Origin: Sipunculus nudus | Taxonomy: Eukaryota > Annelida > Sipuncula > Golfingiida > Sipunculidae | Direction: 5' to 3' | DNA length: 64,000 nucleotides | Assembly (NCBI GenBank): GCA_026874595.1 | Contig: CM049315.1 | Span: 16,823,664 to 16,887,663 of the forward strand | Part shown: piece after piece, positions 1-64,000 of the stretch | How positions within the stretch are numbered: the first letter of the stretch is position 1 | Layout: the number at the start of each line of letters is the position of its first letter | Translations under genes and position numbers: made by a program | Notes under the pieces: generated by a model | Databases searched by the model: none | Told to the model about the DNA's origin: nothing | Seen by the model: only the letters and a program-made list of their open reading frames with translations

Positions 1-1850
1 AGGCCCAAGAGGGGTTTGGCGTGCTAGACGACATATAAAGCAAGAGTCAGATTTATCAGAAGACTAAAATATAAAGCAATAGATTTGTTCGGTAATGCTC
101 ATTCGTTTCATTGGAAAAAGCATAGACAGGCAACCTTTTCTGACTCTCTATCTGGCGCTATCAAACCTAATTAAGAAAATTCAGACACCCTACTTTAACC
201 AGCAAACTAATGAAAACAATTACATTTACTCTGTATATATATACATATCTGTCCTAAATATTATCTGTCTGTCTGTCTGTCATGTAATATTAAGCAATAT
301 AAAGCGTAGACAGGAATACTATTCTGGTAGCTGCAGGACATTGGATTTGCTGAAATTTCTGGAAACTGCATGTCTATAGATGGCTTTCACCCACTGGAAA
401 GGAATGATCTCGACCTGTCGCTACAGATCTTTCTGGAGGGGGGGGGGGGGAGGTGGAGCTTACTGATCACTCAGTCAATAATGATTCCAATAAATCCAGT
501 CAATAATTGCTCCCGCGCCAAAAAAACAGAGGCTTTGTTAGCTACATCATAGTCAGCATTAAGTCATGCAACATAGAGCACATGATCTTTGAACACCACT
601 CTAATAAATAGTAACCACTGGACTCAGGGTTGCCCACCCTGTCAAGTAAGATGCTTAGCCTTCGGAGAGAACTACTGGAACTAGGTTCTGTTACATAATT
701 TCAGGTAATAGTGACACACTGACCATGTAAACAGGTTTCATTTATATCAGCAAAACTAAAGGGGAATGATAATGACATTGACTTAGTCCAGGAACTCTTG
801 TACCACACATGTTTACACATGGTCTCCCGGTCAGGAACCTACAGGACAGTACAGGCTCTAAGAGCTGGGACTGCATAATCCCAGGCAACTGGAAATCATA
901 TATCACTGACACCTGAAAATGTCTAAGAGTCAGGACCAGCCCTGTGACTATACCACCTGAGTGTTATAAATCCCTTAGTCATCAATTTGGGCAATGTTGG
1001 TTTTTATGGAAAATGTTATTTTCTGATGGCAGTTAAAAACCAGTTTATAGTCCTGTTGCTAAATCCTCCACTCTCCCGGTCTAGAACTTGCAAACCTTTG
1101 CTTGATACAGAGAGCGAAGAGGCACATCGGGCAATAATAACGCTGAGAGCCGATGGTAACGGTATATAGGGCAGGAGCAACTGAACGGCCATAAAATCTT
1201 GTCGCATCATGCATGTGGTTTAAACAACACATCTCACAGTGGAATAGTCAAAAATTCTAAACACACCTGTTGCTCCACCCAAGACTATTTCGGCAAATGA
1301 ATCATCACAGATTTCCCACGGAGAACAGTTTAAATCTACCTCCAGCGCGGTTGACCTAAAAAGTGAGACTGAGGACCAAGCACCCAGTCTGTCAAAATCT
1401 AAATTATCTGCTTCATCTGGCAGAAATAAGCGTGCTGTAGGTATCGAAGGGCAGCTGCTGCAGCTGTGAGTGTACTGACCAACATACAGGTCTTGGCAAA
1501 TGGCCGGGCCAATCCCAAGACGACACAGCGGATGAGGATCTGGAGCTTGAAGGATTTCTAATGTGCGTTATATAGACCTTTTATTAGAAAAGTCTTATTT
1601 TGTTTGTATTCAAGAATACCATTTGAATGATGTAAACATCTCCTGAACCCAAGTCCAGAGCGAAGAGGTGTAGCGATAAAATGGAACACTTATTTGAGTT
1701 ATCAAACCTCTCCTGTGTAAGATATATCAAATGAGAGAATCATTGGAATCAAGCTATATCGTCAGAATATAGGTACCCCTTGTTTATTTATGATGTATAT
1801 TTTCCTCAATCAAACTATACCACTGAATGTTTTATTGATTCCCTCTAAGA
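1..1850. other. Unrecognised repeat-like sequence
   Basis: No reading frame here resembles a known protein and none exceeds about 95 codons. A run of G occupies 437-450 and a short CTGT repeat lies near 267-282. I see no gene, RNA gene or element end that I can name. Confidence 0.4.
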
Positions 1851-4203
1851 CATTTGTGGACTCGTAAACAGTCAAAGAACTCTTCCTATGAAGGGGATGT
1901 TATACTTGCTGGGGGCATGAATGCTCAGCTGGTAAAATTACGACTAATTGTGGGATGTCTTACGCTATACGTACGGGCTCTATTTATATGTTTCACCCTG
2001 GAGACGGTCGAAATGGTACTCAGGCTGATCATATATGTGTACTTTCAGATATGTAAAAAATGTCAAATGGTGTCATTTGTATGATGACGACATTTTAAAT
2101 ACGTTAGCCAACATGCCTGTTATTGCTCACATTTTTTTTTTCTTCAAAAACTTCATACTTGTTACAGAAAATCAAATAAATGGAACAAAGCTTATATTAA
2201 TGAATATAAGAAAAACTTTAAGAATCTGGCTGACAGTGACAAAATATTTAACGGAGATATTATTACCATTATTTAGTTGAAATGCCAAGGAATATAGTGC
2301 TTAAATAAAGCATGTGAAGGCTGTATCGCTCTTTCGAAATCCTGTAATTATAGAAAATCATAATGGGATTCACAGGTAAAAGAGGCTCATGTGGAGCAAA
2401 AAGGAAAGAGTTAAAAGGATAAATAACGGACGGCCTAAAGTTCTGGATAATCTTTTGCAGATTTGATAAAAATGAAAGCATATGCATTTCATAATGGAGT
2501 ATATGACAGAACAAGCCAGAATTTTGGTGATGGTATATAACGATTTTATAGCGGTTCACTAGAACACGTAGTAGTTGTCCTGATAGTATAATAAACACGA
2601 TGCGCGACATGGACAATATATATACGCAATCAGCGGAGCTGAAAAAATATTGTCACGATCACTTAAGACAACTTTTAAATGAGCAATGTTAGGAGGTAGA
2701 TTATTACGATTACTCTTATAAACAGTTTATTGATACTGAAGTAAGTCGTATTTATCAAACTGCAAATTCTCTTACAGACAGCACGGGAAAAGTTGATGTG
2801 CTATTCACACACGACGATGTTTATGCTGCATGTAGCTCACTCTCAGAAATCACCTGGATTTGACACAATAATGAAAAAGCATATTAAATTTGGTACAAGG
2901 ATTATATCTTAATATCTATGTAAATTTTCTAATAGTATAATAATTATGGTTTTCATTCCAGATTGTTTTAAAATCGGGATTATATTTCCTCTTTACAAAA
3001 GGCAAGAGTAAAGATAAAACAAACTGTAAATCGTACAGGGGGGTTACACTTGTGCCATCGATAAATAAGTTATTTGAAAATTATGTGTGGAGCGGGCTCA
3101 GTAAATGAATAAATTTCCACGGGTTCCATAACAAACTACAACACGCGTGTTGATAGAGACGTGACAGTGTACTCACATCGTTTGTTGTTTTGAGGAGAGT
3201 GATCTATATCATTGTGACAGAGAAAGAAAAGTGTACTCGTGCTTTCTAGATTTGGAATCTGCATTTGATAAGATTTGGTGGAAACGGATTATTGTATAAA
3301 TTGTACTGTATTGGGATATCTAATAGGCTCTGGCATATGTTTCGTAACTGGCTATTCAAAAGTAAATGTTGAATATTGTTTAATGGTGAATGTTCTGACC
3401 AATTTCGAATTGGTACAGGAGTATAAAACAAAGAGGCAATTCGTCCATGTTTTTCATCAGAGTAACATAAACCGATATTCATAATTTTGCAAAGCACGAT
3501 AAAATAGGCCTAATGATAGATAATTTAGGTGTAAGCACTCCTTTTATGGCTAATGGCACTATTTTGTCGGCGAACACTAAAAGGCATGCATCTATAGACA
3601 AAATAATGCAAAGAGTAGATATCTTTAGAGGCGTTGGAGAATAAATATTTCATTAACTAAGACGAAATATATGACATTTGGTGAGTCACAAAAATTTCAA
3701 AACTTCTAAGCTGAGAAAGTGGAAATTGGAAATCTTCATTATTTCTCATTCATTTATTCTATATTCCGGAGCTCCTGGGTGATGTAATTTGTGTTATTTG
3801 TTTGGAAAATATAAAGGACGCTATTATGCATATCATGCTGCGGTGTACGGCATTGCGCCCCACACGTGAGGTGTTATGGGATAAGGTTTTTGTTTCTCTA
3901 TATGCAGACACGATTTTTGAATTATGTTATTTACCGGAAATTGATTTTCTTTTCTGCTTTGGTATACACAGTTCTGTCTTCTTTGATCCTTAGTGTTATG
4001 TAAACTTTCTGCTTTTTTTCTGATTGTGGATATTCTGTATTTCGCAAAATGTTACTTATCACTGATTAGGATGTGTACTGATGTTGTTAACATTTGGATT
4101 TTGTTATAACGCTTGTGTTTTTATTTTAGGTTGCATAATGTTTTATGCTTGGTTGAGCCGTCCAGTATGGAGGAAAATAAAGATCCATCCATCAATCAAT
4201 CAA
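1850..4203 (+). pseudogene. Decayed non-LTR retrotransposon (LINE)
   Basis: Conceptual translation across several frames gives reverse-transcriptase landmarks in order. The stretch at about 2955-3080 reads like the RT entry block (IPDCFKIGIIFPLYK, then SYRGVTLVPSINKLFEN with frameshifts). At about 3231-3281 the frame reads FLDLESAFDKIWW, the motif A region of LINE RTs. The segment at about 3788-3900 (ICLENIKDAIMHIMLRC, then LWDKVF) resembles the zinc-knuckle-like C-terminus. The 3' end is an AAATAAAG followed by a short ATCC/AATC tail at 4170-4203. Stops and frameshifts are scattered throughout, so it is inactive. The 5' limit is uncertain; pieces resembling the inter-domain region begin near 2600. 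The clade cannot be settled by eye; it looks jockey- or CR1-like. Confidence 0.75.
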
Positions 4204-6360
4204 TGACAACCAAGACAACATTGTATTTTGTCTACTTATATGATTTGTGACCTCCTAATTGCAAACGTAAGCAGACAAGCGGCTATTAGATAAACCTGTT
4301 GCACCTGTAAGCTGCCATCTGGGTTGCCTCTATCATATCTCATTATTATATAGCCCCGCTGTCAGCAACAGAGTTTGTATGTATAGTGCCAAGAACCCGG
4401 CAACAAAGCTACCAGACTGAACCTTGCCAGTCATAACCCTCAGTGAGTCAGTCATTGCTCAAGAAGAAATTCCGGAAGGCAACGCTGGGGCATACCTTTT
4501 GGCACAAATAGTATCCTACTATAAACTGAGTATTTGGGCGTGGTCCAAAAAAGCTTTATTCCGAATAAAACTTGCTGCTACACCTCAAATTGCGGCCAAA
4601 CTCTCCCCGAAGATATATTCTCGCCTGGACGCTGCCTCTCAGTACTTTCGAGTCGCATCTCCACGCCATTATCGAACCCTGGCAGGTTTATGTCTCACTG
4701 TTTTTCGAAACTCCTAATGGGGCAACCCATTTCCGAACACACTTAAACAAGGATGTGTGAGGTCGTAAGCCGAAATTATGGGTATTCCGCTATTTAACAT
4801 AAAATTACGTTCCACGCATACGAAATTTTCTCCACATTCTTGAGAGTTTGCACACTGCAACTCACAACGCCACAATTTGGTTATACCTGTAAGGGGTAAC
4901 TATTTTGGTAAATAAATTTGACATTGAAAGAATTCAACTTTTTTCTTTATATATATCATTATTTGAGAAAAAATACAATTGATACATTTGTTAATTTTGG
5001 ACACATTTGAATTTTCTTGAAAGGATTTACCATTCGCGCGTTCGTTCACCATGCACGAATGTAACGTTCTCGTACTGGCTACTGACTTATCCAACTGACA
5101 CTCACACATAACCTTGAGTGACTCATGGTTCAGGAAGCCATGCCTCGGGAGCATTCACCTACCTTACTTCAGAAATAGCAGAAATACAATACCTTTCCGT
5201 GCGCATGCGCTATTGCTGCTAGTTTGTCTTGGTTTGTCATGTCTCATCCCCAAAGGTAAAGTATGGGCTTCATCTTTGCTATAATTTTGCACCTCGTTTA
5301 AATGGACTCTGTTTCCTTTGGAAATTACTATTGACAGATGAAAGCAACTGAAAGCCTTATGATGGGATACCTTACGAGGTCTAAATTAAACGACATTTAA
5401 TCTTTACATTCTGTCCACACGGTACGCTGTAATTAAATCAATTAAGCGCAAGTGCATTATATTCTCCTACCAGTACTTGAATTTTTATTTCTGCGTTCAC
5501 ATTATGTAACCCTCGTATATATGGTGTCAAATACAAAAATAATATTTTTAGTAAAATTTAAATGGCCGAAGTCCGACAGATCGTGATGATCTGGTTTGCA
5601 GTCCGTTCAGCCCATATTTAAATATGGAACTGCATGGAAAATGCCTTCACGTTAAATCTTATGTGATGTTCATATATCCCCAATAATAGAAAATGTTGTT
5701 ATTAATCTATATACTCAACAAACTTTCTTTGCTCTATATAACTATCGGTAAATAAACATTGGCCAGAGACCGGTTCAAATTAGACATGTATCCCTTTGGA
5801 CAATACCATTATTACATACCCTTTCGAAAATTGACATTATTCAGATATTCCTTCTCTAACAAAAACTGCCTTAATACCATACGTAACCGTTTGAAAATGG
5901 CTTTTTTTTCGCATACTTTGCCTTTAGAAAAATGTCATTATTTAGTCCCCTTTTTCCACCTGTGGTCTATAATCACTTCTTAGTGGTGTACATCTGAATT
6001 TATCCAGCAGTGAATGGATTGGTTGCCCGCTATATTGGCCAGAATCGAATTAGAATAACGACTCATTATGCTTGGAACAAACGACAAACGCATGCTGTAT
6101 GATTTCGGAAAGGCAGCCCGAAAATTATATCTAATAATAAGAAAACCGTTGTCAGTATAACATTGTATGCCGATACTATACATACAGTTTCGATGATTAT
6201 AAACATGTTGATATAAACAAAACAAGCAGCCTGTTTGCGGTGAAATCCACGTTTACGGGCCTATTTTTAGGGATCCAAGGGATTCCCTTTGATTTATAAA
6301 GGTCAGATAGGGGATAAGGCCTCTTTTAATAGTCTAGGTTCCGTCAGTCAGGCTATTAAT
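4204..6360. other. No recognised gene
   Basis: The longest frame here (4424-4717, 97 codons) and its overlapping frames match nothing I know and have no splice-site or codon-use support. The rest is AT-rich sequence with no clear element ends. Confidence 0.35.
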
Positions 6361-6367
6361 ATATATA

Positions 6368-6370
<3 letters not shown>

Positions 6371-6430
<60 letters not shown>
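6371..6430. repeat. (AT)n microsatellite
   Basis: About 60 bp of uninterrupted AT dinucleotide. It produces an artefactual YIYIYI reading frame on the minus strand. Confidence 0.95.
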
Positions 6431-6433
<3 letters not shown>

Positions 6434-6784
6434 ACTGAGGCCATAACCAGCTCAGAGGTACATAGAAAGTATTTATATCGAATAATGTACATGACAACAA
6501 ATTGACGTGACACCATCGGATATTTCCTGAAACGAGGTCATTAGGACCCTACGAGCCTCATAGACAAACGGGTAAAAACGATTTCATGTTTATGACCATC
6601 ATACTTACACCCACCTATCGCAATTATGAGCACTATTTTTGCCTTCACAAGCCCATCAAAGCGACTGATATTTACCTTAATCATGCAAAAACGTTCGCAG
6701 GCACGGTGTATATACGAAGCGTGGGAGTGGGAAATCATTGGACACAGCAGGAAGAAGAAATATTAATAAGACTCGATTTCGAGG

Positions 6785-7915
6785 TTCTGTTCTCGGCCTA
6801 TTGTCTTGGTGTCGGGTTCTCGGTCTTTTGTCTTGGTGTCAGGTCCTCGCCCTCTTGTCTTGTTGTTGACTCCTCATGTCTTATTGTTAGGCCCTGGCCC
6901 TCTTGTCTTTGTTTTTATGTCCTCAGCCTCTTGTCTTGTTGCTAGGTCCTCGGCCTCTTGTCTTGGGTTTGATCCTCATCCTCTTATTTTGTTTTTAGGT
7001 CCTCGGCCTCTTGTCTTGGGTTTGATCCTCATCCTCTTGTCTTGTTTTTAGGTCCTCGGCCTTTTGTTTTTGGTTGATCCTCATCCTCTTGTCTTGTTGT
7101 TGGGTCTTCGGCCTCTTGTCTTTTGTCTGCTCCTCGTCCTCTTATCATGTTGTTGGGTCCTCGGCCTCTTGTCTTGGGTTTGATCCTCATCCTCTTGTCT
7201 TGTTTTTAGGTCCTCGGCCTTTTGTTTTTGGTTAATCCTCATCCTCTTGTCTTGTTGTTGGGTCTTCGGCCTCTTGTCTTTTGTCTGCTCCTCATCCTCT
7301 TATCTTGTTGTTGGGTCCTCGGCCTCTTGTCTTGGGTTTGATCCTCATTCTCATATCTTGTTGTTTGGTCCGCGGCCTCTTGTCTAGGGGTCGGGTCCTT
7401 AGCCCCTTGTCTTGTTGTTAGAACCTCGACCTTTTCGTTTAATGTCGAGTCTCTAGGTTTATTTTCGGGTCCTCGGCCTCTTGCCTAGTTGTCTGGTTCT
7501 CAGCCTCTTGTCTTGGTTTTGGATCCTCGGCCTCTTGATAGAGTGTCGAGTTCTCGGCCTCTTGTGTTATTGTCGGCTACTCCGCCTGTTTCTAAGTGTC
7601 AGGTCCTCTGCCTATTGTCTTGATGTCTGGTTCTCGGCCTCGTTTCTTGGTACCGGGGGCTCGGCCTCTTGTCTTGTTGTTTGGTCTTAGGCCTTGTATC
7701 TTAGTGTCTTATTGTCCGGTCCTCTTGTCTTGTTGTCGGGTCCTCTGTCCCTTGTCTAAGTGTCAGGTCCTCGGGCTCTTGTCTTGGTGTATGGTCCTCG
7801 GCCTCTTGTCCTGGTTTTGGGTCCTCTGCCTCTTGTTACATTTTCGGGTCTCGGCCTCTTGTCTTGTTGTTGGTTCCTCTTGTCTTGTTGTTTTGCTCCT
7901 CTGTTTTGGTAGTTC
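6785..7915. repeat. 27-bp minisatellite with ~159-bp higher-order unit
   Basis: About 1.1 kb of degenerate tandem repeats on the theme GGTCCTCGGCCTCTTGTCTT plus a variable TTGT-rich remainder, about 27 bp per unit. Between roughly 6998 and 7340 the units form a higher-order pattern: the same run of unit variants restarts near 6998, 7155 and 7315, a spacing of about 159 bp. The strand is strongly asymmetric, pyrimidine-rich on the plus strand. Because the unit is a multiple of three, several frames stay open; I do not regard these as genes. Confidence 0.9.
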
Positions 7916-7919
7916 GACA

Positions 7920-10370
7920 TGCAGGCTAAATTAACAGGTTCCACAACAGAATGATTTCATAATTTGTTGTTATACCTCACAAAACATTGCGAAAAATACA
8001 CATTTAGGGCCTGCCAGGTTGTACAATGACAAACAGATTGAACATCTAAATTCCTCTGCTGGTTTCATCCTCGTTTATGTAACCATGATGAAACCTGCAC
8101 GGCTACAGCTGAAACGGGATTGTTAAGTATTATCAGAAAATTGACAATTTAACTTTGTATAAAACCTTGTGTAACAGAAATGTGCGATTTAATGTTGTTA
8201 CTTAATGGCAAACCTCGTCATAAAATCTTATTGTACATTTTCATTTCGGTAACCAAGCCCATTAGAAATTTTATCACCCGAGGAGTGTTTCATTTCTGTT
8301 TACAGGTTACCATTTATGTAGGGGCTATAAAAAAAGATATGACACATGCAATAATAAATAAGGAGTAACCCTTTGTTGTAATAAATATCCCCTTCAGAGG
8401 CTGTATTATATCATTACACCCCCAGTACAATGTTAGTGATGTTTAAATGAGAACAACAGGAACTACTGTATCGATCATCAATACATTGTACGACGTCAAT
8501 CAGAAAAAAAACACTGCTTTATACTTCATTCCCCTTCTTAGTTTTTTTTTTTATTACCAGACATCTCGCTTTGGAATGCCTTCGTCGTTATATACTCAAG
8601 ATCATTATAAAATACTTCATCAGTCACCCCGCTGCACTGTATAATATAGATGAAGAATGACGCTGCGTCAAACGTCATATCCCTTACATGTCCGGTTTAT
8701 TCATTTCCTGACTCCTGTCTGTACAATTGTTTGGACTGTCCAGAAAAGAACAGTAGGAACTATTTTATCAATCATCACTCTGTAAAATAATGTTCATAAA
8801 TCTGCAACCGGCCATGAAACTGCAGGCAAACTGTACTGGATTTGAGCCACTGCCAAGGAAAACGAACATCTTGCTAGCAGCATGAATGCTGTTGTTATTC
8901 ATATTATCAGGCAGTACATCTGCTTATCGTTGCGTTTTTTCTTCACTGTATTTTCACACGTTTGCTTAAAGAAGTATGTAAACAGACTTAGTAATTGAAA
9001 ATCGCTGTCGAGTCAGATTCTCCACATTCTGTTGGGTGTTGATGCCGGAAGCGTCTTTGATTTCTCGTCTACTCAGATTGAATACAGATTGTTCACAGGT
9101 GGCGGTATCTGAGGAATGAGGAATCCTATCTCTATGTATGATCTGACTCAAACTTGATTTTAACAAGTAGTTATAAATGAAAAAAATGTATATAAATTAG
9201 TGTAGACGAGTGCAAGCTTCTACAGTCAATGCAAGCTGCAAAATGTGATATCAGAGTAAAATTCTTAGAGTGAGAGTCTTTTGGAGTCCAAATAAAAAAA
9301 AAATCTTTAATCAAAACATTTTTTAATAGGACTTAGAAATTTTCATACGCTTTGTGAACTTATGTCACTTTGCATTTTCTTAGTTATATTTAAGAGTGCA
9401 TTTATAAAGCTTGCATTATTTAGTCCGAAATCGTTCTGCCATATCTGGCGAATAGTTCTTAAATATTTTATTATCACAGTTGAGGTATGTAAGCATACAT
9501 GAGTATGATACGGCTACATTATAACTCAGCATGTGTCAGACGCTGACGAAACACACCGCCATTTGGCGGGAATTCAATGAACGCTGGGAATGCCTGTTCC
9601 TTTTCTACCCAGTTCCGCAGCTGTCTGACACTAAGTTTAATCATATTGCCAGAAAAACTGCCCTACCTCAGTGAAAGCAGGGATTACTTATATTTGACCG
9701 GCCGTTTATTGGGACACCGGGTATATATCTTGGCGTTTGCTCCTGAACATGAAGGGGGGCATTTTTAGATAGATCAGGTGTTACATTCGATATATTTGTT
9801 TTATTCTGCGCACACAAATAACCACGAGGCACATCCCTCCTGTGGCTGCAAATGATCAGTTACTATTTTTAGAGCTCTGGTTACCCGATTCAGCTGCTTC
9901 TGAAATTTCTGGATATTTATAGTCGCTGTTACACCCCGTTCATCTGATTAAAACACTAGACCCTCCCTTGCTTGCGATTGCCGGGGGCGAGCAAATACCC
10001 TGAAACAAGTGGCTGAGTTGTCTCAAGTAGTTTGCACCTGGTTTGACCTAGAGTCAAGGTCAAAGACTATCATGTGCGACAAAGGCTTTTGATTCACAGC
10101 CCTGCCATAGTACGTACAAATGGCTGTTTTAAGTTACAGCTACCGCTATTTTATACTTTCTTTTATGGTTGTCAAACCGAGGTTCAAGTTTACACTGGGT
10201 GGTGTCACACATGCTGCCACTAGACTTATAAACAATGTAGGACTTATACAATCCTTGTAATTTCATCACTGAGGTTGGTTTAGTTTACTCTTGCATCCTT
10301 TTTTACGGAAACCACATATTCACGGGGACAGAGTATAGGATCTCTTTCTAAAGAAAGTAGGTATAATGTG
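7920..10370. other. No recognised gene
   Basis: Only short frames occur (under 70 codons) and none resembles a known family. I saw no element termini or tRNA-like sequence. The region is AT-rich with ordinary base runs. Confidence 0.35.
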
Positions 10371-10374
10371 GACA

Positions 10375-10790
10375 TGCATCCTCCTTGCCTCCGCAAGGAG
10401 GATGTGCAGGGCGGATCAAGGATTTTGGAAAAAAGAGTGGCGGGGGGACCAAGGAGGACGTGAGAAAAGCCTTATAAAAGGTCCCCGTGTCTGGAAATGG
10501 GGGGGGGGGGGTCCAAGCCACAAAATTTCGTCCGAAACCCTTAAAATAGAATGCGGCGGATGAAAGGGTGGGGGAGTCTGGACTCCCTGGACCTCCCCCC
10601 CCCCCCCCCCTCCGGATCCGCTTTGGTATGCGTTCATCCACGTCTGTGTGTGTGTGTGAGTCTGTTTGTTCACAATAAAACTCACAAAGGAATATCATGA
10701 AATTTTCAGAGCATTTCGGGTGGTATTGACCAAAAAACTCATGACGAATCGATGACATTTTTATGTTGCTCCGGCACATGATCTAGGACA
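10375..10790. mobile_element. MITE-like CCTCCGCC element carrying a nested insertion
   Basis: The left part is a hairpin at about 10375-10403 (arms CATCCTCCTTGC and GCAAGGAGGATG). The right part, 10627-10790, contains GTTTGTTCACAATAAAACTC and ATGAAATTTTCAGAGCATTTCGGG-type sequence, similar to 54785-54940. A second element (10406-10626) separates the two halves. The family appears again at 22241-22350 and 54765-55035. The right end is not sharply visible here. Confidence 0.55.
10406..10626. mobile_element. GGATCC MITE-like element, copy 1
   Basis: The left end GGGCGGATCAAGGATTTTGG and right end CCGGATCCGC are imperfect inverted repeats. Internal landmarks shared with the copies at 18770-18915 and 61443-61640 are CCTTATAAAAGG, GTCCAAGCCACAAAATT and GTCTGGACTCCCTGGACC. 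It contains a G run at 10500-10510 and a C run at 10595-10610. It has no coding capacity and is presumably non-autonomous. Confidence 0.65.
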
Positions 10791-10796
10791 TAAGTG

Positions 10797-11395
10797 AAAA
10801 AATTTTATCCGCCTTGGCGAAATTATAATCTGCCTGGGCGAAATTATTATCTGCCCGGGCGGGTTATTATTTCGTCAAGGCAGTATAACCTAGCGAATCA
10901 TCATGTTTCCTTGACAATATATATATCCGCCGGCAGGAATATTTGCCCTGGCGAATTACTATTTCGCCCGGCGAATAATAATATGAACAGAACAAAAAAT
11001 TGCAGTTGCTCTTCAATAGACAAAGCAACTGATAATAAATCATTTTGTCCTTTTTTGACCAATGATTATTCTGTGGTTAAGTGCTAAACACAAAAGTATT
11101 TTTTAAGTTAATCCCATCTTAAATATAGATGAATATTTTCCGGTTGATTCCTTTAACAAGACAGAAATGTTATAAAACGTGCAGTGTGACGTTGAGTCCT
11201 TGAAGTGTTTCTTTAGTTGTGCACCTCCTTTTGAAATATTAGCCTAAGGTCCTAACGTTAGGCCGACATCTCTTTAACAGTCGGTTATTTCGCTCAGACG
11301 AAATAGTAATCAGCCCTGGCGAAAAGAGTATTCCGACTGGGCGAAAAAGTAATCCGCCTGGGCGAAATAGTAATCCGCCTGGGAAAAATAATACA
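10797..11395. repeat. Two clusters of ~21-bp GGGCGAAAT repeats
   Basis: Units of the form CCGCCTGGGCGAAATTATAA recur at 10800-10975 and again at 11288-11395, in the same orientation, with a few inverted units such as CTATTTCGCCCGG. The 300 bp between is unrelated AT-rich sequence. The arrangement resembles a non-autonomous element with repeat-rich ends, but no terminal inverted repeat or target duplication is clear. Confidence 0.6.
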
Positions 11396-11449
11396 TTTTT
11401 TTTACCAATATCCTAAATATGCTTATATGTAGGTTTGCCATCGCTGTCG

Positions 11450-12010
11450 GTCTAGATCGACATTGTTCATGGTCTGGATTGACATGGCCTGGATTGACAT
11501 GGTCTGGATTGACATGGACTGGATTGACATCGCAACTTGTTTGGATTAACAACGCTTAAAGTTTGAATCGACATCGTTCTATAGCCCTGTAAAGGTGGTT
11601 AACTAGTATTTAGGTTTGTTACTAAAATAAATAAATAAAACATGATTCCATGCACCGATACACGTTACTGCCGGTCGGCTTTATTACTATTTGCGGAAAG
11701 AGAAAAGTTAATCAATTATATATTTTGCCGCGAGGTAGCAGTACCCGTTCTAAGCGTTGCAATGAGAGCAAGTTTGATTTATCTGTCCGATACAGCAATT
11801 AAGTCTTAACTATTGCGTCGACTGGGTCTATATGTGAATTGATATCGCTCGTCGTCTCTCAGAATAGACATGTCTCTTTGGACACGATGGACGTCTTTCG
11901 TAGTCTGGTTTGACTTCACTCTTCGACACGATAGACGTCGCTCATGGCTCGTTTCGAGTCTGACATCGCTCGTGGTCTGGATCAGTATCTATTGTGTTGA
12001 TTCATACCAG
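11450..12010. repeat. Degenerate short tandem repeats around GGATTGACATGGTCT
   Basis: Four near-perfect 15-bp units (GGATTGACATGGTCT) lie at about 11470-11535. Looser units with GACATCGCTCGTGGTCTGG, separated by other sequence, appear at 11840-11990. They look like one old minisatellite split by about 250 bp of unrelated sequence. No gene is seen. Confidence 0.6.
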
Positions 12011-12125
12011 AATGATCAGGTTCACGATCCGGATTATTTGCTACTGCGGATACGGTCTTATAACAACAATCATTGAGCATCCGCCAAAGCCAAAACTTAA
12101 CCCTTCGTATAAACCAGATGTGTGT

Positions 12126-12128
<3 letters not shown>

Positions 12129-12162
<34 letters not shown>
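12129..12162. repeat. (AT)n microsatellite
   Basis: A 34-bp AT dinucleotide run. Confidence 0.9.
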
Positions 12163-12163
<1 letters not shown>

Positions 12164-12242
12164 TTATTAATTCTTTCCGCAATTGCAGAGCCTGGCTGAT
12201 AGTAACAATTTTCGCTGTAGGTGTCAGCATCGGTTACTCTTC

Positions 12243-12597
12243 ATTTTAAAAAGGTAAAGGTAAAGGTTAGGGTTTATAGTCTGATATCACTGAACATGTC
12301 AGTCTCATCCGACTTTACACTTTGCCTTCCTGGCCTTTCGGGCCTGTTCATCCTTGTAGCTTTTTTTTCGGCTCTCCGGGGAGCATACAACCCAAGCAGC
12401 CATAACAGGCGCTAGAAGGTTATTAGTTCTACATTTGCCTTCCTCCCGTGACCAGTAGCCATTCACTCCTGGGTCGAGAGAGCCTTGGTAAAGACTTTGG
12501 CTAGGAGTCTTAGCGCAGACGGCGGTCAGGTCGGGACGTGAACCCACAACCTTGCGGTCACAAGTCCAGCGCACTAACCATTACGCCAACACGCTTT
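12243..12597 (-). mobile_element. tRNA-derived SINE
   Basis: Read on the minus strand, the head is tRNA-like. An A-box region TGGCGTAATGGTTAGTGCGC lies at about 12569-12588 and a B box GGGTTCACGTCCC at 12533-12545. About 270 bp of non-tRNA body follows and the element ends in a short ACCTTT repeat at 12245-12270. The head lacks a proper acceptor stem partner and continues into SINE body, so this is not a functional tRNA gene. Pol III internal promoter boxes are present. Target duplications are not obvious. Confidence 0.8.
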
Positions 12598-12694
12598 AAC
12601 AAGATAAGATGCCACTCTTTGTTTCTAGGCCTCACGACTCTATGGAAATTATTGAAACATATCAGTTCATCCATATATACAAACATCCATACAA

Positions 12695-12699
<5 letters not shown>

Positions 12700-12736
<37 letters not shown>
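12700..12736. repeat. (GA)n microsatellite
   Basis: About 36 bp of GA dinucleotide repeat. Confidence 0.9.
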
Positions 12737-12737
<1 letters not shown>

Positions 12738-12739
12738 GG

Positions 12740-13930
12740 AGTTACCCAGGTGACCACTTCATTGACGATAATTTATAAAATCTGACATTTATTTTATGTG
12801 ATGAACAAAGACAGCTTGCAACTAGTAAAATGTGAAACACGAACTCTGTTTGGCATGATTTTCTTTTCAATGATTACTAGTATATGAACACAAAAACCAA
12901 CATACATAACCATGCATGCTGTAGGCTGCCTTTCGAAAAGGGGCACCTGATGTGTGACGTCACGTATTGTATCGGGTTTCATAGATTTTGGAATGACCAC
13001 ATAACTCCTAGAAATAAACAATGCTGAAAAAAAACTCTTGTTATGCACTGGCTGAAATTACTACGAAGATCAGGGAGGATGGCCTGTCCTCTTAAACAAG
13101 GAAACCCATACGTAATGACAAACCACGCAATCGCTGATTAACTGATCAGTTCATATAATTAATTAAGTCGAATGGAGATTGACAACAACCTAATTTGTGT
13201 GCCTAAATCTACAGCCTAAAGTCAGCTGTGCGCATATATGAAACATATATGAAACATACTTTTCTGAAACCGCTAATGTTCCGATTCCAGTAAATGTCAG
13301 ATGCATGCCGTGGAGTTGGGACCGTAACACTATAGAGAACACATTTTACAACGTATCGATCTTCAATGAATTTAAATTCCTCAGAGATTCTCACAGTTTA
13401 ATAGATTTTTGCCATGCAGAATATAAGTCACATTCGGTTGAATTCCTTGAAACCATTCTCCAGCTTATCCTGACACACAACAACAAGATGGAATTGATCG
13501 AAAAGAATAACCTTACTTGTTTACTTACTCATATAATGATGAATTGTTTTCTATTGTAAGTAAAGCTTTCAAGGATTCGGTGAGGCGTGTTTATAACTAG
13601 TGACCTTTTTGTATGTTTCTTGGATTTTCTGGGCTACACTATGTCTATATATTATAAAAGCTATAGAAGTAGATTTTACACTCGATTATTTTTCAGAACG
13701 ATCACCTACAGCGCCAGAAAGCGTGATTTAAATTTCGATCTAAAATCCAATATTGATAATATAGATAAATGCACACGATTTTCGAATCAAAGAGTTTTTC
13801 ATGATAATTATAGATGTTAAGGGGGCCAACATGATTTTATTATAAATAAAAAAAACTAAGGTCTTAGCATAGAAAATACAGACTTGTTGTCGGACACCAA
13901 TAAATGAACGATTAAATATAGTATTTCCTT
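12740..13930. other. No recognised gene
   Basis: Frames of 60-85 codons occur on both strands but share no recognisable motif. AT-rich sequence with no visible element ends. Confidence 0.35.
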
Positions 13931-13934
13931 GGTT

Positions 13935-14160
13935 ATAACGTAGCATAGTTATGAAGACGTTTGGCTTCGGAGCGTAGGGTCCCCGGTTCTATTCCCTCCA
14001 GAGCCTATATTTAAACTGAGTAGGACTTTCAGGATTGCGAGGATAAGCGTTTGTAAAGCTCGAAATCTCTTCCGGACGCTCAGTTCTGGGTGTCCGATCG
14101 GACAGTTGTCGCTGTCACTGACCTTTTGCGACTACTTACCTACTTAACAAACAAATTAAA
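13935..14160 (+). mobile_element. Second SINE family, copy 1
   Basis: A degenerate tRNA-like head ends in the B-box-like GGTTCTATTCCC at 13985-13996. It is followed by a body with CTTCCGGACGCTCAGTTCTG and CCGATCGGACAG, ending in CTACTTACCTACTTAACAAA. The body is shared with an inverted copy at 15395-15585. The A box is poorly preserved, so SINE status rests on the B box, the pair of copies and the simple tail. Confidence 0.55.
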
Positions 14161-14228
14161 AACGTCACTCACGACTGGCAACTTACCCGAACTTTCCACT
14201 TTAATCATGTAGACAATAACTACGTATA

Positions 14229-14230
<2 letters not shown>

Positions 14231-14273
<43 letters not shown>
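14231..14273. repeat. (AT)n microsatellite
   Basis: About 43 bp of AT dinucleotide. Confidence 0.9.
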
Positions 14274-14278
<5 letters not shown>

Positions 14279-14279
14279 C

Positions 14280-15390
14280 ACCATATAATGATTTATATAA
14301 ACACGTAAACAAGGATTTAATTTTACTTAAATATGAACGGTAACGATATTTTAAAATACCTGGTGAATAACACATATCGATGACAGATGGCTTTATTTAC
14401 AACTATGCAATATTTTTTAAAGATATTTTGGATTTAAAAAGCTTTTAAAAAGAAAGTGTTCTGTTTATCGAGGAGAGCGGCCTCAGGCACCCACCTTTTG
14501 ACTTTTGCCCACGGCCCGCATATTTATTTCAGTTTTATAGTTACCATAGTTACGATACGAGGCCACCACGCGGATTAATTTTGGATAAGTGCATCTATTA
14601 GCACCCTGAGTGGAAAACAAAGGCATCAGAGTTTTCCCACCATGAAAAAAATAGCCCATTACGGGCAAAATCCCAGATTTTTTTTTAATTTCAGCTGTCA
14701 GACGTGAACATGTAATCTAATCAGGAGTACGTCTGGATATCAGTTCATCAGTAGGCCTACTTGCTAATAAGTCTGTACTGAGCGAAACGGTGGAGTGTTG
14801 ATTATATATATTTATGTGTGTGTGTGTGAAAATAGCAAAAATATTTGGCAGTGTGCACATCCGAGACACTGAAGTGGACACGGGTTTTGTTTGTTCGGTA
14901 ACTATGACGTCATCATCTGACGTCAAACCCCTGATGGTGTCACCGTGATTGACGTAGTCCTCTTGAAGTGCTCCAGGATCATTATATGACTCTCTAAAGT
15001 TTTGACCTGAGAGTCTAGGAGTTCAATTTTTCTTCCTATTAAGGAACTTGAACTCAGACAAACTGGTGAACACTATTGTCTAATTAACCGACTGATTATA
15101 ACCTGGAGGTTATATCTGGTCAAGTGCAAATAAAATATGAAATTTGAAGGCTTTATATATAAACTTTCTTATGATAGGGCCTTCAGTTGGATGAGAACTG
15201 ATCTTCGACTCTATGACAAACATTTTGGCGAGGCAAATGGGGTTTGGAGCGTCGAAAGGGAAAGGGATGCGTGTCAAATTAAGGAGGGTTATGCAAAGTT
15301 TAATAATTTTTTAGTATTTATTATTGTGTCTTGACATGTTTTATATTGTTTCATTTTATGATCACTTGTAAGAGTGAAACGTAAGGGTCA
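14280..15390. other. No recognised gene
   Basis: A 65-codon frame at 15137-15334 and smaller frames have no recognisable domain. A (GT)n run sits at 14815-14828. Nothing else could be named. Confidence 0.35.
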
Positions 15391-15394
15391 GTTG

Positions 15395-15585
15395 TAAGTT
15401 AGCAGCGCAGTATCTGACTGGTTTATTTGGTCAGTGACTTTGTCAGGGCTTTAATCCAGTCGGTCCTGCAGCCAGCCATTCGTCCCTTCGATCGGACCCT
15501 CGGGCACCGAGATCCGAGCGTCCGAGAGATATTTCTTACCCTCGGGTTCCTGAAAGCAGTTTTATATATAGGTTCCTTTATTTAA
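15395..15585 (-). mobile_element. Second SINE family, body fragment (inverted copy)
   Basis: The reverse complement aligns with 14010-14110 through CTATAT...AAACTG, TTTCAGGA, ATCTCTxCGGACGCTC, GGTGxCCGA, TCCGATCG and TGTCACTGACC-type blocks. The tRNA-like head is not present, so this is a truncated or diverged copy. Confidence 0.5.
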
Positions 15586-15589
15586 ATTC

Positions 15590-17406
15590 AATAAACAGTG
15601 CCACCAGAGAGCCATGTTAAAATATTGATAAAACCAGATGTGTGGAGTCGTGCGACTACCAGCATTTGTACCCCATTGAGAGTCCCAAAATCAAGCTTGA
15701 GTTATAATACGGCTTGAACTGGTCAGTTGCTGCCACGAACAAGGAATAGGCGGCCTGTGCCCTCAAAGGAATCGCCCCGTGTCACGATTGTACTTTTGTA
15801 TACATGGTACACTCCTTTGAATTAATCTTACATAACAGTGATCCAGACGACCTACAAAATGTAATGGTTGTTCCTTGGATGTTTCCTAAACCTCCACATA
15901 ATTTCATGAAAATCCCTTCATAAATTTAGTGTAAAATTGCTGACAGATAAACCAACCAAACAATTTGAAACCATATTTCTTTCCGGGCAGAGAACAAGAA
16001 GACATGTTCTGAGAAGTTGAAATCAAATCACAAGCAACTACATTTGTGTGATCATACAGTTTTTATTATATCAAATCTTTATTGGAAGAAATTACCTATT
16101 ATCCTTAAAGTTTAATGCTAACACTTTTACCTGTAGTTTTTTCTTTAACTCGGTGCAAGAAGTAAACCTTTTCCTACCCAGAATCCTGGATTCTCCCCTG
16201 CATAACCAGGGTTATTTTCACATATAGATTCCCTCACTCGGTTCCTTATTATCATTTACTAACCCTTGTTCTTCCGACGAAGGCACAAGTAATAACAGTA
16301 ACTGCTTGGTCCAAGTGGGGCCTTGTCACCTCAATAAGTCAATGATCGTGCTTCAGTTCCCTACACAGACGGTCATGCATGCAGTAATATCCCCTTTACT
16401 GAAAATGGATGTTATTCTTTTACTTTTTAGTAACAAGATTGTGTCAAAAAATATTCATTAGAAAAATTAACTGTTTCAAAACATGTAAAATACTCTTCCA
16501 GTCTTACCTTAAAACAGTGATTAAGCCAATAAAGGATTGTCAGTTAACCGGTATTCATTTTATATCAGTTATGCCCGAAAGTTCCACAAGAAGAGCGAAA
16601 AAAAAGGTATTTCATGAAGCCTTATAAAAGTACCCTTTTAACAGGCAGTACCCATATATAGCATTGCCATGGTAACCACTGTCTTCCTTTAGAAACTTGG
16701 TTAAAAATTATAATGCAGCGACTTTTGCAGAATACCATCAAAGAATCCACAAAAGTGACAGCCCTATTTGCTCACAATGTAAAATTCTATATATCGGGCC
16801 ATTTTCGTTTATCAAATACGCCGGTAGCAGTTTATTATCGGTAGTGTGGGCGCTGACCTGAAACTCCGGTAATTTGGTACACCTAAATTGAATACATGTA
16901 CACCTATACTGATCCTCATGTACCACTCGTCATACTGTATACGTTTTTGTTTTTACTAATAATGACAGAGAAACATATCACCTAAAGAGAGATAGAGCGT
17001 GGGGCTTTTCTAAACATTAAAACAATATTGTCGCAGAGTTGGAAGGAGCATATTCGAATTGAGCGTCTTGCATACGATGATACCAGTCTAACAACGCGTA
17101 TTTCTGGGAATATTAATCGGTAATGAAAGGTCTTTCATTGTTCGTTTGGCTCAGCCTTCACCTCAGGAATAATCTTTCGCTCACTCTGTCAAAACACACT
17201 CACACACCATCACCAACACACACCGGTACAATATGTATTTCCTTTTTCAGAGGTTCGTCTCACGTGGTGTTGTTTCATGAAAGAAACATGGTATCGACAA
17301 ATATTTACAGAAATACCATAGACATTTATTTAAATATTTAGATATTTGGATAAAAAAACACATTAAACTTTACATTATATAGGTGCTTATAGGTGCTTAA
17401 AGGTTC

Positions 17407-17449
<43 letters not shown>

Positions 17450-18365
17450 AGACTAACAGATTGCTACAGTGTGCAGCGCTGACATATATTGTGAACAAGC
17501 TGAACCGATGGAGTGTCGACACTTACGGACTCCATCGATTTCACTGTCTTTGGTCCTCATAAAACTCAGAAAGCAAAATAATGAGTAAATCCTTAAAGAC
17601 ATTATAGGTAATGGAGATATATCAGTACATATGATTAATTAATTATCATTATTATTGATTGTCTGTGCATTTGTTATTTTTTTTATTTTAGGATGTTTTA
17701 TCATATTTCTTTTTCACACCAGATGGCAGCACCCTACAGTTAACGTGTGCTCCTGTTCCCCGCATGGTCTTTTATCACCTTGAACAACATGGTGTGTGTA
17801 TGACATTAAAATTTGTTTGTCCGTTTAAAAATGGCATTTTTAGACGCTTTTTAAACAATGTTTGTTCATATACTCTTTCGTGTTGTTAATTAGGCTTCTG
17901 CATACAAAAGACCGTACACTCAGCATTCATTACTGAAACTTGGTTGTCGAACCCTTGCGTATCCCATAAGGCTTTGGTGACGTCAGTCGTGAACCCATGT
18001 AGAAAGTTATCTCAACGCGCGTCTGAAACTTCCAGTAGATACCGGCAGAGCCTCGTCATTGTGCGTGGGACTTTGTTTTGGCGCCAGTTGCGCCTATTTT
18101 TAGGACCATTAACGTAAAAACCATATGAATGCCAGCACTCCTGGTTACTTACTGGATTCATTTTTTGCGTCCCTGTGCTGTTATATTTTAAAATACATGT
18201 TTATAAGAATACATATATTCACTTGTCATAAAAAATGGTATTTTTTTCGAAAAATGATATTTGAACCTAGAAAATAATTGACATAAATATTGCTCCCGAA
18301 ATTCAACCATATCGTCTGTCCGATTTTTAGGTGTCATGAAGGTTGCTCTCTGTTGATCGTGAATA
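15590..18365. other. No recognised gene; (GA)n at 17411-17448
   Basis: The frames at 16409-16627 and 17123-17341 resemble nothing known. A (GA)n microsatellite lies at 17411-17448 and CA-rich sequence at 17190-17225. The rest is AT-rich sequence with no detectable ends or motifs. Confidence 0.4.
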
Positions 18366-18369
18366 ACGA

Positions 18370-18765
18370 ATTTGTCTAATTTACCGAATAAATCGAATGG
18401 TCAGCGATCTTCGAATGATATTAAACTGGATAAATTCAATGAATATATAAGTCAGATTGTTGAATCTTTTTCGAGCCGGTTTTCTGATTCTCGTAAACCA
18501 CCAGGCGTTTTCTTTGCTTCTCCTGTAAAAGGTATTACTTTCTTCACTGAAATCTCAGTCAATGATGTTTTTTACTGAAATTACTAAATTGAAAGACCGT
18601 TCAGTCTTAGATATAATTGATATGGATACTCGACTTGTTAGATAAGTAGCTGATTTGATCGCACTTAGATTAAATTACATGTATGCATGAATAATGTCCC
18701 TTATATTTTAGTCGGTACCATTTGATTGGAAAAAGGCAAAGGCTACTCTTATTTATAATGCGAAA
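18370..18765 (+). pseudogene. LINE reverse-transcriptase fragment
   Basis: The first frame (18372-18578) reads FNEYISQIVESFSSRFSD, typical of the linker between endonuclease and RT in LINE ORF2. After a frameshift the sequence continues DRSVLDIIDMDTRLV, then VPFDWKKAKATLIYNA, the RT entry region where intact elements read like DWKKARVTPIYK. The fragment ends where the MITE-like copy at about 18770 begins, so that insertion or a deletion removed the rest. Confidence 0.65.
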
Positions 18766-18769
18766 GAAA

Positions 18770-18915
18770 AATATAATATAAGGCAAAACCTAATAAAAGG
18801 GCCCGGGTCCGGAAAGGCGTGGGGGGAGGGTCGAGGTCGCAAAAAATTGGTGTGATACCCTAAAGACAGAATGGGGTAAGGACACCCTGGACCCCCTTCC
18901 TGGATCCGCTTTGGA
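18770..18915. mobile_element. GGATCC MITE-like element, copy 2 (5'-truncated)
   Basis: Shares CCTAATAAAAGGGCCC, GGTCGCAAAAAATTGGTGTG and ACACCCTGGACCCCC with the copies at 10406-10626 and 61443-61640, and ends CCTGGATCCGCTTTGG. The matching left terminus is missing. Confidence 0.6.
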
Positions 18916-19449
18916 TTTTAAATGCTTACTATCACGAGAACTATTATTATATTGAAAATTTAAAAAAAAATAAAATTCTTGTGCACATCTTAACTTCATA
19001 TGTACATGTATGCATATAGAGCCCTAACTTAAATATGGTACCCTATACGGAATCTCAATAAAAAAAAAGGTCTTGGGTACATGTATGTCACCATGATGTT
19101 CGTATTAGACATGTTGGAATAAACATTTTTTTACATTACAACAGGCTAAGAGAAAAAAACTTAAATCTTAATAGTATCTAGCTGTACTGAAAACTAATAA
19201 TAATTAACAATATCAACTTTTGTTTATCACAATGTACCATGAACCCAATTACTGAATGCAGTCGCAAACTGACCGCTACGCCTCACGCGTATTGGGTGAT
19301 AATTTTTTTTTTGTACTTCAAACAGGAGCATTATGAGTGGTACAGGCCGTCTGTGCTGTGGGTGGCTGCAAAAGCATTTTCTGCCTCAGTCTCGAAATTT
19401 TCCTGGCTGGTAAAGATTCTAGCAGCCAGCCAACAACTATCATAGACAT

Positions 19450-20062
19450 CTATTTTGTGTCATATGTTTGTACTATTAATTGAAAATTGTATTATTTATG
19501 TTTTATTACACTGTGACTGTGTAACTTCAGAAAGAAGGAAATTTTGGGATAGTCTGTACAATGAATTGCCGGTAGAATGGAGTTGTTACTTATATAACCT
19601 TGATGATGAAGATTTTTCCTGTCTTTACTCGGTAAAGATTTAGACATTGATGATCCAGAGTCCTACTGAAAGCACCATTTCATGCATTTAAACTATGCAC
19701 CAGATTATAGCTGGAGGCTTCGGCCTTATATCATATCTCTTTTTGATAACTCAAATTCACTTATTATGCGGAATTCATTATTGTCATATGGGTAAACAAG
19801 AAAAGTCGTATATTATATCAGTGACATATTGTGATGCATTAATACGGTTGTTAATGAAGCTTATAATGTTATAAAAGTGACTAATTAGGTAAATCCTTGA
19901 TTTCTGGTTGAATTTCTTCTTGTTTTAATGATAGACTGTTTGCATATTCTAGCATTTGATTGTAATGTGATATGATGTATGAATAGCTTCATTTAATTGA
20001 GGAAATAAAGGCTGTCATCATCATCATCGTCACTATTGCTTGTTATCCATCATCATCATCAT
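19450..20062 (+). pseudogene. LINE 3' end with (ATC)n tail
   Basis: The frame at 19455-19643 reads LLHCDCVTSERRKFWDSLYN, the Cys/His-rich C-terminal signature of many LINE ORF2 proteins, and continues with frameshifts to about 19790. The untranslated end reads GAGGAAATAAAG followed by CATCATCATC repeats at 20020-20062, a typical LINE microsatellite tail. Its last ~200 bp are duplicated at 24246-24450. Confidence 0.65.
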
Positions 20063-21714
20063 CCATATATAGGAGGCCTGCTTTAGGTTGGGGTGCAAGT
20101 ATTTCATTTACCTGCTTCTGCTAGTATTTTAGGAAAGAAATACCAAGGAGAGTCCTATTAACTCCTTGGAAATACATATATATATATATTTTATGTGAAC
20201 TATAACTGATCATTTGTATAAATTTTCATTTTACTTATTGATAATCGTATGCATTAATTATTCTTTTATTGTTTACAATGATATCCGATCCAGGCATATG
20301 TTACCATAGCAATTGCATTTACATCTTCAGGCTTGCATCCAATGGTAAAAATATCAACACGATCGATTGGCCGGTAATATATGCATGTATACAGTTAACA
20401 TAACATTTTACCCCGATCAAGATATGAAATAATAATTTTGCCTGAACGTTGGCGTCATTGAGACATTCACACACATTTTTTTCTGAAGGTTAAGAAAAGT
20501 TCTCTGCCATGAGGCATATAATATTATAATTGTGTGGTCTCTTAAAAATTAGGATTACTTATATAGGTAAAAATATGAACTGACTTTCAATATTTTAATT
20601 TTTAGGTGTAAAATGACACGTCTCATTAATTAATATTTAAAAAAGTGCCTGTACTAAAATATGGAGTTGTAACGTTAGAGTTTTTCTAATAAGTAACATT
20701 TGAAGTTGAAAATCCGAAAAATAACTTTTGTATGTACACTTCTTAGCATGTTTCTAATAACTTAAATACCCTATACATAGAATCATGTACAAACGGCTTT
20801 GGTTACATGTAGTTACCATGATGTTCGCATTATACATGTTTGAACACACGATTTTAGTACAAAACAGGGATTGTATTTACGATTCTAGATAGTAGTGTTG
20901 AAAAAAAACCTAGGATTCCGTGCATATTCAGTAAAATAAAGGACATTCCTAGCGTCCAGGCGATTTTATTGTCAAGATGATAAAATATTAAAGAAAATCA
21001 ATCTGAAACAATGCTATATACACCCGCTCTCGGTTCCCAGCCAAGACGAACGCCAGAATGGGCGATCGTTTGTTTTATCTAGTATATCAAAATAATAGCA
21101 ATGTCAACTACTGGTATTGCTCAAATCTCACACAGTACTTTATTATACATTACATTCTGTGCTTCTAATTATCGCATTTACATGCCGTGAGGAATTCATC
21201 CTCAACAATTAAACAGTGAAAATGGGGCCTTCACGACAATCAGAAATCAGCAGGATCGGCAGTTCTGATTGTCCGGTCAAATTAGCACATTCGCCCACCA
21301 CTAATTGCTGAAGAATTATTTTCACTGCAGTTCATTTTAAAAAAGTCCAAAAAAAATTAAACTGAAAATCCTAAAAATAAATTCTACCCGGGAAAATGTC
21401 TTATTTTCTGAATTTTTAAAAAAGCCTCTTCCATTAGAGAATATTCATTTTCTCACTGTATCTTTGTATCTAAGTACACAAAATAAATAAATAAAGTGTC
21501 AGAAACCAATGTATACATGATCAGAAAATATGATAGACATAATTCAAAAATTGATATAGTATATATAGTTTGCATTTTATACAAATTAGCATCTGCCATA
21601 AAAAGAAAATCATATTTTACCATGTTTTTGTAAGTATGTATCCACACACAAGAGTTTTGAAACCTGTGTTAATATTGTCAATCATGAAAGGAACACTTTC
21701 AAATTTATTCTAGG

Positions 21715-21783
<69 letters not shown>

Positions 21784-22012
21784 TTCTGTACAAAATATAT
21801 ATCTGCATTAGAATTCTTGGCATTGTATCCCATTGAAAAAAATGTGTTCATGGAGGGGGGGGGGGGCATTATATTTAGCATTTATACTTGCTTCGGCGAA
21901 TATTTTAAATAAAACGTATATTACATGGGAAATGCTATTGATCATTTTTCCATTTCTAAGATACTAAGTGATAATCGTATATACTGTATTTCTATCTTAA
22001 TAAGGTGGTAAT

Positions 22013-22030
<18 letters not shown>
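19866..22030. repeat. Duplicated segment, copy 1 (uninterrupted reference copy)
   Basis: This stretch matches, in order, 24246-24530, 26200-27592 and 49713-50165. Divergence looks like roughly one base in ten by eye. The copy lacks the 1.6-kb TIR element (junction near 20185) and the giant element (junction at 21520-21526). It therefore acts as an empty-site reference for both insertions. It contains a LINE tail at its left end, (AT)n tracts at 21719-21780 and 22017-22057, and a G run near 21855-21866. No gene is seen in it. Confidence 0.85.
21520..21525. other. Empty target site of the giant element
   Basis: ATCAGA here corresponds to the ATCAGC duplicated on both sides of the giant element. 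The left context (TGTATACATG) matches the sequence before 27587 and the right context (AAATATGATAGACATAAT) matches the sequence after 49712. Confidence 0.85.
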
Positions 22031-22034
<4 letters not shown>

Positions 22035-22060
<26 letters not shown>

Positions 22061-22970
22061 AAATCTAACATTTTAGGCCTACACCTATCAAGCTATAATA
22101 AAGATAAGTATATTGTTAATTCTATTCACACATCTATATTTTCAGGTAATGGTAGATACGGCTCTCTGTCAATGCCCGAAGAACGAAAATTCATAATTCC
22201 ACACGCAAATACCAAGGCGCCACATCAATACTTTGTTATTTCCTCCGCTATAGGAGAATCTGCGTTCATCCTCGTTCGTGTGTTTGTGTGTTTGTTCATT
22301 ATAACGTATGAACCTGGAAATATGGGCCGAATAAGTGAATGGCGGATGGCTTCCATTTATTTTATATATTTTATTCTTTTATTGAAATATATCACTGTAT
22401 GTACAAGCAGCAACTCCTTCGTAACATCATTTGAAACATATATCAGTTATAGCTGCTGCTTCTGTATCAACCACGTTTGATCAAATACATATAAAAATAA
22501 AAAAGTCTCACATGATCGGTAATGTTGTCCACAGTTATCTTTCACAGCTTGATTTAAACCTCTTAAACTATTTTGGTCGTATACAATAACGCTGGCATAT
22601 CTAGACATATATCTCCACACCTCGCGAGACTCATATTAGTTCACACCATAAAAATAACTCAACTTTATATTTATGGCTCAACTGCATGATAATTAATTTA
22701 TGCCAAAAGGTAATCAAAATTCTCAAAACGCATGACGACTAAGTGTCCCGACAGAAGGACAATCAGAAAAACAGACAAACCAAAAACACTAGAAGAGCCA
22801 GACAAATAAACATCTGGTGTTAATTGCATTATGTTAATACAAATACATTAAGACATAACGTAGGCGTCCCCATCATTACATAAGTTAGAGGGTAACCCGT
22901 TCAGACAGAATATCATGATCTGCTACAAGGCCTGTAAGACCATACAGTTTATACAAATCATATGCATTAC
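22035..22970. other. No recognised gene; CCTCCGC MITE remnant at 22241-22350
   Basis: The sub-segment 22241-22350 shares TTCATCCTCGTTCGTGTGTTTG and ATGGGCCGAATAAGTGAATG with the element at 54765-55035, and ends in GGCGGA, a shortened copy. The remaining sequence has no recognisable coding potential. Confidence 0.5.
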
Positions 22971-22974
22971 CTGA

Positions 22975-23120
22975 TTATCCTTGCACGGTTGTCAAGGATA
23001 TTATTTTCAAGATTTATAAGAAACAAGTCTCTGGTTTAAAGTAACAACGAATACAAGGACGTGCATGTTTTTTTTTATTTAAAATACGAACGCTTAATTA
23101 GCTCTCTGTCTGTCTGTGTT

Positions 23121-23162
<42 letters not shown>

Positions 23163-23220
23163 ATATAAGATAATTAAAAAAATATATTCAAACAACCAAC
23201 TAATACACTTACATTGTCTA
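22975..23220. repeat. Segment B of a permuted duplication, copy 1
   Basis: Matches 53210-53430: GCACGGTTGTCAAGG, ACAAGGACGTGCAT, GTCTGTCTGTGTTTGTCGGT and CACTTACATTGTC blocks recur in order. It includes a (CT)n tract at 23131-23160. Here it precedes segment A; in the other copy it follows. Confidence 0.75.
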
Positions 23221-23261
23221 TAATTGGACAAGTCAGCTCAGTGTGACGAAGGGGCCGTTTT

Positions 23262-24245
23262 TGAAAAAAAAAATCACATTGACTTTTAAGTCAGAGTTGT
23301 TCATTAGTGGTATATATTGTGGTACAATTAGTGTGGAAAAGATACTTCTACTTTGTCTTATTTCTTGCAGGGGAGAGACATGTTCTGCCTCCTGCGCACA
23401 CCATTATATATATATCTATATATATATGTATATGTTCAGCACAGGTACAAGTTACACAAAGGGGGGGGGGGGTACAGTCGATGTTGCCAGCAGCAGTGCT
23501 CCAAACACATATATTTAAGAATAAAAACAGTAAATTAATAAATATGCAAATGGACTCATCTTTTAAGGAAAAGACTTTTTACATTCTATATCCTCAGAGC
23601 TACAAGTACATTGATCTATCAGTCATGCTGTCTTACATGCCCTCGGCCCCCACAGTATAAGTGGGCTCAACCATTAATGCCCTGAGAATGAATCACAGCC
23701 AGTTAAGGGGGAGGGCATAGGATTCAGTCAAGAGTTAGCGGGCCTGCAGGTCAGTACTCCAGGGCCCGTTGGAAAGTCCCTTATGGCGTAGCAAGGGTCC
23801 CTACGTATGTTTAAGGAAATGAAGCTCGTGAAGCCAATGGTGAAGTTGAGTAACCGGCCACCCTTCAGATCTTTAGTAAAGCGTACAACCGAAGCATACC
23901 CTACGTATCTGTAGTAAAGCGTACACCCTATATACTGACTGACCCTATATACTGTTTTGGCATGTGAGTAATAGGCATATTAAATTCCGTCAGGTTTCTT
24001 ATCTATTGGTGATTTTAAACTTAAACTCCTGTGTTGTTTTCTATTATCTGTGGGAAAATAACCCTACACACTAACCAATCAACTTATTACCAAATCATGG
24101 CCAACCATCCAACCACCCTGTCTCGCTCTCGATTGGTCTCTTTCAGTCTTCCTCTTTATTTGTCTGTGCATGCAGACATTGGTTCAGGTGCCCTCGATTT
24201 TGCAGTTTCATATTTTTCTGAGCGGGAGACATGCAACAACATATA
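23262..24245. repeat. Segment A of a permuted duplication, copy 1
   Basis: Matches 51845-53115. The shared landmarks are GTCAGAGTTGTTCATTA, CTTGCAGGGGAGAGACATG, TCAACCATTAATGCCCTGAG, GAAGCTCGTGAAGCCAATGG and GCATGCAGACATT. This copy lacks about 460 bp present at 52088-52546 in the other and carries its own (AT)n/G-run insertion near 23415-23475. No gene is evident. Confidence 0.75.
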
Positions 24246-24520
24246 TAGTGTTAAAAGTGACTCATTATGTAAATCCTTGGTTTTTGGTTGAATATCTATA
24301 ATTTCTTCTCGTTATAATTAGTGACTATTTGCATTTTCTTGCATTTGATTGTAGTATGTACGATATGATGTATGAATATTTTCATTTTATTGAGGAAATA
24401 AAGATTATCATCATCATGATCATTGTTGCTTGTTATCCATCATCATCATCATAGAAAGGAGACCTGCTTTAGGTGGGGGTGCATGTATATCATTTAACCT
24501 GCTTCTCCTTGGAAATACAT

Positions 24521-24578
<58 letters not shown>

Positions 24579-24582
<4 letters not shown>

Positions 24583-24760
24583 GAGCCCTTTTGCTGATCT
24601 GGCCCATCTGCTGATGGGCTTGGCCCATATGAGGATCCGCTATTGGGCTGCCCATCTGCAGATGGGCAGCCCAATAACGGATTTGATACCATGCACTTTT
24701 TGGCCCATCTGCAGATGGGCTTGGCCCAATAACCGATTTTAGTTTTTGTAAGTAATACGT
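24579..24760 (+). repeat. Left TIR of the 1.6-kb transposon
   Basis: Begins GTTGGAGCCC, holds three hairpin-forming GCCCATCTG/CAGATGGGC blocks and ends GTAAGTAATACGT. Open frames through it on both strands are by-products. Confidence 0.9.
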
Positions 24761-25735
24761 GCTTAGTTTTTTTTATCTTCATGACTTTTGTACTCAGACA
24801 AACATTTCTCAGAACTTAAATGTGTTTATTGAAACATAAATCATTATCACAGCCTTATATCAATAATTTTATCATCAAAATAACATAGATGTGCAAAGAA
24901 AATTGCATAAATGTGCAATTCAGTGTTACAATACCCTATTTAAAAAGTTTTACTCACAATTCTTAATTAGTCTACATTGCATTCGTGTGATGTTGAGGTT
25001 TACTTTTTACCAAAGATTAATTACAGCTGTTGCGAAAAAATCTCATTTACATTACCACATAGATGTGACCTCCATGGTACCATACAATTTTACTATAGAG
25101 CAATTATTTAAGGTAAAAAATCAGTTTCTTAAATTCATTTTTAAATAAATGTTAAACATTTTTTAAATGTTTTAACATATAAAAATATAAATAAAATTTA
25201 AAAATAAAATTTAAATGGTGACAAGACTCCTTAACAATTTTGGATAAATATAATTATACTTAATCCTCAGAAGATAAATAATGAAAAGATAAAATTTATA
25301 CGATAAAACTACCAAAATTCGAAGTTAATTGTTGAATATTATTAATTTCGGTCTGTGTGGGACACTGTTATCGAATAAAATTTTAGCTCAGCCTACTAGG
25401 AACCATTCTAAACTTATTCATAGACCCTGTTTGGAAACGCGAAAATAAACATATGTAAAATAAATCTATATTATATAAATTGAATAAATTATGATGATAA
25501 TATGGTGGTTAAAATGGAACACTATTTTGATAGGGTTGTACCTTTTTTGTCTAAAAGGCCATATACTATTTCATGTCATATAACCGGGTGTACTTGCATG
25601 GGTACGTATACAGGCGATGGCGGAGGCATGTGCTCTGTGAGTGCTTTCTAGTTAATTTGGTTGTCACTTACACTATAATTACACTTAATGGTAAACGCAT
25701 TTAGGTATGACCAACCAGCTTAATATCGGATACAC

Positions 25736-25975
25736 CTAACATGAAAAATGAAACACACGGGCAAAGGTCTTTCGATATCCTGCATCGTCCACCTCCCTCT
25801 CGTGGATGTTCTTGACGACGTCAAACCGACTATCATCAGGGACTACCCGTAGATACTTGCTGACCTCTTCTCCGGGCTTGGCTTTTGAGGGATTAACAAG
25901 TGCGTTGGACACCCCAAGAGCAGCCAAATCCATAATTTTGAATCCTTTAGATTTTACGTAGAACTCATTTAAGTT
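25736..25975 (-). CDS. Exon-like open frame inside the 1.6-kb transposon
   Basis: On the minus strand a consensus-like 3' splice site (TTTCTCAG) at 25976-25983 is followed directly by 79 open codons ending at a TAG. The frame begins NLNEFYVKSKG, an internal methionine starts MDLAALGVSNALVNPSK, and it continues with EREVDDAGYRKTFAR. The composition is rich in charged residues and unlike the low-complexity frames around it. A GT at the CCC/GTGTGT junction near the end could serve as a donor. I do not recognise the family. It may be a host exon captured by the transposon or a remnant of the element's own protein. Confidence 0.35.
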   Translation of the reverse strand, partial: NLNEFYVKSKGFKIMDLAALGVSNALVNPSKAKPGEEVSKYLRVVPDDSRFDVVKNIHEREVDDAGYRKTFARVFHFSC

Positions 25976-26016
25976 CTGAGAAATGTATGTATGAGCACAA
26001 GATAATTAAATAATAA

Positions 26017-26197
26017 CGTATTACTTACAAAAAATAAGACCGGTTATTGGGCCAAGCCCATCTGCAGATGGGCCAGAAAGTGCATGGTATCAAATCCGTT
26101 ATTGGGCTGCCCATCTGCAGATGGGCAGCCCAATAGCGGATCCTAATATGGGCCAAGCCCATCGGCAGATGGGCCAGATCAGCAAACGGGCTCCAAC
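26017..26197 (-). repeat. Right TIR of the 1.6-kb transposon
   Basis: Reverse complement of the left TIR with a handful of substitutions; ends GGGCTCCAAC immediately before ATATATAATG. Confidence 0.9.
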
Positions 26198-26409
26198 ATA
26201 TATAATGTGAACTATTGATAATTTGTATCAATTTTCATTTACTTATTGATAATCGTATGTTGTATACATTTCTATTTAAATAAGGTAAAAAATTGTCCTT
26301 TTAATATTTACAATGATATCTGATCCAGATATATGTTACCATAGCAATTGCATTTATATCTTCAGGCTTGCATCACATGGTAACAATATTCACCCGATCG
26401 ATTGGCCGG

Positions 26410-26465
<56 letters not shown>

Positions 26466-27586
26466 TTAACATATCATTTTACCCCGATCAAGATATGTAA
26501 TAATAATTTTGTCTGAACATTGGCGTCATTGAGACATTCACACACATTTTTTTATGAATGTTAGAAAACGTTCTATACCATGAGACATATATTATATTAT
26601 AATTGTGTGGTCTCTTTAAACTTATGGATTACTTATATAGGTAAAAAGATGAACTGACCTTCAATATTTTAATTTTTTAGTCTAAAATGACATGTCTCTG
26701 TAATTAATATTTTGAAAAATATTCCTGTACTAAAAAATGGAGTTGTAACGTTAGAGTTGTTCTAATAAGTAACATTTAATGTTAAAAATAAAAAAAAAAA
26801 CAATATAAATATAATAACTTAAATACCTTATACACAGAATCATAATAACTACCAGTACAAACGGTTTGGGTTACATGTATGTTACCATAATGTTAGTATC
26901 AGACATGTTTGAATACACGATTTTATTTCCAAACGGGGATTATATTTACAATTCTAGATAGTAGTGTTTAAAAAAATCTAGGATTCCGTGCATATCCAGT
27001 AAAATAAGGACATTCATAGCGTCCGGGTGGTTAACTTGTCAAAATGTCCCGGAGTAGTAGTTAGTGAATTATTAAAGAAAATCTGAAAAAAATGCTAATA
27101 TATGCACCCGCTCTCGGTTCTCAGCCAAGACGAACGTCAGAATGGGCGATCGTTTGTTTTATCTGGTATATCAAAATAATAGCAATATCAACTACCGGTA
27201 TTGCTCAGATCTCACACTGCACTTTAATTATATATGTACATCCTGTGCTTCTAATTATCGTATTTACCTGCCCTGAGGAATTCATCCTGAACAATTAAAC
27301 AGTGAAAATGTGGCCTTCACGACAATCGGAAATCGGCAGTATCGGCGGTTCTGATTGTCCGGTCAAATTAGCACAATCGCTCACCACTTATTGCTAAAGA
27401 ATTATTTTCACTGCAGTTCATTTCATTAAAGTAAAAAAATTAAACTGAAAATCCTTAACTTAAATTCTACCCGAGAAAATATCAAAAGAGCCTCTTCCAT
27501 TAGAGAATATTCATTTTTTTTCACTGTATCTTTTTATCTTAGAACACCAAATAAATAAATAAAGTGTCAAAACCTATGTTTACATG

Positions 27587-27592
27587 ATCAGC
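27587..27592. other. Left target-site duplication ATCAGC
   Basis: ATCAGC immediately before TACGGAAG; identical to 49707-49712. Confidence 0.85.
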
Positions 27593-27640
27593 TACGGAAG
27601 CGTATTGCTGCCACCTAGTAAAAGAAAAATAAATTATTTA
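27593..27640 (+). repeat. Left terminal inverted repeat, unique part
   Basis: Starts TACGGAAGCGTATTGCTGCC and ends AAATTATTTA where the 21-bp array begins. It pairs with 49659-49706, with a single A/G difference (CTAG here, CTGG in the complement of the right end). Confidence 0.9.
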
Positions 27641-27937
27641 TCTCGTACGTACGACATACTATCTCGTACGTACGACATACTATCTCGTACGTACGACATA
27701 CTATCTCGTACGTACGACATATTATCTCGTACGTACGACATACTATCTCGTATGTACGACATACTATCTCGTACGTACGACATATTATCTCGTATGTACG
27801 ACATACTATCTCGTACGTACGACATACTATCTCGTACGTACGACATACTATCTCGTATGTACGACATACCTTCTCGTACGTACGACATATTATCTCGTAC
27901 GTACGACATACTATTTCGTACGTACGACATATTATCA
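27641..27937 (+). repeat. Left subterminal array, 14 x 21 bp
   Basis: Fourteen units of 21 bp, each with the self-complementary core CGTACGTACG followed by ACATACTATCT-type sequence. Variation is mostly C to T at CpG, giving CGTATGTACG in three units, and C to T in ACATATTATCT. There are no spacers, so it is not a CRISPR. All the long frames across it (such as repeated SRTYDIL) are artefacts of a unit divisible by three. It is inverted relative to the right-hand array and likely forms transposase-binding sites (inference). Confidence 0.95.
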
Positions 27938-27939
27938 TA

Positions 27940-28783
27940 AATAGAGCTACAGATTAAACAACCATGCAACACACCCACACACACACACACATACATATAT
28001 ACATATATATATGTATATCTATTTGCCAGGAGCACAGCTGTGTTATTGTCTCTAGTGGGGCATTCTTGAGCTGGTAGAGAAAATATAATTAATGTGGAAA
28101 TAAATTTGGAAACGATACCATGATTGAATACAAGTGAAATTGTTCACCTGTGTCAAACGTGACGAAACAGCTGTCCGGGATGAAAAAAAATCGGTTTAAA
28201 TTAATGAGGTGACTTCAAGAAAGCACTCAATTAATTCCTAGGATAAACATGTACATAATAATTCATGAATATTCATGCAGCCCTTCCTGAGATAATCTGT
28301 ATATTGCGTCTGAATTAGGTAAACGAGTCTTATTTGGGTTTGCGAATTAATATGCCAGAACCAGTTGTAAAAAAATGGCCGAACAGATATGCATTGAACA
28401 GGGGTATAGTTCTCACCGCGCAGTCTTACTGGGTTCTTAAAATTTCCACATTTTTAGGCCCCAGGATATGCACTCTCAGTGTGTACTCTCCAGCTACCAT
28501 GCTCAGGTCACAAGAGTCTTTCACTCTAGTCATTCATTGTGTTAGAACTGCTGAATATGGCAACAGATGTTTTATTTGGAGAGCAACTGACCTTTTGAAC
28601 AACCATATTAGACAGTCCAGTTCGGCTGGAAATTTTGAATGTTCTCATACGAGTCTTTATACTAGTGTTTTTTTAACGTTTTTGAACAGTATTCTGCTTT
28701 ACGCCCCTTTTCTATATAAAGGGCTTTTGAACTTTCTTGATTTATGAAATAAAGAGTAAAAGATTGCTTTATATATATATATG

Positions 28784-28785
<2 letters not shown>
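27940..28785. other. Inner left flank of the giant element; no recognised gene
   Basis: Begins with a (CA)n run at 27970-27990. A 137-codon frame at 28334-28747 (MGLRINMPEPVVKKWPNRYA...) resembles no family I know and lacks supporting splice sites. AATAAAG occurs at 28748-28754 just after its stop. I leave it uncalled. Confidence 0.35.
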
Positions 28786-28874
<89 letters not shown>

Positions 28875-28880
28875 GAGAGA
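28785..28880. repeat. (CT)n(AT)n(AG)n hairpin-forming microsatellite
   Basis: A CT run at 28785-28802, an AT run to 28834 and an AG run to about 28880 make one compound tract. The CT and AG arms are complementary, so the whole can fold into a single long hairpin. Confidence 0.9.
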
Positions 28881-28969
28881 GAAGGAAGAGTTACTCTTCG
28901 TTGTAAAGTGCTCTATGGCCTACAGACTAGGCCAGAGCGATATAACACTGAAGAAAAACAACACTGTAA

Positions 28970-29017
28970 ATTCACAACAGTCTGTTTCACGGGATGCGAC
29001 CCGATCATCAGGTGAAT
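28970..29017 (-). ncRNA. Type I hammerhead ribozyme, minus strand
   Basis: Exact reverse-complement counterpart of 29034-29081, with the same stem I, CTGATGA core, stem II, GAAA and GTT triplet. Predicted cleavage lies between 28976 and 28975 on the minus strand. Because the two ribozymes face each other across 16 bp, a transcript through both could fold either into one long hairpin or into one active ribozyme. Confidence 0.82.
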
Positions 29018-29033
29018 ATTAGATTCTAACCAC

Positions 29034-29081
29034 ATTCACCTGATGATCGGGTCGCATCCCGTGAAACAGACTGTTGTGAAT
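29034..29081 (+). ncRNA. Type I hammerhead ribozyme, plus strand
   Basis: All core parts are present in order. Stem I 5' strand ATTCAC (29034-29039) leads to CTGATGA (29040-29046). Stem II is CGGG (29048-29051) paired with CCCG (29058-29061) around a six-base loop. GAAA follows (29063-29066). A three-pair stem III (ACA with TGT, GAC loop) leads to the cleavage triplet GTT (29073-29075). Stem I 3' strand GTGAAT (29076-29081) pairs perfectly with ATTCAC. Predicted cleavage follows 29075. The 10.1/11.1 position at the base of stem II would be U-U rather than the usual G-C, and the triplet is GUU rather than GUC; both may slow cleavage. The very short stem III is typical of retroelement hammerheads. 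Confidence 0.85.
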
Positions 29082-29102
29082 TTACAGTGTTGTATTTCTT
29101 CA

Positions 29103-29103
29103 G

Positions 29104-29169
<66 letters not shown>

Positions 29170-29175
29170 TATATG

Positions 29176-29224
<49 letters not shown>
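29103..29224. repeat. (AT)n microsatellite, imperfect
   Basis: About 120 bp of AT repeat with a few interruptions (TATAATATAT, ATGTATATACATAT). Confidence 0.95.
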
Positions 29225-29228
<4 letters not shown>

Positions 29229-30253
29229 TGCTCGCCATCTTCCGATCTGACCCATCTTAAGATGGCCTATTTACCGATCCCCAATGTCTGTAGGTCTCAA
29301 CTTGGCACAGGCCAATCTACCGGAGATTCATATACTCTTATTAATAGTTATACAATAATGTATTGTTAATTTATTAAATATTACTACATTATATCATTAT
29401 ATTTTATAGAATTTTATCATATCAACAGTAAAAACAGATAAAAAATATAATAGTTTAATATGACCAAATACAATATTTAAGATATAAAACCACGAAAGGT
29501 TTAAGACTTTCCAATCATCAACTAAATGGTACATTAGCCTTTGATAAAATATCTAACTATTATATCATTAACTTCAACGACGAAATTAAGAAATAAATTA
29601 TCAAGCTAGTCTACGTCACAATTTAGACGGGTTAATTACAAGTGGAATTTAGGACAGTCGATCCAATAAACATGTAGGTGTTTATCGGTAGATCAGGGAA
29701 TCACTAAAATATACAATATCGATATTACACGGGGATCATAGATGAAAATTTATTTAATCCTTTATTTTCTGTTTTGTTTATTCTGAGCTGTATGCATGCA
29801 TCGGTTTAGATCATGAACAGATATTAGGTCTGACACATCTGATGATCAAGGAGTTAATATATTCTACATTTTGTAAGTGAAAAATAAATCCGTCCATGAA
29901 AAGGGAAAAGATTTTCATAAAACCGCAAAAAGGAGATGTTACCATAGAAATGCGAAAGTAGAATTGTGCAGAAAGACTGGTATGAACCCTATCAACCACT
30001 GTTCAGAAATGCTGAATCACAGAATTGCTAAGCCTATATTATGTGTTTTCGTAACATCGTAACTCGTTTTGATACTTTCTTACCTGGCTTTGTTGTCGTG
30101 GAATAAATTAAAATATTTATATGAACCTTCTTATTATGGGGCAGCTTATTGTTTTTAGAGGAAGAACAGGACTGGGCATATATACCTTCATGAATTTTTC
30201 AGCAATGATCTACCAAGGGTACCGAACTCTTCAAAGTGTGTATCCGCTGAGTG

Positions 30254-30257
<4 letters not shown>
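29225..30257. other. No recognised gene
   Basis: The first 100 bp contain CCATCTTCCGATCTGACCCA and CATCTTAAGATGG, loosely reminiscent of the hairpin ends of the 1.6-kb TIR element and likewise next to an AT run; too diverged to call. Two short frames at 29811-30062 overlap on opposite strands and have no recognisable content. Confidence 0.35.

Positions 30258-30296
<39 letters not shown>
30258..30296. repeat. (AT)n microsatellite
   Basis: About 39 bp of AT dinucleotide, with a G run shortly after at 30336-30344. Confidence 0.9.
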
Positions 30297-30299
<3 letters not shown>

Positions 30300-30499
30300 G
30301 CGAGTGTTTGCATGTGGGTGGGTGTGGATGTGGAGGGGGGGGGTTACTCACTCTAGGCATTTTTAAGTTCCGAAGTCCGAGGCCTGTATGTTAAAATGCC
30401 TGCAGAGACATGCAGGACTGTGATAAAAAAGCCCGATTTAATCGGACTCTTTTTTTAACGGGAATCATGACCATGCCAGTTGAGCTGGGAGCAAGTCCA

Positions 30500-30545
30500 T
30501 TTATATCCGGAAGTCTTGACGTAGGACACGAAGAGAGCGGGAGCA
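30500..30545 (+). promoter_or_regulatory. Probable promoter-proximal region of the HECT gene
   Basis: An Ets/GABP-like CCGGAAGT at 30507-30514 and a CRE-like TGACGTA at 30517-30523 lie 22-40 bp before the first ATG. No TATA box is evident. The transcription start is not determined. Confidence 0.4.
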
Positions 30546-30570
30546 ATGTCGACATCTGACGCTGAGCAAA
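30546..30570 (+). CDS. HECT E3 ligase gene, coding exon 1
   Basis: ATG at 30546 followed by eight codons (MSTSDAEQ) and one extra base, ending at a strong donor (AAA/GTAAGT, GT at 30571). The phase-1 end joins exactly in frame with exon 2. The short first exon and exact phase match support the start. Intron 1 is about 5.46 kb. Confidence 0.8.
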
Positions 30571-32667
30571 GTAAGTGTAACGCTACACTGTTGTTTTCTG
30601 CTACTTATGTAAGTCATATGTTATGTATAGTTCAAAGTGTTAACATTTTTAGTTAATCGCTACTTCTGGGGACCGGCTTTCCAAACTTTGGTTGATTCTT
30701 TATAACTGGTATTTGTTTTTTATCATCAAATCAGTATCATGGCATTAATGGGGAATAATGCATGGTAAACCTGAGTGATAAACCATTTAGCAAAGCACCA
30801 CAGGCGTAAAATGAAATTACTTCAACCGAAAGGTAACCTTTAATCGTTTTCAGCACAGCTGACATCCAGCCAGACATTTATCAGAATCATTAAATGTAGT
30901 AATGATTGTAACTTTAGTTCATACATTTACTGATTTAGGTATGAACAAAACCATTTGGCATATTGGCACTTACTGTTATTACTGGAAACTAGGTTTCACT
31001 TGTATTAATTTTCAGATTACTAAGTTTTCTCTTTAAATGTGTTGCAGTCAATTTGAAATTTATTATTTAATCATTAGTTACCAATGACTGTTCCTTTTTC
31101 TGATGTTGCATAGCCTGATTATTTACAGTTGTCTCCAGTTGAGCAGATATTCTTAAAATTAGTTTTTCTTTATTTTGAACTATCTAGGGCTTCTTGGCTG
31201 ATGGACAAATTATATGATTGGGTCAGTCATGGACTTAAATTGCACAGACCGCCCTGATCTATGTGCAGGAGGTCACTCAGGATAAATTGTTCATGAAGGT
31301 AATGGGGATATATTCGAATTGTCTTTAAAGCTACACAAAGTAACATGAGTTTGGCATAAAATTTGAAAAACGACTTAGACTAAGTTAGAGTCAGATAACA
31401 GCCATTTCACCTTTAAAGAAAGAAATTTCACTTCATGAATAAAATAAGGCATAGAAAATGGGGGCTCAGTGTCATGTTTTTGCACTTTCCCCTGCAGAGT
31501 AAGTTGGTGTCAAAAAAGGGTCTCAGTAATTGTCATTACAACCTGAGGACACTGTTTTGCTCAAGACCAGGGTGAAAATACCTGTTTACATTTTTTTTTC
31601 TGGATTCTGGTGCAGTAAGTAACTAATTATATGCAGGATATCTTTTATAATATAGCAGCCCTTCATACCCTTACAGTTAGAGGGTTCCATTTGTGAGTGT
31701 GAGGGGGTAGGCCTTAAGGGCCACTATACATGAAATGATGGGCCTTTTTCATATATGAGTGGGTTCTATTTGATACTCAAAAAAAGCCAAAGCCACACAG
31801 AAAAAGCATAATTTAAATGCCATGTGCTTTTTGTCAGCAATTTATTAGAATAAACTCTTTAACAAAATCAAATTTACATAGTTGACACTGTGGAAGTCAC
31901 TGTGTGACAACCAAGGAAGTTTATTTAACACAAATTATAGCAATATTTCTATAGCCTTAAATGTTTTTCAACATTTGTACATAAAATGTTGAGCTCTGGA
32001 CTACCTTGTAGATATTTTGATTCTTAGGATGGATTGAAAATGGAATTATATTTAAACTTTACCCTAGTAACCCAAGCAGTATAAGGGTAAACAAGCAGCC
32101 TGGAACATGTAGACTGGCTGAAGTATTTTCTAACTAAAGCCTTCAGTCTATTGAAACTAAATGAGTAACTCTATAATAATTGTTCATGTTTTTATCTGAA
32201 AAAAAACCCATGAAAGCCTTTTCTTGTAAACATGATAAATATCACATAAATGTAATGTATAATAAAATTGAATGCCTGTATTCTCCTTGCTTCCTTACAA
32301 AGTAATTGAAGAAGTACAGGTACAAGTACCTGGCCCCAACCCTGTAAACAACACTCATTAACTGCTTCGGCAACCAACAGTTGACCCTGTATTCCAGTAT
32401 GAAAAACTTCTTCAATACAAAAGTTACATGATATCATATGTAATCATATAGAACTTCTAAGTCTGTTGGTGAAATACTTGACTGTAAACCTTATAAATGT
32501 CATTATTGTTTCTATATGCAGTGGATTTATATATAACTTTTCATTGCTGCTTATTCATCAGACGGTTTCAGACACAATCCTGTAACAAGTAATTGCTGAT
32601 GTTCTCACCAGCCTAAATGGATGTTTGAGACGGTCTGCTTTTTAATGAAGGCCTGCCTTTTATATCC

Positions 32668-33624
32668 TCAAGGGGTCCAATCACCTATAGACTAAAGGTT
32701 ATCCCTTGAAGCTTTCATAAAAATAGGCCAGATAACATGAATATCAACGCACAAAGGTCACTTGTTTTGTTTATATTAGAATGTTTATAATATGTTGGGG
32801 CCCTCAAAAGTTAAACAAATTCAACAAGGACCTCTTGCAGCAAGTTAGATATGCCAGAGCTTTGCAAATGTCTTTTTGCAACAAGTGACCTTTCTACCTC
32901 CACATATATGCAACCTACCTCCTTATGTTACATGTCTTTCCTGTTTGTCACCATTGCTATGTTTACAAACATGTTGTTGATAAACAAGTTCAGACAACCT
33001 TTACAAAGGCCTTATAAGAACTTTTCACAACCAAAATTACCTTTAGATCATTAATATATACATTCAAGAAGCCAGAAATCACATAAATTCTTTTTCAAAA
33101 GGTAGGTGATTGGGCACCTTTAAATTAAATTATTCATGAGAAAAATTTAAGAAACATAATCAGGAGCAATATTATGCCTATTTCACACTATCAGTGCACT
33201 TTTGCTTCATACAAAAGTTTCCAAGCAAAACCATTCCAGGACACAGTCTCAGGACCTCGCATACATCTGTTTAACAAAGTTGTTTTAAATCTGCCTGTTG
33301 GTAAACATAGTCCAACCATGTGTGTCTGTTTACCAGAGGTCCAGTTGTGAGATCCAACATGATGTTTTGGCCAGCAGAAACATGTATTACAATTATGGGC
33401 TAGGTCAGCCAGGGCATTTCCTGATTGACACGTGTTGTGGCTCCGCAATGCACATGACCCCACATGCTGTGTTTAAGTTGACACCTGTGATCGCGGCTGT
33501 ACCACTGTTTTTAACTTGTTTGCATGAGTAAGCAAATGATTTCAAGGCAATATTTTGGCAGGTACAAGTGAAGAAGCTACTTTTCATGGTACTTCAACAT
33601 GGGCTGAAGGTGATTGGGCCCTTT
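32668..33624. mobile_element. Dispersed element with CCAATCACCT-type ends
   Basis: The left end AAGGGGTCCAATCACCTATA and the right end AAGGTGATTGGGCCCTTT (33607-33624) are imperfect inverted repeats. A further GTAGGTGATTGGGCACCTTT lies in the middle (33101-33120), so two units may be joined. The left half matches 53840-54150 and the right half matches the reverse complement of 62777-63262. It has no recognisable coding capacity. Confidence 0.6.
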
Positions 33625-35539
33625 AAACTAATTTATAGTCTTTATGTCCTAACCATTTGCTTACGTTTTCCCTTATCTCATCATCAGTCATTTTGTTCTC
33701 ATGTAGTTTTAATTACTTTACATAAGCAGCAAATGCCTCAAATGCCTTTACCGTCTCCTTATCTCATTTTGTCCATTTTCTGGATTTTGGTCCCTTTGAC
33801 TTCTTCTGGCAATGGGCAAACAGGCCTTTCTGTGCCTGCATTCTTTCTAAATTTTGTTTCTAAATTATTGTTTTTTTTTCTTTTATCACTTTATTTTACA
33901 TTCTTTTTCTCTTCTTAATGTCATTCATATTCTATGTCTTAATGTCAGTACAGTAACTGATAATTTCCAATGTGGAATTCAAATTATGTATGTCCCTAAT
34001 GTAGAGCACTTTCTCTGCTTAACCCAATATAGGCTATAAGCAACACAGGCATACAAGTACAATCGTGAAAGGCCATTCAGACATTTAGTGGAATGATCCC
34101 ATCTACAAAACACACAGAAACAATGTGCTTAGTGCTAAGTACACTTTAAGTCAGTAAGGTTAAAAAATGGAATATGTAAGAATATGAATTTGTTAATCTA
34201 CATATAACAGGAGATGTAACAAAAATATATCACCGTCGCCTTTTGTAAAACATTCAGATTTCCTGTGGGTTTTTTTTTTTTAAATAAATCTTGCAGTGCC
34301 CCCCAAAAATCATTCAGACCTAGATGTATAATTAAATTTTCTAGAATAAATAAGTACAAATAAGGCCACAAGTTTTAAATATATTATATTTCAAACACAC
34401 TAAAACTGTTATTTCTTTCTATTTATTAAGGTATGTGTAAATCACATTTATCAAAAACAAAAGATTTTATGCAAACTGATAAATATCCTGACTAGGTACT
34501 GATCTCTCATCACAGTTCAAGAGAATGTATAAACTTACTTTAGTAAGAATGGTGGTGACAGTTTGTGTAACATAATAGTTGTTTAGCATATAATTCACAT
34601 GCCAATTATCACAGTCTACTTTATTTCAGTGACAGCTTTTCCCTTTACTCACACATTGATACACAGAATTTTACTTGTTCTGTTCAGTTCTGTTTGACCA
34701 GACCTTAATATGGAGGTGACCATTTTAATCCCCAATGCAAAGAACTTTATGTATATTATTAATGTAAATTTCCTGTTTACATTTATTGGTAAATCCATTG
34801 CAATACATATTGACAAATGCTCAATCACATTTTTATTTACAGTTCACACTTTTTATTCTAGACCCAGTTTAAGGTTACTGTAGAAAAACTAGACTGAAAA
34901 TTCAAAGTGCAGGTGACCAAAAATATCACAAAATTAAAATCCATGGTCCATTTTTGATCACAGACTGCCCACAGGACTTGAACTTTGTTTTTGCAAGATA
35001 AATATTTCCTCATAAGCAGTGGATATCATACTGGATGATTAATTTGGAATAGGTTAATGTTCAATGAAATGCCTGGTAAAAATTTAATAAACCTTAGAGG
35101 GGACTACCATTATGGTAAAAAGACACAGGGAAAATATATTGTTAGGCTAATTTTTGTCACTGAAACTGGAGATTTCATTACAACTTATGTTTATGCATTT
35201 TACAGATAATTTTTATGAGAGCAGACAAGGCATATTTGCCATTTCTTTTTAGTACACATTCAAGGTGTTTTAATGACTGGTTACCCTTCAGTGTGAAAGG
35301 GCCCTAATATGTTAAACAATTTAAATAGAAATTTTGCATTCATTAAAATTTTACAGAATTCAGCTGAGTGCTTTGGCCCATGGGACCCTTGTTAATGCTG
35401 TGTGAATAATTTTTGTCATCCTTCAAGTATTTTCAATACTGACTGCATTAGCTGAATTTAGAATCATTGCACATCTCCCAGTCAGTTTCTTTCCTATCCC
35501 CATTCCCTATCAACAGAGCCCGGGAGAAAACATGGTCAA

Positions 35540-35960
35540 AATATTTATTAATCTATGTGCACAGATTACTAATCCATGCGCATGAACTACTTAGCCCTGG
35601 GCACAAATTACTGATCCCTGGATATTGATTACTAATCTGTGCACATGAAATACTAATCCATGCGCACTGGTTAATAATAGGTCTGCCTATAGGTCTGCCA
35701 TCTTGTATGGCCTTGATTTAGTAATCCATGCACACCAGTTAGTAATCTGTGTGCACAAAATACTTATCCGTGCTCATAGATTGTTAATAGGTCTGTCTAA
35801 AGGTCCGCCATCTTGTTTATCCCTGTGCATGGATTACTTATCTGTGGCAACAGATCAGTAATCCATGCCCACGGATTTGCAATTTTTGCTCAGGGATTTG
35901 TAGTTCATGCTCATGGATTACTAATCCTTGTGCACAGATTAGTAATCCGTAGCTTATCAT
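35540..35960. repeat. Degenerate tandem array upstream of HECT exon 2
   Basis: Units of about 22-24 bp on the theme ACTAATCCATGCGCACAGATT recur at least a dozen times. A longer block, TAATAGGTCTGCCTATAGGTCTGCCATCTTGT, occurs twice about 130 bp apart (near 35668 and 35786). The array ends about 70 bp before the exon 2 acceptor. Confidence 0.75.
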
Positions 35961-36029
35961 CTGTGTGCACGAAAAATATGCATATTTCCAGATAAGGTAA
36001 CAACCCGGTTTTTTTCTCTTGACTTGTAG

Positions 36030-36109
36030 GAAGTATGGAAACCCTGTCCTCTTTTCTTAAAGAGCGGGCTGTCCCTGATGATGTTATTACTCGTATGAAG
36101 AATGACAAG
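36030..36109 (+). CDS. HECT E3 ligase gene, coding exon 2
   Basis: An 80-bp exon between a pyrimidine-rich acceptor (TTTTTTCTCTTGACTTGTAG) and a donor AAG/GTAATG. Joined to exon 1 it reads RSMETLSSFLKERAVPDD and then VITRMKNDK, the first helices of a SAM-like N-terminal domain that continues directly into exon 3. The phases match on both sides. Confidence 0.82.
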
Positions 36110-39100
36110 GTAATGTTTGTTTTATCTTCTTTCAAATATAATTATAACTTGTATGTATAAGGTAATGAATTAAGGTAATGTGAAAATTTGAAAAAATAAT
36201 TGCGGATAATTGGCTATTATAAAAAGAAATAAAATTTTTGATTGATACCCATGTTTGATGAGATATGAAGATATAGTAACATGTCAGTATCTCTTGCTTT
36301 CACAGGAAGGGAAACATTGATTTGGCAATGTCTGTCTTGTCTTACATCTGATCTTCTGCAAAGCTGGTAACTGGATCCCTTTTTAGCCCACATCCTTTTG
36401 ACTGATCCAACAATCTGACCAGTGTCCATTAACTTTTACCATGTGAGTGGGATATTGCAAATAGAATTCATGACAGGAAGTTTATTTCTTCAGTGCAGAT
36501 GCATATTAACAAATTCTAAGACAAGTTTGAAGATGGATGACCTTGACCTACTTTTTAAGGTCACAGAGCTAATAAGCAAACCTGTGAGCCTACATGATCA
36601 TATGGTGCTGTATGTTGTCTGTATGTTAACCTATACTTTCTCAAACATGGCAGAAGCAAGCATCACTAAATTTTATGCAAAAATCAGTCATCTGTAGAAC
36701 TCATTGAACTGATTTTTTTTCTTTCTGCCTTGACATAGATAGGAAAAAGGTAAAAAAATTTGAAAACTTTTCTTCTCTAAAACTTTAAAATAAGCATATT
36801 ACAATTACAATCTCAGAAACGGCAGGAGCTACCATCACCGTATTTCATACAAATGTTGATCACATGAGTCATATTTCAAATTGAGATCATCAACCGTTTT
36901 TGCTTCCATGGGGGTCATCAGTCAATAACCAATAATATCTCAGGAACAGCAGGAGCTAGCATTACCAAAATGTATGCAAAAAACATATGTCAAATGTTGT
37001 GAGACTGAGCACAAGAATGGTGGCAGCGGCTAAAATAATTTTTGCTGAGTTTATGTGCCTGCTGATTTTTCAGGAGTGATTTGACATATCAGCCTTCTGT
37101 GTGAAATCTGGCAGGGATTGATTGACTGAAGATTTTGGAAAGTGTTGTCATGTACTGGAAACTGGTGGCGGCACCTGTTATCCTTTTCTTGTTTTTGTGC
37201 CATTTAATACCCCCATCATTGCCACTTAACAGTACTGTGAGCATTATAAGTCAAAAACTAATGGACAGATTTCTTTCATATTATGAATATACATAGACAT
37301 GGGTTATGGGATGATGTATATTTAAATTTGGGTCATAACCTTTCCTATGAGAGTGGCCTTGACCTTGAATATATCATATATGGTAAAAATCACACTAAAT
37401 CATAAATATCTCAATAAGGGATGCATGCATTGGTCCAAAAACCAAATTGACCGAAGATCTTGGAAAGCTTTGTCTTTTGCGGAGCACAGGTGGCGCCACC
37501 TGTCTTTCTCTTGTTTTTGTGCCTTTTAATACCCCATCATTGCCACTTGACAGTACTGTGAGCATTATAAGTCTAAAACTGATTGACAGATTGGGCTGAA
37601 ATTATGCATGTACATTGAACTTGGATACCTCCATCTTGTATTTAAGACTGGTGTTGCCATCTGCTATTGTTTTCCGTGGTGTCTGTCTGTACATATGCTT
37701 TGGGTGAAAATTGCTCATATATCTGGAGTGGTCCAAGGTATTGGTCTGAAATTTGAAATGTCCATGCATCTCAGAAATTTTTCTCGTAATCCTGACAGGT
37801 GGCACCACCTACCTTCCTGTTTTTTTTTAATAAATAAATTTATGCCCTTTTCTGAAGAGTGATTTGCACTATTGGCCTGAAATTGTGCCTATCCATAAAT
37901 CTTGGACTCCTCCATCTTTTACTTAAGACAGGTGGCACCATCTGCAATCATTTGGCGCGGGCTTCCACCTGTGCTTTTGGTAAAAATTGCTTATATCTCC
38001 AGAGTGGTTCAAGGTATTTGTCTAAAATTTGGCATGTCCATCCATCTTTGAAAGTTTTCTCATAAACCAGACAGGTGGCGCCACCTACCTTTCCATTTTT
38101 GTAGAATGAATTAATGCCCTTCTCTGAGGAGTGGTTTGCCCTATTGGCTGAAATTGTGCATATCCATAGATCTGGGACTCCCCTATCTTATACATAAGAC
38201 TGGTGGTGCCATCTGAAATCATTTTGCTGTGGCGTCCATCTGTACATGTGCTTTTGGTAGAAATGGCTTATCTCCAGAATGATTCAAGGTATTTGTCTGA
38301 AATTTGGCATGTCCATCCATCTTTGAAAGTTTTCTCATATAACAGACAGGTGGCGCTGCCTACCTTCCCTTTTTTGTAGAATAAATTAATGCCCTTTTCT
38401 TAGGAGTGATTTGGCCTATTGGCCAGAAATTGTGCATATCTATAGATTTTGGACTCCTCCATCTTGTACATAAGACTGGTGGCACCCTCTGCAATTGTTT
38501 TGCCATGGCGTCTATCTGTATATTTGTTTTAGATGAAAATTGCTCATATCTGAGGAGTCCTTCAATGTGTTGGTCTCTAATTTGGCATGTACATCCATCT
38601 TGGAGAGTTTTCTAGTCAACCAGACAGACTGGCGCCACCTACCTTACTATTTTTATAGTATAAATTTATCCCCTTTTCATAAGAGTGATTCTCTTTATTG
38701 GCCCCCATATTTGGTGAAAAATATTGTTTCTCAAGTGGATAGATGGAAGAAACCATAGTCGCTTGCCAAATGTCAGTATATGCTGCTGAAGATGGGTGTA
38801 CTATTCTTAAAGGGGGGGGGGGATTTATTGTCTGGCGATACTATGGCACCTGCGGTGCCAAGAAATATCTAGTTATGCTTCTGTTGCTTGGGATGCTTCA
38901 CTCCTATACCTTTATACATGACTGATACATCACTGAATCAAACCATAACATTTTTGTTCAGTCATTTTAATACAATTTGAGTAAGTTAGTTTTACATATG
39001 TATTGTTTATATATTTTACAGAGCAGAAATGATGCTACACATACTAACAGCCGGTTGTCTTGACCCATGGGTATTTTGTTTATGCTTGGTGTGTTGTCCC

Positions 39101-39217
39101 CATAAGGGTTTTTCAGGTAAAAGCAACACATCCATGATCATGTGATCAGTCATAATAATAACTATGTTGCAAATCATATTGCATGAGGCTAATGTTAATT
39201 TATTATTTTAATTTTAG
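36110..39217 (+). other. Intron 2 of the HECT gene, repeat-filled
   Basis: It holds GGCAGGAGCTACCATCACC-type repeats at 36630-37000 (also found at 42300-42720) and a tandem ~277-bp repeat at 37160-38700. A G run lies at 38811-38821. No coding exon was recognised. Confidence 0.6.
37160..38700 (+). repeat. Tandem ~277-bp repeat
   Basis: Five to six degenerate units, each with GACAGGTGGCGCCACCTACC and AGACTGGTGGCACCATCTG blocks. The GGTGGCGCCACC motif recurs near 37488, 37797, 38073, 38349 and 38630, spacings of about 275-310 bp. The same family lies inverted at 47340-47990, inside the intron of the integrase gene. Confidence 0.85.
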
Positions 39218-41158
39218 ATTGATCGGCACACAGTCCTGTTAATGGATGATCAACAGCTGGAAACATATTTGCCTTGCTTAGGGGATAGGCTGGCTGTCAG
39301 ACACTACTTTGGCTTAAAAACAAAGGAGACAACACAAAGCAAGAAACAGTCACTATTTGAAAAACTTAGAAGAAAAATGAAATTGAGGAAAAATGAGGCA
39401 TCAGATGATGAAACTGCTAGCAGTGACACAAGTAAAAGGGCAAAATCAATAAAGGGAAATAGAAATGCTTCAAAGAAAACCAGAAGATTGCAGCTGGGAT
39501 GGATTCATGAGGGGAAACAGGTTAGAACTAGAAATGGGGGAGGAACAAGAAATGTAGAGGTGGCCAAAACAGCAGACAAAAGTGTCCTTTTACAGTTATG
39601 CAAAGACCTTTTTTTCCCTCACGGCAAATCAAAGAGATGGTCTTGGGATGATGTCTCATCTGACATATTAGACTTTCAGGAATCGCCCCTTTCAGATACA
39701 GTCACTGTAGGGGAAGTATATGAAGAAGTGAAAATGGGCATTGTCCGTTTTTATCTGCACACAGAAATTAAGTCCAGTACCAGTGATCAGACAAACACAA
39801 ACTCTGATTCTGAAACAAAAGGAAGCTCCGAGAGCTATGCTGGTTTTACCAATGCAGACTTTGAGGAGCAAGATGACACTGAGCCATGTGCCAGCACATC
39901 AGGCATATCAAGCACTATTCAGTTTGGTCCATTTAGCTCCTTTTCTGATGACTCTCTTGATGATACCCTTCCTTTGACTTCGTTCATTCCACAGGAGACC
40001 TCAAAGGATGTTGTTATGACTGCAACTGATGATAACGAGCAAGAAGTAATAATAGAGAACAGAGAAACTGTGTATCATGAAGGCATTCTTGAAGAGTCAA
40101 CAGATGAGCATCACTGGCAAGAATCACCAAGAAGCCCCACCCCCCAACCTTTAATTGAAGGCAGTCGATTTACAGTGAGAATTCATAGAACAAACCTACT
40201 AGAGGACATGATTTGCCAATTTAAAGATCCAGATATCATTGATACAGAGGTAAAATTCTTGTTTGTTGGTGAATCTGGGTGTGATCAGTCAGGAGTTTCA
40301 CGTGAAGCATACTGTGCTTTTTGGGCTGAATTTTTTATCAGGTCAGCGGAAGGTGAAGAAACTCGGGTACCTGCACTCAATACAAGAATGCAGGATGAAG
40401 AATGGAAGGCTGTTGGGAGAATTCTGGTGAAAGGTTACATTGACCATCACTTTTTCCCATTAAAACTTTGCTTTGGATTTACAGTGGGGTTGATCCAAGG
40501 TGAGACAGCCCTATCTCCAGAAAGGTTGCTGGATTCTTTCTTGATTTATTTAAGTCCAACAGACAGAGCTGTGCTGAGATCAGCAATGGTTGGAAATATG
40601 GACAAAGAGACTGAAGAAGACTTTATTGAGATTTTAGATCGATTTGGTTGCAAATCTATACCATCAAAAGAAGACTTGAAAAGTAAAATAATGCAGATAG
40701 CACACAAGGAAATTATCCAAAAACCAAAGTATGCACTGGACAAGATGGCAGAAGTATCAAGGTGTCCATTACTGGCCCATTTACCCACTACAGAATCATT
40801 AATTTATATGTACAGTGAACTGAAACCAACAGTGAGAAAACTTCTCAAACTGTTACATGCAACACCAACCAACCAGGATGAGGATCGGTGTTTGAAGTTC
40901 CTCCAACAATTCATACAAGCACAAGATGACACCTCTTTACAGAGGTTTCTCCGTTTCCTAACTGGGTCTGACATAATTTCCTGTAACAGGATTGAAATTT
41001 CATTTACAACACTAGAAGGTGTAGCCAGGAGGCCAGTGGCTCACACCTGTGGACCAACACTGGAGCTGCCAGCAACCTACACCTCATATCCTGAATTCCG
41101 TCATGAAATAACAGCCATTTTATCGAATGAAGAATCCTTTAAAATGGATATAGTGTGA
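39218..41158 (+). CDS. SAM-like/HECT-domain E3 ubiquitin-protein ligase, main exon
   Basis: The third exon adds 646 codons to a 681-aa protein. The acceptor TTTTAATTTTAG ends at 39217; the upstream exons show that translation does not begin at the internal ATG 39242. Residues about 9-62 form a SAM-like domain (LLMDDQQLETYLPCLGDRLA). Residues about 127-218 match the block found in bivalve and fish proteins of this type (QVRTRNGGGTRNVEVAKT, then LFFPHGKSKRWSWDD). Acidic, serine-rich sequence follows, then a HECT-type domain at about 349-681 (VGESGCDQSGVSREAYCAFW). The presumed thioester cysteine is in RRPVAHTCGPTLELP, about residue 646. The protein should transfer ubiquitin from an E2 to unknown substrates. 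Annotation pipelines often call such proteins G2/M phase-specific E3 ligase-like. The frame is intact and lies wholly inside the giant transposon, convergent with its transposase gene. Confidence 0.9.
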   Translation: MDRHTVLLMDDQQLETYLPCLGDRLAVRHYFGLKTKETTQSKKQSLFEKLRRKMKLRKNEASDDETASSDTSKRAKSIKGNRNASKKTRRLQLGWIHEGKQVRTRNGGGTRNVEVAKTADKSVLLQLCKDLFFPHGKSKRWSWDDVSSDILDFQESPLSDTVTVGEVYEEVKMGIVRFYLHTEIKSSTSDQTNTNSDSETKGSSESYAGFTNADFEEQDDTEPCASTSGISSTIQFGPFSSFSDDSLDDTLPLTSFIPQETSKDVVMTATDDNEQEVIIENRETVYHEGILEESTDEHHWQESPRSPTPQPLIEGSRFTVRIHRTNLLEDMICQFKDPDIIDTEVKFLFVGESGCDQSGVSREAYCAFWAEFFIRSAEGEETRVPALNTRMQDEEWKAVGRILVKGYIDHHFFPLKLCFGFTVGLIQGETALSPERLLDSFLIYLSPTDRAVLRSAMVGNMDKETEEDFIEILDRFGCKSIPSKEDLKSKIMQIAHKEIIQKPKYALDKMAEVSRCPLLAHLPTTESLIYMYSELKPTVRKLLKLLHATPTNQDEDRCLKFLQQFIQAQDDTSLQRFLRFLTGSDIISCNRIEISFTTLEGVARRPVAHTCGPTLELPATYTSYPEFRHEITAILSNEESFKMDIV

Positions 41159-41990
41159 TGATATTTTTGATTGCTGATGAAACTAAAATGAGGATAGATT
41201 GGGGTATAACCGTACTTCAAGGCATTTTGATATGTTTTAACACTTATTTAAAGTGTGCTTTACTGGTCAATATCTGGTGGAATTGTTTTTCAGTCATGCT
41301 TAACTAGTGATCACCCTTTGTTTGCCTTCCGGAAGTCCATCCGTCCTTTAACAAGGCATGAATAGTAAATGTCAGGTCGTTTGAAACCTAAATTAGGTTA
41401 CACTTACAATTTCTGAGTGATGTGATGTGTATGCATCCCCTCCGGCTCATCGTCATGGAGAATTCTTCAGATGCTGAAGACTATTGGTGCCACCTATTTA
41501 TTCATATTTTTTGCACAATTTCCATTCTCTCAGTTGTGGTTTTATTTAGTATACTGTTACCCTACAGTTTGTTTCCTATTTTCAGGCATTCTCTACATTT
41601 TAGATCAAGTATAGCAATTGTATCCTGCCTCTCCTTAGCCCCGCATGAGGATATCATGTTTTCTTAGTCAGCTGAGTGTCATGACCCATGGGTCACTTGT
41701 TTTATATTCAGTGGTAATTCAGATTTACATACCTGGTAATAATTAAATAATTTGACTTATTTTATGGCAGTTAAAATATTGTCTGACCCATGGGTCATTT
41801 GTTTTATATTCAGTGGTAATTAAGATTTACATACCTGGTAATAATTAAATAATTTTTCTTATTTTATGGCAGTTATAATATACTGTTTTATTTAAAAAAA
41901 AATAAATGTAAGGTCAGGTATATGTGCCTTTATGGTCACTGTCAACTTTAACTTGATGCTAATAAACGCACTGGTAGTATTTTTTACATA
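41159..41990 (+). other. Probable 3' UTR of the HECT gene
   Basis: AATAAA signals occur at 41901-41906 and 41961-41966; the latter is followed by T/G-rich sequence (TTTTTGAGTTCTTGTTTTTG) suiting a cleavage-downstream element. An 82-codon frame at 41422-41667 overlaps it and is not supported. Confidence 0.5.
41683..41880. repeat. 102-bp tandem duplication
   Basis: Two units, 41683-41784 and 41785-41880, nearly identical. Each starts with the palindrome GACCCATGGGTC and contains TTTACATACCTGGTAATAAT. Confidence 0.9.
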
Positions 41991-42299
41991 TTATTTTTGA
42001 GTTCTTGTTTTTGTATGTGCCTTTTACAAAATGATACACTTTTATATGGATAAACACTAACTATTTTTGCCTCATCATGAGAAAATATCCTTTGTCAAGA
42101 AAGATATTTAATGTTAACATGTCGGACTTTTGCGGTAGCTATATTACAAATATGTTCAGCTGGGCTTCCAAGAATTTAGACTATAATTACCTAAATTATC
42201 ACTGTACTACTGCGTTTCTGATATAACTTTTATTATTGAATAACTATTGGTATAGAAACCTATCATATTGAAAACATTAAGATTTGTAGAGAATCTTGG

Positions 42300-42720
42300 A
42301 GCTTGTGCGATGAGGCATTACATTAACCCATACTTTCACAAAAATCGGCAGGAGCTACATCGCCAAATTTTACGCAAAATCAGTCGCATGTCAATCTTTT
42401 ATCTGATCAGGCTCATTTTGGGGCCAAATGCAACGATTTAACTTTTACAGTGAAAAAGCTAAAAAAATATAAATCTTCCCAGAAACAGTCAAGCCAAATT
42501 GTTAAATATTGCACAAGTTATTCCAGAAACAAACATTCTCAGGTATGATAGGTTCGGTGATTTTTGGCCGAATTACAGAAACTGAAATAAGCCAAATAAG
42601 CATTCTACGATTACAGTTTCAGAAACTTCAGGAGGTAGATTTACCAAATGCAAAAATCAGTCACATGTGATCCTTAAAACTGAGGTATTGGTGTCGCAAC
42701 CACCATCGACTGAATTTTTT
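42300..42720. repeat. GGCAGGAGCTAC repeat units
   Basis: AAAATCGGCAGGAGCTACAT...CAAATTTTACGCAAAATCAG at 42340-42390 and a looser unit at 42605-42670 match those at 36640-37000 on the other side of the HECT main exon. Confidence 0.6.
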
Positions 42721-43600
42721 TTTATTTTGTGTTGAAACTTGCATCAACCTGTCTTTAACAGGGGAAGAGTAATTTTTGCCTCTTTCGGCGACTACTTTGC
42801 CATCCCTAATATATGTTTGTGAAAGTATAGTTAAAACATTTTATCAGCCTACTGTAACAAACAGTTTTATCTGATATTATTTTCATTTCATTTAATTTCC
42901 ACTTATATTATGTGAGCAAGGTATTTATATGGTAAATATTTCCAAATCTGTTGGTTCTGTTTTTTTAAGTACTTTTATTAGCTATGAAAATGTAATTCAA
43001 GCAAAGGGCACCTCTGCTTTTTTTATTGCGATGCTTAGCACTCTGATAATTGCAGTTATGTATCTAAAATGACTGAATTTTCAAAAAAATGTAAATTTGA
43101 CATGATAATACTTTTTGTAAGGGAGCAGAGACTTGAGGTTGAGTTAAAAACTTAAAAAAAGAGTGATAAGGAATCTGTTAATCCCAGTAGACGATCATCG
43201 AATATCATTACCTATTTTTACCAGAATCATTCATTCTGTTGTCTAGTAATCCGTCTTTGTCAATTTTTCCCCGTACAGATGATAACTTTGCATTTTTCAA
43301 TGGAGAGACGGCACCCTAAGGTGTACACACTGTAATTAATTAATGTCTTTTATTCAGTTGTTATTGATTTTTACTGGAAAATAAAATGAAAAAAAAAACA
43401 TGCGATTTGTTCAACATTTCTGTTGTTTGGAAAAGATTTTGATGTATGCTCTTTAATCATAATAAAGCAGTACAGTCATTCAGTTTCACAGATACAAGTA
43501 TATCAACTATGCTTCGAGATTCATGAGTCCTTTTCCTAGACGGGAGATCCTTCATTTACTCAAAAGGTTTTAGATTATAGCTTAGTTGACTGTAAGTCAT
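42720..43600. other. No recognised gene
   Basis: AT-rich sequence without open frames of note. AATAAAG at 43459-43465 could be a distal polyadenylation signal. Confidence 0.35.
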
Positions 43601-44480
43601 CTGAGTTTATTCATCAATCTTTGTTCGTCGTCCGTCCAGGTGTCGGTTAACAGAGCACAAATCAAAACCTTTGGACTGAGACTTTTAACTGTTTATCTTT
43701 GGAGGTCCTGGGCAAATCTCAGAAAATTGGAATTAGGTCATGGTGACATTTATATTGTGAGCTATCTATCGAAAAAATGATTTTTAGCAGTCAGAAGGGG
43801 TACAATTGTATCAGTTAGGCCAAGAATCTTTTAACATATAATTTTGGTAGGTCTTGAATAAATGTGCTCGGAAACCTGGAATAAGATTCCGGTGACCTAT
43901 ATTCTGCAAATAGCGGGCAAAGAGCATGAATTGAACACCCTGAACATCAGATGGACACCGATTGTGTATACGTTGGGCCTTGAATCTTCTAACGCAGCAT
44001 TCGGAGGGGTTCTTGGCAAATCATGGTGAATATTCGCAGGATATGTGAAAGAACATGATTTGAGAACTCCATTAACAGTTAGATCTAGAAACTTCAAACT
44101 TCATTAAGATCCAGGGAGGTCGATGTAAAAATTCCTTTGAAACCTGAAACATGCATGTCACTGTGACTATATTGTGCGAGCTGTGTGTGAGAGAACATGA
44201 TTTTAGAGCCCTTTTACTTAGACACGAATCATGGGAGGTCGACCAAGAAACTTTTAATTTAATTCCGATCCTTGGAGCTCCCTGTAAGTAAGGTTAATGT
44301 GACCAATATTCTGGGAGCTATGTGAAAGAACTTAAGTTGAGCACCCTATGATTAAGATGGACACAAATCATGGGGTGGACATAGAAACTTCTAATTAATC
44401 CTGGGAATTCCTCAATTTTCTTGACAACCCACAATTAAGGTCAATGTAACCTGTGTTCTAAAGCCTTGGGACAAAAGTCA
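43600..44480. repeat. Degenerate ~140-160-bp tandem units
   Basis: Phrases such as GGTCATGGTGACATTTATATT, GGTGACCTATATTCTG, CACTGTGACTATATTGTG, TTAATGTGACCAATATTCTG and GGTCAATGTAACCTG recur with spacings of roughly 140-270 bp. They alternate with GAACATGATTTxxGxxCCCT and GGGAGGTCGA blocks. This is an old, heavily mutated tandem repeat. Confidence 0.6.
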
Positions 44481-45260
44481 TGATAATGAGCACTCTTTAG
44501 TTCATTCTACCCATTGTTCATGGTTTCTGAACAAATATTTTTCACCAGATTATAACATAATTTGTTTTTTTCTTTTCTTCTACCTTTTCCTTCTGATTAA
44601 ATTTACTAATATACAAACCAACCAGCTGACCGACTAAACAACCTTCAAATAATAATAATAATAATAAAACAGACGTGTACTGGTAAACTATTTGCAAAGT
44701 CTGTTGTATTTCATATATCTTCCTGTGCTTTTCCATGCGACTGAATTGTATTGTTCTATAGCTTGTGAAGTTTACTTTATCGTATAAAAAATTATACGTA
44801 AAAAAACGCACTAGATCTATGCAAATTCTAGTTTCCGCCTAAAACTCCTAACAACTGCAGAGTCTAGGGTTTCCAAAGATTTCTGTTTGAAGGCCCATAA
44901 GCTCTAGGGTTCAACAGTCCTCAATGTCGAGAAGAGTTAACAGTGCAACCATCAAGTTGGTGAGCCGTGAACCTTTCTCTCGGCAGGGTTTCGTTTATTA
45001 CCTGCATTATCGTACCACACTTAAAATTTATCAGGGTTTAGGTAATATTTTGGTGGTCAAAAATGTTGGCGGAGGAATGCAGTCCCTAACTGCTTTTTTA
45101 GTTTTAACAACAACGCAGCAATGTTATTTTCTGTTTTCGTGAACTCAAAATCATGATATACTGCATGTTGTATTTAAAATTATGTTGATTGTTTTTCCAA
45201 CTGGTTCCTGGTCGCTGACAGCTGATATTTACAAGTTCCATTTCATCGTGTAATTGACAT
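44480..45260. other. No recognised gene
   Basis: The 72-codon frame at 44924-45142 and the minus-strand frame at 44542-44811 match nothing known. An (AAT)n run lies at 44648-44667. Confidence 0.35.
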
Positions 45261-45267
45261 AGTTTAG

Positions 45268-45600
45268 ATGGACGTGGGGGAATCGGAATGGGAATTTATC
45301 CTGGATATGATAAAAACCGGCACCCTCGGCAACTTAAAACAATCCTTGTCTGAGCTACACCAGTTTATGCATAAACGGTATCTTGGACCCGGCAAATTAC
45401 ACCAGGCATATGAAATGCTTAATGTTGGACGATGCTGGATTAAGACTCTTTTATACACAAATGAACACAGCCAAGTCCTCGCAGTATCAGGCTATAGTCA
45501 CTGACAAAATGCGTTCATCCATTTTGATAAAAGAAAATTTGATTAAATGGTGTTTTGTCCTGAGAATATTTTGGTTTCTGCCGATATTTCGTTCTGAAAC
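45268..45600 (+). pseudogene. METTL24-like methyltransferase terminal exon, frameshifted
   Basis: An acceptor (GACATAGTTTAG) ends at 45267 and the frame opens MDVGESEWEFILDMIKTG, then LKQSLSELHQF. This is the C-terminal part of methyltransferase-like 24 type proteins, where intact members read like DVESAEW and FEIH. Near 45420 the homology moves to the +1 frame, continuing LMLDDAGLRLFYTQMNTAKS, which fits the next family block. A single indel therefore breaks the exon. No upstream exons were found on this strand. It lies between the convergent 3' ends of the two intact genes of the giant element. A sequencing error is an alternative to a true pseudogene. Confidence 0.6.
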
Positions 45601-45604
45601 CTGC

Positions 45605-46588
45605 TTACTCCTGTGTACAAGTTGTTATAAGCTTGCCCCGGGCGCGATCAGTAGCGCAAAACAAACATAGTTCACTTGCCAAGTTGCAATCGTGCCCCGC
45701 AACCTTACAAAATAAATTTGTTCAAGCTTTCAACTGGGGTTTCGTCTTTTTTTCTTCTTTCATATTTTGTGTCTTGTCTTGGAGTTCTGGCGAACTGGCA
45801 AGATCGGACCTCGGATCACCGTCAGTCCGTTAACTTTAAGTGTGGCTGCGATTATTTACCAGGGCTTTGAGGATTTTCACAAAACCCACCATTAATATTT
45901 ACCAGTAGATTATCTCGCCCGAGTTCGAATATAGAAAAAAAATATCTTTGAAGGGCCTCTGGTTTAGCTGTGTTCTGTTGGCGGCTAATTCGTTTGTCGA
46001 ACCGATCAAAGGGTAAAATCGGAAGCTCAGGGCAAGGTCTGCTACTTTGATGGTTCCTAAAAATATGCTACTCTCAGCTATTTTTTTATTCGTTAAACTT
46101 AATCATTTGACGCGATTTCTTCAGTTCAAGCTATGTTTATTTTTGGTGAAATGCAGGCTACAATATATGCAAACTTATAATATTATTCATAATAAATTAT
46201 GAAGGTAATAAAGTCGAAACAATAACTCATGTTCGATGAAAACAAACTTTAACAAACAACGATCAAACATATGTACACACGGTACAAAATGATAATCTTT
46301 CAGCACATGTTTTGTTATTTCAACAGATCCACTTATTTTGTTTTGACAATACTTATAATGTTGCCAGGAGAAAATACAGGTGTTTTGAAAATTGGTCCTC
46401 TTTTTTTTCGTACAGTTTACAGTTCCTCTTTGTACCAATGTTAAGCTTTAAATGTTTAAGAATTGTTCTGAAATTGCCATTATATTGAACAACAAATCAG
46501 TCTCATCGAGATGAACTCACTGGTCCAGTTGCTAGTGTAGGCCAGGAGTTACTTGGTAGTGGAACATTGATTATTACACAAAGCTTCC
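45605..46588. other. No recognised gene
   Basis: The spacer between the methyltransferase-like exon and the integrase gene's last exon. The short frames at 45633-45870 are not recognisable. A polyadenylation signal for the minus-strand gene is not obvious. Confidence 0.35.
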
Positions 46589-46915
46589 TTATAAATTGCT
46601 AATTATTTCGTTTCTCAGGAATCCGTACAGGTGAACTGCATCATAAGGACTTTCTGGAGGCCGTATATCAGCTTCTGTCATCAGGACACAACACAGGTTG
46701 AATACGGTTTCGTCACATGGGAAGGAGCCTTTCGGGACATACTCGTCTTTGCAAATTTGTATTTGAAGGGCTGAAACTTCACAGAGATGATTTCTTGCTC
46801 CATATCGTTCTGGAAGACAATACATGATAGATGGCCGTCCATGTGGAGCCGCCTGGTTTCTACTTGGACGGAGACGATGATGGTTCCACAACTCAGTAAT
46901 TTTATCGAGGTCATC
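46589..46915 (-). CDS. Integrase-core (DDE) transposase gene, coding exon 2
   Basis: On the minus strand an acceptor TATGTTTTAG (ending at 46916) is followed by 108 codons beginning DDLDKITELWNHHRLRPSRN and ending at TAA. Phase 0 joins exactly to exon 1 (GMVQ/DDLDK). This is the conserved C-terminal part of the family: a basic RPSRN motif, HGRPSIMYCLPERYG, and a cysteine-containing tail (FPCDETVFNLCCVLM). Exon 1 read alone would stop 14 codons past its donor, so splicing is needed for the full 386-aa protein. Confidence 0.85.
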   Translation of the reverse strand, partial: DDLDKITELWNHHRLRPSRNQAAPHGRPSIMYCLPERYGARNHLCEVSALQIQICKDEYVPKGSFPCDETVFNLCCVLMTEADIRPPESPYDAVHLYGFLRNEIISNL

Positions 46916-46978
46916 CTAAAACATACGAAATATATGTACAATTACAAGGAATGCATTTAGGATTTGTGTCCTTTAATT

Positions 46979-47059
<81 letters not shown>

Positions 47060-48539
47060 AACGTGGATAGTCTCATAAGTTTATAAACTTCGGAATAAAA
47101 CTAGAAAACGAGCAGTGGACAACCGATTACATGTATCCGCCAAATGTGCCTGACATGACATGACTCCAAATTTTTGGCATCACAGATGGCTATGAAACTC
47201 CTCATATTAGTGCAATTTTCACCAAAAAAAGATCTGCAGATGACTACAAGATGAAATGGTCTATGATGGATCTACGCTATGTGAAAACGAATAACCTAGG
47301 CTGATACATCCATCCACTCCTGAGATATGAGCCATTTTCATATTGTACTAGTCTTGAGCATCAATTTTTTCTACGAAAACACGAAGGTAGGTGGCGCCTC
47401 CTGTCTGGTCTACAAGAAAACTCTCCAAATTGGATGGACATAACAAATTTCAGACCAATACATGGAACCACTCCTGAAATATGAGTCATTTTCACCCAAA
47501 GGAAACGGACGAACGGACGCCATTTAACGGGATGCCGCCACAAGTCTTTAGTATGAAATGGAGGTATCCAAAATCCATTTGCATACATGACTTTAGGCCA
47601 GTACGGCAAAACCATTCCTGAGGAAAGGGCATCAATGTATTCTACGATAACGGGGAGGTAGGTGGCGCCATCTGTCTGATCTATGAGAAAACTCTCGAAG
47701 ATGGATGAACATGCTAAATTTCAGACCAACACAGTGGACCACTCCTGATATATGAGTGATTTTCACCCTAAGCGGACGCATAGATGGATGCCCCGCAAAT
47801 ACGATTACAGATGGTGCCACCAGTCTCGAGTACGAGATGGGGAGATCCAAGATCCATATAAATGGATATGCACTATTTCAGCACAATACATTGAACCACT
47901 CCTGAGATATGGGCTGCTATGACTAAGACATCCAGTTTGATACTGCACGAAAAGAACTAAAGATGGCGCCACCAGCCTTTGTAACGCTCGAGTTCACATG
48001 TTAGCGGATAAGTATGCTGGGTTTCGGAAAGATCGGTCTAAGGGTCTCAGAGGAGTTCTCCGGAAACGAACGCGGCGAGGTCGGCAGTACAGGCGAGAAA
48101 ACTGGCTGATACAATTATATAAAAATAAAAGTACAATTTTGTAACTTTATGCAAAAACCTATATAAAGAAACCTTTACCTATTGATAAGTGTCGTATTGT
48201 TGCATTTGTGACTGACCTCAGGTAAATTATATCTCTGATCAAACATATATGGTATGTAGGCAATAGGGGAGACTTACATAAGCAGCATGGCGTGTGTATT
48301 GTTGTAATGAAGAAGACGTATGACGTTAAATATACATCATTCGAACAATAAATTTGATTTTGTTTTAATGGGCAATGTCATACTGTTGCCTACTTTATGA
48401 CTATAAATAAATGTCTAGGTCTGTTTTGTACACAGCCATGCATGTAAACATAGAAGATGTAGTTTTGTGCTAAATTAATTACTTTATGATGGGATCAACA
48501 GGCCTTTTTTCTCAAGACTGCAAATAATAATTCCCTTAC
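46916..48539 (-). other. Intron of the integrase gene
   Basis: It holds an (AT)n tract at 46982-47057 and inverted copies of the ~277-bp repeat at 47340-47990 (GGTGGCGCC near 47391 and 47661, GATGGCGCCACC near 47963). The sequence at 48000-48530 shows nothing recognisable. Confidence 0.7.
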
Positions 48540-49373
48540 CTGAACCATTCCCATGAAGCAAAACTGGATCAAACTCTTATCCAAGAAGTCGCCTGTAAAT
48601 TGATCTGTGTCCTTTAGGTCTTGGAATAAGTTCATCCAGAACTGTATCTTCTGCTTTCTCAGAAAGGCCCACCATGATTCTATTCTCTGGTTGTGATTGC
48701 TTGATCCGTAAAGAAAAGGGGTTTTGGCATAATCATCTTCATGTTCATATCTTAAATATCTCTGCATGTTTTCCATATATCCATTTTCTGTGCCCAGATC
48801 ACTTCTTATCCGTTTGGGAGAGCCCATTCTTGACTCAACAGCCTCCATATAGTAGCTTGCTATAACTGCAGGATCACTGTTTGTGTGGTATGCTTCAAGC
48901 CAGATTACATATCTTGAGAATCCATCAACAGCTCCGTTTATACATATACCGTATGGCTTCAGTTTATCATAGGAGTCAACATGCCATAAGAAATCGGGTC
49001 CCGGATTGCGATACATTCTTCTCCTCAATCTGTTCCCTTTTCTGAGATGAATTCCAATCGGGTCAATTATATGTAGCAAAATTCTTATCGTTTCCTGGGT
49101 CACTACAAGGCCCTCTTGAAGACACCTTAAGTGCATAAGTTTATATCCATGCAAAGATCCAATATTCTCGATTTCATTGGTCAGGAAAAGGCCGACAGTC
49201 AGTAAATCAGAGAAATGTTTACGGCGATAAAGTCCAGCTCTTGTCAATATCCGTCTGAGAGTGCGAAGGCTAAGAGAGAAGCCATCAGTGTGTAGACTTT
49301 GCAAAATTTCGGTATGGTTAAAGCCAAACCTGAAATACACTTCGAGGATCTCCTCCAAATCGGTCTCCGCCAT
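48540..49373 (-). CDS. Integrase-core (DDE) transposase, IS3EU-like, coding exon 1
   Basis: 278 codons from ATG 49373 to a donor GTTCAG/GTAAGG at 48540. Residues 1-55 look like a helix-turn-helix region (NHTEILQSLHTDGFSLSLRT). The catalytic core has D133 (WHVDSYDKLKPYG), D192 (RSDLGTENG) and E232 (NQRIESWWAFLRK), spaced D-58-D-39-E, in the order of rve/IS3-type integrases. All three acidic residues are intact. The family, often annotated as integrase core domain-containing protein, is widespread in cnidarians, molluscs and fish. Its role would be to cut and join the transposon ends in the nucleus. The start lies 58 bp inside the right-hand 21-bp array, with an AACAAAATGGCGGAG context resembling a YY1-type initiator. 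Spliced with 46589-46915 it gives 386 aa. Confidence 0.9.
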
Positions 49374-49431
49374 TTTGTTCTTAATGACAAATCAAGGGGC
49401 CTATACAACTTAAGCCCGGAACTAAGTAGCA
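49374..49431 (-). promoter_or_regulatory. Probable 5' UTR/promoter-proximal region of the transposase
   Basis: Only 58 bp separate the start codon from the 21-bp array. On the minus strand it reads CTTAGTTCCGGGCTTAAG and then runs to the ATG. No TATA box is visible. The array is the only substantial upstream sequence inside the element, so it probably contributes to promoter function (inference). Confidence 0.45.
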
Positions 49432-49663
49432 TATGTCGTACGTACGAGATAGTATGTCGTACGTACGAGATAGTATGTCGTACGTACGAGATAATATGTC
49501 GTACGTACGAGATAATATGTCGTACGTACGAGATAATATGTCGTACGTACGAGATAATATGTCGTACGTACGAGATAGTATGTCGTACGTACGAGATAGT
49601 ATGTCGTACGTACGAGATAGTATGTCGTACGTACGAGATAGTACGCGTACGTACGAGATAAAT
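49432..49663 (-). repeat. Right subterminal array, about 11 x 21 bp
   Basis: The same 21-bp unit as at 27641-27937, inverted. Ten regular units are followed by an outermost one with a small deletion (GTACGCGTACGTACG). The internal variants (GATAGT/GATAAT) come in blocks, suggesting local amplification. Confidence 0.95.
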
Positions 49664-49706
49664 AATTTATTTTTCTTTTACCAGGTGGCAGCAATACGCT
49701 TCCGTA
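49659..49706 (-). repeat. Right terminal inverted repeat, unique part
   Basis: Reads TAAATAATTT inwards-to-outwards on the plus strand and finishes AATACGCTTCCGTA. It is the complement of 27593-27640 with one substitution. Confidence 0.9.
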
Positions 49707-49712
49707 ATCAGC
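49707..49712. other. Right target-site duplication ATCAGC
   Basis: ATCAGC immediately after CCGTA; identical to 27587-27592 and one base different from the empty site ATCAGA at 21520-21525. Confidence 0.85.
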
Positions 49713-50165
49713 AAATATGATAGACATAATTAAAAATTTATACAGCTCATGTTGTTTGCATTTTATACAAATTAGCATCTGCCATTTAAAAAAATCATAT
49801 TTTACCATGTTCTTGTAACTATGTATCCACACACAAGAGTTTTGAAACCTGTGTTTATATTGTCAATCATGAAAGGAACACTGTCAAATTGATACTAGGA
49901 AAGATTTGAATATATATGTATTCTGTACGAAATATATATCTGCATTAGAATTCTTGGCATTGTATCCCATTGAAAAAAAAAGTGAAAAAATGTGTTCATG
50001 GAAAGGCAGTGGGGGCATTATATTTAGCATTTAAACTTACTTCGGCGAAAATTTTAAATAAAACGTATATTACATGGGAAATGCTATTGATCATTTATCC
50101 ATTTTTATGATACTTAGTGATAATCGTATATACTGTATTTCTATCTTAATAAGGTGGTAATTATA
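49713..50165. repeat. Duplicated segment, copy 2 right part
   Basis: Continues the segment broken by the giant element. It matches 21526-22018 through AAATATGATAGACATAAT, GAATTCTTGGCATTGTATCC and ACATGGGAAATGCTATTGAT blocks. The (AT)n and G-run insertions of copy 1 are shorter or absent. Confidence 0.85.
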
Positions 50166-50167
50166 TA

Positions 50168-50239
<72 letters not shown>
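50164..50239. repeat. (AT)n microsatellite
   Basis: About 75 bp of AT dinucleotide with one GT interruption. Confidence 0.95.
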
Positions 50240-50240
<1 letters not shown>

Positions 50241-50242
<2 letters not shown>

Positions 50243-50411
50243 GGTAGTGTTACCCTCCGATGAAAAGTGCAGTCCCCCCCCCCCCCCCCCCCCGAATCGC
50301 ACAAAGCATAATCTCGTAAAGTCTCGGCTTTTCAAACCACGCCGTTAGCTTCATTCTAACCACATTCACCTGATGATCGGGTCGCATCCCGTGAAACAGA
50401 CTGTTAACTTC
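50241..50411 (+). mobile_element. Retrozyme-like element copy with damaged hammerhead
   Basis: The body GAAGGTAGTGTTACCCTCCG, then AAAAGTGCAGTCC matches the body at 28882-28920. A 20-bp C run (50274-50293) follows. From 50354 the sequence TTCTAACCACATTCACC leads into the hammerhead core CTGATGA (50370-50376), stem II, GAAA (50393-50396) and the GTT triplet (50403-50405). After the cleavage position the sequence is AACTTCAG instead of GTGAAT, so the 3' strand of stem I is lost and the ribozyme should be inactive. AT tracts flank both sides. Confidence 0.7.
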
Positions 50412-50412
50412 A

Positions 50413-50415
50413 GAG

Positions 50416-50466
<51 letters not shown>
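50413..50466. repeat. (AT)n microsatellite
   Basis: About 50 bp of AT dinucleotide. Confidence 0.95.
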
Positions 50467-50469
<3 letters not shown>

Positions 50470-51844
50470 TGAAACCTCGTTGTGTCGAAGTCGAAGGGAC
50501 TGATGAATGTTCTGACTGATGATGTTCAATATATTCAACCTTCTTCAGCCTTGATTATTATCGATAAATACTGCACACTTTAGTTCTCACAAATGTTTTC
50601 ATGAAAGAACAACACAAGTTTTATATACATGTTTATATTAATAATAAAAACACATAAGTAACACCAAAATTAGGATTAGGATATATATATATATATGATC
50701 AAATAGGTCTTTGATATATTTGTGATATATTGGTGATGTTTATCTGTTGGAAAAACCCTACAATGGCGAACTGTGCCAGCCTACAAATCAAATAAATGTA
50801 GGTAGTGATTCGAACCCGCATTTTTTGCAATATAGTAAAAGAAGCAACGGGATATGCCTGTACCTCATAAGATTGCTTATAAAGTTTATAAATAAAACTG
50901 GCATAAAATTTGAATAATTTGAGCGACAAGTAATCGTGGAACCTCGCGTTAGGCTGTTTTTCAGAATTGAGGCATGATTATCTCATCATTCATATCAGCG
51001 GCTGTGTAAATAAAATCTCATAACACTGTTAAACAACAGTAAACACTGGCCATATTTCCTGTCCCTGTTGCGTAAGTACACTGGTATCAAAATATTTATC
51101 AGGTGCATAAGCTTTGTGCACCCTTCCAGTGTCAGACAAGACTGATATTCCAGTAATCACAGTTTAGGTAAATCTGGCTGAGAATTATGTATGTTTGCTT
51201 ATTTTCAAGCGCGTGGAAGGTGATATTTACAAAACAGGAAACATATTGTTATACATGTTGATGCATGTAACCACCTTGTACACAGTTTAATAATTTGAAC
51301 AAAATGTGACAATTAAAATTAACAGCTCATTATATTTCAAGTAGTACATATGCTACATTACTTGTTTTTAACATTAAATGTAAGAAATTAAATCTATTTA
51401 AACAGACATGTTAATTTAGGAATGGTAAACAATATCTTATAATCAGCTGGTTCACTCTCTCGCATTACTGTAATAGAATAAATAGTATGATATTTTATTC
51501 GTAATTCGACTAACTGTTCTGTTGGTCTTTCTGCAAAATTGATACAGCTATCTATTGATACAGCTTACGGTTTAAGGGTATTTACTTTTTGCCTATTAGT
51601 ATAACATTACTTGCATAACCCAATAGAACAATTAATTATGAAAACATTTTATTATAATTTGAGTTTAATTGTTATTAATGCAAGACTGCACCCATTTAGG
51701 TACATATAAACCCTGGTAATGTGTTGTTATGACCAGACCCTATTCTTCATTCAACCTGTATACGATATTTGTTACATGAACCAGATCGGTAAGCATGTTA
51801 AGTTATTCAGACCTGTAAGCTCTAAGGGGTAGTCATTAAAAAAA
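50467..51844. other. No recognised gene
   Basis: AT-rich, with short frames only (50699-50929 at most). No ends or family motifs seen. Confidence 0.35.
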
Positions 51845-53115
51845 TCTCATTGAATTTTAAGTCAGAGTTGTTCATTATTGATATGTATTGTGATACAATT
51901 TGTGGTGATCTTATGCTTTGTCTTATTTCTTGCAGGGGAGAGACATGTTCTGCCTCCTGCACACACCGGTAAACAGTAAATTAATAAATATGCAAATAGA
52001 CTCATCTTATAAGGAAAAGACTTTTTACATTCTACAGCCTCAGAGCTACATGTGCATTAATCTATCAGTCATGCTGTCTTATATGCCGTGATGCCGACTC
52101 CGTGCAGCCCATGCATTTTTGAAATTATATAAACCACATTTTCCACATATCAGTTCAGTTACAATATTTTACTATATACATGTTTTACAGTTGTATGTTG
52201 TGATCACATCACGATCATTCGATGTGTTCTTTTGAATAAATTTGACACCATACTAAACCGGGGTTTGGGGAACCCATAAAGGGATTCATGTTTTTGTATG
52301 ATAAATACTGTCAGAGCAAAAGAAACTTTTTTCCTGGTGATATTATCTGTCCGGTCAGGTTTTTTACCTAAAGGTTCTAGTGCCTTTTCCATCCAAATTC
52401 CTTGTAATCATTAAGGTAATGAAATATACTGTTAGTTAAAAAAACACACATACAAAAGGAACAAAGTTTCTTTTTTTCGTTAACCGGGGAGGGAGTGTAG
52501 GATTTTTCATTTACTCTTAATATATAACCCTTCACCCCTACATTATAAGAGGGCTCAACCATTAATGCCCTGAGAATGAATCACAGCCAGTTAATGAGGA
52601 GTGCATAGGATTCGGTCACGGGCCTTGAGGTCAGTCCTCCAGGGCCCGGTGGAAAGTCCCTTAGGGAGTAGCTTGGGTCCCTACGTATGTTTAAGGAAAT
52701 GAAGCTCGTGAAGCCAATGGTGAGGTTGAGTAACCGGTCACCCTTCAGTTCTCTAGTAAAGCATACACCCGAAGCATACCCTCCGTATCTGTAGTAAAGC
52801 GTACACCCCATTTGCCCTGACTGACAGTATACTGTTTTGGCATGTGAGTAATAAGCATTCTAAATTCGGACAGTTTTTTTTATCTATTGGTGATGCAATA
52901 CTCTGTTGTTTTCTATTATCTGTTAGAAAAACCCTACACACTAAAAACTTATTACCAAATCATGGCCAACCAGCCAACCACCCTCTCGCTCTCGCTCTCG
53001 AAAGGTCTCTCTCAGTCTTCCTCATTGTTTGTGCCTGCATGCAGACATTAGTTCTGGGGCTCCCTGATTTTACAGTCTCATATTTTCCTGAGCAGGAGAT
53101 ATACAACAACATATA
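51845..53115. repeat. Segment A of the permuted duplication, copy 2
   Basis: Matches 23262-24245, with an extra ~460 bp at 52088-52546 absent from the other copy. The 127-codon frame at 52844-53227 overlaps it but is not conserved in the other copy, so it is not called as a gene. Confidence 0.75.
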
Positions 53116-53209
53116 TTTAAAACAAATCATGTTTGCTCGCCTCAACAACCTTGAGTACTTTAGCATATACTGCGTGACAACTAGAAAACCACAAAAAAAC
53201 GAAGTTCAC

Positions 53210-53430
53210 TGCCTGCACAGTTGTTAAATACGTTATTTTCACGATTCATAAGAAATGAGTCTCTTGTTTAAAGTTACAATGAAAACAAGGACGTGCATAA
53301 TTTTTTTTAAATGCGAGAGCTTAATTAATTCTCTGTCTGTCTGTGTTTGTCGGTCTCTTTTTCATATAAGATAACTGAAAAAAACCTATTCAACCAACCA
53401 ATACACTTACATTGTCAGTTTATCTCACCG
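53210..53430. repeat. Segment B of the permuted duplication, copy 2
   Basis: Matches 22975-23220. Here it follows segment A after about 100 bp, whereas in copy 1 it precedes it. Confidence 0.75.
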
Positions 53431-53437
53431 TCTCTCT

Positions 53438-53511
53438 GTCTCTCTTATTGACTCTCTGTCTCTCTCTGTCTCTTCTCTCTCTCTCTCTCTCTCTCTGTCT
53501 GTCTGTCTGTC

Positions 53512-53573
<62 letters not shown>
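53438..53573. repeat. (CT)n/(CTGT)n compound microsatellite
   Basis: CT and CTGT repeats for about 135 bp, responsible for an arginine/glutamate-rich artefactual frame on the minus strand. Confidence 0.95.
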
Positions 53574-53575
<2 letters not shown>

Positions 53576-53839
53576 ATGATGACGACGACTAAGCAAATCA
53601 TTTAAGGCAAGAGTCTTCCTCGAAGACCTAAAAAAGATTAAACATGTACCCATTCGTATTATACTAACTGAATTTGATGTATACAATGCGTGGACCCTCT
53701 TATAAGAGGCCTTTTCTCTAGTTTGTGATAAGCATGCACCAAGCAAACAAGTCAGAGTAAAATGTCAAAAACCATGTCTTATTGAAAATGATATACGAGA
53801 AATTATGAGGCAACGTGACTTCATGCATAACAAGAGTTT

Positions 53840-54150
53840 GCTAGTATTCATGTGCTTATAACATTTGGGGGCACCAACATAAACAAACACGTGCAACAAG
53901 GATATCTTGCGGCAAATCAACTAGTTATCTTTCAACTTCCGCACACATGCAACTAACCACCTTAGGTTACAAGTGTTTTTTTTTGTCAACATTGGCACAT
54001 GTACTGCATGTAGTTTTAAACAGCTTATCGATAAGCAGTCTCATACACCTGTCATAGAGGCGTAATAAGGAATAGTCTAAAATCATTTATTTCTACCCAA
54101 AGGTAAGCCAGAAATCACTTAAATTCTAAAGAAAAGGCAGGTGACCACTA
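53840..54150 (+). mobile_element. Partial copy of the CCAATCACCT element
   Basis: GGGGGCACCAACATAAACAA, CAACAAGGATATCTTGCGGC, ACATGCAACTAACCACCTTA and AAGCCAGAAATCACTTAAAT match 32790-33090 in order. It ends in GGCAGGTGACC, a worn version of the element end. Confidence 0.6.
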
Positions 54151-54299
54151 CTTCATGGTGACATTCCATTATATGTTTAAACAGTACGTATGCGTTACGT
54201 ATGCCTCTGCAGCTAGCCATCGGGCACATCATATTTTCATGAAGTGATTTCATATAAGCGTGTGTAGTAAACGAATGTAGAGCGTTTCGATCTCGTTTC

Positions 54300-54722
54300 G
54301 ACTGAAGGAGCATTCTCAGACCGTTTGAAGGCAAACGTTAAGCTAGCTTTCCATATATGCGTGTGCAGTACGTATGCACATACGGTACATGTGCCTATGC
54401 AACTAGAAAACGTACGTCTGTGATTTCAATAATATGTACGATTAAAACGCATACGTGATGTAACGGACGGGGATTTGCTTTCTTTGACGTCAGTGATAGG
54501 GTATTCCTCTGGCAGAATACCTTTCTACTCTCTCAGCGCTTTACTATATCCCCAGTTTTGCTTCAGACTTACCAAATACATATTAATGGGGTCATTGGCG
54601 TCCGTTTTCTACGTTTGCATAGGCACACGCACCGCATGTGCATATACGTACTGCACACGCATATATGGAATGCTATATACCTTAACGTTTGCCTTCAAAT
54701 GGTCTGAGAAAGCGCCTTCGTC
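54300..54722. mobile_element. Foldback/MITE-like inverted repeat
   Basis: Arms 54300-54418 and 54599-54722 are imperfect reverse complements. Paired blocks include TTTGAAGGCAAACGTTAAG with CTTAACGTTTGCCTTCAAA, and CAGTACGTATGCACATACGG with CGCATGTGCATATACGTACTG. About 180 bp of unrelated sequence separates them. No coding capacity. Confidence 0.65.
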
Positions 54723-54764
54723 CTCGCAGAGTTTTGATATCTCAACATCCCCCATTCATTAATT

Positions 54765-55035
54765 GCCTCCGCCAAGAGGGTATATGCTTTCATTCCCATT
54801 CGTTTGTTTGTAGGTGTATTTGTGTGTTTGTTCACAAAATAAGTAATTTAATTATGAACGGATTCTCATGAAATTTTCTGGGCATATCGGGATTGGGCCA
54901 GTGAAGACTTAGGTATGGATCCTGTACATGATCCCGATCCATGAATGTCATTATGGAATATTCACAAATATACGGTCACTTATGCATGTACAAATAAACC
55001 TGGGAATATGGGCCGAATTAGTGAATGGCGGAGGC
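54765..55035. mobile_element. CCTCCGCC MITE-like element
   Basis: The termini GCCTCCGCCA (54765-54774) and TGGCGGAGGC (55026-55035) are perfect 10-bp inverted repeats. The interior GTTTGTTCACAAAATAAG, TGAACGGATTCTCATGAAAT and ATGGGCCGAATTAGTGAATG is shared with 22241-22350 and 10627-10790. The family sequence looks like one widespread in marine invertebrates, but I cannot name it. Confidence 0.65.
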
Positions 55036-55495
55036 TTTCATTCATCAGAATGCAGATTTCTAGTTTTGAATATAACTTCATAACTTCCTATCTCGCACAG
55101 ATGTTACTGACAAGCCCACCTGGCGAGAAAGTAAAATAGGTGCTTATGGTACAAATTATAAACTGAGGAGAAAGGCCTAACATATGTTTTGCGTCAGTAT
55201 AGCTGCTCTTTTTACTCAGTGCCTAACTGACGCTACACCTTCCCCACTGATTGGAAGTCCGCAAGAATCACTTCCATGTACATAGGTCAAGAACTCAAAG
55301 AAGTAATTAATTACCATGGACCTCCTCCTGTTCTTCCTTCATCTCACATGCATTTTCGGAAAGGTTACTTCTCAATGATCAAATTTTACACCACTTAAAC
55401 CAGCATGGCATAATAACTCATGATCAATCTGCACTTTGGAACATCACTCGAGTCAAACAAGTTTACATTAAGCTGTAAACATAAGCTCCAAGCAT
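55036..55495. other. No recognised gene
   Basis: Short spacer between the MITE-like element and the LINE 3' end; nothing recognisable. Confidence 0.35.
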
Positions 55496-57760
55496 AGTAA
55501 GTAAGTAAAAGTTTATTCAAGAATAGAGGCCTCAGGCCCAAAGTTCCAACTGTAAACATTCAATATGCCATAACATTAACAAACGAATACTTACAAACGT
55601 GTATTCGAAGTTACATCAAATACAAATAAGTACTTGTGATTCTGTAAGATAGAAAAGAACATTCCTAAGAGAAAAAAAAATAATTCAAAATTCTCCAATG
55701 TATCACAAAGTGGTGCTCTAAATATCAATTATCTAATATTTTTGTCTTTTTATAAAACCATAGTGAACAAGGACTGCCGAATTTGAAATTTCTAACAGAT
55801 TTTCCAAATTGAAAATTCTTTTAAAATTATATTCATCAGGCTGAGCATATCATTTCTTAAATATTTCACACGTAGATCATTATACAAAGGGCATTCTAAC
55901 ATAAAATGACATTCATATTCTATGATATTATAACAAAGATCTTAACAGTATTTACATATTCTTTCTTCTCTGTCAATTCCTTTATGTCGACCTGATTCTA
56001 CTGCTAATTTATGGTTGCTACATCTCAATTTGGCGAGTGCCTTGTAATATTTGTATAAGGTACACATAATAAATACTTTTCTACTGTTAACAATGATCTG
56101 AAAATTCCATAGAAATACAATTTATTACTGGAGTTAATATCATTATGCCAATCTTGTACTGCCATGTCTTTAATCGTTGCTTAAACTGTTCAATAAAAAT
56201 GTTAATATCTCCCACATATTCTATCATCCACACATAACCAAATCCTGCCTGAAATAATAGTGTTCATCTTTCTTAAATACATGTATTACTGCTTTGGGTA
56301 TCTATTGTCATGCATGAGAATAATTTTAAATCAGTATTATATACAACGAACCACATATGTAACAAAAAATGGAGATCTGCTACAATCACCTAAAGCCGCT
56401 GCATTTTGAGTGTTATCACCTACACCAAGAACATACTTACAAAACTTATACTGTACTCTCTCTAATTTCAGTTTTAGAATGACACCAGATCTCACATCCA
56501 TACATTAAAATTGGTGCTGCAATACTGTCAAACAAATAAAAAAGATGTTTCACAGATACTTTCTTATATCTGATATTAAAATCCATGATAATACTAACAG
56601 CTTTATTTGCCTGCATTGCTTGCTGTTGGTGGGTCCTAGTCCATGATAATTTTGAAGTAAAAGTTATCCCAGATATTTATAGTGAGACACTGCATCCAAT
56701 TTATGGTTGAACAAATACCATTTTTCATTTTTCTAAGTATACCACCTCTTCTGAACACTATTATTTTTGCTTTGTCCATGTTTATATTTAATCCATATTT
56801 TATACAAAATTCCTGCAGCTGATTAAATAGTTGTTGCAGTCTTCCAACTGAATCTCCAAAATTAACTATATTATCAGCATGCATCAAGGTCATAATATTA
56901 GGTAGTTCTTCATTTATGAAAATTCCTTTACAATCAGAGTTGCACAAAGTATTAAAATATTCATCAATAAATATAGAAAAAAGTAGAGGACTTACCATAC
57001 AGCCCTGTCTTGTACCAACTGAACAAGGGAAATAACTTGTGATTCCCATGTCTGCAATGACACATGATTGCATTTTGGAGTACATTGATCTAATTATTTT
57101 AAGTATCCTACCATTTATGTTTTGTTTAACAATAAATACCACAATACATCATGTTGTACAGAATCTAAAGCTTTGCTTAAATCTTCAAATATACAATAAA
57201 ACCTACTCTTTCTCCTGCATAAATATTTATGAGCCAAGGCTTGCAGAACAAAAGCATGATCTATGGTGCTATATCCTTTTCTGTATCCAGCTTGTGCTTT
57301 TGATAATAGATTCTGGGTTTCAACATATTCAATCAACCTGTTATATAAGACTTTTGAGAATATTTTCCTTAGGACATTCAATAAAGAAATACCTCTTTCA
57401 TTTTCTGGGTGATTCATTGGACCTTTTTTATGTAAAGGCAATATTATTGCTCTGCTCCAATCATCTGGAAATACACCTTAACGTAATATACTATTAAATA
57501 ATGTTTCTATTAATGTCTTTAATTATTTCTAAAGAAAAGCCATCTGGATTTTCCCCTTTTCATTTGATCAATAGCATTTGTTATTTCAAAATTAGTAATA
57601 TCCGAGTTTAAAACCTCCACTCATGTTGTTCATTGTAATATTTGTTAAAAAAGCTGATAAAGCCATCCATTATGTCTCCAGGAATCTAAGTTTTGCAGTT
57701 ATTTAATAGATCTTTGAAGTAAAAGTACCATTGAATAGGTTCTATATTGGCTCCAAGCAA
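55496..57760 (-). pseudogene. Decayed LINE reverse transcriptase (minus strand)
   Basis: From 57760 leftwards the translation gives the RT domain in order. GFSLEIIKDI lies near 57540. The frame 57115-57441 reads MPLHKKGPMNHPENERGISL, then AQAGYRKGYSTIDHAF and a motif A equivalent. The frame 56636-57142 reads GTRQGCMVSPLLFSIFIDEY, then LMHADNIVNFGDS, where the catalytic YADD has become HADN. The C-terminal zinc-knuckle-like region and 3' UTR extend to a TTAC-type tail at 55496-55510. A stop, frameshifts and the changed active site make it inactive. It belongs to the group annotated as mobile element jockey-like in molluscs. Confidence 0.85.
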
Positions 57761-57764
57761 TTGA

Positions 57765-58745
57765 TACTTGGCGTTTCACTGAGACCTGACTTCTTCGATC
57801 TCAGGAAATTATTTGACATCATCAGTCATGACATTCTTTGAGAAAAAAAATAAAACATTATGGTTTTAAAGGTTAATAAAATTAATTAATCATTTATACA
57901 ACAATTTATCTTTCAGATAGATCCCATGCCACGCTACTACATTATCACGAAGAAAAGTGGGTCATGGAATACCAAGAATCTTCTATATTTTAAAATATAG
58001 TTGTTAATATTATTACCGGAAACACTGACAACTGACAATGTATCTTTTTCGTGGATGTTATCATCCATAATACAAGTGATGATCGTAACAAAGCAGGACA
58101 GAACTTTCAACACAGGCTTACTACTTTAACTAAATGGTTTTATGATAATAAAACTTTCTATCATTGAAAACATCATCTTTATATTGAGATCCCGTTCCAT
58201 ATGCATGGAGATCTGTTACCTTTAATCAGCCCATAAAATTTCTAACAATGTCACGTATTTGGAGTTAATGCCTAATAATATACCTATTGTTCTACTTTTT
58301 TAATTTATGAGAACGATATCTATGAACAATTTTTCGTGAATGACTTTGATTTTGAATTTACCATTTTAATATTAAGAAAAACACAGTCTTACCAGGGGTT
58401 GTAATAAAATTAAATGCTTCTTTAAGTAGCTATTCTCGCAAAACAAAACGAACCACAGCAAATACAATATACCTGAAATTTACAAATGTACAACAGACCT
58501 TTTGTATGTCTGTTGCTTAATAGGTATATCTAATATGGACACATCATGTAGAACATGTATCCTTATGGCTCACTTACTAAGTACGTGTCCTCGAGGCACC
58601 GCTTTGAAAAAGCACAATGGCCGGATTAAGCCACATATTGACTATACATTCGGCCTTACAATCTGGGGAAATAGCCCTTCCTCCTGTTCGACTATAATAC
58701 AACAATTTGAAATCGAGCCGCACGTATTGGATGTCACAATTTAAT
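57765..58745 (+). pseudogene. Decayed CR1-like LINE fragment (plus strand)
   Basis: Frameshifted translation reads FFDLRKLFDIISHDIL (motif A region), then LPETLTTDNVSF, NGFMIIKLS and finally RIKPHIDYTFGLTIWGNSPS in frame 58502-58744, typical of the RT thumb/C-terminus in CR1-type elements. It abuts the oppositely oriented LINE at 55496-57760. Confidence 0.75.
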
Positions 58746-58936
58746 CATAACTAAATATTTGCATTTAAAACAATGCAAATACAAATTCTGCTTTGTTGTG
58801 AGGAAGGCAACACAGAGTTCAAAGGCATTTACCTTTGTACTTGAGTATATATAACCATATTTCCATTTTCATTTGCATGTATTCATTGAAGTTTTGCATT
58901 AAAATGCAGCGACACGATTTTTTAATCCACCCTTGG

Positions 58937-58945
58937 AGAGAGAGA

Positions 58946-58980
<35 letters not shown>

Positions 58981-58981
58981 C
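58937..58981. repeat. (GA)n microsatellite
   Basis: About 45 bp of GA repeat with one GATA interruption. Confidence 0.9.
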
Positions 58982-58984
58982 GGC

Positions 58985-60015
58985 TGTCATTTCCGAAAAT
59001 TAACTCATGTTCGTCCTTGTTCTTATTAACACCAGAAAACTAAAATGTCGTGAAAACTCCCCCCTCAACTAGCAGGGAATAACATCATGATTTCACGACA
59101 TTAATGATGTGTCCTCATTCTCGGTGGTTCTTGTGGCCCTTGTTGATATCACGGCTCTCTTTGCCACGAAACACGACTCGGTGGCTTAAATTAACTATAA
59201 AAGACGGGAGCCTTGGATAAATATATTGACCTGTAGGTGGCAGACTGTCGCTGCTCAGAAGGGCATGTGACTTTGGAAAACTTTGCGACAACAGATCAAT
59301 GGGAGGAGGGAGCATTCAAACCATTCGACATATATTCCATATAAAAATATTTGACTCGCTAAAGATTAAAAATACCTTTACCACACTGGCAGATTTATAT
59401 ATGCCTTACCCTATCATTATATAATACCAAATTTTCAATTTTTCTGAGCAACAAAGTCCTGTTTAAAAAAAACAGCTTCATCGTTTGCAAATAGAAGGCT
59501 CTTCATGGTCAAATGGTAACAACTGTTGAGAATGAACTTGAAATTATCTTTTATATTCACTCACATTTTGCTGCAAAATGACTCATAACCATTTACTTAT
59601 AATAATTAGATTAAATTATAAGTCCGTGCAAGGCGCATACATTTTGGAAAGCATCTGTGCCCTCATTAAAATGTCGAACTTTAAAAATATATCAAATATA
59701 CCATACATACTTATGCAGCTATATCACAATTATTGCATGAATATTAAATAATTAAACTGAATCGATCATATGTCGCCATTAAGCAGCAATCATTACAGAA
59801 GCGGGTACAGGGCGACATTTTGTAGCCCCACGACGAAATTTTTATATTAAACCTCCTTCCTAAAAAGGATCTTTAGGGTATTAGTTGGCCGAATTGGACC
59901 CCTCAACCTGCAACCTGCGGGTTTTCATATATACTGTGTGTGTGTAGGTGTGTGTATGTCTGTGTGTGCCGGAAGTTAATATTTGATGCATGACATTTAG
60001 AAAATACCCGAAGAT
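58985..60015. other. No recognised gene
   Basis: Only unsupported short frames; a (GT)n run sits at 59935-59968. Confidence 0.35.
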
Positions 60016-60020
60016 TTGTT

Positions 60021-60238
60021 ATGAGAGGATATTTGATATTTATTGTTTTATTGTATATTGCAGGGTTTTTTTTTTCTTTACACAACTGCACTCCCCATTA
60101 TCTGTATATGAACGGAGAGGTCCGTACTATTCGATGTTCGCAAGAAGTCATGTTTTCCCGTGGGGTTCTTCGAAGTGCCTTGTGCGATAAGGGAATGCTA
60201 GAGGTGTATCCAAGGACAGTTTACAGATTAACACCCAG
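60021..60238 (+). CDS. Possible exon of an unrecognised gene
   Basis: From ATG 60021 the frame begins with a hydrophobic stretch (MRGYLIFIVLLYIAGFFFSL, signal-peptide-like). It then reads GEVRTIRCSQEVMFSRGVLR and EVYPRTVYRLTP up to a good donor, CCCAG/GTAAAA at 60239. Alternatively the exon starts at an acceptor TATATTGCAG around 60062. The nearest downstream exon-like frame (60402-60585) is in a different phase, so the two cannot be joined simply. Function unknown. Confidence 0.3.
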
Positions 60239-60401
60239 GTAAAACATAATCCTTTCCATCTCATCAGTTTCTGTATCAGTGCGTCTGTCACTTCTTTAGG
60301 CTCGCGTCTGACGTCATCAGGGTGTTCTCGCCAAACCCCACCAACAATGCTAGAATAATATCTTCCCACAGAACGCTGATAAGATAACACGTCTATTGTT
60401 A

Positions 60402-60585
60402 GGTGAAGTTAAATGAAATTGAAGACCGGTTTTATGCGGCAGATATTGCTGAGAGTTTGAAGATTGAAAGGGGTCTTGGTCCTCCCAAACCACAACGAGG
60501 TTTCTACGTGACGCCCGGCGTTTCCCGCCAAAGTGAATCGGGCGAAATGATCGTCTGCTTCATGAAATCTGTTATGTCTTCCTAA
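60402..60585 (+). CDS. Possible terminal exon of an unrecognised gene
   Basis: After an acceptor-like TCTATTGTTAG the frame opens VKLNEIEDRFYAADIAESLK and continues KPQRGFYVTPGVSRQSESGE to a stop at 60583-60585. The composition looks coding-like rather than repeat-like, but no family is recognised. Phase 0 at its start conflicts with the phase-2 end of the candidate exon upstream. Confidence 0.3.
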
Positions 60586-60589
60586 CGAT

Positions 60590-61440
60590 TTGTAATGCCA
60601 GCAATGTCACACGCCATACACCAGGGTAGGGACATTCATGGCATTTATTAGTCACAAAATGCTGCCTGCATGGATAGCTGTGTATTTCAATGTGTATTAT
60701 ACAACCCTCGCATACACAATGTATACTTCAGTATACGCTTAAACATCATGACATGTTTATGGACACTAAAAGCCTGTTTATAGGCCTATAAATGAGAAAA
60801 GGTATATATAGTCTACACACAAATATTTTTTTTTATTTACTAAATATTATTTTAGGAATGTTTAGAATTTTCAAGTTAGCTATTCATAAATCTCTGGTCG
60901 TTATGTGATTCATTTCAAGCTCAATCGCGAATGAAAACTTCACGAATAAACATAAATTAAAAGGTTTCACAAAAAAAGTCTGTTTAGACTAGATGATAAA
61001 TGAAGTTTTTATGTATCTTTGCATGTTTTTGAATATATTATCGTCTTTTGCACAAACGCCATGCCCTGTCACCATGTATTCGTGGTAAAGGGTCTGATTG
61101 CAAACAATGAAGTAATAAGAGTTGGGAAAAATACACAAGACAAGCATAGAGTCGTTCGCTGAAGCAATCAATTAAATAAGCTGAATGTTGGAAACATTTG
61201 ATTTTTTTAATTAAATAGTTGTTTTTTAAGCACTCGTAAGTCTTTCATTGTTTCATGAAATAATTTCCGAATATACACAGGTAGGCCTATATCGTATAGA
61301 TACATGTATAGATATTACATAGATTTCCAGCTGTAAACCCATGCATACACCGTAGTTCGAACGTTAAAAGTATCAAGTAAATTCTGCCATGTCCGTCTAG
61401 AAACACATGTATCCTAAATTGTATTGTTAATTAAGCGATG
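60590..61440. other. No recognised gene
   Basis: AT-rich sequence, no element ends seen. Confidence 0.35.
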
Positions 61441-61442
61441 AC

Positions 61443-61640
61443 AGGGGCGGATCCAGGATTAAGGAAAAGGAGGGGTCCAACCCAGGAGGACTAATGACAA
61501 AGCCTATAAAAAATGGTCCACAGGTCTAAAAAAGGGGGGGGTCCAGGCCGAAAAAATTGGTCTGAAACACTTACAAAAAGCTTGCGGTTGCTGAAAAAAG
61601 GAGGGGGGGAGGGGTCCGGACCCCCTGGATCCTCTTCTGG
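61443..61640. mobile_element. GGATCC MITE-like element, copy 3
   Basis: Left end GACAGGGGCGGATCCAGGAT and right end CCCCCTGGATCCTC form an imperfect inverted repeat. Internal AAGCCTATAAAAAATGGTCC and GGTCCAGGCCGAAAAAATTG correspond to copies 1 and 2. This copy preserves the left terminus best. Confidence 0.65.
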
Positions 61641-62776
61641 ATGACACGTTGAAGGACTGCGTCTATAAGAAATATTCCAATGGCGTCATGACACCGTCTA
61701 GTACATCTACATCCCCGCTTATCACTGCACTCGGTGATCTCGCACAAACCCGACCACCGTCGGACCACGCCAAGTCGTGGGATGCCGGATGGGATGAATT
61801 ACTCAGGATAAGATAACGAAATCTGGATAACTTGAATTTTTAAAGGCTGACTCTGTGCACCGAGCTTCTTAACGTTGTTTTCTTGCTGCATTAGCTGCCA
61901 AAGCAGTCACTGATTGAAGTCTGATTCACTTAACTTTTCAATTAGAGCTACGTTGCTGCAGCATACAGCTGCAGACCTTGACTTGAGCGATCTTGCGGTG
62001 TCTATCCTTTCAACAGCTCAAGCTCGCACTCACTAAGCCTGTAAATTGTGCATATGCATTGACTGCTAGGGTGCACCACAAAGAATGTGGGTACCAGTAA
62101 TCCAAACCCTCAGTCATTATTATCATTATACCATATTTTATAGCACTCCTTTCATCCAATGAGTGCTTTAAAATGTACATTTCACATAAAATAAGGTCAA
62201 GGGGTGTAGACGTGATTTTTTAGAGTCCTGGAAAAAAACTTCTAAATATGCTTGATTATAACCTTTATTGAAGAAAAAAGTCACCAACATACCTTAAAAT
62301 TCATTGATAGGTGGACATTAAACCATCTGTTGTGCAAAAGCCTACTTGGAAAGCCTACTTGTTATATCCTGATTTACTTCATATTCGGAAATAATCCGGA
62401 AATTGTAACAGATGTGCTAAGTGGATATTCAAACAGTAAACAATCTGATCCAAATCTGAACACAACATGCGACAAGCCACCCCTCGTGTACGACCGATTA
62501 GCACTTAATGTAACATCACTGCTTCAATGTGCGATTCAGTATCTGTTACGAAGTCTGATTATTCTGAACTGAAGAAATCCTGTGACAAGGCACAGTCGGC
62601 CGTTTGTTAAAAGACATGGCGGCTCTTAAGAGAAATTATGTTAACACACAAGAAAACTTTACCGAATTCAAAACTGCTACGGTTAATACACAGTCATCGC
62701 CACGGGGTGAATAAAAAAAAAAAAAAAAAAAAAAAGTCAGTGAGAGACCTGGAGGCTGAGACTGACTCAATAATGT
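61641..62776. other. No recognised gene; A run at 62716-62735
   Basis: A 106-codon frame (62252-62572) has no recognisable motif. The A run of about 20 bp at 62716-62735 could be a retroposed tail but no matching body was identified. Confidence 0.35.
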
Positions 62777-63262
62777 TAAAGGGGCCAAATCACCTATAAA
62801 GCATGTTGAATTGACAAGAAAAATAAATTCTTCCCTTTAAAATAAATGTGTATATGCCAAAATATTGCCCTGAAACCGTTTGCTTACTCCCGTAAACGAG
62901 TGTTAAAAACAGTGGACCGGGCGCGATCACAGATGTCAACATAAACACAGCGCGTACTGGGCCACAACGTGTCAATTAAGAGATTCCTTGACTGACTTGG
63001 ACCAAAAAATGCAATATGTTCTCCCTGGCTGAAACATTGCGTGTTGCGGGTCACAATCGGACCTCCGGTCACGCGGCCTTGTTAGGGTAAAAGACCCACG
63101 TGGACTGTGTTTACCAACATGCAGAACAATAACAAGCTGTATAACTGCCGCATACGAGGTACTGAGTCTGTGTGCTTGAATGGTTTGCTGGAAAACTTTT
63201 GTATAAAGCAAAACTGAAATGATAGTGTCAAAAAATAGGCATAATGTTGCTCCTGATTATGT
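62777..63262 (-). mobile_element. CCAATCACCT element, right-half copy (inverted)
   Basis: Its reverse complement follows 33150-33624: TTGGTAAACACAGTCCACG, GAGGTCCGATTGTGA, TTGACACGTTGTGGC, ATCTGTGATCGCG and CAATATTTTGGCA all recur in order. The end AAAGGGGCCAAATCACCTAT matches the element terminus. Confidence 0.65.
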
Positions 63263-63589
63263 CCCTTTATTACAGACCAGCTCTATCACTCGTACTTTCG
63301 CGTTTCATGAGAGAGCAGTTGTTACAATATAGCTCTGATCAACCCGTCCTGACAGTTGTGCTCAATCAGACGTATCCTGGCGTAAGGCCGGACTTTAATC
63401 AAGCAAATGCAACAAACACAGAATGGGGCGCAGTGTTAGCGGTCCAGTTAAATCGTACAGATAAGAGGCGGTTAATATCCCAGTGTCTCGCCAGAAGGCA
63501 GTGAAGTAGACAATTCAATTTCGGACACTCCTGTTGGGGTCAACACTGGGCATAATGACCCAGACCTACAATCTGAACCTTAATAGAAA

Positions 63590-64000
63590 TAGAGGCCTCG
63601 GCCATTTCATATGAAGATCATGCCACCGATTGTAACCATGACGAAAGTAGGACAGGTGGATGTGAAACTCTAGAACGAGGTGCTAATGAACGCCAGAGAA
63701 ACAAGTGTCCTACGACTGAAAGTAATCATATAAATGTTGTGATTAGTCCACGCACAAATTACAATGATTGGGATCCTCTTGAATGTGAGTTTTACAATGG
63801 CAGTATAAGAAAGTCTGATCGTGGAACCGACACGAATTACCGAAACCTGTTCGACATGTACAGATATAATCGCCATTACTTCTATTGACACGGTGCTAAA
63901 ATCTGGTGTTCTTCCTCCGTTTTGCAGCGATCACAATCCAGTATATGCTAAATTTAATTTTAGGGTAAAAAAGTATAAAACGTTTGCTAGAAAAATCTAT
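63590..64000 (+). pseudogene. LINE endonuclease fragment running off the window
   Basis: From about 63805 the frame reads ESLIVEPTRITETCSTCTDI, then VLPPFCSDHNPVYAKFNF and KTFARKIY to the window edge. This matches the C-terminal part of the apurinic-like endonuclease of LINE ORF2 proteins, including the SDH catalytic motif. A stop precedes it in frame, and the upstream frame at 63600-63890 is shifted. The RT part, if present, lies beyond the window. Confidence 0.7.

Follow-up and report, generated by a model that had tools for sequence, protein, structure and literature searches.

The 64,000-nt window of contig CM049315.1 (C10) of Sipunculus nudus analyzed here very probably contains a recently active giant transposon of the IS3EU kind, which encodes a transposase, carries a HECT gene as part of its core, and has swollen to an unusual size; this reading, including the mechanism proposed below, was derived from sequence comparisons. 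The element comprises positions 27593-49706 (22,114 bp) and is delimited by the following features:

27587..27592, no strand: left target-site duplication ATCAGC, read from the sequence
27593..27640, + strand: left terminal inverted repeat, 48 bp, starting with TACGGAAGCG, 1 mismatch to the right end
27639..27936, + strand: left subterminal array, 14 units (14.2) of 21 bp with the palindromic core TCGTACGTACGA
49432..49660, - strand: right subterminal array, 11 units (11.0) of 21 bp, inverted relative to the left array
49659..49706, - strand: right terminal inverted repeat
49707..49712, no strand: right target-site duplication ATCAGC

An earlier note on this DNA had described two 48-bp inverted ends that differ at one position, 21-bp arrays in opposite orientation beside them, and ATCAGC on both flanks. 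All of this was recovered: 47 of 48 positions agreed in the alignment of the two ends, the arrays were located at the positions listed, and the duplication was present directly outside both ends. The claim that one giant element is involved was borne out by a second copy at C17:22613458-22635653, which begins and ends at the same bases as the window copy, located at C10:16851256-16873369, and differs from it at 123 of 22,045 sites (0.56%). The C17 copy is flanked by its own target-site duplication, AGTTCT, and the identical boundaries together with the separate duplication show that the element is a mobile unit. Its presence at two independent places (C10 and C17) also speaks against an assembly join inside the interval, which the note had considered. 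A search with the interior (42800-46500) yielded 2 full-length matches in the genome among the 40 of 6,758 first-look candidates that were scored. The locus C6:83690570-83691105 also came up as a possible third copy but proved to be a broken relative; no HECT match was found in the 36 kb examined.

The termini of both copies read TACGG..CCGTA and the duplications are 6 bp long. This is in agreement with the earlier assignment to IS3EU, as IS3EU/GingerRoot elements have, in the parts of the description by Kojima and Bao (2023, PMC10045372) considered here, TA..TA ends, 6-bp duplications, and a DDD/E core without the HHCC module, the latter absence being shared with Polinton. The S. nudus element differs from that description by its 22.1 kb, its HECT gene, and its palindromic 21-bp subterminal arrays. 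Two convergent genes were recognized:

48540..49373, - strand: transposase exon 1, with ATG, HTH-like N-terminus, and integrase core (D133, D192, E232)
46916..48539, - strand: transposase intron, GTAAGG...TTTTAG, predicted from the sequence
46589..46915, - strand: transposase exon 2 with stop codon
39218..41158, + strand: main exon of a HECT E3 ubiquitin-ligase-like gene, 646 codons open

The predicted two-exon DD(39)E transposase of 386 aa has standard splice signals. The integrase core claimed previously was confirmed by a Pfam match to rva_4 (3.3e-25) and by the residues D133, D192, and E232, which were placed by eye and are kept in an 8.4-kb sister family. As in IS3EU, the HHCC zinc module is lacking; only one Cys precedes D133. 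The frame of 386 codons is intact in both copies, with 1 amino-acid difference (3 synonymous and 1 nonsynonymous changes, too sparse for selection tests), which supports the description of the element as autonomous. When the transposase exon was searched against the PDB, all matches were weak and chance-like (best E 0.018, interferon gamma). AlphaFold run without alignments reached a mean pLDDT of 38.5 for this exon and of 33.8 for the HECT protein, and these models were discarded.

The HECT gene was absent from the earlier note. An acceptor-like AG is located directly upstream of its main exon, and one or more exons probably lie further upstream. The HECT domain spans about residues 310-643, and its C-lobe has a cysteine within AHTC. 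The Pfam HECT match was 3.7e-8, with the best stretch at 538-643, and PDB matches, which start at 310-318, were obtained to HECT chains of the NEDD4-like kind (best 1.3e-4) and of HUWE1 (4.6e-4, over 318-636). The AHTC lies opposite the AHTC of a NEDD4-like chain, in a stretch that is too weak alone (4.5 bits). Between the two copies, the HECT frame has 7 nonsynonymous and 2 synonymous changes; these numbers are too sparse for selection tests, and recent purifying selection on HECT is thus unsupported.

Quantification of the pairing across the genome revealed that 37 of 44 HECT-homologue loci, including the two 22-kb copies, have a convergent transposase homologue at a distance of at most 60 kb, compared with an expectation of 0.27 loci in any orientation within 60 kb. 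No convergent partner was found at 7 of the 44 HECT loci, and 22 of 72 transposase loci had no HECT within 60 kb. The number of independent cases is smaller than the number of loci, because many of the pairs are duplicates of each other. When loci were ranked by the similarity of their HECT and of their transposase, the two rankings were weakly and not significantly correlated (rho 0.24, p 0.17, 34 loci; 0.35, p 0.16, over 18 hand-made groups), and therefore, strict co-inheritance is unsupported. Sister families were not part of the earlier note. The 8.4-kb family has the same gene pair, the same TACGGAAGCG tip, and 6-bp duplications, and its array is built from a different 21-bp palindromic unit with the core TCCGCCCGGGCGGA. 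Its copy on C6 is 8.4 kb long with TACGG..CCGTA ends and the duplication CATAAC, while its copy on C2 is flanked by CGCACC and has lost its last two bases (TA). Taken together, the HECT and transposase pair appears to form a core shared by a group of large transposons. It appears about evenly balanced whether this is a group of large IS3EU-type elements with an obligate HECT protein, serving anti-silencing or transposase tuning, and with family-specific 21-bp arrays behind a constant tip, in which enzyme and site specificity would co-evolve.

No relevant paper pairing IS3EU or a transposase with HECT was found in the literature searched, Repbase and subscription journals being outside its scope. 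Similar arrangements have been described in fungi. According to the portions of the reports considered, TET-bearing IS3EU elements of rust fungi (PMC12730594) also have TAYGG..CCRTA ends, terminal inverted repeats of more than 30 bp, 6-bp duplications, and a second gene that runs against the direction of the transposase gene; in those elements it encodes an alpha-kinase, with TET/JBP in between, whereas here it is HECT, and no TET domain was found in the 22-kb element. Styx of Zymoseptoria (PMC10853768) likewise combines an IS3EU-related transposase with extra genes, but it is fungal, has four frames, and most copies are 7,927 bp long. The earlier statement that the element is far larger than typical members thus holds against most Styx copies and the 8.4-kb sister family; the comparison covered these two alone. 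The interior also contains other DNA:

35545..35955, + strand: degenerate repeats, most of them spaced by 21 bp; the palindrome CATGCGCATG occurs in one unit
37590..38690, no strand: 276-bp tandem repeat
43575..44022, no strand: dispersed genomic repeat, matched across many loci with about 70-72% identity
44838..45810, + strand: fragment collinear, in three pieces, with the host locus C7:62837041-62838746, 72-75% identical

The degenerate repeats resemble an old array derived from a related family, inverted copies related to the 276-bp repeat are present in the transposase intron (47358-47914), and the host-derived fragment contains a degraded host-gene exon (45268-45504). The size of 22 kb looks like the result of a two-gene core and accreted DNA, including a host-gene fragment.

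The ends of the element are not restricted to the two large copies. A 23-base end pattern had 779 matches genome-wide (391+388), whereas the same pattern read backwards had 0 and 1, which shows that the matches are not due to chance. At least one array unit was present in 21 of 22 left ends and in 22 of 22 right ends, usually starting about 50 bp inside the tip. Twenty short elements were read; they share the ends and arrays with the 22-kb element, and their interiors are unrelated to its interior except for short matches. Seventeen are flanked by perfect 6-bp duplications, two have one mismatch, and one has none. Apart from one element that carries a retroelement-like insert, none of these 20 contained a long reading frame. 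This short-element family was absent from the earlier note, which had regarded separate short elements with their own duplications at these loci as evidence against a single element. Such elements exist elsewhere, but one 22-kb unit is bounded here and at C17. It is likely that the 22-kb copies are the transposase donors for the short elements.

We hypothesize that the transposase binds the palindromic 21-bp arrays and the TACGGAAGCG tips, excises the element, and reinserts it via a 6-bp staggered cut, and that the same enzyme would move the several hundred short elements, which have nothing but the ends and arrays in common with it. The HECT protein would be a second core gene, most likely an E3 ligase that tags a host factor, e.g., one of transposon-DNA silencing or repair, or the transposase itself. 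The two-gene core, which is 8.4 kb in the sister family, would have swollen to 22 kb through nested repeats and the capture of part of a host gene, and the whole would have moved as one unit.

The HECT gene could instead be chance cargo without a part in the life of the element. Host sequence has indeed been captured at 44838-45810, nonsynonymous changes outnumber synonymous ones in HECT, and the similarities of the two proteins are not significantly correlated; this reading is nevertheless rather unlikely in view of the convergent layout at 37 of 44 HECT loci and of a bounded second family that, at only 8.4 kb, retains HECT and its cysteine. It is improbable, too, that another genomic transposase moves both the 22-kb copies and the short elements. 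Clustering revealed 70 further transposase-like loci, but the homologues that rank next by score share 52% identity and come from a family whose array is different, and the single closer relative, at C6:83690k and with about 75% identity, is broken.

The several hundred family ends in the genome could give rise to pairs of short elements about 22 kb apart, the outermost ends of which would mobilize everything in between. Such a composite is very improbable here: a single duplication spans the whole 22 kb, the C17 copy has the same span, and the family array has 0 matches in the interior of either copy, so that the inner ends are missing. In addition, the distance between the transposase start and the right tip is 333 bp, compared with about 270 bp to the tip in the sister family, which shows that the gene belongs to this end. 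Polymerase and capsid genes are defining for Polinton/Maverick elements. The large size and the integrase-like core might suggest a virus-derived or Polinton-like element, and the missing HHCC module would fit, but this trait is shared with IS3EU and thus undiagnostic. In six-frame Pfam scans of 28000-49421 with E values of up to 0.1, neither a polymerase nor a capsid or protease domain was detected, and no relatives were found among viral contigs, so that this origin is hardly credible.

A giant transposon of the IS3EU kind that is bounded, young, present in two copies, and probably accompanied by dependent short elements would make size limits and cis-requirements of cut-and-paste transposition directly testable in an animal genome. 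That a ubiquitin ligase is repeatedly found beside the transposase suggests that transposons of this group manipulate the ubiquitin system of their host, and it provides a possible source of HECT genes whose role is unknown; if HECT is obligate in the group, many such invertebrate genes may be transposon genes. Palindromic arrays that differ between families while the tip stays the same, as seen in the two coding families with termini read (22 kb and 8.4 kb), would form a natural series for changes in transposase specificity.

The time of insertion was deduced from a paralogous copy of the flanking segment:

20186..22057, + strand: copy lacking the insertion, with ATCAGA at the insertion point, from alignment
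26198..27592, + strand: interrupted segment, left part, from alignment
49713..50206, + strand: interrupted segment, right part, with an AT-rich simple repeat at its end, from alignment

This surviving empty copy, with ATCAGA at the junction, had been noted before, yet in the present alignment it starts at 20186 and not at 19866. The alignment of the joined flanks runs continuously through the insertion site, with 1607 identities in 1989 columns, 217 gap columns, and 165 substitutions at 1772 aligned sites (9.3%). The flanks are thus about 9% diverged, whereas the ends differ at 1 of 48 positions and the element copies by 0.56%, which supports the earlier proposal that the element inserted after the flanking segment had duplicated.

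The earlier note had described a 22-kb transposon with matching ends, a target duplication and a surviving empty site, and this description proved to be right. The element occupies positions 27593-49706 (22,114 bp), starts with TACGG and finishes with CCGTA. Its inverted ends are 48 bp long with one mismatch, ATCAGC directly flanks it on either side, and arrays of a 21-bp unit lie inside both ends, the left one oriented oppositely to the right one. The joined flanks aligned with the uninterrupted paralogous segment 20186-22057 continuously across the junction, as the note had proposed (1607 identities in 1989 columns, 217 gap columns), and the site in that segment reads ATCAGA. Divergence was about 9% for the flanks, compared to 1 in 48 for the two element ends.

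A search of the genome (1,426,538,692 bases in 153 contigs) with the transposase region yielded one near-identical match elsewhere, on contig C17. From its size, introns and repeat content, this genome is probably that of an animal. This second copy aligns over the full interval from 27593 to 49706, is itself 22,196 bases long, and differs at 123 of 22,045 aligned sites and by 23 gaps, which include changes in array units and simple-repeat runs. Its target-site duplication (TSD) is AGTTCT. The note had named an assembly join inside the interval as an alternative, but the presence of the element at two places with different flanks and different duplications argues against it. A 3.7-kb interior probe gave full-length matches only in the window and on C17 among the 40 of 6,758 first-look candidates that were scored, and thus weaker copies may be missed by this count.

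The element carries two convergent genes, a transposase and a HECT (ubiquitin-ligase-like) gene:

49373-48540, minus strand, right end of the element: transposase exon 1, donor CAG/GTAAGG
46915-46589, minus strand: transposase exon 2, preceded by the acceptor TTTTAG
39218-41158, plus strand, middle of the element: HECT frame, 646 codons

The transposase frame of 386 codons is open in both 22-kb copies, with one amino-acid difference, and matches Pfam rva_4 (3.3e-25). Candidate catalytic residues, positioned by eye, are D133, D192 and E232, with 39 residues between the latter two. For the HECT gene, the assignment is based on Pfam (3.7e-8) and on matches to PDB chains (NEDD4-like, best 1.3e-4; HUWE1, best 4.6e-4); the longest frame in 100 shuffles of the element had 192 codons, compared to 646 in this gene. 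Six-frame Pfam scans of 28000-49421 for further domains gave only sub-threshold matches, e.g., RSRP (0.0063), which falls in a simple repeat.

In addition to a 276-bp tandem repeat, the element contains:

43575-44022: dispersed repeat
44838-45810: stretch collinear with one host locus on contig C7

The exon at 45268-45504 matches a clustered C7 and C2 gene family over up to 57 codons. This family, in which open frames of 108-134 codons occur, gave 11 matches besides the two element copies, and its clusters in the host genome lie at C7:62822162-63044892, C7:15348628-15391546 and C2:95362949-95471182. The motif of the exon is presumably METTL24-like; Pfam returned only YkyA for this region (E 0.11). 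Because these repeats and the host-gene stretch lie inside it, the element seems to be a two-gene core that was enlarged by accretion and moved as one unit.

The same gene pair, also convergent, was found in a sister family of 8.4-kb elements:

C6:9261046-9269454: 8.4-kb copy, CATAAC at each side
C2: copy with CGCACC at each side, last TA of the right end lost

The two copies are 99.3% identical over 2.6 kb and their preceding flanks differ. The identity starts nine bases ahead of the tip TACGGAAGCGTATATAGG, an extension that is due to chance. The end pattern of this family had 6 + 6 genome matches (control, 0 + 0). Its transposase and HECT proteins are 52% and 39% identical to those of the 22-kb element, and D133, D192 and E232 are also present. 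Both families have the tip TACGGAAGCG, the same pair of genes and arrays of 21-bp units, whereas the array sequence differs between them, the palindrome being TCCGCCCGGGCGGA in the sister family and TCGTACGTACGA in the 22-kb element. Window positions 10790-11400 hold decayed 21-bp repeats of the CCGCCYGGGCG kind in inverted arrangement, flanked by TAGGACATAAGTGAAAAAAT at one side and by ACCAATATCCTA at the opposite side; this region resembles the remains of an element of the sister family, whose array has the palindrome TCCGCCCGGGCGGA.

Genome-wide, 84 HECT matches formed 44 loci (same-strand matches within 12 kb were clustered), and 108 transposase matches formed 72 loci. A transposase locus lay within 60 kb of 38 of the 44 HECT loci, compared to a chance expectation of about 0.27 loci in any orientation, and was convergent at 37; seven lacked a convergent transposase. 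The 37 loci take in both 22-kb copies, and two others share one C7 region (8.33-8.36 Mb). As many paired loci are copies of one another, the independent families are fewer; grouping by hand gave 18 groups besides the window family. Twenty-two transposase loci had no HECT locus within 60 kb, and 18 of these score below 80 bits. One multi-copy family, whose HECT frame has 559 codons, contains a second piece resembling a transposase in addition to the convergent one (about query 24-163, with stops; C2:43576350, C5:30166819, C6:87688934, C9:70773400, C3:6719178, C4:74484833). This piece lies 513 bp past the final HECT match and has the same orientation as HECT.

The terminal 23 bases of the 22-kb element, with up to three mismatches, had 391 forward and 388 reverse matches in the genome, compared to 0 and 1 for the same pattern backwards. 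Twenty facing end pairs of 2.0-8.4 kb on C1 and C2, chosen among the matches listed (C1 to early C4), were examined. A perfect 6-bp TSD was present in 17 of these short elements; its copies differ at one base in L043 and L045, and L051 has none. The interiors are alike: in 171 of 190 pairwise comparisons, a stretch of at least 500 bp could be aligned (median identity 84.8%). Short matches only, of 64-97% identity, were found to the 22-kb interior, none exceeding 374 columns among those listed. A long reading frame was absent from all short elements except L050, whose frames of up to 864 codons we take to resemble a nested retroelement. At least one 21-bp unit, usually starting about 50 bp inside the tip, occurs at the right end of all 20 and at the left end of 19. 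Since ends and arrays are what the short elements have in common with the 22-kb copies, they are likely to be the cis-requirements. At its left end, L046, a 1,954-bp element with a perfect TSD, lacks any array unit and has retained only the outermost 24 bp or so of the terminal inverted repeat, which may be the minimum needed at one end.

IS3EU elements have TA..TA ends and usually 6-bp TSDs, and form one lineage with GingerRoot, according to PMC10045372. Both the 22-kb and the sister elements match by ends and duplication and would thus fit this superfamily. Fungal TET-bearing IS3EU elements have TAYGG..CCRTA ends, and their alpha-kinase gene runs in the opposite direction to the transposase gene (PMC12730594). 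No paper combining IS3EU and HECT was found in the literature searched, and the part consulted of a review of giant transposons (PMC6431247) mentions neither. The surprising parts were the HECT gene, in its convergent position, and the palindromic arrays specific to each family. The oyster satellite families CgiSat35 and CgiSat47 are given as similar to IS3EU in a table of PMC8268682, a likeness which suggests that arrays of the 21-bp type might seed satellites. Elsewhere in the window, 27/53-bp tandem repeats (TCTTGTTGTTAGGTCCTCGGCC) with a strong AT skew extend over about 1 kb (6789-7864).
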